Origin: Branchiostoma floridae
Taxonomy: Eukaryota > Chordata > Leptocardii > Amphioxiformes > Branchiostomatidae
DNA: 64,000 bases
Reading direction: 5' to 3'
Assembly: GCF_000003815.2 (NCBI RefSeq)
Contig: NC_049979.1
Span: 14,135,459 to 14,199,458 of the forward strand
Position numbers and translations under genes: made by a program. Positions within the stretch are counted from its first letter, which is position 1; the number at the start of each line of letters is the position of its first letter. The notes beneath the pieces were generated by a model. That model did not search any database and was not told the origin of the DNA. It saw nothing but the letters and a program-made list of their open reading frames with translations. Positions 1 through 64,000 of this stretch are shown piece after piece.

Positions 1-59
1 AATTTTCCTGAACTTACAACATGACACGTTGACTGAAAGACATTTCGGCTCTCAGCTTC

Positions 60-65
60 TTTATT
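60..65 (-). promoter_or_regulatory. Candidate poly(A) signal of the ASB-like gene
   Basis: AATAAA on the minus strand, about 133 bases past the stop codon of the ankyrin/SOCS-box gene. The position fits a 3' UTR end, but the hexamer is common in AT-rich DNA. Confidence 0.4.
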
Positions 66-197
66 CACTAATGATTTCAGTAGAGCATTTCCCTTGATTC
101 TCTTATTCAGACGCCAATATCCCATATTAAATGTTTCCATCAAGGCTACGATTGCTTCTACAGTTGGTGTATTATTTCTGCACAACGCGTGCCCGCG

Positions 198-1549
198 CTA
201 CTGGTGAAGCACTTGGCCAAACGTGGCCGACGTGCAGGACATCATCCATCTGAGTGTCAAGTCTTCGGCCCGTGAGTCAAGACATACCTCCCGTTTCAGG
301 GCCATGGGGAGAGGTAGACTCGCCACGTTGTTCACCATGAAGGGCGAGCACGGGGATGCGCACCTCCGGACCTGGCTCCGCACGGCGTACACGCACAGTT
401 TCTGCAGGGTCGGCGGGACGTGGGTTTCTCTGATCAACTCTTCCTTGAGTGAAGTGAAGAGGCGATGGTACATGTACACATTTTGGTCGTCTACCTGCAG
501 CATGCACGGTAAGGTGCCCTGCTTGGAGTACAGTCCCCGCCAGTACGCAGTGCTCTCCAGTAGGCGTAGGAGGCACATGCAACTGAACATGTTCTCTCTG
601 TTGTCCAGGAAAACGTACAAAGGCGTCGCTCTAACAGTGTCACGGGTCCGCATATCGGGGTCGGCTCCGTACGACAGGAGGGCACTGACTAGGTAGTACT
701 CCCCCTCTTGTGCTGCGTAATGTAGGGCCGTTTTGCCACGCCGGTCAGCATGGTTGATTGTCCACACCAGAGTCGACCAGAAACCCAACTTCACACTGAC
801 CGATCGCTCGGGGCTGCTCTTNNNNNNNNNNNNNNNNNNNNNNNNNNNNNNNNNNNNNNNNNNNNNNNNNNNNNNNNNNNNNNNNNNNNNNNNNNNNNNN
901 NNNNNNNNNNNNNNNNNNNNNCTCCCAGGTGCGTGACGGCGTTTATGTCAGCGCCGTTCGTCAGTAGAAACTCTATGAAAACGATGTGGCGCGCAGCGGC
1001 GGCTGTGAGCAGCGGAGTCCACCCCCGGGCGTCCCTGGCGTCCACGGGAACACCGGCCTCTACAAGAGCGTCCACCAGCTCCGTCAGGTCGCACAGTGCC
1101 GCTATGTGTAAGGCGGTTTGTCCGTTTCTCGTTCTCGCAGACACACCGACGCCATGCTGAATCAGCAGCATCAGAGAACAGATCATGTCTACTCTACATT
1201 TGCCACTGTAAGAACACATCCGTATAGCCGGGAACAGTGGATCTGTTTTCCTCTGTAACACCATTAGCGACTCCGGAGTGAAGAACATCTTCAAGTACAT
1301 CAGTAGTGTTGCAGAGTCCACGGGCGTCTGGTAAGTGATGAATGAGAGGAGGAGGTGGCGAAAATCTTTGGCGTGCTTCTTGTACAGATCTCCGTATGTT
1401 TGCTGCAAGAGCTCCGACAGGAGGAACGCAGATTTCGGAGTTATGAAGTCCTCACTCTTGAGCAAGAGGAAGAAGTCGATATCATTACCGTCACGAGCTG
1501 CTTTGACAAGCCGCTGAAAGCGCTGCCGTCTTGATAATGAAAGCCCCAT
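198..1549 (-). CDS. Ankyrin-repeat and SOCS-box (ASB-like) protein, interrupted by a sequence gap
   Basis: The reading frame starts at the ATG whose A is at 1549 and ends with TAG at 198-200. It is open on both sides of the 100-N gap at 822-921, but the two sides are out of phase by the nominal gap length, so the true gap size is unknown. Upstream of the gap there is a non-repeat N-terminal part of about 140 residues, then ankyrin units (NGQTALHIAALCD, RGWTPLLTAAAA, LLTNGADINAVT). Downstream is a further unit (RGKTALHYAAQEGEYYLVSALL). The C-terminus has the pattern of a SOCS box: PPTLQKLCVYAVRSQV followed by VASLPLPMALKREVCL. In this family ankyrin repeats select the substrate and the SOCS box binds elongin B/C and cullin 5 in a ubiquitin ligase. 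No intron is visible. Which ASB paralogue this is cannot be said; amphioxus may have many. Confidence 0.82.
822..921. other. Assembly gap (100 N) within the ASB-like gene
   Basis: Exactly 100 N, the usual placeholder for a gap of unknown size. Frames on either side do not join at this length. It probably hides one or more ankyrin units, because the flanking residues end and begin inside the repeat region. Confidence 0.95.
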
Positions 1550-2628
1550 CTTCAAGAGTTTTGCTCAGTTGTGGTTAGAACTGTTGTGAGAAATCCGTTT
1601 TGTCCATGGTTGCTACAGGAGATTCCATTCTCATATTCCAGAACGCAATGATCGAGCGCAATGGTTCATGGATATGTTTGATGTCATAATGCGATGTTTT
1701 GTGGTATTGTACTGCATCATAAGGCAATTTCTATGGTTCCTTTATAATTTCGTCATAATGGAACGACCATCGTTTATCTTTGTAACAAAAACAAAGGACC
1801 ATATGGAATCTAGGTTTGTGAACAATGGGGAAAGTAACGGGGAACATTTTTTTTTTCGTTTTAATGATGGAGGAAGGGGTAAGTATGCTTCTTTATGTGT
1901 TTAGATGAACATCATTAGGTAGGAAAGGTGTGCTTGGGAGTGTGGATGTTTGTTCAGCACCAAGGGCAGGTATGTTTACATGTGTGTGGAAAGTGTTCGG
2001 AATCAAGGACATGTATGTTTGTATGTGTCAGCATTTTTGTGCATTAGTGACAGGGACATAGACATGTTAACCCAAATGTATCTGTCTATTTCTGTTAAAG
2101 AATTCAGTTTGGGGCACGTGTGAGGATGAGGATTTAACACCATCTCAAATTCTCAATGTACTTGCCTGTAACGTCATTTACAATTAAACATAATGTTACT
2201 CTCCATAGGTAGCCGGATGAATCCATGGGAAACAATAAAGGCCATCTTAACCTACCAACAGTTTTTGTGTTATTCATTTCCTGCACCTCAACACAGTACC
2301 ATTTCTTCCCGTGTTCCATATAGTTTTGGATTGTTCATTTGGCTTAATATGAAGCACATTTCTACTTTCTAGTCATGAAGATGTGAAGAAACTACCACAG
2401 ACTTAAAGACAATTTGAGTACATATTGGCAAGTACTGTAAATAATACCTTATGAATTGTAACTCATCTCCAAACTAGATTCAATTGTAACATAATACCAC
2501 AATATCTATTATGGTTATGATAGATTTTAACATTTGAAGCTGACAAAACACTATATTAGGGTCAGAATTCAAGTTTTTGAGACAGCACATTCTTAGCACT
2601 GAAGTCTGGATACTGCTCCCCTTGTGCT
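1550..2628. other. Intergenic AT-rich DNA between the ASB-like gene and TRMT5
   Basis: About 1.1 kb with only short, family-less reading frames. It must contain the promoter of the ASB-like gene (just above 1549) and the 3' UTR of TRMT5 (just below 2629). I see no repeat or RNA gene here. Confidence 0.6.
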
Positions 2629-5367
2629 TCATGTCTCTGTCTTCAACTTCTTTCTGTCTGGTTCAGCATGGTCTGTAAACATGTGGACAGATAAAATTGT
2701 GGTTATTTCACAATAAGGTCAGGTACAGCTTGCCAAAATATACAACATAGGTAAAGAGAAACAGTTCCAAAAACAAAGTTGATCTGCCCATTTTCTAACA
2801 TCATGGGTAGGGCCAGTATTTGAAAAAGTGAGGGTGTATGAGAATTGTGGGGAGTAATTTTACCTGTACCACCCTGGTGGGTGAGTAGCACATCCAGTGG
2901 CATCTGGAAGGACACACACATCATCTCCTTATTTGGGGCCACATCTCTTACTCTGTGGGAAAAGGACAAGTTTATTAACTAATGTGTAGGTCAAGGGGAT
3001 CTTTAATATCAACTTAGCCCAATATTTTCTTAAATTCCAACCTGCACGTCTTTTTTTAAATAATCTAGATATACATCCCACATTACATGTAGTAAGGTCT
3101 ATTCAACAGTGAACCCTTGTCATTGATATTTGTATTTTAACAGCAATTGACAGCATAGTTAGGTTTAGAATATAAATCATTCACGTTCTCATTCTCTTCT
3201 CAAGTATGAATGGCAGATGTACCACCTGTGTATGTAGTGGTCCTTCGGCAGGGCAGCCCCCAACACCTCCTCCACCCTGTGTCTGGCATCTGCTGCCGGG
3301 TCGTCAGCCTTGGAGAAGGTGTGGCAGTGGATCATGGGAGGTCGGTACTCCTGTAACGTCTCCCCTGCCAGCAGTCCGACGAATGCGTCCAGGAACTCCA
3401 CCGCCATGGCAGGCAGGTTCATGATCACGTGACTCGTGTGATCCTGAAGATCTGCATCCTCTGCTTGACACCTGTCAATCATGTCTTTCTTCACGACCTC
3501 CTGAATAAATTGTCTGCCATCCATATTGAAAGTTCTGACCCTGTCCTGTACCTTGTTCAGCTTTGTGTTGTGCACCAGCCATTTGTAGGACTCAGGGTTC
3601 AAGTCATTTGCCAGGATTTCACATCTCTTCCTAGCAGCAGGGATGGAGAATGGACCCACCCCTGCAAACACGTCATATACAACATCTCGTGCCCTGAGCT
3701 TGTTGGTGATTCTTTCATGTTCAGTTCCTAAACGAGGGTTCCAGTAGACTTGGGCAAAGTCAAATTCGAAGGAGCAGTGGTTCTCCTTGACTGTGACTGT
3801 AGTTTTGTCTTCACCAGCAATCAGCTCCATGGAGAAGAACCTGAAGGTGTTGTTGATGATGTTGGTCTTGTTCACCACTGACGTGATGCCCTGGTTCTTA
3901 TCCATGATCACCTGACCTGGGGCCACAAGGCTTCAGTTAACAATACAATCAAACAGAAGACTGTTGACAGTTGAGATATTCCTGCAATTAAGGTTATGAT
4001 GTCAGTATGAACAAGATGTAACTACCACGGTATGGCATCTCTCTTACCATTTGCATGTATAAGCTATCAGTTACCAAAGGAGGGGAACAATAGTTACCTA
4101 TGAGGGTCTTGTATGGGAGCTGGTGATCCCGGAGGTTCAGGTGAGCGATATGCCCGACCCTGCTGAATGCTGTGGTTACCTCTCCCTCTGGCAGGACAGC
4201 AGTCAGAACCTCCTGTGCTGTCCAACTCTCATAACCCAGCTGTAGGTCATATAGATGTGGAGCAGCTGTTACCTGGTGGGAACAATGTTAACATGTGTCA
4301 ACACAGTACAGCAGATAGTGTGGGTATGTACAGTACAAAGCAAGTAGGACTAGACAGCATCTTCTGTGCTGTCCAGCTTTAGCCTGTTTTAAACTGCTGT
4401 GGAATACATGTATAAACCTGGTAAAGCAGACTTTTCCCCAACAGCCAGAAAAAGGAAAGAAAAGCTTACCAGACTAGTCTTCTTTTAACAATGATCTGCT
4501 TGATAAAAAGAAATTTTGATTGAAGAAGAGACCATCAGTAAGTATTCACCCCATTCTCCTGTAACAGTTTGCCATGCTCTCCTGTCAGGTTTTCCTCAGG
4601 CTCAACCTTGTCAGGGTCAAACAGCAGGACCTTGTGCTGCTGGTCATCAGGAATGTCCACTACTTTCTTTGTGTTTGGCCGCTTCAACAGGATACTTTTC
4701 AGGGGCTTCAGTAGTCCACCGATGGCTTTCGTTGGTATCTGGAAACAAACATTAAAAAAAAAGAAACGCTTAGACTAGCAGTTGCCTTATTGTTCCCATT
4801 TGTTTCTTTGTATTTCCAGACTACTGTAAATGCATTTAAGTTTTCGGGGATTTAGCGGGAAAAATGCCTATTTGCGGTGATTTTAAGATCGCGGTAGCAC
4901 CATGCACTGTAGTCTCTTACTGCCATGGAAAAAATTTTCATGGTGGCTTTAAGTTCGCTGTAAATTTGCAACGCGAAAACTGCGATTATAAAATCAACGT
5001 TAAAATTCCGGCATTTCCAGTTACTAGTATATCGAACCTAAGCTACTTGATCAAACCTCTTTGATCCTACTGATAGAACTTCCTTGATGAATTTAAAAAA
5101 TTATGAAGCAAATTTACAAATTTATAGTAAAACTATTACCCAGACTTGACGATCAATTGATTATCACATAGGGTCTTGAGGTACCTTGATCGCTGGTACT
5201 TGCACAGTCAGGTTGAAAGCCTGTCTGTCCAGCACTTCCATGCCCCTGACTCCAGGGGGAGGGGTGAACAGGCTCTCAGACATCGCCAGGAGAAAACGTG
5301 ACACTGTCGTCTGAAGGAATGTTCTGTTTCTGTTGACAATACAGCAAAAACGTCCACAAAGTGTCAT
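2629..5367 (-). CDS. TRMT5: tRNA (guanine37-N1)-methyltransferase
   Basis: Six exons read on the minus strand: 5185-5367, 4550-4738, 4098-4272, 3226-3916, 2864-2952, 2629-2672. All have GT-AG ends and the frame closes at 1,371 nt (456 residues). The family transfers a methyl group from SAM to N1 of G37 next to the anticodon, which prevents +1 frameshifting. Supporting motifs: [12 protein letters not shown] near the N-terminus; [14 protein letters not shown] before the catalytic domain; the SAM loop FAGVGPF (about residue 266); NDLNPES (about 285); the catalytic-type [10 protein letters not shown] (about 349); and [10 protein letters not shown] near the end. The last small exon encodes a basic tail containing DRKKLK. 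The first residues ([20 protein letters not shown]) are basic, hydroxylated and free of acids, as in a mitochondrial presequence; a second ATG lies at 5283 (Met29). The gene is head-to-head with SLC38A6. Assignment is very firm; the exact start is less so. Confidence 0.95.
4824..5030. repeat. Dispersed MITE-like repeat in TRMT5 intron 1
   Basis: Begins CTGTAAATGCATTTAAGTT and ends with a related inverse sequence (GGCATTTCCAG), giving imperfect terminal inverted repeats. The inside is rich in CG and TTT/AAA blocks such as TCGCGGTAG. A second, shorter copy with the identical first 19 bases is near 44282. No clear target duplication was found. Confidence 0.5.
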
Positions 5368-5546
5368 CTATTATCAACGATCAGCGTGGAATATCTTACA
5401 AAACTACTTATCTTATAAAAGTCACGTATAAAGTTTCATGTGTCGAAAGGAAAAAAAAACACATGGGCGCAGACATCTTGGGACGGCATGATGGGAATTT
5501 TGCCGTAATTCGTCGGCCTGTCGCAAACTTCGCCACACACCGCAAG
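5368..5546. promoter_or_regulatory. Bidirectional promoter of TRMT5 and SLC38A6
   Basis: Only 179 bp separate the two start codons, so both promoters must be here. At 5461-5497 is a module: ACATGGGCGC, then ACATCTTGG (one mismatch from the YY1 core CCATCTTG), then GCATGATGGGAA, whose complement TTCCCATCATGC fits the ZNF143/Staf consensus. A perfect YY1 core on the opposite strand (CAAGATGGC) overlaps the SLC38A6 start codon at 5543-5551, as is typical of housekeeping genes. No TATA box is evident at a useful distance. Factor assignments come from consensus matching only. Confidence 0.7.
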
Positions 5547-12484
<6,938 letters not shown>

Positions 12485-13843
12485 AGATGGCAGCATCATG
12501 CAGTTTTTATCTTAGACTTAGAACATCTCAGTACTTTACACATGGAAAAGGGTGCTTTACTTTCCTCATTTTACTTAGGTGTATGACAAATTTTAGGTGT
12601 TAAAATGCTTTTGTTTTAAAAGGCTTGAACACTGCTGCCTGTGCTTACAAGTGCATTGTGATAATGTGGCAAGTAGTGATATTGTGTACGGTGTCATTAT
12701 TCTGTATTGTGAAGGTACTACTCAGTTATTGGTCTCTTGATATATGTAGCGAATTCAAATTCAGGCAGTGTAAAGGAAAGTTACCAGAATGTCTTTCAGG
12801 GTTACCAGTAATAATCTTTAAGTGCAACAGAGGATCCATCCCGTTCCTTATAAATGTAACACTGGTGTTACTTGCGTTAAGTGTACACAGTGTCCGACTG
12901 TAGGTTCGTTTAATCAAGAACTATGCAAATCATTTATCACTAAGGTAGAGATAGGTTGTAATGCTGTATGTCTTTATTGGGAATCATTGTACTTATATAG
13001 ATTTGTGAAATGTGCAACATAATACAAAGCTTTAAATTCTTTACTTGCTTCCTGTTATCATTTATATACTGTTTTGTTTTTAGAACACTGATTTCCAACT
13101 AAAACCTAACAAGTTACATATTAATGTTGCCTTACTAAAAAGTTCTTGATTGTATGATAACAGAACACACAATTGTCTTTTTATCAATTAGACTAGACTA
13201 TAAGTTAATGGCATTTGGCAATGTTGTGTATATATTTGGCAATTGGTTACCAGGACTTTCCATTTCAATAAATCTGTATGATATGTACAGTGGGCATTCC
13301 TGTGGGAAAATGGCACATGGATTTTCTTGTGCTAGCTTTACCTCAAAACCTCTTTTAAATTAAAATCAAAATCACCCATAAATACAACCAATACCATGTT
13401 CCAGACTTTCAGGCAGAAAACTAACCCCTTACATTGGACATCTTATGGTGCCAATATCACAATCCTTAAAACGTGACAATTGTCAATTTTACTAACTGTA
13501 TGCTGTCAGGAGAAAATCAGGTTGAAGGTTTTAAGAATTTTCTTAAGAATAATTCTTTAAAAGATACAGTGCCAAATTAGTCTTAGCAATTCTGATACAT
13601 CTCCGGGGTATGGACTTTACCACTGGTACTTAATTTTCAATCTCTCAAAATTGATCATCCCACAATGTCTTCCAAATTCATTGTTGAAAGAAGTCATTTA
13701 CAATTAAGTAAAGCCATGTACAGCTAGTTCTTCAGCAGGGACACAGTTTGGTACAGGAGTATGAAGCTGATGTGCTGCACAGTGGAGTGCTGTCCAGCCT
13801 TTCTTGGTGGGTTGCTGCCCTTACCAGCATGGTGGGGTGCTGT
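12485..13843. other. 3' UTRs of convergent SLC38A6 and CLSPN
   Basis: AT-rich DNA between two converging stop codons. It should hold both 3' UTRs. Candidate plus-strand poly(A) signal at 13267; a minus-strand AATAAA lies near 12972. No other gene seen. Confidence 0.6.
13267..13272 (+). promoter_or_regulatory. Candidate poly(A) signal of SLC38A6
   Basis: AATAAA about 785 bases past the SLC38A6 stop, within the region convergent with CLSPN. It is the clearest plus-strand hexamer there, but unproven. Confidence 0.35.
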
Positions 13844-16800
13844 TCAGTACAACATGGTGAAGATGCTGTTGCTGTCCTCACTCTGGCTGCGATCCAGTCT
13901 GGGTCGCTTGGCGCTGGGGGTCACGACCTGGCTCACGGACCTGTTTACCTGCAGGAAACAGAAGATAATGGTTATCACAGATGTCTGTAGGAAAGGTGTC
14001 TGTAAAAATCTTTTGTAGGTCTAAGGAGTATATTTTCTGCTCTTTTTCCCCACCCCCTTCATCATTTTAGGATTTTTTTCTCCTACCTCTTAATAATCAT
14101 GAGCCTCTTTTTAAATGTATGTTTTATCACCTCATAGTATTCCTGCCTCTAAACAGCAGGATAACTAGAGAGGGGTGGCAGTTGAGTGACAAATGGCTTT
14201 CGAAAACAGTAGGATGTCTTTGACTTATATGCAACACGAACACTTTCTGCAAACCAACACAAGTTACCATAAAATACTGAATACCAATGAAGGGAAAGAG
14301 AGCAGTTCCTTACTTGTGGTCGTTTCGTCGCTGGCTTGGGCTTGTCAGGAGAGACTCTTTTGAAGATGAAGTTCTTGGAATGACGAGGACCGTTGGGATC
14401 CACCACTTTGACGGAGGCAAGCCGCTCCAGGCTGGCCTTATCCTTCTTCAGGAAGGAGCCATAGCGATACTGAAAACCCAGAGCAAACATAAGAGTTAGA
14501 CCTACACAAGTTCTGTATGTGAATGACAGACTTCTTGCCTGTATTAATTTCTGAGTGTTCAACATAAATTCTATATGGGATTATTGCTGCAGTAGGGTTC
14601 CTAGCAGGAAAACAAACAACAGGTTGTCCTTTTCAACAGAACAAAATATTCTACTACAAGCTAAAGAAATGCCTCAAATAAGACAGCAATTCTTTTAAAA
14701 TTTCAGGCATATTTTTGCAATAAAGAGGGTTGTTCATGAAAACAACTTACTCTCATAGGTTTGGCCAGGATGGGTGGTTTTCCAGGTGAGACAGCAGCTG
14801 TGGTTGTCTTTTTAGCCTGGTTTTCCTTAGAAGGACCTGAAAGACAGGGAAATGAGCTACATGTTAACAACCTGCTGGATGTACTTCTAAAGCAGCTTGA
14901 CAGGGAGACCAACAAAAATAACTGATTACATTTCTCTGCATACAATAGGGATGAACATCATGACAAAAGAGAAGACTTACTTGAGGGCAATGCTGGTTTC
15001 TTCATCTTGCTAAGAGCCTTCTTGGCTGTTTTGACAAACTGGCTGTTTTCATCCAGGTGGTCATCATCACTGTCATGCTGGCTCTGAGATAGAAAGATCA
15101 ATTTGTTGTCACTTACAAAACATTAATTTTATCATCTGTAGAAAAGGGAAATTTCACCTAAAACATAGTCAAGGGAAGAACGTTTAAGACAGGGTGAGAA
15201 TAAGGAGGGATAATGATATGATGAAGTAGATGGCATCATTTCCTGTAGAAGGTTGGCTAGATAATAGGCTAGATAATTTCCATGATCTTCCCTTTGTCAG
15301 TAATGGTAGAGTCCTCACCTCCTGTTTCTCCCTGAGCCACTTCTCCCTCTGGTACCTGGCCATCCTCCACTGGGAGTCATCCTCCCCCTCCTCTCCTCCC
15401 TCCTGCTCACCATCAGAGTTCAAGGTGAACAGGTCTGTCTGAGAGTTCTCATCTAGGATTCAAAATATTTGCATAAGTCAGGCTGAGGTATTCTACTGCT
15501 CCTGTTCAATAAAGCTTGTCGTGCCCTCTGTTTCACACAGGTGCGGCTTTCCAAATAACCAACTTCATCCTTCTAATACATTTACGGTATACACTGCTCC
15601 CAATATGCAATTGTTATTGTCAGTTTCACACAAAAACAGCTTTCCAAAGCTTCTCCATTATTCTAATATATTTTACAGTATACACTGCTCCCAATATGCA
15701 GTTGTTACTATTGTGGACAATTGTCCTCACCAATATTGGTCCACCTGAACCTCCTCTTCCTGCGCGAGTCGCTGTGCAGGTCTCCATCCTCCAGGTAAGC
15801 CTCCTGGTACAGCCGCAGCTTCCGCTTGTCTTCATCCAGCATGGACTTCCTGAAAACATCAGATGGAAGGTTTTCAGTTTGTGTACTTTTGGAAGGTTTC
15901 CAGTTTGTGTATTTTTTTTTCAGTTTCCAGTGTAATATGACAAGTCGGGTTAATACAGGGCTCTAGCCAGCGTCCGTTTTTCCGTCAATTGACGGAAATT
16001 TGCTGCGTCTGACGGAAAAATTTTAAAACCAATCCGTCAACCTTGACGGACAAAAATCCTTGGTGGAAGCTACAGCCAGCTTGAGGACGCCGTCCACGGC
16101 CGTAAAAGCCACACACTGTTTGTTTTGCTATTGTTATGATTGTTGACAATGTGTGTCGGCGCCTTTTCGCATACGATAATCTCATTAAAACCCGTTTTTC
16201 AAGGTCTCAGTTCAGTCCTTCTAATTAATTTTCGCGGTTTTCGCGACAATTGTAATTGGCTGACGGAAAAAAATTTCGAGCTGGCTAAAGCCCTGGGTTA
16301 ATACAATAGGGGCACTCGGAATTACTGGGCAACTTGCAGACTGCATGCTCACATCCTTGAGTTGGTAATAACATCTGTCCATCATTAGCTACTCTAGGTA
16401 ACTAACACAGGGCTAATCTTAGTCAAGCTCAAACAGTAGTTTACCATCTCTAATGCTAAGTATCATCTGCCCACTCACATGTGCAGCCTGTGGACCTGTT
16501 TCTGCAGTTCTTCCTCGTCTGAAGGCAGGTCCTCTGGGTCCGTGTCGTGCTCATATTCATCCAGATCTGACCCCTCCGCCTCGTCCCCGCTCCCTTCCTC
16601 ACTCCCGGACAGTTCTGCCTCCTGCTCCACAAACTCCCCGCGGATTTTCCTGGGAACAACAGATCAAGCATAACATTAGCCTACAAGCAGGTACTGAGGT
16701 ACTTTGAAGTAGTACAAATAGACGACCATCATTCGTCCCTAGTTACTGCACGTATCCTAGTATGTCGGTTGCTGAAAGTAGACCAAATGGATGGATTTCC

Positions 16801-19800
16801 TGATATAGGGACAAGGATGAGTGACGATGAAAAATTTTCACAAGTCTTAACTGTAGCTGGCTGCAGTTAAGACTTGAGAAAAAAAGCCTTAGATTGAAAA
16901 CATACAAATGGCATAGTTTACTCACCTCTTTTTCTTGTACATGAAACCTTTGAAGTGTCTGTGGAAATTTAGCTCCTCATTAGACTCATCATCCAAATTG
17001 TCCTCTTTCTCTTCCTCATCTTCATCTTCCTCCTCTTNNNNNNNNNNNNNNNNNNNNNNNNNNNNNNNNNNNNNNNNNNNNNNNNNNNNNNNNNNNNNNN
17101 NNNNNNNNNNNNNNNNNNNNNNNNNNNNNNNNNNNNNACAACAATCATATGACAATCGTGAAAAAACAAAATGACCAGAAAGCTTAACGTTTCAAAGAAA
17201 AGCAAGTACTGCATCGAAAAATCAAAACTATATTCTTCATGGAAGCAGCTGTGAGAAAGTTCGAACCTGTGCCTCCTCCTCCTCCTCCCCATCGCTGAAG
17301 TACTTCCTCTCCGTTTTCTCCTCCTCCTCCACCTCTTCATCTGACACCATCCTTAGCGACATACTGCTGCCATCCTGGGACTCCTCACGTGCTCTCTTCC
17401 TACCCTGGGTGGACTGGGCCGGCTGCTGGGTACTGAGTTATAAATAACAACATGACTCAACACTTATTTCCACAAAAATACCTCACCTCACATACAACAG
17501 TTGTATTTGATATTGCAACAAAAATGCATTACAGTTACCAGATTACTATAACTGTGACACATGGGTCAACAATAAGTTTGAGGCAAAAATATTGCATCTG
17601 AGCCTGAGGCACAAACCTGCCAGTGAATGTCCCTGAGCAGAGCCCCAGCAGTTCATCCATGTCATCCTGGCTGTCTGTTCTGGGCAGCCTGGCCTTGAAG
17701 CCATCAGAGGCAAACCCTCTACTGCCATCCAGCTCCTTTCTGTCTCTTTGGGAGCCTCCAGAATTCTGTGTCCCTACACAAAGGTAAAATAAACCTTTTC
17801 AGAACAATTCTAAGAGTCTTACACTTCAAGGGCATGATAATGGAACATCAGATTTTATCTTCTCAAACTATGTAGTCTTTTATGTTTAGCAAACTCTCCA
17901 CCAAACCAAGGTTGTCCAAGTTTTCAAGATACTGGAAAGCCAGAGACTTACTTCCAGTAAACTTCCCTGAGCACAGGTCCAACAGCTCATCCATGTTGGT
18001 GTCCATGGCATTGTCATCAGCCAGCAGCAACTGCCGCTTAGGGGGTCTCTTCTCATCGGCTGCCTTCAGAAAACTACCAAGATAAATTTCTTTTGTTAAA
18101 TGTACTTCAGCAAACAAAGGCATTCATGACAGAACTGACAAAAGTGACAACTATTGTAATGAACTCCTGTCAACTACTACTTCAAACAGTGAGCTGACAC
18201 ACTTTACAGGTGGATTCCTAACTGTCAACTTCTTGTGACCTATAAATACACCACTGTATGTAATGTTATTTTAATTAATGTTATTTGACAGTACCTTTGT
18301 AATTCTAAGTTTTAAATCATAGACATCCTAGCTTACAAACTTCCCAGGGTTCTTACAAGGTTATGAGCCATGAATAAGCACTCACCCGTCTGAGTCCAGC
18401 AGCTGGCTCTGCTGAGAGTCACTCTCCAGAGAGAAGTGGAAACTCTGTGTGCTTAGTAGCCTCTGGCCTGGTGGTGGGGACTGCGACGAGCGGTAAAGGT
18501 CCTGAAAAATACAGATATCATTCTTATCTTTGGACATGTGGTTAAACCATCAGGCTAAGTCTTCTACAGGCTACAAGCTAGAGATCATCAATAATGTTCC
18601 TCATATATTCCAATACATAAATCATAGAATTTCAGTTGACTGGTCTTGTCTTCTCTCCTTGTTTGGCCTCATGACAAAATATATTACATTGTATAAAGCT
18701 GATCTGCATGCATTACAAGCTTCTTCTGTACTGTGCAGTGCCAGTTGCCCATCCTGAAGAGGTGAAAGAAACACATCAACAAAATCACAAACCTGGGAGT
18801 CCTCAATGGGCAGGGTCAACTCAGACAGCTTGAGTGAGCTCTGGAAAGGGAATTTGTCCTTATTTCATACATGAAGTAAAAAGATAATTGAAACAAAAAG
18901 TGCCACCTGTCAAATGCTGCTATCACAAATCAAATAAGATTTGCATTTGCAGAGCATACAGGACCTACATACATCTAACGACATTACATAAAGACTGGAT
19001 TGCAACATGATGGGATAAATCAAAATCCAAATATAAAAAAAATTCAAGAAACTAAGAAATGCAAAGGAAGAACAGATATTTGCATTAGCAAAAAAAAGAG
19101 ATAAGGCAAGGGTCGGCAAAACTAACCTTTTGCCCTGAATCTGGCTCTTCTCCTGACTTGAACCTAGAGAAGGGTGCAAAGAGATCAGGAGCTGTGTCCT
19201 CACGGCCAAACCCAACTTTTTTCTCTGGCTGGTGGGAGGGGATAGAAGCCCCTAGGTCCATACTGGTGTTGAGGTCTACACTGCTTGTGTCTCCTTGTAA
19301 TTTTAAGCCCTTTGCACTACCATCTAGGGACTGGTCACTGTCATCAAATGGGAAACCCTGGGACTCGTGTCGGATGAGACCCTTTTTCTGTTTAATGGCA
19401 CTAAAGCTGAAGAAGCCTTTTCCTTGCCCTGGCTTGGAGTGACCAGTTGGCGTAACTTCTAACCCTTTAGTTGAATCCTGCTTTGACTTGATGCTGTGGT
19501 TACTGTTTCCAGGCGTGGTCAAGTTGCTCTCGCTTGTGGAGTCAAACAAGTCCATAGTTTTATCAGACCCTGCAGAGAAAGGATGCAGAGGGCGTGCAAA
19601 CTTTGCCGGTGTTTTGAAATCAACATTGGAGCTGTCTGTCTCGCTGTCACCTGGGCACAGTTTGACAGGTTTGAGGTTGGTAGTGGATGGAAGCTCATCT
19701 GTGAGGATAGTATCAGCATCCTCTTCCTCCCCCTCTCCATCTTCCTCTGCCTCCAGATCCAGGATACCCTGCAGAAGGAAACGGTACAGGAGTTGAATAC

Positions 19801-22800
19801 CAGTACAGTCTACAGAGGAAGGTCAGTTCTTTCACTGACCAAACACACTTTGACTGTGATATCTATAGCTCAGAGCATTTTTATTGAAACCATACAAAAT
19901 GTAACGATGACCATAAACATATCCTAAGAATAACACTGAGAATAACTGCCAGTCTGACCTGTCCTTGATCCCTCTCCTCATCTTGCTCTTCATCATCTGT
20001 CTCCTCTTCATCAGTCATCTCCTCCTCCTCGTCCCCAAACCCCTCCTCGTTATCCAGCTGGTACATCTGCTGCCGTTTCTCCCTCTCCTGCGCTCGCCGC
20101 TCACGCATCTTGGCCTGGAGAGTCTCCTTCAGCTTCATCAGCCGAGCACCTGCACAGACATGACCTCAGACTCAGTTTGTTTCAATAGCTTAAATTTCAG
20201 TCATCCTATGGGGCTCAAATCTATCATGGGAAAAACAGAACTAGAGTATTTTGAGCTATGTTATGAACTAGGTGCACCTATGGCAAATACTGACCAGGTG
20301 CTTCTTCTTTAGCAGGCTCTTCCCCTTCCTCTACAGTAACAGTCAGGGTCTCCTGCTTCAGTTCCTCCTTCCCTTCAGCAGATGTCTCCTTTTTTACAAT
20401 ACTGCAAAGACAAAACCAGTGTGTCCATGAAGCAGCAAATATACTTAGTCTGCTTTATCATAAAATGATTTGTTCACAATCACATAATTCTACTCGTGTT
20501 AAAAGAAAACGTCTGCTGAAATTTCAGTTCTTTCAAATTCTAGTGAGTAAGTTCTACCTGATCTGCTGTTGGTGCTTCTTGGCTCGTTTCTTGCTGGCCT
20601 GGGAATGCTTAATGAACCTGTCCAGCAGGTCTACCATACTTCCTTTCTTCTTGGGCCTGTCAGAGCAGCTTACAGCGGAGTCTTCCAGATCAATAAAGGA
20701 GTCAGGCCCTCCACTGAGGCAAGGTGGTGGCACTGTCAGCTTGAGGTCTTCTTTCTCCTCCTGTTTATCTGCTGCAGGTTCTGACTGCTCGGCTGAGGCT
20801 GCCTGTGACAGTTCAGGCTGGGTCTCTGATGTATGGGTGGGGAGGGGGGCAGCTGTCTGTGTGGACGTAGCAGCATCTGTTCCCACACCGGAGTCCTGAG
20901 TAATCCCTTCTGAGGTTCCCTGAGTGGTTTCAGCATTCTCTTGCATTTCTATATCATCCTCTGAACTAATCTTTGCACCGAGGTTTGTATTTACAGACGT
21001 TAGACCTGAATCTGTTATTTCAGTCGGCGATGCTGACACGGTTAGAAGATCCTTATCATTTTTATCTGCACATGTTGTATCTACAATGTCAGGCAGTTCA
21101 TCAAGTTCATCATTCGTGAAAACATCTGCTCTGGTGGGCTGTGGAGGGGCTGCTGGATGTGCTTGTGAAGGAGCTAGTGAACTGCCGAGAGGCTTCTCAG
21201 CTGGTCTTGTGGCCTGTGCTGTCGTTTTCCTGACGGCCAACTGTTGGGCAACAGGTCTTCTGAGGAGGCTGGAACCACACAGTAGAGGCATATTCAAAAC
21301 AGATAAACATTAAACTACTGGGTGACTTCAAAATACAGATTTCATTAAAAGATTTAGTTGTGCACTGGGATACCAAGTCAAACCAATATCACAAGATCAC
21401 GGGTATTCAACTGATTATAATATAGCTGCTATCAGGTTGGTAACATTCACCATCAAGAAAATATCCACCTCAAAAAGCTGCAGGTGGTTTAAGCTTCTTG
21501 TAGAGGATACAATTTCTATGTACACTTTCATTGTTTTCATTCTGAAAAAAAATGCAAACAATGACACCGTTCACTATTAAAATCCAAGGTAATCACCTTG
21601 CGATTCCCCCGACAGCTTTGAGTGGTCCTGCCTTAGGTCTGGGCTTGAAGAAGTCATCTATAGTTTTAGGTGGTGGCTTGAGGTAAGGAAGGTTCAGCTC
21701 TGACTCTGTAAGAACAATGGAAGTTTGTATAGTTTCCTTGAAGCATTTAAGCGACAATTGTGAAGATATTTGCTACAATGGGAAACAAATTCATGATCTG
21801 CCAGTAGATAAGTTGAGCCATTTCTCTGAAGTACACAAAACTGTTTTCTTCAGCAATACCTACACGTAAAATGTATAAGACACCACCTCATTCATTGAAA
21901 AACGTTCTGGATAAAAAGCATAGACATCTATACCCTTCTAGAACTTAAGTTGAAAATGCAAATGCTTCTGTACCCACCTCTGGTCATCCTTTGTGTTTCA
22001 CTGTGCATCAGATGTTGTTCGGCTTTATTCAGCCTCTTGGGCTTGGGAGGCTGAGGGAACATGGTATGGCTCAGACATTGAAACATCATTTAATTTATAG
22101 CACACATCTATAACTTTTGGTTGGTGAAAAATGGCACCTCAAGTGACAATATGTAATTAGAGTATATGGTAGTGGATAGGCCATAGCTAAACAACACAAT
22201 TAACAAAACTCACACAAACTACAAACATGCTGTAGGTGATACACTTACTTTCTCCTGTTTCTTTCTTGCTTTGCTCTTTGCAGATTTCTCGGATCTGACC
22301 TGTTCTTCTTCCTCCATGTCCATTTCCGCACCCTGGTCACTGTTGTCATTTTGTTCATCATCAAAGAGGTCAGAGTTCAACTTGTTTAGGTGCATCTCCA
22401 CCTCCTCATCTGATGATGAATCCAGCACAGGCTGGAGAAGAGACAATGGACAGTTTAGGGTCAGAATGAGCTAGACATTGGGAGAACATGACAGAATACT
22501 CAATATTCTGTACATGTATTTGAACCTTGTTATCACAAGAGTAAAGCATGAATGCTAATATGCTAGGCCCTAAGTCAGAGTAACAAGTTTACTGTGCTTA
22601 TGACAACACTCACAACAGATGGGTATACTTTTTCTAGTACTTGGGCTACACCTTACTTATCTCAATGCAAGCCTACAACTGTTTTCTTCATCTGTTTTTT
22701 CAACAGAAATGAAAAATGAATAATTGATGCTCTACATCTCTTACCCTTTTCTTCTTTCCATCTTTGGATGTCTTCATATCTGTTTCCTGTTTATCCTGAT

Positions 22801-25800
22801 TCTTATTGTGAAGTAAGGATTTTAGTGATATTTCTCCAAGCATGTCTTCATCATCATCATCATCAGAGTCAGCAAGGATGTTCTAACAGGCAAAATAAAG
22901 AAAATAGGATGCATGAATCAGGACAAGTAACTTTGTGTTAATCAGATATGTACATAATATTTAACTCTAGTCTTAAGGTGTTACAGGAATTTGAGGAAAC
23001 AGGGTTACTTGTAAAAACCAATCGTTTATCTGGCAAAAAAAGTCACTTTCGAAGTATCCTTGACTTTGAGTAAGGAATTAGCAATAGCATACAGTGTTAA
23101 CTGTAGTTGACCCTAACAGTTCATGACTGTGGTTTGGATATCCTTGGTATATTCTCAGCTGACTCACCATCTTGCCAGATTTAGGCTGGTCATCTTTCTT
23201 AATCTTGCTGCTTGCTAAACTCCCCAGCCCCTCGTCTTCATCAGAGGAGTCGTCCATGACAATCTGGAAAAGGCAAAAGGGCAGAATTCCAGTCAGTGAT
23301 GATGTAGAACAAGTACACATAGACAGGATCAGCTTCATTAATTGTATGCACATATACAGGGGCATTCCAACCAAGTCATAAGTATTCATATGGTCTATAT
23401 TTCCCTCTGGTTCTATCGATAAAAAGTATTTAAAACATGTATATACATATACCATTTCTTCTACATGCTCTCTAGGACAACTAGTCATAAATGCATCATC
23501 TTAGTCTTACCCTTTTCTTTTTGCTACTTGATTTGTTGACTATTCTGTTGGTCTGTATGTCTTCTCCATCAGAACTGTCTGAGTTGTCTCCTCCTGCTGC
23601 TGACTGCTCAACTGTAGAACCCTCCTCTGTTGGAGGTGAGGAATCCTCCTCGTCTGAGTCCTCCAGGATGGCCTTCCTGCGAGTCTTTGGTGTCTTCCTG
23701 ATAGAGAGTTTGCTGTCTTCTCCATCCGAGTCATCCAAGTTCTGCAGCTGCTTTCTGGATACAACTATGTCCTCCTCATCAGATGATGAGTCCAGGACAA
23801 GCTATGTATCAACAATAGATGAAACAGATACGTATGAGTAACAGTCTAACAAAGGCTTACATTACAGCATTATGTCTGTGAACCAATGGCCGTCACAGAA
23901 GATAATATTTGCACAGAAGAAACTGCAAAGGCTCAGCTGCCTAGTAATTAGTTTAACTTTTAATTGTTGATACTTCAAATCTAAAGTTAAGTTATCCACA
24001 TTGTGATAAAGCCATAATAATTTAGTTTATCTTAATAATTTGCAACAAAATGACAATATAACAATCTTATTATATAATAGAATTGTCATTCACCCTTCTC
24101 ATCTTGGTACTGGGTGTTTTGTTAATGGTGCTATCTTCTCCATGGGCAGGTCCCCTGCTGGCTGGTTTGGTCTCCTGACTAACAGGGCTGTCCTCGTTGT
24201 CACTGACATTTCTGGTGTTCATATCTGAAGGCATCAGCTACATAATAATAACATCAATAATAATATGTGAGCTTAGTAGTAGTGTGCAGGGATAAACAAG
24301 TCCATTAGCCCGATTGTCACGGCCAAGTAAAAGTGCTGTTCGGGCAAGCAGAAGTGCTTCCGGGGCAAGTAAGAATTTCCAGATGTGACCCGCTCAAATT
24401 ACCACTGAGTGTGACAGCACATGGGGCGGAATGCCTGCCTATATTGACCATGTCATTTTTAAGCCAGTAGAGACATGGATTTTGTTGTTGCTGTTGTCCT
24501 CGTTTAACGTCTATTATTTCGCTAGGCATGGTCTCTTAACCAAAGTGAAAATTTATGAAAGTGAAAACACATAGAAAAATGTAATTTAAATTTCGGGCAA
24601 GTGAAAATTTGGTTCGGGCAAGTAAATTTTTAATGTACTTGCCCGATAGGACAAGTGAATTTTTGAAAACTTGTCTAACCCTGGTAGTAGTGTGTATCAT
24701 ACATTGCCTTCAGTTCTGTAGCTGGAATAACGTGTGTAACAGTGGGGTTCGAGTACAACCCGTCGTCCAACTGGTCCAAACCTTTTGTCCTAGCCGTGAT
24801 GGCATTGGGTTAGTATTAGTAAGCTGGTGGGTTCGGTTCGAATCCCGGGAGCCAGGAGATTGTTTTTACTCAAGTTCCTTGTGTTTCATGTGCATAAGAT
24901 GACACAAATGTCACAAGCATCCTTTCGAGAAACCAAATCTTTTGTAAAATAACACTAACATGTAAGTTACAATTTCAGACAATTTGGATGTGAATAAGGA
25001 ATTCCAATCTGACAAAATTATTCATGGCTTTATGAAGTACCAAATTATTTTTTTAAAATTTGTAATAGCCTTAGAGTTTTGTTTGTTTATTCAAAGTTAA
25101 TCGATCACTTGTAAAAAAAAAAAGGAAGAACAAGTATTATTGTATTGTAAGGAGAAAGACCAAAATTCTGGAACATCTTTTTCGTGAAATTATATTTTAA
25201 ACACGAACAACGTTACAAGGTAATTCTGACATTCCAAGTAGAGACCTTCAATGCTTCATCAAAATATCTGTTTGGTCAACAGAGCACTATTGACTATTAG
25301 CAATTTTTCTGAACTGTGAACATCTGTTGTCATCCCTGGGGACAGCTTTGTTACCGTCTGGTCAGACAAGGGTCCCTCATGAGTTTGAATGTGAAGACTA
25401 CAACTAACAAACTAGGTGGAAGCTGACTTTCAACCTTTCATTTCGTCTACACATATCCAACATTTATTTTTATCTAGTACTAGTAAACGAGAGATGTTTA
25501 GAAGCTCTAGAGACGGTGAATAACAAACATTTCCAGCAAAAGGGTCATCGGATCTATCAGTGACCAAAATGAATGTAACTTATGTTTCCCAAATAAATTT
25601 GACGCCTGCAAAGTTTAACTACATTTTGGGTATGCCTACAAGCTCACAATAATATCAAAAGCTGTTCCCCCAAGCTGTTCCTCGAATATTTTGAAAGTTT
25701 GAACCAAAAAAAAGGCTCTTACTCTGAGATAAACGTTACCAAAAAATCGGTATATTTTTTGCGCGATCCAAGAAGGCCCTCCCCTCCCCACACATACCTT

Positions 25801-25881
25801 TTCTGTTTTCTGCCCAAATTCCTCGTCATTCTTGTTGCCAAGGCCATCCGTGCTTTCCTCCAAGTCTGTAGATCCTATCAT
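13844..25881 (-). CDS. CLSPN: Claspin, replication-checkpoint mediator
   Basis: Twenty-five exons: 25798-25881, 24094-24237, 23511-23801, 23168-23263, 22745-22882, 22249-22431, 21978-22050, 21597-21705, 20558-21268, 20295-20401, 19959-20149, 19127-19768, 18793-18840, 18386-18501, 17952-18073, 17617-17773, 17267-17432, 16926-about 17037 (runs into the N gap), 16479-16649, 15731-15849, 15319-15452, 14981-15083, 14751-14836, 14314-14469, 13844-13948. Phases agree at every visible junction; about 1,455 codons are present. Claspin sits at replication forks and presents Chk1 to ATR. Two Chk1-binding motifs are visible, [10 protein letters not shown] (about residue 1007) and [10 protein letters not shown] (about 1059); vertebrates have two or three. 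Other matches: LHSETQR-like HSETQRMTR, a PIP-box-like [64 protein letters not shown], and RRFRWTNI. The N-terminal exons are Ser/Asp/Glu-rich. Identification is firm; exon 18 is incomplete. Confidence 0.93.
15956..16295. mobile_element. hAT-type MITE in a CLSPN intron
   Basis: A 340-bp element with 16-bp terminal inverted repeats (CAGGGCTCTAGCCAGC and CAGGGCTTTAGCCAGC read inward, one mismatch). It is flanked by a perfect 8-bp target duplication GGTTAATA at 15948-15955 and 16296-16303. CAGGG ends plus 8-bp duplication are diagnostic of the hAT superfamily. The interior has many copies of GACGGA/TCCGTC and no transposase frame. Confidence 0.85.
16841..16876. repeat. Tight hairpin in a CLSPN intron
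   Basis: A 17-base arm (CAAGTCTTAACTGTAGC) is followed after two bases (TG) by its complement with one mismatch. The transcript would form a 17-bp stem with an almost absent loop. Confidence 0.7.
17038..17137. other. Assembly gap (100 N) in CLSPN exon 18
   Basis: Begins inside an acidic coding stretch (poly-Glu, GAGGAGGAA-type repeats) and ends in intron. The low-complexity acidic repeat probably caused the gap. The exon's acceptor is hidden. Confidence 0.95.
24287..24683. mobile_element. hAT-like MITE in CLSPN intron 1
   Basis: Ends CAGGGATAAACAAG and, inverted, CAGGGTTAGACAAG (11 of 14 match). An identical 11-base sequence GTAGTAGTGTG flanks it on both sides (24276-24286, 24684-24694); this is longer than the 8 bp expected of hAT and lies in GTA-repeat DNA, so its length may be inflated. 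The interior repeats CGGGCAAGT-like words several times on both strands. Confidence 0.65.
24735..24880 (+). mobile_element. tRNA-derived SINE copy 1 (CLSPN intron 1)
   Basis: Contains a B-box-like GGTTCGAATCCCGG and, upstream, CCTAGCCGTGATGGCATTGG in the A-box position. It shares the lead-in GGTCCA(A/G)ACCTTTTG and the trailing GAGA(T/C)TGTTT(T/C)TACTC with a copy at about 45900, so the two belong to one family. It is too degenerate to be a functional tRNA. Confidence 0.65.
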
Positions 25882-26912
25882 TGTGAAGAATATGACAGGA
25901 ACGTAAGAACTTTGGGTCTTTTTTGCCCTTAACCCGACGGATTTCTCAAGAGCAACGCGAGCGGGAAAATCGTTTTTGGCGCGCTGACGTGACACACTGC
26001 AACATAATGCATACAGAAAAGGGATAAACTCCCCATGAAAATACAGATGTGAATAACATACTAAAAGTAAATTCGGTACATTATATAATATTCTGTATGT
26101 CATATACACGTATGAGGCTTTTGTATGTCGTTTTCAAGGAATTTTACTTCGTTCTGCTGCGTTTAAATCAGGATTTCTGTGGACTTCCGGTTACTGCTGA
26201 AGGATTACTTCCGGGTCAGCATAAAGAAAACAAACAAGTCCAGCATACCGAACTCACCAGAAAGTAGCTCCTAATCGGTCAATAAATGTAGCTTGATGCC
26301 AAGAGGGGATGTACAGCCTTGCTTCAATCCCACAACATTATCTAGGATGACCTTTTTTTACTTACAAAAGGTTTGTGAGTAAAAATGTTTCACGGTTGTT
26401 TAGACAGCTACACGACAATTGGTCGTGATGACGCATGTGTCAATGTTTTGGGTGAGGTGTTATTTATTTATTTATTCAAATTGCAACAAGGGCAATACAA
26501 TGTGGACACATAGGCAGCATGCTGATATCGTGACCACATACATACATATACAATACAAATCATAACGCTACACAACAATGACATAATCAAGAACTAACAA
26601 CATATCATGGGTGAGGTGTTAGGTCAGAGGTGCTAGGTTTTGTGTTGTCTGGATATGCAAGACTCTTCGAGGGGTAACAAGCAGACCAGTGCTGTCAATC
26701 TGCCATTTTGAAGTAGTCTCAGTATGTTTGGTGCATGCAGTTAATGATTTCATGTTATTCATCAGGGTCTTTTTTGTGTGCATCGAAATCACAGACATCA
26801 GCAGATCAGACACTTTTTTAAAAGTTCTATTCTTCATATTTCACTTTGCCACAATTTCCCTTAATATGTATTTTAGCTCTGTTCTTGTAGATTCATCCAT
26901 TGACAGACAGCC
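25882..26912. promoter_or_regulatory. CLSPN promoter and divergent promoter region with E2F-type sites
   Basis: Just upstream of the CLSPN start are GCGGGAAA (25961-25968) and TTTGGCGC (25975-25982), both good E2F sites in opposite orientation, followed by TGACGTGA (25985-25992), a CRE-like site. E2F control of CLSPN is known in mammals. The rest of the interval runs to the start codon of the divergent coiled-coil gene, whose first exon is probably non-coding and located here; its acceptor is TTCTTGTAG ending at 26890. The interval also holds a short retrotransposon tail, listed separately. Confidence 0.6.
26463..26607 (-). mobile_element. Short 5'-truncated LINE tail with target duplication
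   Basis: About 145 bp flanked by a perfect 14-bp direct repeat TGGGTGAGGTGTTA (26449-26462 and 26608-26621). The minus-strand 3' end carries a TAAA/AATA repeat tail (plus strand TATTTATTTATT). This is the signature of a truncated non-LTR insertion. No coding sequence remains. Confidence 0.8.
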
Positions 26913-28856
26913 ATGAACGACGTCAACAATCCCCCCTATGCCCTGCCTGTTGCATTCAATGTGGGACACCTCGGAGAACCAACAGGTGGGCATGGCACCA
27001 CACCTGCCAATCAGAACCATCACTGGCCTGATGATCTCCTGGATGACACCTGCACTGATGGGTGTGTAGAAAAACCATGTTTTACCTGCTTTGTCCATCA
27101 CTCTTAGGGATAAGGATAGTTATGTGTTCCCCTTTTATGCCTCATACTTACATTTGCCTTTTAGAGTAACGTTAATGTACGTTATAGCTTATCTTATGGC
27201 TTCCTTGTCCAACATGGACTGAGAGACTGAAAATCCAGCCTTGGACAAAACATACAGATTTATTACAACATAACAGTATGTGAATATTACCTTTAATATC
27301 ATTAATATTAAAGTTGCTTTATCTTTGTCCCTGTTTGTTGAAAACGTGTCTTACTTGATATTTATTTGCAGATTACATAAACAAGAAAACAAGTCCCCCT
27401 GTGGTCTCCAAGCCACCCAACCAGCAAAAACAAGAGGGAGTGGTGGTGAGGGACAGCTTTGGTGCCAGGTACAACCTGCCTGTAAGATTGGTGCAGGAGA
27501 CAACTGTGGTGCAGAAGGGGGCAGGACATCAGGCACACAAACAGCATGAAATGTCAAACCTTGGGGCCAACATCAAGCCACAAGTTCCAGAGGTGACAAG
27601 AGGGAGGCTAGCTTCTGCAGATTGCCCTGCTGTCAATCAATCAGAACAATCTGCACCAAAATGGCATGCAAATCCAGCAGATGCAGAGACCAGTAAAGCA
27701 GTTACAAGCCCAGCTGACCGCAGTACAGACTCAAGAGTCATCTCAGATAGGGGCAACCCACATGACAGGATGGGAACACCGGAAAAGGAACAGCTGAAGT
27801 CAGAATGGCAGACAACTATGAAACAAGACAGCAAGGTGCAGGAGGAGTGGCTCAGGTTGCAGCAGGATCGATCAGCATTCGAGTATGACAAACAGTACGA
27901 GAGGGAAAAACTGTCCGCCCTGCAACATCAGGTGCAGAGGGACAGGCAGAAGGTAATAGAGACTGCCATTGTAACCTAAATCAATGGATTCACTTTTCAT
28001 GTCTTCAGAACAACATTGTTTTTTTTTTACATTGTAAACTTATTTCTTGGGACAACAAACAAGTGTATGCAGATACAGATCAATTGTCCTGTGTTTGCTA
28101 ATAGAGAACTAGAATTCTATCTCTAACGTAGAAGAATGATGCAAATGTATTCATTTGATTTCTTAAGAGGACAAATTAGAATTAACACTTAGGTTTGTGT
28201 TCTTGGCCCAGCTGGCAGACAGTAGACAGCTACAGCAGGATCTGGAGCACAAGAAGCATCTGCTTGCTCAGGAGAAGGACATCATGGCCACTGACAAACA
28301 TCAGCTGGAGATCCAGTGGAGGCAGCTGGCGAAGGTAAGACTGGACAAACAATATGAAAACTTAACCCTCAAGTGGGGTTATAGTACCTCCTGTGACAAT
28401 GTAACAGTAAGACCTTAAATAGAGCATGCTTTGTTGCTCCACAGATCTATACTTAATGTGTTACAGCTTTGATTCTTGAGACAGTTTATTTTTCTTCTTA
28501 TTTCTGGAAAAGAAGTGCTAAAACCTGAAAGGCAAAAGTTTGAATTCTGGTAGGTATTGAGAGGCCAACACTTTACCACACTTACAGAACAGAGACATAC
28601 AAATTAGCTATTATCATTAAGCGATCTATTGATCATTTGATCAGTTTTAAGCAGCTAGCTTGTTTATTTTTCTCCCCAAACCTTGCAGCACAAGCAGGAT
28701 CTTGCAGCAGACCGAGAGGACGTGGAGACAGAGAAGGAACAGCTGCGCAGGGAATGGCTGCTGCTGAGTGAGGAGCAGAATTTCAGACAAGACAGCAGCA
28801 AGAGGAAATACCTGCACTTTATCCGACTGAAACATCTACGAATGTTTAAATTATGA
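26913..28856 (+). CDS. Uncharacterised coiled-coil protein
   Basis: Four coding exons: 26913-26985, 27372-27952, 28212-28334, 28689-28856. They join in frame (945 nt, 314 residues) with good GT-AG sites; exon 1 uses AACAG|GTGGGC. The N-terminal half is polar and proline-rich (residues about 1-135, including RDSFGARYNLP and KEQLKSEWQTT later). From about residue 150 to the end it is a continuous, highly charged helix rich in Gln, Lys, Glu and Leu. There are loosely repeated units of about 40 residues: EWLRLQQDRSAFEYDKQ, QLQQDLEHKKHLLAQEKD, DLAADREDVETEKEQLRREW. It ends in a basic IRLKHLRMFKL. No signal peptide or membrane segment. I do not recognise the family. The regular exon-bounded units suggest a scaffold or cytoskeletal coiled coil. 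Confidence 0.75.
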
Positions 28857-29755
28857 GAAGACACGGTGGCTTGTGGCTGAAGAATACATTTTGCATACCT
28901 AATCAGGAAAGCTCCAGAGAATGAATTATTGCATTTATGGGAATAGCTGCTAGAGGGCACTAATGTTACATGATTGGTGTTCATCAGATCATGAGATACC
29001 AGTAGCTCTGCATTTCAAGGTAAGAAATTTTGAATTGATTTTAAGCTTCTTTATTGTGTGACTATGGTTCATAATTGTATAAACTGTCACTGGCTGGGAA
29101 GATGCTTTAATTAGGCCTTCCACTAGTTATTGCTGCTATGTCACATTCACTATTATTCAGCATGTTTCAAATTCTGATTGTTATATTGACTACATGTACA
29201 AGTGACTTTTCAACTTTGTACTTTCAGCAGTAACAGGATGATACAAATAATTCAAACAAAAAATTTACTAAAATTATACACATTTTGTTTGCATTGCATC
29301 TTTTCTTATACAATGTACCACATATTGTGGTTCAATATATTGGCAGTACATGTATATGAAACTGCTTTATATAATAAAAAAAGTCAATACACAGTGTGTT
29401 TGTGCATCATGCATTGTATGGCCACAGTTCACTACGTATACTAGTCCAGCCTGCACTGATGTATTACCTTTCTCATCAAACTCAGTTCAGAATATGTCAT
29501 GAGGCAGAAGAATACAAATAAAATTTATATACACTCGTAATGTTTTTTATAATACATGTACAGCACCAGAGGGACCTCCACAAAAGGAACAGGAGCATTG
29601 CTGGGTATGTTCCAGTCCTTGTGACTCTGCCACATGTCTCCATGACTTTTGATAATGCTTATAGTGTCTTCTTCAACTCTGGCGTGGGTACAGACCACAT
29701 GATATCTTGCATTGCCTGCCACGTACAGGTATCCTAGCTGACTCCCCCCATACCC
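28857..29755. other. Convergent 3' region between the coiled-coil gene and MNAT1
   Basis: AT-rich DNA that should hold both 3' UTRs. A minus-strand AATAAA lies near 29050 and a plus-strand one at 29373. No further gene or repeat recognised. Confidence 0.55.
29373..29378 (+). promoter_or_regulatory. Candidate poly(A) signal of the coiled-coil gene
   Basis: AATAAA about 520 bases past the stop codon of the coiled-coil gene, followed by A-rich DNA. Plausible, unproven. Confidence 0.35.
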
Positions 29756-32700
29756 CTATTCTAGTTCCATGTCCTGCTCTTGTCCGACACTGTCGGCTGT
29801 AAGGTGAGGTACAAAGTACAGTCCACAGAAAGCCTCCTGCAGAGCTCGATGGCAGCCCAGTTTGGTTGTATAGCCTCCCGCCATGTCGGCCTGGGACGAG
29901 TCTCTCATGTGGGACATGTAGCTGTGACAGGAGAGGATACAGCATAGTAAGGGCCACGGGTTAGATAGTGTAATATCTGGACCTCAATGTCATGCTAAAG
30001 GAACTGTTTAATCAGTGCAGTCATATTTTTTTGTTTTCCACTTTTACATTTTGACCAAGGTGGGCAGAGCTATGGATTGGTCTTAAGAACAGATACATGT
30101 ATTTGCAATAACAAAAAACTAGTGTTCATAAACTAATTTAGATATGCTCGATCAGTTTATATATTTTTTTCTGTTGGACTCTAGTTGGATATTAATACCA
30201 TTTACCACGTTATGCCACTACAAGGATATCTGCCACAATACAATACAAAATGCACTACAAAATTTGATGTAGAGACTGACCCATTTTCCTCCAGGAGTGT
30301 AATCTGTGGTGGTTCTGGCCCTAGCAGGTCCACAGTGCCTGGTCTGTACTGGTACAGGGCTGCCTCCACTGCCTTTGGGACAGGTAGGAAGGATGTCCCT
30401 CCCTGCAGTACAACACAAAACAGATAGAGGGAAAACATTAAAGTCACAGTCCCATCCTTCCCGACCTAACTGTTTCTGGTTGTTATCTCAATTTTGCACC
30501 TAAAATTCATAGGTTTCAGTAGGCAATAACGTCAATAATCAAATATATGGATTTATAGTACAAATTTTCAGTAAAATTTCTCAAATTCTTTTCACTAATC
30601 CCATTTGTAACAATTGGCCGGTTTTGGAAAGAAAGGTTGGCCTAGCATTTGACAACAGATATTAACCTGTATGTTGATTCTGACCGATAGATTGATCAAG
30701 GAACTCAACAGTAAATCTATAGATATGTGTGTGTTGAGGCTTTGTGGTTAAACTACAAATATCCATTCTCCACCATAACCCACCCCTATCCTGATCCCAG
30801 TGGAGAACTGAGTCGTTGGTGCAGGTTTCTTCTCCATCTCCTCCTCTTGTCTGGCTGTGTGACTGGCCAACACCAGACCAGCAGGCAAGTCTGAGAACTC
30901 CTGCACAATCAAACATCACAGAGTCACTATTAAGCTGTGCAGAGGTATCGGATATGTTTACAATATTCACTCTATTATGACTATTATGATTACGTACACA
31001 AATGTTATACATCCAGTACCTCCAAATGATTCCTAAGTCAGTTATAGACTGTATCCATGTGTACTTGGTGATGGTCTTGTAACAAAAACTTAAAATTGCA
31101 TATCCTTTTTTGGAGTAAGACTCGTCAAATATTTGTACTCTGCTGCTGCTTGTATATCATATAAAACAAGAAATCTTTTTAAAAAAGCTGTGCCTTGCCG
31201 CGTGGTAGGAATATCGTCAGGAAAAGGTAGGTCGGCACTTCAAGCCCGGCAAGGCAAAATGCTGTGCCTTGGCGTGCAGTAAGGATAATTTGCTTGTCTG
31301 CTAAATACGTATTATTAAAATTTTGACACTAGAAACCACGAAAATGAGAAAATCTTACGATTATATTTGAAAGGCAACACTCTGAAAATACAAATGGCAT
31401 TCTGTGCCCATCATCAACCCAAAATACGATCTTTTTCACGTGTTTACGGTATAGGCCGCATGTAGCCAGTCACAAGTATGCAAATGAGCTAACTATATTT
31501 AATACCATGCAAACACCGCATGTGACCATGTTGGAACACGTTTTCAGCTGTGTTTGCCGACGAATTCCTGCCGTTAGGGAGAATTTGCGGCCTCAAAATT
31601 GATATCACAAGTGAAGCGAAGTTATAGTTGTTGTTTTACTTTCATTATTTTGAAAGAACTTTGTAGCGTCATAGCGAGATCAACCGATATGTTTGGATGA
31701 CATAGCGGCGCGGAAATATATGCTTCGACGGCGTGAATTTTGAGCAAAAATACCGCAGAATTATGGTTAGAAAACCCAAGGAGCTTTTATCCTTGGAAAA
31801 CCCCACATTTTATTATTTCAGGGGTCCCTGGTCCAATTTAAAAGAAATAATAAGTGTACCGTCCAAAATAAGAACGTAGCGGGTGGATTCTGCGGCTGAA
31901 AAAAATAAACGTAACTGTTACCTAAACATGCACTCTTGAAAATGCAGACCAAAAAGTCCCAAAGGTGGGTTTTCATGGTTCTGGTCGCATGACGAAAATA
32001 TTCTTATATCAAATGGATGTTATAAAAAGGTAAAAGGACAATTGAAAAAAAAAAAACTTTCAGTAGGCGGGTTCGAACCGGGGTCGGCAGTGTGGCGACT
32101 AATCACGCTAACCACTACGCCATGCTAACATTCACAGTACCAACTCGTATTAACAGGTATCCAAATCTAAGGCATAACTTGAATACGTCCGTTCATTCCA
32201 AGATTCAAAGATTCTAATGTCTAATCCTCCGAAAAATGTCTAAACAACTGTTACTTATGTGAAAAGTTTGTAATGAGACGAGAGCCTGGCAAAATAATGT
32301 CGGGAAAGGCATGTTACAAGCTCTGATTGGCTGGCTGGAATCTCGGTGTGTCAATAGCCTGTTTAGGCTATAGGCACACTCAGTGTGTCAATAGCCACAG
32401 CGATATAACAAAATGATCCTAAATATTATCTATTGCGACTTCTCGTGTGACGTTTTGAGCTGGCGCTCTCCTAAACTCACGTTAGCGTTTTGCTGCGGTC
32501 TCGGAAGGCCTCTCCAACGTTTTGATGACGTCATGGCTACTTATATATTCACATACAATTTATTAGCCTGATTTGGAAATTGTTTCATCTTTATGAATAG
32601 CTAATGCAATTCTTGTTGCGAGATAATGCACTTGATTTTATGTCACTCCAAATGAATTTGGAATTTTACCATACAAACGCTTCATTTATTCAATGTAACC

Positions 32701-35700
32701 AAATATTAAATGCTTTTAGAACCGACCGCAAACAGAAACAAATACGTAAAATGGACGGTTTAAAATTCAACAGGGATGTACCATTGTCTGCCTGAGCCGT
32801 CAAACTTGTCCATGAGAAAGGCGATTTGGAAGGGCCTTTGAAAGGGTCTTTGGAAGAGCAAGGTTAACAGGTCCGTCCGTCCGTCCAAGGAAGAAAGCTG
32901 GCGTAAAGCCTTGCCTGGCGGCAAGGCAAAAACTGTTAAAAGATGCTGCCAGGTGAGTTTCAGGGTGTTTAACAAACTCAACTCGGAAATAAGTTTGTGA
33001 TCACTTCCCCTGCTAACCTACCAGGTTGTCCAACAGCTCCTCTCTCTGTCTCATCTTCCTCTGCTTTTCCCTCCTCTCCTGCTGGACCAGCTCCTGCCTG
33101 CTGTGCTGCAGGTACGCCTGCTCCTCCTCAATCAGCTGCTCCATCAGCTCCTCATCCTTACTCTGAAACACACAGGCAGGGCTTTCATTATCATCGTTCT
33201 TCATCAATGTCATTTGATTGAATCCTGCAGCTGTACATCAGCATAACCACTGAAGTCAGAACCATAACATAAACATCAATCCTCCTTAGTAGGGCAAGAA
33301 ATATTTAGTATTAGAAGTGACACACTCTTTCTCTCCTAGTTTTGTATAAGCTGCCAACTCATCCAAGAAGGCAACGCGTTTCTAATCTTTGGTTCATAGG
33401 CAAAGAAAACAACAAACAAACTACATGCCTTAGGTGACCACGGGCAGAAAAACAGGCAAACTTATACACACAGACAAGTCTCAGGACAAAGCAGATGTGA
33501 ATTTTGTTAACAAGTAGCCTTTACACAATCACTGGCACTTCCTGGCAACAAGACAAGAAGAACAAGACAGTTGGCGGGTGGTCTCTGCCAATTGATTGAC
33601 AAGAATGGAGTGCTGGTGTACTTCGTGGTCACCAGGCATACCCTCTCAGTTCCTTTTCACCCACTTCAATTTGCACCATTAAAGGCCAGCAATTCAAAGG
33701 TAAATGTGGTCTAGCCTATGTTCCAAAGGACAGTCCAAGTCTGCCCAATGGTTGTCTTTGTACTAAACACAAGGGATTCTGGGGGAAGAGTTTTGCCAAC
33801 AGCTAAAGGTATGTCACTACAAACATGCCTAACCTTTGCACATGGCCACTGCATGAGCAGAAATGGTCCTGTACTGAGAAGTGTAGCAGGAAGTAGAGTC
33901 TGTTGAATAAATGTTCTTCTTAAATTTTTGTTGCAGCTTTGAAGAAATTTCGTTGAAAAAAGGAAACTGACCATTTGGTTTTTCATTCACCTAATTTCCC
34001 ATAGTCTCTGAATTCAAAGTTAGACAGTGTGACAATTGCCCATCAATCTTGAATTCCACCTGTTCAGAGGACAGTAGACAGGTGATGCCTGTGTTCATAG
34101 TTCCCAGCTACTGTTTTACACATATCAAATTTGAACCAGAAAAAATTATTTTCTCCTAGGTTTCCTAATCACTGCTTCTGTTCTCCAAGAAAAGCAAATG
34201 GTAGAATTGAACTTTTATTCTTCTACAAACAAAGATAGAATGATTATATCATTTTCCTGTACCACCTTATTCCCTGACACCTTACCTTCAGTCTTGTGCT
34301 ACCAGCAGTGTGAACAATCCATCTCTGTCAAGGTGAAAAATCCCACCCTGTTCCACCCTGAACATGATGAAGGGGTATTTTGACTTCAAAGAACAAGAAC
34401 TCCATCAAAGGTGTCCTTCTTATACTCAGTATGCTGACAAGATTTCACACCCATCTTTTGTCCACAGCCGAGCAGCACTTCCTCACACAAACATTGCCAA
34501 GTTCCCATGAACAATCTGCCTTTATTAAGACATCCTACAGCCACTTAGTGCAGAGCTGCTTGAGCAATGATAGCCACTAGTCTTGTGTATGGCTCAACTA
34601 CCATGAAGACTGAGGCCAAGTCAACCTTCAAGGCTTACCTTTGACTGAAGCTGTGGGTGTAGTTTTGTGCAGTATGGTTGATGTCAGAAATATGCTGCAG
34701 CAACAGTTAAACCATTTTGTGCTGATTTCCATGAAACTGTGCGGAATATATGGAAAGAGATATCTGCAGACTAAACGAGGGGTATCCCTCACTGCTAGAG
34801 ACTCAGGAAAATAACAGGAATTGTTCCCTTTTAGATGAACACTACATGTCATCTTCCAATAACGCATGGTAATGTTCAGCTATACAGACATCAATATTCA
34901 ATTTTCCTGTTAAGGTTTTCCCTGCTTTGTCCACCAACAAGGCATGCATTGTGGGCAGTTACTTCAACCCTTCTCATTGTTACATACAGACAAGAAGTTG
35001 ATATCTACCCGACACAGCACGGCGTCAGTGTACCAACATGGCATGGTCTGGTGCCAGGAATTCACCAGTGTTTACAGTACTTGGGTTCCTGGCCTAATGG
35101 TGGGGGTGTATTTGTTGGTGCCCGATTATTTGTTTCCAGTTCTGAACCTCAAACAAACACGGGCAGTCAAGCCAGGTGAGTGAAGGACTCTTGAAGGCAA
35201 TTGTCGAACACGGCAATCCCCTTCTTACCTGGACAAGGCAAAACACCTGGTGGACAGGTAGATGAAAGTTCCTGTCCTCAGGTGTAAACTGCTCAGGTGT
35301 GAATGTCTCAGGCGTAAACTCCTGTCACTTCTGTCTGGCTCATGGCACCAACAAGGTCACGCCGGACTCCCAGCACACCAAGCGTGACATATGGGGAAGG
35401 CTTGGACAAGATGTTATTTATCACTTTCCCACCACTGGACAAGTCACACAACCTGATACCGTCTAGCTTTCCATCTAGATGTATCACTTATAGACAACTA
35501 AGAAAGACCACTTTCAACATTAGACAAAGGGAATCTGGCAATTTAGTTCGAAGAGTAAACTTGATATGTTTTTGGCAAGGACCTTGACTCTTGAGGAGTT
35601 GGTACCCAAGCTGGAATCATAGATTGGAGTATATATATTGGTAGCTTGTCCAGGAAGAAATCCTTTATAGCATCAACATCCAGGACTCAAAACATCTCCC

Positions 35701-38700
35701 TGTGCCAGCACCAATATGAGGTGGTATATACATTGTTGTACTGTATGGCACATGCCCTTGTAAGTTGTTATCATTTAACCTGCTCCCTTATCCCATAATC
35801 AATAGAGAATTGGTAGCCAAATGCCTACTTTAGCGTGCTTAGTAGTAGTCCTCTATGTTCTGCTGCTGTAGTGGGCTGGACACCCTTCAGTGTACTTAAG
35901 GCTAAAAAAGGTCTGTGGGAAAACTTTGAGTGACAGGAAAGGATTTATAGTTTAGGTTTTGGGTAATCTAATAAGGGCTAAGGAAACACCACAGGAACGT
36001 CACCTCAGATGACACATATTCACTAACATGTCATGCTTCTGTTATTTTCCTGGACACAATATCAACCTTTTCCTGTAGAAGGATATTGACAAAACAGCAA
36101 CCATACTAGTAGCATTCTACTAATGTAAACTTCCTAGATGATGCTTACTCATATTCAACTCTTTAGTCCCTTATGGTATCCTGCCATCACTCAGCATTTG
36201 TCATTGTACCTTACTGCACCATATTTGAGTGCTCTCTGTCTTCACATACAAATGGAGAAAGTGTTCTATACTGTCTTGCTATGGGTATGAGCTCTTTAAC
36301 AGTAAGTGCTTTTCCTAGTTCCCCATAAAGACTGGTTACAAAAACCATGACCAGGGTAGCAACAAAGTATGAACGAGTGTCCATTTACATATACCGTTAT
36401 TCCCTATAAAGTCTGGTTACAGAGACCTGACTGTGTCTCCACATGCTGCTATGGTTCTGTCTACACAGTAGATTACCCCACATCAGCCCAATGGAGACAT
36501 GTAGATAAAGAAGGACACTAAAGTCAACTTTCTGTAACTCTCCACCAATAAATGTAGGCATTTTCCGAATCACAACCAAATTCTTGTGCAAGATGTCAAG
36601 CCTTGATTTAGTCTACTGTAGGTGGCAGCTACTACGCTGACGGCACTAAGTGTTAAATATTATGGTTACATTCATGGGCACCCACAGTATTTTGAAACAG
36701 TGATTTCAGAGAGGGATCACACAAATACGTGTTGGTGGCAAATTGCTGATAAGGCCAAGAATGTTGAACAAAAACTTTCTTATCTGTGAAAACAAACCGT
36801 TTCAAAGCCCTTTACCTAATAAATAGAAGAACTAAATTCTCCCTGTCATGCCCCAACCCTGCTGTAACTGTAGCTGGCAACACTCCCACATTGTGCCATT
36901 ATATATCCTACTTCTCTTCAGGGTCACAGAATAAGAGACCACCCTCATCTATTACTGTAGACACACCTTCATCGTGCCCCTGCTTATTTTGGTCCATCTA
37001 ATCTTTAATGCCCGGATTAGATATTTACATTCAACTGGAGTGCTTACATATAGAATGATTCAAAAAGAAAACTGCCTACAGAGGGCCAGTGACACTATGT
37101 AAACTGTTTAGAGTGGCCCCGTCTGCGGTCAGATCTTTCAACAGCTAAGAGCAGAAAACTTGCCCATGTTGGTAAACACCACTAATTGCAGGGTTACAAA
37201 TTACCAGGTAAGGGTACACCTAGGGGCTGGGGATAATGGGTGGGCATGTTACGCGATACAGCTGAACCACGGCTACTTTCATCGCAGGAATTCACCTCTG
37301 CGTCGCTGCCCTGCCGGTGGCCAAGTTTGCAGAGGTGTGAGAACAAAAGCAACTCGTGCGCTGCTTACAAGGAGTGAGAGTTTCCGTAGGTGGCAGAGTT
37401 TATCCCCTATCAAGTGATGCTAAGTAATAATACCACATGGGTCACAGTTAGAATTACTGCTGTCTTTGTGCCATGCCAGATTACCTAACTCAAACTTTCC
37501 AGACTGTTTCCCCAAGACGATCTTAGATTATGTCTTAAGCTGTTGAAAAAAGGGTGGCTTGACTCTTGTCATGCAAGGAGGATAAGTGGCAGATGTAGGT
37601 GGCTTGCTGAAGAATGGATTCAAAATAGACCCAACACTGAGTCACAAGTTTCTTTTCACAGATTCTGATCTACTAGTCACCTTTTGGGTTTTACTTCTCT
37701 CATTTCCTACAGTACTGTATATAGTTAAGGTAAAAGTGTATAATGCCTCAATTTCAAGAAGAAAGAATTGGTTTCTAAATTTTGTTAATCTAGTAGGTGG
37801 CTTGCTGAAGAATGGATTCAAAATAGACTCAACACTGAGTCACAAGTTTCTTTTCACAGATTCTGATCTACTAGTCACCTTTTGGGTTTTACTTCTCTCA
37901 TTTCCTACAGTACTGTATATAGTTAAGGTAAAAGTGTATAATGCCTCAATTTCAAGAAGAAAGAATTGGTTTCTAAATTTTGTTAATCTATACTAGCCTC
38001 CATAGCAGGCTCTCTGGGACCTTTTTTGGGCTCATAATACACTTTTGCTGGCCATTTCTATTTGTACTCGGTCGCTGATCGCTGGCGTTTTCTGATTGCC
38101 GGCCTCCAAGAGCCTGCATCCAAACGGCGCATGAAAGTAATATTAAAAAACGATTAGACATTCATCTGCCCTATTAACATATACGTTAGGAATAATTCAC
38201 AACTCCGTGAGAGACAATTCGCATGTCGGCTGCAAGCATTTTACAACTCGGGCGGCACGCACAGCCCAGCCGACATCTGGTCATTTGCATACAGCATGCT
38301 TGTTAACCAATGCGCCGCCACCGTACATCCGGGAACTCCTTTTTGCTGGCATCGTGACATTGCTGGTGTTCCAAACGTTGTACGACGAATTTTCCGAAAT
38401 ATCATGAATGGTTAAAGATGTTTTTTTTTACGCTAGGTTCGCGAAAATGCCATATTTTCCTGACTTAGAGACAAAATTAGAGAATTGTCGGGTCAGTGCA
38501 CACGGGGCGTGACAGCGCTCTGTTCGGTGGAGATGCGTGCAGTTTATTAGCCGTCCACGGCAGGCAGGAAATTCGTACCTCCTAGTTAATCGCCCTAATC
38601 GTTTTTTAATATCACTTTCATGCGCCGTTTCCATGCAGGCTCTTGGAGGCCGGCAATCAGAAAACGCCAGCAATCAGTGACCGAGTACAAATAGAAATGG

Positions 38701-41700
38701 CCAGCAAAAGTGTATTATGAGCTAAGGAGGCTAAATCTATACCACCTTTCCAACTATCAACATGTCCATTTGTTACCTATCAGACTCCATGGACATATAT
38801 TGTTTAGCCTGTTTCTCCTTTTTTACTGCAAGTAGTTTTAAGTAAATCAAATATAAGTGGATGGTAACAATTCAATACTAATTTGTACCTTTAAGACCTT
38901 TATGTTGTCATTCCAACTTTTGTACATCAGTACAAAAATTATGTATGTAGCTACCTGCAAATGTAGTGGCAAGCCACATCAAAATATAATGGTCTGTCAC
39001 CACTGTCCTCACCACTCCTAGCTACCCCTCCACACATAGGGGGCCCACCATGGAGGCACAGGTGTGTCTCTACCATCTTCACCTGACTCTGGTAAGCATC
39101 AACTTCACCTCTCTCACCCTGCGTAGGTGGAGAGTTTAGAGTATATGCCGAGTGGGTGTGAACCATAGGACCTGCATTGTGATCATGATGGAGAGGTTTT
39201 AAACAGAACCACAGGAGCGAGTGTGGCCAGCACAGGGCACAGACCTGCACAGGTACATGGCACCTGTGGTGCTGGTGGGATGGCAGTGTCAGAAACATGC
39301 AGAAGTATTATGGCTTCCACTTTACTTTCCGAATTCGATCTGATTCACCTGGACTGATTGTGAGGAGGTTGCAGTCCAGTTTGGATGACACGAAAACACC
39401 ACAATTTTCAAGGTTCTCTCCTGTGCTATACTACCGGGGTAGTAGTCAAAAGAGGTGGTCACCCAAAAAACACACAGACAAAAAATGTTACTGTTAACAT
39501 TAATGAATGTTTAGTGGTGGCCTTAGAGAAACCACAGGGTGGGAGGGAAAGTCACCTGGCAAATCCTGTAGTGTAATTTGGCATAAGTATGTGGCATTTC
39601 TGCCAATAAGCCAAGCTGGCTTACACTAACTCTTGCTTAATGGCATCTCAAGCAGTTGCCTCAAGAGTGCAATAGTCTGTAAGAGTTTTATCCCCTTGTA
39701 TACCCTGGAACTAACAGTGTAGCCACGACATGGAGCAATGTGTAGCCAAACTCAAACAACCCCAAATGAACCCTACTGCAGGCAGAGCTCACTTAATAGC
39801 CAGACTGCCCTGATTTTAATATCAAATACTAGTATAGCATGATGCGTAGATTTTACTAGAGCAATATTGAATTCCAATATTACATGTTGATATTAACCAA
39901 CACTAATTAGTGTGTTCCTTCCTTTTGTGTTGTATAGAACAGACCTGACTGAAAGTTTGTTCCCAATTTACACCTGTTGGTAGAGAGCCTGAATCTGGCT
40001 TACATTGTGCGATAATGCTGCTAAAAAATAGTCCACAAAATAAGCCATGATCGTATGCAGTAGTCTTGTTACAGATAATACTACAGGTAAAGATGGCTCC
40101 AAGCCTTTGTTACAGAAACAGAAAGAAAAGTTACTTGTACTGCCACAAGGAACTACAAGGGTCTGAAAGAGTGAACAAAGCTTTCCTGGGCAAGGACAAA
40201 AGTTTACAGTCCAGAAACCAGAGATGTGTTTGTCACTTCATCCCAGGAAGCTGAGGGGCAAACCGAGCTGTGCTCCAAACAGGAACAGACTCAGACATGC
40301 TGGGAAACAAACGTGAACTTCTTGAACCTTTGAGTTTGGAGATGGATGGAGGCTCTGAGCTGAGGGTCACCACCGGGGACTAAAGATACCTTCTGGAACA
40401 GCTGACAAATTACCAACAAACCACAAACGGTTAAACCTATTCACAGAGTCCTCCTGAAGTCATCACTACATCACACTCCCAGGAAGAGGAAAACTCACCA
40501 CAGAGCCTGAAATCACACTCACGTATAAATAAAATAACATAACAGAATATATCATAACAGAATATATCCATTCCATTTACTTGTAACCCCATTCCTGTAA
40601 TAAAATGGGCCTAGATGTCTTTATTGTGAATAAAGCCACTTTATAGCCATCACCTTGGCAACCATGAAGTGCACCTCTACCCACACTGTGCAGGTGGACA
40701 GTTTAGAGTATACGCCAAGTATATGATGATGACCGTAATTGGCACTGATAAGCGAATTTGGATTCATTAGTGAGATGATTAAGAAATGGCCAAGTTCATG
40801 GCCTGTCCAGGCCTGTCATTATGGTTGGCCTGTCCAGGACTGGAGTCAACATGTGAATGACAGGTCCCCACTGTTTGTTTACAGCATGGCCTGTGTTTAC
40901 CAAAGGTGATACTGTAGCCCCAATACCAGGCTGCCCAGCAAACACTAACATTTACAAGATCTTTTCTTTGTGTGAAAAGTACCCGATGAAAGCTTGGAGG
41001 AAGTATAGGGAATTACCCACATATCCTGTGATATCTGCAAGAAACATTCCCACAGTGCAGACCTAGCAGTTTTTACTACCTACCAATGTGTCTCCAAATC
41101 AGCTACACAATTATTGATACGTTGATATAAAATCCTTGTGAGATTATACTGAAGCATTGCACACAATTGTTACAAGGTGATGTAAGAACCAGTATCTAAG
41201 TGCAATTATATAACTTCTAAGTGCATCATTGAAGGTTCTTACTCACATAAGTGTTAGTATTAAGTCTTCACTTAGTCCCTAATTGGTGTGAAAGCACCAG
41301 AGCTGAAGCATTAGAATGAGTCTTGACGAGCCATAACTTAATGATGCCACTATGCTACTGATGGGCACGTGTACATGCAAACATGTGGTCAATATCTTTC
41401 TGATACAAGAATGAGCAAGCTAAAAAGTAACTACTATTACAGATGACAGTCACTTCAGAGTTACCTGTCCTCCCTAATCAGGCCCCTGCAGAAGTTTGTT
41501 TATTTAAGGCTGAACAAGTGATGACAAACAGGAGGACCTGCTGACAGAAGGGGACTGACAGACCCTCATAACCATTGGGATTTTCCATGTCAATTTTGTG
41601 TTTGTGTTGGACTCCTGAAGCATAGATATGTATCCTATAGCTTTGGGTATGAAAAGTGACAACAATGATACCGGTAACATTATCAGAGCTTTGTTGTCTG

Positions 41701-44700
41701 TCAGTGATATGCTTCACAGTTACACACATAAATTACAAGACAAATAAATGAAGAAAAAAACATGCAAATTCTTAGACTATGTATATTATAACAGTGCTAC
41801 ATTTGTATAACATTGAGTGATAGGAGACTCACTCACTCACTCACTATCCATTGAGAGGAGAACATGAAAAGAACAACAGGAAAGAATGAAGCAAGATAAA
41901 GAAAACTGTTGAACCTAATGAGTCAGTAAAGAAACAGTGGGCCATGTGGATATGGTATCTGTTGTTAAGACAAGATAAGAACATGTCAATAATATTTACA
42001 CTGAGGCATTCCAGCATCTTGCTGGGTGTTGAGCAGTGGTCAACAATGGCGGGGGCTACTGTGTACTGTCACACAAGGTGACTTGAACCATGTGGTAACA
42101 GAAGCTGTGATACAATGTACTATATGAAGTGGTCCTTCGTGTACTGTTGGGTAATGCAGTCTTGGTGATTTCAACCCATAGAAAATGTGTCTCTGTGATC
42201 CCATTTAGGGGACAAAAACTTTTCTGACGACAAATGTAAAGTTAGCAACCAACCCTGATCAGTCGTGAGAAACACCAGACACCTGAGTGATCTCCGCCCA
42301 GCTTATACATGTAGCAAGACAGCCAACACCTGTCCTGGCATGCCATTATCAGAATAAAATTGTTGTTTTCTCTCCCTGGATGAAGTTGTCTGTAATGACA
42401 AGTACAATAAACACACGCACTGCCTCCATGTAGGGCGCTCCTTCATGTGAGATCAGATTCTGCCTGTCCAATTTAGGGAAGAGGAGAAAAGAGGTCATGT
42501 TTTGTAAACATACAACCTGCTGTGTACAGGAGGACCTCTCCAGCTGACATCCTGCTGGGACCTGCTATCTCCGATGACTCCACTCAGACTGGGCTAATAG
42601 AGGTGGCGACATGGGGTAAGGAGTACCAGAGATGTTTGTAGGGATAAGCAGTAGCCACCTGTAGAGATAGAGGGTAAAGGGGTAGGTGGAGGAGGGGGGT
42701 GGAGCATACCACACATGTCACAGGGATAACCTGCCATCTGTGGTTGGAGTGACGTGAAGGGAGAGGAGGAAATGGATACACATGATACATCACCTTCATA
42801 CTCACACCATACTACTCACACCATGGAGGGATGTAAAGTTTAGCATGTGTAAGGAAGGGATGAGATCAGGACAGCAGCTCACCAGTTTGCTCCTGTTCCT
42901 CTGGATATTGGACTTGTTACTTTTCTGGTATTCTTCCACCTTCTTCTTGGTCAGCTCCATATCAATGTTGTTGGATAGGTTGAATACTGCAAAATGTAAA
43001 AAAAAAAACAGTATTGTGACAAAAATTGTCTGATGGCACTGCAGTACCAAGGACACAATTTACATGAAAAAAACAGTTGTAGTAACTTGTACTCAAATCT
43101 GACACATCATGAGTTCACAGTCATGCAAGGGACATTATTAACAGAATGGTACAGTCAAAATATCAGTAATTATTGAATGTTACATCTTCGTATCTCTCAA
43201 AACATGTGCCTTAAGCTTGAGAAAATAATGGTGGCCACCTAACACAAAGAAGAAGAAGAAGAAAAGAACACAGACAGAGATAATGTACTGCAGAATAAAT
43301 GGCCACACAAGACTTTGCTTACTGATAGTTTCCACCTCCTCCAGGTAGTCATTATATTCCCTGAGACTTGTGAACTCCTCCTCCTGTCTGTTGTAGCTAG
43401 AAAATAGGGGGGAAATTATGTGACTATAATCAAGTAGTCAACAGTACTAACAATATTACATGTACATATTTATAGATGACTACAAATCATCTTATCTACA
43501 ATACCATGATACATACTTGATCACAACAAATCATCATAATTTGCAGCTCCTAGTTTGACATTATCGATAGTTCATGTTAATTACTATATTGCTTTAGCTA
43601 ACATTTTGATATACTCAAGCTACAAGTTGATGTGATGCTCTAACTGAGGCCTTTGTCCAGTACCCTATTAAGAAGTTACCTCAGCCCATGTTGACATCCC
43701 TTCAAACTTCCCTTAACATTGTATCAATTCTGGTCAGATCTCTGTGGTTACAGAAAATATATTGTATACTTTATAATAATAATAATAATAATGAATGGTT
43801 TTTATTTTGCATCAAGCGACAAACAATAACATACAATGGCAGCCTTCATACTTTGTGTTATTGATATTTGTAAAGAGACAAATTCAGAAACTTATCAATA
43901 CATTTTCAATATTCTTTTCCTGATATCCACTTCCTTATCGACGAATGGGTCTTCAAACTGCTGTATCCTGAATGTGTTCCTCCTGAGGGAGATGTTACAT
44001 TCTGGGCACGTCCCTGAGCCTCGGGCAAACAGTGTCTCCACACAGTTCTCACATCTGCAGCATGAAGGAAGCAAGTTACATGTTCATGCAGTTAATGCAG
44101 ATCATGTCTTGACACAATCTTGTCACCTACACACGTCTCGACAAATATTACAGTTCTTTGTTTCCTTTAAGAAAATTGCTTAACTTTCTGCAGCATTTAC
44201 AAATCGACTTAAAAGTACTTGCTTAAAGACAAACCATGGATGTATGATACGTCCACTATGCACACATGAACAACCCAGTACTGTAAATGCATTTAAGTTC
44301 AAGGGCATTATATGTCTACAGTTTTTACAGTGATCTCTTCACTGGGAACTTAAAACTGCCGGAAAAATTTTTGTTCTTCCTTCTGCCTGCCCCCCTTGTG
44401 TAAGCACTACATCATACATCACGTAACATTACATATGTTTGTTTGTTTGTTTATTTATTTATCCAGGGGTACATGTCGCCTGGCCAGCGTTTTTCAAAGA
44501 TCCCTGGGGGGAAACCCCGTACATACATAACAATAATCAATGACAATATAAAATTAAATAACTGGTAACTTGGCAAGAATCGACAAAGAATAACGCAATT
44601 TAACTAAGACAAGATAAGGCAAATCAATTGTACAACGTTAATCCTAATATAACTCCAAATCATAAGTGAAATCAAGTAAGTAATGGGAATTTGCATACCA

Positions 44701-46582
44701 ATGTGAACAGAAAAAGACATGACGGATTACATTTCAGACCATTAGGCCACACCAATTTAATTTCTTGGTTCACAGATTTTTTCATAAAAAATATGGAGCG
44801 AGAGGGCGAAATAAAAATAAAAAGAAAAATTGTAAAATGGTTGGGGTAAAGGTAACGGCTGATCCAAAACAAAAAGAATAAAAAGTTTTCAGCTTGAAAA
44901 AAGTACAAAAATACTATTACTGTACAGTAACAGCACCTGTACCCACACTTTAAGGAGCTTATAATATAAAGGCCAATTTGCTACACCAGAAATTTGGTTA
45001 ATGGTTTCAGTTATGGTGAAAATTTGCTGAGTGGTAATTTTTATTTTTATTTTTTTTTCCAAAAAATTGGAGCGAGCGAATCCGTGAACCAAGAAATTAA
45101 ATTGGTGTGGCCTTATCATATGCATTCAGAGTACGTTAGGCCTGATCATATAAACGTTTTAAACTGTGATAGTGTTTCTCGCGATCTTAATTGGGACGAA
45201 AGGGAGTCCAGAGCACGCCCTTAAGTATGAAAAAGCTTCTTTCTGTGTTCGGATTTGGCTTTAGGGAGCAGGAGTCACCTTGTGATCTAAGGCGGGTGTT
45301 GTGCGTGTGTATTTCTGAGAGTTGGGAGAACAATGCAGTAAGATGGGGAGGGGTCATGCCGGTAAGTGCCTTGAAAACGAGCGTTGCCTTACTTCTTCTG
45401 TGTACATCGGCTATTTGGACCCATCCAAGACTACGCAAGACGTTTGATGTAGAAGTATAATGATCGCACCCCAAAATCACGCGGCCAGCTCTATTTTGGA
45501 GTTTCTGCAGTTTATCCAGACTTCCTTTACCCCCTTGATCCCAGATAGTACTGCAATACTGTATGTGTGGGAGAAATAGGGCTTTGTAAATTGTGAGCAA
45601 CGCCTCTCTATCCAGGTAGTGTTTAAGGTACTTCATTATTCCGATTATTTGGGCAAGCTTTTTGTTGAGATGATCAAAGTGATCATGCCAATTTAACATG
45701 TTGTCGATTATGACTCCAAGATACTTAAATTTATCAACTTGATCCAGAGTAATCCCAGCTAAAGTAATATCTAATTCAGTGTTTATGTCGTTTGCCCTTG
45801 ACGAACCCACTAACATCGTTTTACATATGACTATTCTGTCCGTCTGTTATAGAACCCTTGCTGTTTTGCTAGTAGGTCATTTCTGACTGGCTATGCATCA
45901 AGTTGTAATATGGGTTCAAGGGCCACCAACTGACCAGTCCAAATGGTCCAGACCTTTTGGCCTAGCGGTTAAGGTGCTGGGTTTCTGAACTGGCAGCCTG
46001 GGTTTGATTCTTGGGAACCAAGAGACTGTTTCTACTCGCCTCTGATGTCTCAAAGTCAAGTCAAGGACTCATATTTTACCATCACTACCTTGATACCGCA
46101 TACAAGACTGAAACTGGACAGGGTTTTCCGAAAACCCAGAAGGCATCTGCCTGTTGTGTCCTGATCACTACAGCAGTTAGTTACTTATATAGTGCTATCG
46201 CAACCTTTTAACCACTGCGAATACTCCATTTTCTCCTTACTGCAAAATCACTGCGTTTTTGCTCCTTGGTTTACAGTAACGTGTCTACCCAAATGAGTCT
46301 CTACTCTACTCTAAAAAGTAAACAAACAACTGTGGGGAGGGGGGTGAATTTCTGTAGATGGGAACTTTATTTCCCAAATTAGAATTATATAATCACACCT
46401 TGATAAAAATTTTGTACGTGCAAACATAAACTGCGTCAACGACATGATAACGGTATTGCATATAATGACATCTGACAGGACGAGTCCACTCACAGCGTGT
46501 GTCCACAAGTGTTGACCATCAGCACCATGGACGGGTTTCGGTATTTGGTGGTCTTACAGCGCGGGCAGATGGCCTCATCCAT
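29756..46582 (-). CDS. MNAT1: MAT1, RING-finger assembly factor of CDK-activating kinase/TFIIH
   Basis: Eight exons: 46494-46582, 43902-44054, 43323-43396, 42883-42986, 33022-33162, 30784-30900, 30281-30402, 29756-29921. The frame closes at 966 nt (321 residues; the human protein has about 309). MAT1 bridges CDK7 and cyclin H and anchors the kinase to TFIIH. The N-terminus is a C3HC4 [17 protein letters not shown], then [12 protein letters not shown] and CPEC. It is followed by [18 protein letters not shown] and [20 protein letters not shown], both characteristic. A charged coiled coil fills exon 5. The C-terminal CDK7-binding part has [28 protein letters not shown] and CGLYF. Intron 4 is about 9.9 kb, far larger than the others, and carries a tandem duplication and a foldback transposon. 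The stop codon TAG is at 29756-29758. Identification is firm. Confidence 0.96.
31191..31256 (+). repeat. tRNA-like (pseudogene) sequence with a partial tandem copy
   Basis: The first seven bases TGCCTTG pair with the last seven CAAGGCA like an acceptor stem. GCGTGGTAGGA sits in the A-box place and CACTTCAAGCCC in the B-box place, with a possible T-stem GTCGG/CCGGC. At 66 nt it is shorter than a normal tRNA and the anticodon arm is poor. A partial copy (TGCCTTGGCGTGCAGTAAGG) follows at 31265. Probably a tRNA-derived repeat, not a working tRNA. Confidence 0.4.
32045..32130 (-). mobile_element. tRNA-derived pol III unit (SINE head) in an MNAT1 intron
   Basis: On the minus strand, TGGCGTAGTGGTTAGCG matches a pol III A box and GGTTCGAACCC is a perfect B box. 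A run of twelve T follows (plus-strand A run at 32045-32056), as in a pol III terminator. The acceptor stem does not pair, so a functional tRNA is unlikely. Confidence 0.55.
37595..37990. repeat. Near-perfect 198-bp tandem duplication in MNAT1 intron 4
   Basis: Two head-to-tail copies, 37595-37792 and 37793-37990, both starting GTAGGTGGCTTGCTG and ending TTTGTTAATCTA. I found a single difference (GACCCAACA against GACTCAACA). The high identity implies a recent duplication. A frame runs through both copies because 198 is divisible by three, but it shows no protein character. Confidence 0.9.
37994..38733. mobile_element. Mutator-type foldback element in MNAT1 intron 4
   Basis: A 740-bp element with a perfect 9-bp target duplication AATCTATAC (37985-37993 and 38734-38742) and terminal TAGCCTCC/GGAGGCTA. 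Long inner inverted arms of about 127 bp run at 38031-38157 and 38595-38721, nearly identical. The left end has about 28 extra bases between terminus and arm. Nine-bp duplications with long inverted repeats point to the Mutator (MULE) superfamily. No transposase is present. Confidence 0.82.
41829..41848. repeat. ACTC microsatellite
   Basis: Several tandem ACTC units in MNAT1 intron 4. Confidence 0.8.
43774..43793. repeat. AAT microsatellite
   Basis: Tandem TAA units in MNAT1 intron 2. Confidence 0.8.
44437..45848 (-). mobile_element. 5'-truncated non-LTR retrotransposon (LINE) with RT C-terminal remnant
   Basis: The minus-strand frame from about 45843 to 45187 encodes the typical C-terminal end of a CR1/Jockey-like reverse transcriptase: [18 protein letters not shown], then [18 protein letters not shown] and [14 protein letters not shown]. 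It is about 209 residues from the first ATG and ends with a normal stop. A 3' UTR follows to 44437, where a TAAA/CAAA repeat tail marks the 3' end. The catalytic part is missing, so it is dead. A small Harbinger-type MITE sits inside its 3' UTR. Lies in MNAT1 intron 1 in the gene's own orientation. Confidence 0.8.
44745..45112. mobile_element. Harbinger-type MITE nested in the LINE 3' UTR
   Basis: A 368-bp element with 34-bp terminal inverted repeats (starting GGCCACACCAATTTAATTTC; one mismatch) flanked by TTA on both sides (44742-44744, 45113-45115). A 3-bp TTA duplication fits the PIF/Harbinger superfamily. AT-rich interior, no coding frame. Confidence 0.7.
45885..46150 (+). mobile_element. 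tRNA-derived SINE copy 2 (MNAT1 intron 1)
   Basis: Shares flanking words with the copy at about 24740-24880. A-box-like TAGCGGTTAAGGTGCTGGG and B-box-like GGGTTTGATTC are present in the right order, then GAGACTGTTTCTACTC. The B box is more decayed than in copy 1. Confidence 0.65.
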
Positions 46583-46760
46583 GTTGACAGCGGTTCTTTG
46601 GACAACACTGGAGTAAGTGTTACAACTGCAGAGTCATTACAACAGAACAGAGACCAGAAAGATCTGATATAACGTTATAGCCAAAATCTCGCTAGTCTAC
46701 ACATGGGCGCTGCCATCTTGGTTACAATGCATGATGGGAAGTTGGGGACTGGTGAACTTT
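46583..46760 (-). promoter_or_regulatory. MNAT1 promoter with YY1 and ZNF143-type sites
   Basis: At 46700-46740 lies ACACATGGGCGC, then GCCATCTTGG (perfect YY1 core), then CAATGCATGATGGGAA. The complement of the last, TTCCCATCATGCATTG, fits the ZNF143/Staf consensus in nearly every position. The module is 118-158 bp upstream of the MNAT1 start codon and resembles the one in the TRMT5/SLC38A6 promoter. Confidence 0.7.
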
Positions 46761-47037
46761 TAGCCGAGCCATCCTCCGTCCTCTTGGGCAATCACCTCCC
46801 CGTTCAGACTCATGTCATGGTTCATCGATGGACATGCCTACTAATAAATGAGTTCGTTAGGTACTTTTGTAAGTACCACATTAACATAACGGATTTCCTT
46901 TTGATACGCATCATTGCTCGACGTAGTTGCGCTCCACCGTTAAAAAAAAACTACGGATTTGGTGCTCCACCGTTAACGTTAACTTCTGAACTTTTCCGGA
47001 AAGTGTGGAAAATAATTTGTGAGTACTACGAGTTAAA

Positions 47038-47255
47038 GCTGGTTCACCTTTATTCGTGGGGTAACCTATATCAGTTGCATCTAAAATCGAGATATTTAGG
47101 GATATCAAGTCAACATATGGTGGTTTCATACAGCATACAGCAATACTTTGCAAATATTGCAATTTGAAACCAACCTCCGTCGACTTGATATCCCAAAATA
47201 TCCCGTTTTTAAATACAACGGATATAGGTTACCCCGCGGATAAAGGTGAATTAGC
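47038..47255. mobile_element. Foldback MITE, almost entirely palindromic
   Basis: About 218 bp. The left half starts GCTGGTTCACCTTTATTCGT and the right half, in reverse complement, GCTAATTCACCTTTATCCGC. The similarity continues through GGGGTAACCTATATC, GATATTT and GATATCAAGTC to the centre. No clear target duplication, no coding frame. The superfamily is not determined. Confidence 0.7.
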
Positions 47256-47456
47256 GTTATATTTATAACGGATTTGAAATGTCTCTCTGTTTTGTAGCCA
47301 AAAAAATATTTTGATTGCTTTTTACTTCACACAGATAATTAGAAATCCGAGAGACTCTCCCATGGAAACATCTAGAAAATATGTTCATATGTGACCGTAC
47401 AACTTCATACAATTTATTAAGGTTGCTTGGAAGCAACTCAGTTTTACTCTCTTTTC

Positions 47457-47470
<14 letters not shown>

Positions 47471-47499
<29 letters not shown>
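47471..47499. repeat. Poly(T) tract
   Basis: An uninterrupted run of about 29 T preceded by TTTC/TTTTC repeats. It could be the A-tail of a minus-strand retroposed sequence, but I see no target duplication. Confidence 0.8.
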
Positions 47500-47507
<8 letters not shown>

Positions 47508-48887
47508 GTCCTTTTTGCTTTTGAGCAGCACTTGATGTGTGCAATATGTGTACAGATGTATTTGAAAGTGAGGATATTGAGTTCTGTTCCCACCCACTGC
47601 AAATCCGTGGGCTGACCTGTGTAGTTTGGTGTCCAGCTGAGACCACTTGTGTGCAGTTTTGACGTTCCACAGCTCCAAGTTTGACGCTCCACAGCACACG
47701 CCGTGAGCACCAACCACAAACTTCCGGTTCTACAGCACGGAGTGATGATACTTCCGACACCTGTCCTCGCCGTACCACAAAATATACAACTTCGGCGGTG
47801 AAGAAAGTTACTGCCGCCATCCTATTATAGGCCATTTATGGAATTATAAAAGAAAAATCGTTAAAGAACACCTAACTTTATTTTGCAACAATAAGTGCAT
47901 TTGATTTATGATAAAAGAAGACGTAAAACACCTTTAAAACAGCTACAATCTCCACCAATACGGTGTGCCCTTCCGTCGACACGTGCGTCCGAAACAAACA
48001 GGATGCGAAAATAAACAGTACGTAATTGCACCCCCGCGCCGCAAGTGAGGACATACCGATTGCGGGCGTCTCTTTTAGGTGGTTACTCTTCAAGCAGGGG
48101 TTAGGCCCAGGCTTTTCTGTTGGCCTTTCTATTTTCTGGCGGGCGGACGATAAGAAAAGCTGACAAGATAAAACGCCCAATAGAAATGTCTAAAAAGAAA
48201 AAGAAAACAAGCCCGACCCTAACTTCTTTGCTGACATTGTGGTGCCCACACAGTACAAACTCTCATCTCCATGCAGATGGGAAGGAAAACCATTTATCTC
48301 AATTATCAATCATTTGGGCTGTTTAATGATGTGGATTATCCGGGTGTTTTAGCCAGGATCTCAGCATGTGTGTAATACCTTATTGGCATAGGGGTCATTA
48401 AAACATAAGCAAACACTTGATTTTACATGAATGTGTATCTAACGACAAGACATCGCGTAAATATGGATGTTAGCCCGTATCAGCCGCAAGCTGAAAGCGG
48501 TACGTGATGACTAAATAAGCGATTATTCCGAGAGCAACAAGGCAAACACGGTGCGCTTTTGTACAGTAATACCATCTGAAAACCCACATGAAAAAAAAAA
48601 AATCAACCAAATTTGTCAAATTTAATCACTAATTAAATTGCGTGCCTGCGTAGCTGGTGTGTTACGCCGAAGTACGGTTATACCGACTATAAAGACACAG
48701 ATACAGATACAGAATAGTCAATTGTCAAATGTCGATGTGTGTTTTTTAATAACGATTGAAGTCGTCCATCATATTACTTTTTACTTTTGTACCTTGTGAA
48801 TAGTTAGAACTCTTTGTCAGTGTCACTGATGATATGGGTGACAGAAGATGTCCATTACGGGCTGACCAATGCGGTATATGGTATATG

Positions 48888-48915
48888 TGTACTGTGTACT
48901 GTGTACTGTGTACTG
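48888..48915. repeat. Short heptamer tandem repeat
   Basis: About four units of TGTGTAC in a row. Confidence 0.75.
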
Positions 48916-51821
48916 GTCGGTTGACCACTACGGTACATGTGTACTTTGTTAAAAACAGGATGTATGTCTTCTAGATGTTTGTTTATGCTGTTGATCATAT
49001 TTCGCCCGAGAAATTATGTCAATAATGATTCAAATCATATCAATCATATCAAATTCTAACAAAATTAGGTCAGTTCTGGAATAAGTTTGAGCCTCAGAGG
49101 CATGCATGCCTGGTGGGCTGATGCAAAGCTGTGCCCATTAAAAGTCAGAAGTATTGCCGATAACTCGAGAAAAAATTACCCGTTTCCATTGACATTTCGC
49201 ATGTGTCTAGTTTCTATCTATGAAGCTGTACATTACAACAAATACATCACGATATAGCCTTTTAGACATCTCCGCGACGGGCACCGTGTACGTTTTCTCA
49301 CCCCTTGCACATACGTGAAATATTCAATACCGTTCTCTCGATAACATCAACGGCAAATTTTACAGCCTCCGACGCACATGAATACATACTAACACACACA
49401 CATTAAGCTTCGCGATGCATTGGTTACACAGGGGATTTACGGCTCTATCCATCCGTCAGCTTCAGGACCCCAAATCCATTTAGAAGACTTTCCCTGTGCT
49501 TTTGTTACACATATCATAGTACTGTCACAGGGGTGGTCCCACATACGTCTTCCCTAACACCTTTGGGCACCCTTAATCTTCACGGTGACCTCGGGTCACC
49601 TGTGCGCAGCAGTATTTCAATTGGGGCTTTGGCTGTGCCAGCAATATTTACGGTACGGAGAGCCGTCATAGGTCGGGCGGGCGGGCACGGTGTGTTCACT
49701 GCTGAAAAGAAAAACAAATTAAGTTTAAATTAATTAGAAAGGGGTAGAGACCAGGAGAAGTTGTGTCTATCACCCCACGGGCTTGGCCCTCGTGCTGAGA
49801 GCGAGCTTTGGGCCGTAAGTCCTGCCTCTCCCACTGGAGTCGTGAACCTGCCTAGTAGTTAATTGACTTGACAATCAAGGGAGGTGGGAAAACGTCTCAA
49901 CACCTGCGAAGTATTTGTAACCCACGCATAGACTTGCCCTCCCCCGTCATTTACCATAGTCGTATATGTGTCACGGCTACTTTCACCTACTTTGGACAGA
50001 GCACGAGCTGTTAACAAATCCAGGAACTTTCCTCGTCGGGAAATATGGATAATTTGCCCCAGGTTCGGTACACGTATGGCTTGGCGTGTTTGCACATAGG
50101 CATTGCACAGCGTAACCTTCCGTGCAACTTTTCTTATGAAGTAAACCATGCTTAAGGAACACCATGGTTTCACATTGGTGCATGTTTCTGGTTAGCGGTA
50201 TTTAATTTCCTAATTACCTGCTGCAAACGTTTGAAGTGAAAGCATCTACTGAAACGCCAGTTCTGATCATGACGGCCTGTGAGGCTGACAGCACCACTGG
50301 CTGTGACCGGACGGACGGGTGGGACTGTCCACGGCAGCGCGCCAGACCTGGTGCGCAGATCAGTGGACATGAAATTCAAAAAGTTTCTATGCACACGTGA
50401 CTTCAATACTGCGTTATCTGCTTTGTGTGACCTCCTCTCCTATTTCATGTCTATCTGTTCAACTGCACTATGAACGATATTCAAACTGGCAGATTTAGAG
50501 AATGGTGAAGCCAGACTTGTCCCGACCAGGCGTGTGTGGTAGTTTGGCAGTAGAGCACGTTTCAAAACAGCTACCTCTTGACTTGACTAATCGACTCCTG
50601 TCTCAACCAGCCTCCTTCGACTTGTTAGATGACTAAAAAATACTATAAAAGATGATGATGAAGATGCCTGTCTTTTTTTCGACCGGTTACTTCATTAAGC
50701 AAAATTATTGGCCAACTCCTGCTGCTTTTTCGGCCTCATAAGAGTGCGGACGGGAGTAGCCTTGGAGGAAAATTTCAGGAAAGCAAGAACAACACAAGAG
50801 GCTAAATGCTACTCACGCGATGTTTCCATCGATGGGTCCAGAGGCGACGATACTTAAGATATGAACCATACGTCTAACACCTTAGTAGCCAGGTCTCGCC
50901 CATTCTTCCCGAGCCGCTGATGATTGGGTCACTTTTCCTCGGTCTTTCCAAACATAGCGATTTGTGAGTGTGTTTGTATAGGTCTCGTTTGTGGCTGTAG
51001 GAAAACATGGGATAATCCTGGCCGTCTGAGTGCCTCACCCCCGTCATTAGAGTGGGCTTCCAGAAGATATGCACGGGGTACAGCATGTGCCCACCTGTCT
51101 AGTTTACGATACGAGGGACAAATCAACAGATGTGTAAGCAAGTAGGGGTAGCACTGAAGCAGGTCATGAACGCAAGATTACTTCCCGGCATTTGTTTGGA
51201 TTTTTATGGGAAACTGACGGCGAACATAGCGAAATCCCTTGAGTGGCAACCATTGCTGAGTCAAAAAAAGATTTAACCTCCTAGTTGTAATCTTGCAATC
51301 TAACAATTCTCTACTAATACTAACTCATTCTTAGATGTAGAGACTGGCAACCCCTTGTATATTCAAAACGGGATCATATGACATATTTTGCGATTTTGCA
51401 CAGGTAAATATCTAACTTAAGTTATCGTACTTCTTATATTGAAGTATGATTATTTGAAGATTAGGCAACCTGCGCTTTGGTGGAATACATTTCTCGATTA
51501 CCAGTACGTAATTGATGTGATGTCATTTGTAAACTGTTATTCCCCTGTCTAGTCCATCAGTACAGAGGTTTGTGACGTGGTCCGGACCACTGTAGCCCGG
51601 CAAATGCAGTCTAGATGTCGCTGCTTCACACAGAAGTTGTGGAAGGGCCTACTCTGTCGGTAGCCACCTTCACTACGCACTCCATGCCAGTCTGCGTTCT
51701 GATGCTACTTTCTGATTGCTGCTAACTGCTCCCTGAAAACTAGAAAACGGCACGCACAGGCCGATAAAACGAGCAATGCCAGAAAGCAGACCCAGTGCCC
51801 AGCCCTTCATACCACGAGAAC

Positions 51822-52066
51822 CATAATCTCCAAGCAGATCCTACGGTAGCATAAGATAGTATGAAAAGCTGTCAGACCAGTGAACCGGGTCCACTATTGC
51901 ATTAGAGTTAAAACCGCGATTTTACTAGATCATGACACGTATCGGCCGTCTATCAAGGGACAGAAAAGGATCGTATTATGTGGCCTAGGTTTTTCTTTTT
52001 TTTTTTTTTTGTTTTTTTTTTTTTTTTTTTTTTGTTTTTTTTTTTTACTATTCTTCTTTTTTTTTT

Positions 52067-52139
<73 letters not shown>

Positions 52140-52417
52140 CTTTATTTTTTTTTACTTTTTTCTTTTTTTTCAATTCTTACTTTTTTTCCTTTTGTGATTT
52201 AATATTTTGTTTCCTTACATGGTCTCGTCGCGGTTGTGACCCATCAGTAGCTAGTGGTTTGGACCAGACCCGACATACATCACTCCGGTCAGAGCCGAGG
52301 ATGAAGTCATCCGTAGGACGAACAGTCGATTTTGTCTCTCTGTACAACTTCATATCGATAGCTGATCAATCTTTTCATACTATCTTATGCTACCGTAGGA
52401 TGTGCTTGGAGATTATG
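51822..52417. repeat. 47-bp inverted repeat flanking a T-rich tract
   Basis: Left arm 51822-51868 and right arm 52371-52417 are complementary at 46 of 47 positions (arm begins CATAATCTCCAAGCAGATCC). Between them is about 500 bp including a tract of roughly 210 bases that is almost pure T (51990-52195). The arms could be ends of a foldback element; no target duplication seen. Confidence 0.75.
51990..52195. repeat. T-rich low-complexity tract
   Basis: Almost pure T broken by single C, G or A. The many isolated interruptions look like either an old expanded homopolymer or sequencing/assembly noise. Confidence 0.85.
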
Positions 52418-55400
52418 ACTCTTGAGAACCCGACATCCAGACCAGGGTACAAAATGCTACCTCAGAAAATGTCACGCATCGAGAGATCGTCAGCACATGT
52501 TTTATACATGCTTATCCAAAGTGTTAATCCAAAGTGTTGTATCACATGTTCCTGGTCTGCAGATACAGTGTCCTACCCGGGATACTGCCTCCGTATGTTC
52601 CTGTTTTGTGATGTTCCAATATTCTCATTCGTACACTCTGCAAATTGGGGAAACACACCTTACAACATCACAGGGTGACTCGAGGTTATTGGTGATTACA
52701 TGTACGTTTTGTTATCTGCACTACTATGAACAAGATAAGATTGGAGAAAAAGATAGCACAGGTGGCCGTCCATGTGACATCCAAAAGGTGGTTCTGATCG
52801 TTGATTCATTAAATGTCCGGCCGTATTGGCGACATTGTGCGACTTCTCTGATAGTATATTTTTTGCATTCCTCTCATGTGTATAGACTATAGGTGGAGAT
52901 CTCTCCGATAAACTCTCCGATAAACTGTGAAGTACAGAACTCCCGTCCCAGGTGGTCTGCCGTGTGACTGGGACATCCACAAGGTCATCTGAGTCTCTAC
53001 CAGGCTACCGCCTGGCCGAATAGGGGACTTTGGCCAAGTTAGGAATAAAGGCCTAGTACTAAAGTAGGAGTTGTCCGGCCTAGGTCGCAAACTGTTCTTC
53101 TCTGGCGTGTTAGTTGGCCAATTTTTACTATCTTTCCAGCGGCTTGTGGAGCCTGGTAGAGGCTGAGGTCATCCCTTGTTATCATGTCTCGACAAAGTCC
53201 AAGTTTTACCTCGGCTCTGGGTTAACGGAAGAAAGTAACATAGTCTTTTTATCGTCTTTTCTTCTACCTTCAGTCCGTCTGTCTCTCTATCTTTCTTTAT
53301 CTTTATTTCTTTGAATTGTCTTCGCATCTTTTGCACCATGTGATAAACAAAGACGATGATGGGGTACCAAACTACCCGTGATAGCCTCTTGTTGTCAGCC
53401 GTATGCAATTTGTACAGTAATGACAGTAATGACTATCTCTACGTCGAAGGGGACAAAGGCTTAGATTCGTCCTTGCGAAAGACAAGAACAAAAGAACGAG
53501 CACAAAAAGGCGGCTAAGTATCGCTAAGTGCTACTTGATGGACATGAAGTCCCTCCCTCGTGAGGTAATGTCTTAACGGATGGCCCGCTGACAGCCCGGT
53601 GTTTTCTCACCTTTCAGCGCACAGGTACATTTCCCACCTGAGCTCACCAGTAATATAGGTTAACATGTTGACGCCAACAGTGGAGAAAGACGCGCCCTGA
53701 AAGGCCGCTTTATCCTTTGTTTACTCGCAGACAGGCCTGAGGTCGATGTTTTCCCAACAGTCTTGTCTAAATAATGATCAATCAAAATCTACCTACGAAA
53801 TTGATCGAATATCAAGTCCGTGGTCACCAAGCGCGTTCTACGGAATACGTCTCTACTTAGTCTTGGCTACTGTACTGGCGTGTATTTACCACATCGACAA
53901 TAGCGTAAAGGTGTGAGCATCTCTTGAAAGTTTAACATGTCGTAGTGCCCATGGGAGAATAACCAACGTAAGAGGAACGTAGTCAACTCTTTAATGTCGG
54001 TCACAGCAGTATATATCGATTAAATGAAATATAATCCCAGTAGACCAGTCCGCTACGTTTCACCACAGATAAAAGTACTGCAGGTTTTAGCAATAGCTGT
54101 CAGTAGAAACATGTAGTATTGTATCGTACTATCGTACCTTTCCACCAAAGAGCACAAAGAGTTCTAACTTTAACTTGCTTCTCCGAAATATCGATGAATT
54201 TGGGAGACTAACATATATCAAACCGGGTTGTCCATACTCTTTTGTATTGCCTATGGTTGTGTGTGTACATGTGTGTTTGTGACGGAATCAAAAGCATAAC
54301 ATTAGGTTGTGAGAAAATGAAGATTGCTGTAGGCTCCCTAAGAATAGGGAGGACAAAGTACATTGTACTTTTCTTAGGAGGATGTCCGACGACGATCTGT
54401 CCAATTTGAACATGTCTACTCGTGCATTTATCGGACAGATCTACATTTATTTACCCCCCAAATGAAAGTAAGACCTTCGCAATCCCCACATCATTTCAAT
54501 GTCACCTTCACAGTAGTTTGCATTAAGGTGTGCACAGACACGTAACCTGCGGCTCCCTTCTGAATGGTCTCTTGTGTGCGCCTACCCAGTACAGGAGACA
54601 CGTTATGTCCGACCAAAGGCTACAGTATCACTTGCGGTGTTGTCATTTCTTCTATTATAGACTTCTCGGTAACATTAGCTCGATCCAAATCAGGCGCCAT
54701 TAGTGTAGAAGCAGCATCCGGGCGGCGCTTTGTTTGTGTCCGTCTCTCTTAGCGGCCACGGATCGGTCCTCGCTCCGAGATAACGGCAGATAGAGAGCGG
54801 GGCCTGTAGTCTTGTGTGGTCGATCCACATCTCGGACAGCACCACCGGTGCACCGCAGGGTTTCAACAACCACATGTTCCACAAAACACAAGTTTAAGTC
54901 TGTGATTTTGTCTTGAGGACATCGTAGATAATTTATTGAAGTGATATGTATTAGTTTAGAACATGAATTGGTGGCGCATGTAAATTTACAGCTGGACTAC
55001 GTCATGTTGATTTGAAACAGCGGGGACCTGCTCCACAGACACCTGTTCGAGTAGACCAAGTGCTGTGTCTTTACTAACTGTAAGGACCAGTTTAGAGGAT
55101 TGCATCTCTACATCTTGAACGCTGCTAGGCTGGTTCTTTGATCTTCCCAGTGTTCCTCTTTTCTCTCTGAATGTTTCTGCCTCTCTCAATCTGTCTGTCA
55201 ACTTTGCTTCTGTCGTTTGGGTGAGTCTGTTACCAGCAAGTGTTTCCCTTGCCTTTTGGTCGATGTGACCAACAATAGTTATCTAAGTGTTATTATTTGT
55301 TAACTGTATGTTTCCCCCAAAACAATATAGTAACCTCATGATAACAATATGAGAAGGATGTCAATTGTTGGCGCCGGGCAGACTTTAGACATCATAAATT

Positions 55401-55534
55401 TTATTATAACTTGAAATCGAGTTGTTCCTGAACAGACAATTTCCTATCTATCGCCTGTTAAGTGGCCTGCCATATACAATGACCATTTGAGCCCACCACT
55501 CACGAGCCCGCACAAACAACACGACCACACCACA
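52418..55534. other. Gene-poor DNA upstream of MNAT1, part 2
   Basis: No gene recognised. A CpG-rich patch lies near 54715-54860. Nothing else assignable. Confidence 0.5.
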
Positions 55535-55735
55535 ATGCCGACTGAATACCAGCCGCACACGACACCCACAAATATTGATCCCCGATGGAGGACCAGGTTG
55601 GAGGACGGAACCCGAGTCCGCGCTGACCGACTTACCTGGCCGGCCTGGCCTGGGCCTGGCGATCAGCACAATATACACGATAACAACCTGGCAGAACGTA
55701 TATCTCATGCTCTTCTCAATGATCTAAGGAAGCAC
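55535..55735 (+). CDS. Possible orphan first exon
   Basis: An ATG-started frame of exactly 67 codons ends at AAGCAC|GTAAGC, a strong donor in phase 0, and stops two codons later if unspliced. The peptide is protein-like (DPRWRTRLEDGTRVRADRLT; ending LAERISHALLNDLRKH) and the region is GC- and CpG-richer than its surroundings. I recognise no family and found no second exon. It could also be chance in a GC-rich regulatory patch. Confidence 0.25.
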
Positions 55736-57964
55736 GTAAGCTAGAATGTTAATAGTACTGCACATGTATTACAAATAAAATTCCGTCGTGTGTAAGATAT
55801 TTGCCATGTAGGGAAACCATCCCGATCCCAGGGACGGCACAGCAACAGGGCCAGACATCGGATCAATCTTCCGCGGCGATCTGCTGATCGGTCCGAGTGG
55901 TGTTAAGTTTGGACACAGACATGGCAATGTGAGTGCACGGGTTTGTTGGGTTGTGTCAGGTGGCTGGGCTCCTCGTTTTATGTTGGGCACTGAGAAGACT
56001 GTTTTATCGAATGTTTGTATGTTCCTGCCCATGTGGGCTAAATGCAGCAAATCCCATGATGGGATACTAAAGACTAAGAACTATTACATGTAGCATTACA
56101 ATTGAATAAACAATACATCTGTAACTATGCTATCACTATATCTAACGTTTACATGACTCTTCCCTTTTCTTAAACATGTGTATACGAACTCACAGAGTTT
56201 GTGTTGTACAAAGTTGTCTGTGGTTGTCATTATATGTACAAACAGGTTGTCGTTGGTTAACTCTTTACATCGTGTATCTACACTGAGAGCACTGATAAAA
56301 GTGTTGCGCATGTCATTGTATAAAGAACACTCTATTATATCTATTATCAGATAAGGATTACTTTAGTGTACGATATTGATTTTGTTACATGATCTTTGAG
56401 GGGTTTTTTTGTTGCCAAAAACGTTCAGAGGTGTACAGTGGCAGATAAATAGTAAGTCACATAGCTGCGATTGAAAAGTACGAAAGGTAAATCAGTCGTC
56501 TTCCAGTGGCCAGCAGTACAATGCGCGTTTTGAACCAAGTACATGGGTTATTCTTCTCATGTGTGTGCTGGGTTCCTTTACGGCGTGCAGAAGCCTGACG
56601 TTAGTGGCTAGCTTCCTCATGCACGTGTTCACTAGCAGCAGTCGTAGGGGGTATTAGCGTATCTATGCTATTAGTGCTGTGACACTGCAGCATTGTAGGC
56701 ACGTGGAGGCGGTCCGTTATATCATAATTGCTTAGAAATGAAGAGAGATATTCCACGCCATAGCCAAAACGTCCTATGTTCATCGTCTAACGGTGTAGCA
56801 CACAAGCTTTAACGTCACGGTCATTGGAGATCAGTGGAGGGCAGGCCTTGCATTTATGTTAATTCTCATGTACATATGGAGATGGAGATGTGCACACAAG
56901 TCTAACAGTCTCTGTGACGCTGATAACGTTGCATATTGATATCCAGATATATAGATGTAGTTCATGGCATCTCAATCGCTATACAGATCTGGTACTCATT
57001 GAAATCAAATGAAGCGAGTTCAAGTCAGATCTTTTCGTCAAGTCTTATTCGCTGGTTGATTGACAGTCTCTATATTTTTGCAGAATGGTGGTGGTTAGCC
57101 TGGCTGCCAGACTGTTTCTGCCAGTCTGCCCCGATAAACACGATAAATACTGAGATTGGGCTGAGTGCCTGGACTCCAGGCGAGGTGGTGGTAGGTTGGA
57201 GGGTCGGGAAGACACCAGACCAGGAGCATCACTCACCCTCTTGCCCCGCCATGTGTGGCCTGCCGCCCCGAGGACGGACGGAGCCATGGCGGGGCTCAGT
57301 TTACCAAATATTTTCATGCCACAGACACAACATGGTGTATAAAAATAAAAGGTCGAAGAACGGCAAAACAACTGAATATACAAACAGTACGCTCTCCCGC
57401 AAGTTCAAAATTGCATTACCTTGACCATAAAAATAAACAATGCAACCCGAAATCTTGTGCTAAGGAAAGATGTCTCAATTCTTGGGAGGCTGTCGACCTT
57501 TATTCCTAAAGCAGCGGTCCGGCCGAAGTTTACACGTCGCGTGGCTCCGCCTGGTCTAAACCCGCATTACGGTGATGACGGACATGCTGGCTAAAATGGG
57601 CAGCTGGGCCAAGAGGTTACAACAAACCGCGACCCGGACACCAATATGGGAGAGGGTGGAGGGTCCAGAGTTTCCTCTGTTTGTGTGAGGCTCAGGGGGA
57701 GGGGGTGACAACTTGGCAAGCGAGCAGGCACGAAAAGGTGTGGAGGATGGATGGAGTGTGCTTCATGATGTTGGCTAGGGTAAGAAAAGAGGGCCGTTGG
57801 TGTAAGGAGGGGCCACGTGAAGGTAGGACGACCGGGTTAGGTGAAACATTAGTGGGACGATGACGTTAGGAGGTCAATTGTCAGGTGTGGACCAGGTTTA
57901 GTCACTCTCTTTCTTTGTCAGCTGGCAATAAAAAAATGTGTAAATAAAGTTTTCATTTTGCTCA

Positions 57965-58272
57965 TCACCTACGTCAGCTCCAAGTACCAATTCAACTTCA
58001 GACAGAACAGCAGCAACTATAACGTTACACAGATAACGAAACGTATCATTCTATCATGGATTTCGCGATGCTTACGTCTGACGGAGATGCTTTTCTGGTC
58101 CTTACACGGTAACTATATGCGGTAACGAAACTCGTCTTGCCCAACACCTACGTCAACTCCAAGTACCAATCTGCGTCAGGCTGCACAGCACGTCAGCAAA
58201 TAATACAGCTGTAGACAGATAACGCAAGTTACGCAACGTATCATGGCTGGATTTCGGGATGGTTAGGTCTAG
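57965..58272. repeat. Diverged local tandem duplication
   Basis: Two segments about 178 bp apart share an ordered series of words: CACCTACGTCA(G/A)CTCCAAG followed by TACCAAT, then ACAGATAACG, AACGTATCAT, GGATTTCG and GATG. The first runs about 57965-58079, the second about 58144-58272. The order and spacing exclude chance. Confidence 0.65.
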
Positions 58273-59430
58273 CTTTTCTAACGTTATTCGGGACATTCCC
58301 GTCGTGCCTGCGCATCTAGCATATGAGGAAGACCTGAAATTGCGAGTACGCCAAATTTGTGAGCTTATTGTCGATTGTGCTGATATTTGTAAATTTAAGT
58401 CATTCTGATGGGAATGGGCTATTTTTCTCCGACAAATTTTCCACTGTTGAAGTTAGCAAAAAAACCTTTATTCTAAGCACATACAATGTGGCCTAACATG
58501 ACGCAGTGGTCTCTGAATTTTCTGCAGACCAATGGGCGAAATTTCTAACCTTTTACTGATAACCCTCTTGTTCATTGTCATAGTAACGTTAGCAGTATGT
58601 ATACTATATATAGGAAAGACACAAGCACAGGTTATTTCAATCATTACGAATGTACGGCATTCAACATTCCAACCGACCCATACTGCATTATTGGCGCCTT
58701 AAAAAATTCTCCTCGTCCTAGGGCTAACTAATGTTTCTTCGCTAATGACGATGTTGTAAACAATTTTTATATCTTTAAAGTATAGAGAGTTATCGAGAAG
58801 TAAATTCAAACGACCTCAATACCATGACGGCCAAAGCAATGAGTTGCATGGTCAGTTCCAAGGCAACAAGGGCGCGGCCATTGTCAAGAGTACAGGAAAA
58901 GGCTTTCACCCCACAACACGCTCCTATTGGAGAAGCCACGCGGCGGCGCACCTAATGGGCAGTGCGGGTAGGGTGTCAGGTCCGGCACGGGGCTCCGGTC
59001 TCGGGTCCGCACGTGGTGGCAGGGTGGTGGGGGGTAACGTAAACACGGAGGAAAATGGCGGGGCTATAGTGATTATGGCCCTTATCAAAACGATGTCGTG
59101 ACCCCTCGGTACAACAATGACCTTGTGGAACAACAACAGCCATGATCCCATGTCAGCTGCCTCTTCTGCAGCTCACCACACGTCGAATTTTTCACCGTGT
59201 TTGTTTTCGTTTGATCTAAGTACCACCTCAACAATCAATACGTGAGATACAAGTCCAGGTATTAATGAACATCACTGAATATTTCAAGGCATGTCAAGTG
59301 TTTGTTCTCCACGGATTAAGTATGTAGTGTACAACCAACCACATGTGATGGGCGTTAGAAACGTCCTTGCTGATAGCCATCGGAAGTGGGTAGTTCCGCT
59401 TTAAGAGCTTGTGCTTTATGAATGTAAACA

Positions 59431-59455
59431 AACAAACATACATACATACATACAT
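59431..59455. repeat. ACAT microsatellite
   Basis: Tandem ACAT units. Confidence 0.8.
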
Positions 59456-60186
59456 GCAAGACAACACAGATTGCTGTCTACGCTAGGGTTACCTATTAGA
59501 GTTTGTGAACATTCTGCCTTTTATCACGGGTGCAGACATAGCTTCGACGCCAATTGGGATATAATGTTAATATAAATGCAATCCACCTACCATGCCCGGC
59601 GGAAAACCATCACACCACCAAGGCAGAGATATTATCCGGCCCAAACACGGAAGTTGCCTGTTGTTCCCCTGTCAGTCACTATAAAGGATATCTTCTCAAC
59701 AATCTACACTGATGTTCCAGGACAAGGAAAGAACGAAACATTTTGTTACCAGCGCTTGTCGTATTACTTTCTGCATGATATTGGAAACAACAAGTTATCA
59801 TTTACATGTAAATATTAACAAAAAAGTTGCTTATGTGGCACAACCCGTCACAACTGAACGTTTTCTACTAAAACAAGAGTTCGGATACCCCATACCATCT
59901 TGAAATACTTGGAGCCTTTGTAGATTTGTTGTGAAGGTCAAGGGTCATATAACGTGACTTTTCACTGATAGTCTTTTTGCATTGTGAATTGTGATTGTGG
60001 ATATTTCAAGTCTTTTCCATGCTCCTGGGCTGCCTTAGGTCAATAAATCTTTCTCCTGACGTGTGGTGTCTCGTGAGCTTTCAAGGATTTTACAAGTTTC
60101 AGTTTCAATCAATGAAAATGTTCTTGTCCAAACAATATATATTTGTTTCATATAATGGTTTCATTGCCGCACTAGTATGCATTGGT

Positions 60187-60287
60187 TCACTCACACACAC
60201 ACTAATTCACTCATTTGCTCACTCATTCATTTGCTCACTCACTCACACATGTCACACGTTCACACACACACACACACACACTGAGAG
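60187..60287. repeat. CA / CTCA simple-repeat region
   Basis: A mixture of CTCA, TTCA and CA units ending in a (CA) run of about ten. Confidence 0.8.
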
Positions 60288-61711
60288 TGAGATTCGCTCA
60301 CAGGCTGTTTGCTTGCAAATAACCCTAAAAGACGTTCGTTTGTCTGCTTCTTTGTTCGTTTGCTGTCTTCAAGTAGTATTGTTGTCATCCCTAGTTATAG
60401 TGATGTAATAAATGTAGCGTTAATGTCTTCAACGGAATGAAAACAAATGAATCGCTGAGTGATGTTACACATTTACCGTACAGACCAACTACAGGCTGTT
60501 CCCAAGTCTGTTTCCAACTCGGGTGTAATCCCCGGTCCACCATGGCCCTTCAGAAGGCTTAAAGCGCGATCTTCTTATCCATAATTAAAGGCAAGTGGAT
60601 ATCACCTTAATTCTATGTCGTCTGAACATCGCGGGCTGCGCATGGGCGACTTGGGTGGGCCACAGGACACACAGTAAGCAGGGACCGGTCTGCTGCATAA
60701 CTAGCGTTATGGGGCGGAGAAACTGTTGACAGGAACATATCAAACATGGGCACACTACAGCCATGTCTGATGGAAGACGCTCACTACATAATAAAACAGC
60801 AAGTCAAATGGCTCAAGAGCCGGGTGCCATTGGTGTCGGCCACTTCTTCCGTGCTGTGTAAACCAAAATAATTTGGTAGTTGATCAAACTGAGCTGCAAA
60901 ACTTCCATCAAAGCAAGATATCAACGTCACGACGCTACATTTGTATGTATGCTTTATCAAATTGTAATGGGAGAAGATGTTCAATGGCATTTGACTGCAA
61001 AGTCACTCCATGTAGCAAGTTCAAGTGCTGATAATGAAAAAGCAATGTAGGATTTTTGTGTGTAATGAAGAGTCTTACCCCACATAATGACAACATCTAG
61101 TTGCATAAAAGAATGATCTGTAAATATACAATATAACATTTTTATAACAGACTTGATATGAGATAATGTAATAAAGACGCGCAATATGGCTGACTTGTTT
61201 CATATCCTGGAAAACAATGACAACAATAATTGAGCGAAAGATTGTAGGGTAGAGAGTTTTTTTATGCAAAATTTCTATTTTTAAGTACTCTGTAACTAAC
61301 TGTTTGAAGTGCTTTGTTCTTTATCTCATAAGAAGCGCGGCATCTTCTGAAAACTTGTTTTCCCTTGTTGGTCACCCGAGACGACAAAAGCGACCGTGAG
61401 AACCTTTTTGAACTGGAAGGCCCCTAGGCCACAGTAAACGGAGTATATGTCTATATCCCACTACGCAGTATTTTGATGTAAGATTTGTTCTGTTCACAAT
61501 AGCAACACTAGGAAATATACTGGAAATCTGCGTCGTTCGAAATCTATTGTGCACTATGACTGAACAGTTCCGTACAGTCTGCAATAAGTTTTTCTTCTGA
61601 TGCTGTGGTGTAACACTAACACTATCAGCGTGTTGCATTATATCCTTCTCATGAAGTGTTATTTTTAATTCCAATATGTGACATAGTTTGTAAAGACTGG
61701 CTGACTGACAG

Positions 61712-61833
<122 letters not shown>

Positions 61834-64000
61834 TCTGGGTGTATGTAGATATTGTGTCGCTTTTGTCATGTGACTGATGCGCTACTATAACATCGAATTA
61901 ATTTTTCTTCAAGAACAGAATCTACGCCTACTTGAAACGACATAAAATAAAACCTCTGGTAACAATTTAGAAATGTGATAATTCATTTCGCCGCGAATAC
62001 GAGTCTGAATGTATGGCTTGTAGAATATATGCAGTGCTAATGTATTGATCAAGCTGGGTCACCGTTAAAGTGTATGTACAATAAATCGCCGAACAAACTT
62101 AACCAGAACCCTGCCTGCATCAGTTATCAGAACTAAAACAATGTCTTACTGGACAGTCCAGTCAGCTGACAGTTAAAGGGTGATTAATAATGATATCAGC
62201 GTATGTAGGTGCACAGATATTGTCAACTTGATTCGTGCGTGAAATCCCGTGGAATACATGTCGGTTGACGAGCCTTGGAAACAGACTATTGTGCAAAAGC
62301 ACGTGTTGCAGTCTGTCACACAAAACCTGTTTTCAGAGCTCATCCCACCGACGCGCACATTTCCAAGCCATATACTCCGCCAATTGTCTACCGTTGATGA
62401 AGAGGCGAGCTTTCAGGACCTTCTGCTGCTTTGTCATGTTTGCACGGGGAGCTTATAAACACCCAAAACAGAGGACAATCGAAGACTACTCTATTGTCCG
62501 TATATGTTTCTACAGCGTATCTGACGTCGACAATAAGACTGTTAAATATAACACTAGATCTACAGAGTGATGTTTCGATTAACCATAGATAGCTATTCGT
62601 TTATCGCCATAATTTGTTGCTTGCCACAACTAATATCCTACATCATCAAAATGTCCTAATAAGTGGTTGTGACAAGAACCAGTAGAAGCTGGTAGATTCG
62701 TGTTTCAATGTGCTCTTTGATGATTAGTACATAATGTATTTTCTTCACATATGCCATTTTGTGCAACGCTTTTTCATTTCCTCATCTAGTTGGCTGTGCC
62801 TGAACACTACCGCTGTGCAAGAAATATAATTATTGCGAGAATAAACAAAATATTTGGTTTCATTTCAATTATGACTGAGTTCCTGAACTTATATGAAAAG
62901 GTGTGTTCCACTATATTTCAGCAACCTTGTTCATAGATGGCTCGTTGATTTTCTCTCAGGTCTGCAAATATCTAGTCTGGTTTAGCCGCGGGCTGGGGGA
63001 AACATGACGCTTATTAGCTGCTTTGTTGGTGAAAACATTTAATAACGAAGCTTCGCTTGTCAGCCGTGAGTGCCTCTTATCCTTCATCGCGTGGGATTCG
63101 CCCTGAAGGCAGGCCTGTGACTACACAAGAACCGGCATTATTTCTGAAGCATGTAGACTTGCGTCAATCACAGAACCACCCACGGGAGTTTCGAGAAACT
63201 GCTCGATAACTATGAATATATTTATGTTGTATTCACATTTGGAAACCGATCAGTATCGAATATTTTCTGATTCATGTAACAATATTCTTAATCCCGTCTT
63301 GATCCGTGTTTAAGATGTTTGAAAATATCCTCAAACACGATTAAAGACTGCCCCTCATGTTTGCTAGATGCACAACAGCAAGACTGTGGATACAGAATAA
63401 CGTAGGGAAACCGGAGCTCAAAGGAAAAATAAGTACACCAAAAATGGTTGCCTGTAGGCCGGTCGGCAGGGACCCAATTAAGGCGTGATATTGACTGTAA
63501 ACACCTGAGATTCAGGCAATTTGAAACGGTAGCTGCATTATCATGTCTGTGTTTTCATGTTTTCCCTCACAGCCTATGGCATATACCACCATATATATGT
63601 ACAAATGTCGAGCAATAAAGTTCTTCTTCTATATCTTATGCCGGGAAATGAGATATCGTTCAATGAACCCAAATAGACTTGATTATGTTCCATTGGTTAC
63701 CCGTTTGCTTCTGGACATGGGATGTTGATTACCTCTGGTGTTAACAAGATTGCAGGACTTGGAAATGTCTTCCTGGCGGAATAATACACCTGATTCCCCG
63801 TGCCTCCATTAGTCCAATAGCGCCTAGAACCATCTGATGTCATGGAGAAACAGTACAGACTTGAGTCAAGAGCTTCGCTTAGAACGGCAACTCATACAGA
63901 ACCATTCACGGTCATGCAGCTAATGTAAAACTTGTATCAGAAACATCTTACATGTGGAAGGCGCTCTTAACATAAGTTCAACACATGTCTTCATAGTAAT

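Follow-up and report, generated by a model that had tools for sequence, protein, structure and literature searches.

The locus analysed here raises the question of why three genes that are close neighbours in mammals, TRMT5, SLC38A6 and MNAT1, also lie within 44 kb of one another in the lancelet Branchiostoma floridae: by common descent, through shared regulation, by chance, or through an error of assembly. We analysed a window of 64,000 nt, to which all positions refer. Its portion from 2.6 to 46.6 kb is filled by five genes on alternating strands, namely TRMT5 (-), SLC38A6 (+), CLSPN (-), a coiled-coil gene (+) and MNAT1 (-), with the start codons of TRMT5 and SLC38A6 263 bp apart on opposite strands. 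A preliminary description, made from the sequence alone, had named the three genes, set TRMT5 and SLC38A6 head-to-head, and placed CLSPN and an unnamed coiled-coil gene between SLC38A6 and MNAT1. This layout held throughout: the family and structure matches agree with the three identifications, that of SLC38A6 being less firm, CLSPN is borne out by its claspin matches and the coiled-coil gene by a gene model, and the outer limits are those of coding sequence, the TRMT5 stop codon ending at 2629 and the MNAT1 ATG beginning at 46582. The window contains only two runs of N, each of 100 N, at 822-921 and 17038-17137, and therefore no gap separates any two of the named genes; the only gap within the block is located inside CLSPN.

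Gene models were built from open frames joined at splice sites that were ranked by a generic score, and the top-scoring option was used at most junctions. A lower-ranked option was taken at five of them (TRMT5 junction 3, SLC38A6 junction 13, MNAT1 junctions 4 and 7, and CLSPN junction 17) because the joined protein better fitted the known family; lower-ranked options were also used at CLSPN junction 13 and where exons 1 and 2 of the coiled-coil gene meet. For TRMT5, SLC38A6 and CLSPN, the last exon was positioned by inspection.

The TRMT5 model, encoding a tRNA (guanine37-N1)-methyltransferase, occupies 2629..5283 on the minus strand and comprises six coding exons (5283-5185, 4738-4550, 4272-4098, 3916-3226, 2952-2864 and 2672-2629) that specify 428 aa. 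The product matches the Pfam families TRM5-TYW2_MTfase (PF02475; E 4.2e-29) and TYW2_N_2 (PF25133; E 1.4e-19), and agrees at 52% identity over 262 residues with a stretch of human TRMT5. Its nearest solved relative in the PDB is Trm5b (E 1.7e-26, 96 bits), followed by three sequences at 83-84 bits, and the predicted protein is accordingly secure at the level of the family, with Trm5b best by a modest margin. An assignment to TYW2/TRMT12 was rejected on this modest preference for Trm5b among the solved relatives and on the identity to the human TRMT5 stretch.

The transporter gene, which we designate SLC38A6 and which could also be a pro-orthologue of SLC38A1-A6, lies at 5547..12484 on the plus strand, with 16 coding exons in the model, exons 1 and 2 being the least certain, and 532 aa when counted from the upstream (first) ATG. 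The predicted protein is securely a member of the SLC38 family, as judged from the Aa_trans domain (Pfam; E 8.4e-69, run on a 508-aa version that starts at a later ATG). Its place within the family is weaker: human SLC38A6 aligned at 47.7% identity (403 bits) and SLC38A2 at 45.5% (368 bits), and among 447 alignment columns 69 residues were shared with A6 only and 56 with A2 only, in a comparison that took in A6 and A2 only. In the PDB (E up to 0.001) a proton-coupled transporter was the sole match (E 2.6e-4), so that the A6 assignment rests on the comparison with these two sequences and on position. These figures weakly favour A6 over an ancestor of the A1-A6 group, and a gene basal to A1-A6 would fit too. 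The better argument for A6 is the position of the gene beside TRMT5, although that position is itself what needs demonstrating.

The identity of MNAT1 (MAT1, CDK-activating kinase assembly factor; 29756..46582, minus strand) appears secure from its predicted product. The model has eight coding exons and encodes 321 aa, of which residues 1-305 align to residues 1-308 of solved MAT1 (E 5.2e-107), a chain that we take to be human, and Pfam recovers MAT1 (1e-57), the CAK anchor (3.1e-23) and the RING (2.7e-13). Intron 4 is 9.7 kb long and bears repeats: a 198-bp tandem duplication, 99% alike, at 37595-37990, and a 128-bp inverted repeat of 96% identity, with arms 437 bp apart, at 38030-38722, which together suggest recent repeat activity. 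In addition, intron 1 contains an open stretch of 219 aa (45190-45846, minus strand) that had no match in Pfam and looks like a LINE reverse-transcriptase tail.

Two further genes lie between the transporter and MNAT1. CLSPN (claspin; 13844..24234, minus strand), with about 21 coding exons and the join to its last exon at 14314, may be regarded as securely identified from two separate matches, the two parts of the predicted protein that were tested corresponding to claspin residues 522-733 (E 3.9e-20) and 1012-1216 (E 1.2e-39) of a chain that is presumably human. Exons beside the gap in this gene are approximate, and the two claspin-like parts flank the gap in the correct order and strand. The unnamed coiled-coil gene (26913..28856, plus strand) has a four-exon model of 314 aa, in which exon 1 (26913-26985) is uncertain. 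Examined without exon 1, its product matched no Pfam family above cut-off, the best being ERM_helical (E 0.012, below its cut-off), and no convincing relative was found in the PDB, where the sole row was troponin T (E 0.84).

The divergent pair at the left of the block is the feature for which a mechanism can most readily be proposed. The 263 bp between the TRMT5 ATG (5283) and the SLC38A6 ATG (5547) constitute a candidate bidirectional promoter (5284..5546), the starts being less than 1 kb apart as in gene pairs with bidirectional promoters, where our spacing runs from start codon to start codon. Bidirectional promoters are CpG-rich and often TATA-less. The observed-to-expected CpG ratio here is 1.42 on the SLC38A6 side (5400-5599) and 0.51 on the TRMT5 side (5200-5399), as compared with 0.52 for the window, and two TATAAA words occur between the genes, at 5414 and 5427. 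The word AAGATGGC, which we take to be of the YY1 type, overlaps the SLC38A6 ATG at 5544 (+). This word and the raised CpG on the SLC38A6 side speak for a promoter between the genes, the unraised CpG on the TRMT5 side and the TATA-like words against it.

In human, PMC5457492 describes TRMT5 and SLC38A6 as having a common promoter with opposing directions, and reports H3K4 methylation marks with a similar pattern in both directions; in the same paper, CRISPRi scores both genes as essential while cutting scores TRMT5 only. The lancelet pair resembles this system in having the same two genes, head to head, over one short region that would be shared as a promoter, and differs in that the 263 bp are known here from the sequence alone and that the transporter could be a pro-orthologue. 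Since a common promoter has been published for the human pair, the arrangement of TRMT5 and SLC38A6 looks both ancestral and mechanistically explained. By this mechanism the two genes would be started from one short bidirectional promoter, which would be a plain reason for them to remain together: a break between them would disrupt the promoter of TRMT5, whose product is required to modify tRNA, and purifying selection would therefore be expected to hold the pair. If this promoter dates back to the origin of chordates, the pair would offer a simple and testable instance in which a shared promoter, and not distant enhancers, keeps genes in order, and would give a deep history to the difference between CRISPRi and cutting seen for human SLC38A6 and TRMT5 in PMC5457492.

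The position of MNAT1 calls for a different explanation. Human MNAT1 presumably runs towards TRMT5, tail to tail and adjacent to it. Read in reverse, the window presents MNAT1 (+), coiled-coil gene (-), CLSPN (+), SLC38A6 (-) and TRMT5 (+), and inverting the last four genes converts this into MNAT1 (+), TRMT5 (-), SLC38A6 (+), CLSPN (-) and coiled-coil gene (+), an order that begins as in mammals. A single inversion of the block from TRMT5 through SLC38A6 and CLSPN to the coiled-coil gene, broken at one end where the tails of MNAT1 and TRMT5 meet, could thus have turned a mammal-like order into the lancelet one, with no insertion needed. The mouse order is available from a table of a chromosome 12 QTL (PMC4420501), which lists Six6, Six1, Six4, Mnat1, a RIKEN transcript, Trmt5 and Slc38a6; the table has four columns, of which we read the second downwards, and the accompanying passage does not state that this is map order.

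The account that we consider likely, taking these observations together, is that of an old neighbourhood kept in lancelets, in which TRMT5 and SLC38A6 are held as a pair by their promoter while MNAT1 is linked to them by descent, with one inversion. MNAT1 would have been near the pair since the chordate ancestor, owing to descent and slow rearrangement and not to shared regulation. Probable orthologues are linked both here and in a distant species, with homology weaker for SLC38A6 and the mammalian linkage taken from PMC5457492 and PMC4420501. The conservation that we argue for covers this Branchiostoma genome and mammals, and ancestral linkage appears to be its best reading.

Chance is the alternative that survives best. 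MNAT1, TRMT5 and SLC38A6 may have shared one ancestral chromosome whose order was then scrambled, with only TRMT5-SLC38A6 truly retained, and on that pair this explanation agrees with the one that we prefer. It draws on PMC7269912, according to which most gene order inside conserved chromosomes has been reshuffled between amphioxus and other lineages; similarly, PMC11175523 finds no apparent microsynteny between two hemichordates, which shows how far gene order can be lost. We expressed chance in simple formulas, for which we assumed 700-1600 genes per chromosome, 18000 cases of human neighbours and 4500 divergent pairs in human, with half staying on one chromosome. On these values, a third gene would fall within two genes of a pair in 0.4-0.9% of cases, giving 34-77 such cases genome-wide; with dozens of near-neighbours of this kind expected by chance, the nearness of MNAT1 alone weighs little. 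On the same assumed values, the probability of a divergent adjacency arising at random where a chromosome is scrambled is about 0.0003-0.0007, with about one (0.7-1.6) expected genome-wide. The pair hence carries more weight than the nearness of MNAT1, and a spacing of 263 bp would make it rarer still, but neither proves selection. Against chance for MNAT1 stands the finding that one inversion explains both order and strands, together with the trio being almost adjacent in the mouse list of the PMC4420501 table, so that descent needs few steps. Accidental closeness of MNAT1 is, on balance, rather unlikely.

Less probable again, and in our judgement improbable, is a co-regulated block in which enhancers or a chromatin domain serving MNAT1, TRMT5 and SLC38A6 keep the linkage. 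Nearness retained over what is presumed to be half a billion years is what such a block would produce, and AAGATGGC occurs near the starts of both MNAT1 (on the minus strand at 46719, 137 bp upstream of the ATG) and SLC38A6 (at 5544). However, the window holds AAGATGGC seven times (both strands) and AANATGGC 17 times, which makes the motif weak; the MNAT1 start codon is 41 kb from the candidate promoter of the pair, with two genes between; and the three genes all look like broadly needed ones. The preliminary description had suggested that linkage of the trio was ancestral to chordates and possibly maintained by shared regulation. The first suggestion is supported for TRMT5-SLC38A6, in line with the common promoter that PMC5457492 gives for human, whereas the nearness of MNAT1 fits it but is weak when taken alone. 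The second is not supported for MNAT1, given its distance from the candidate promoter and the dozens of such neighbours expected by chance, and shared regulation is credible for the TRMT5-SLC38A6 pair only.

An assembly artefact in which unrelated contigs were joined, for which the two 100-N gaps in the window might speak, is very improbable, because the claspin-like parts are in order and on the same strand on both sides of the block's only gap (17038-17137), while the gap at 822-921 is outside the block and no further run of N occurs, a wrong join free of N being invisible here.

The preferred explanation, of a promoter-held pair with MNAT1 linked by descent, can be extended into a fuller history, which we put forward tentatively and regard as doubtful in its entirety. 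The chordate (or bilaterian) ancestor may have carried a block MNAT1-TRMT5-SLC38A6-CLSPN-coiled-coil gene on alternating strands beside the SIX cluster; the last four genes would have been inverted as a unit in lancelets, CLSPN and the coiled-coil gene would have been lost from the block in vertebrates, and the bidirectional promoter would have served TRMT5 and SLC38A6 for over 500 million years. The inversion model yields a clear prediction of gene order in other deuterostomes. Among the papers listed in our literature search, no report of the trio in a non-vertebrate was seen, and the block may already figure in surveys of ancient microsynteny; the survival of old gene order at this locus would exemplify a known phenomenon well.

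Two known systems may be set beside the lancelet block. The mammalian one, which reads SIX6-SIX1-SIX4-MNAT1-TRMT5-SLC38A6-TMEM30B-PRKCH-HIF1A when RIKEN transcripts are taken out of the mouse list in the PMC4420501 table, shares with it the closeness of MNAT1, TRMT5 and SLC38A6. It differs in that CLSPN and the coiled-coil gene lie between them in the lancelet, where a Pfam search found no homeodomain in 46600-64000. A further difference is that MNAT1 here lies on the other side of the pair and is inverted relative to it in comparison with the mammalian strands. The pharyngeal cluster of deuterostomes, presented in PMC11175523 as an ancient metazoan microsynteny, is likewise a small group of genes kept close across distant lineages; in contrast to that cluster, no developmental transcription factor was found among the genes of the lancelet block or in 46600-64000, and order was not kept.

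Mammalian MNAT1, as we understand it, has its 5' side facing SIX4/SIX1/SIX6. The corresponding 17.4 kb of the lancelet window (46600-64000) gave no Pfam family in six frames at E up to 0.01, in a scan with stops masked that would miss a gene lacking a Pfam domain; a control scan of 1-8702 on the minus strand recovered TRMT5 and the ankyrins. SIX genes 5' of MNAT1 were accordingly not found within the window by Pfam in 46600-64000, and as regards a genomic regulatory block, in which bystander genes lie near a developmental regulator that has long-range enhancers, no such regulator appears by name among the five genes or as a Pfam family in that interval; one may lie beyond the window.

To the left of TRMT5, an ankyrin-repeat gene (about 198-1564, minus strand; Pfam Ank, E 3.9e-23) is broken by the 100-N gap at 822-921. 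Between this gene and TRMT5, Rfam reports a match to the mir-2060 family at 1928-2024 (+), with 55.1 bits against a cut-off of 54.5. A microRNA of this family, bbe-miR-2060c-3p, is listed for Branchiostoma belcheri in PMC5650284, and 18 of 20 letters are identical between it and the window at 1952. On the strand of the match, folding was no better than that of shuffled sequences (z -0.32). A working mir-2060 microRNA gene was rejected on account of this folding and of a score only 0.6 bits over the cut-off, and we therefore treat 1928-2024 as a mir-2060-like element. Such an element speaks for a lancelet origin of the DNA without proving it. On the opposite flank, the interval 51817-52422 carries an impure T run of 181 bases (51990-52170) enclosed by 52-bp inverted arms (51817-51868 and 52371-52422) that are 94% identical, and is possibly a mobile element.
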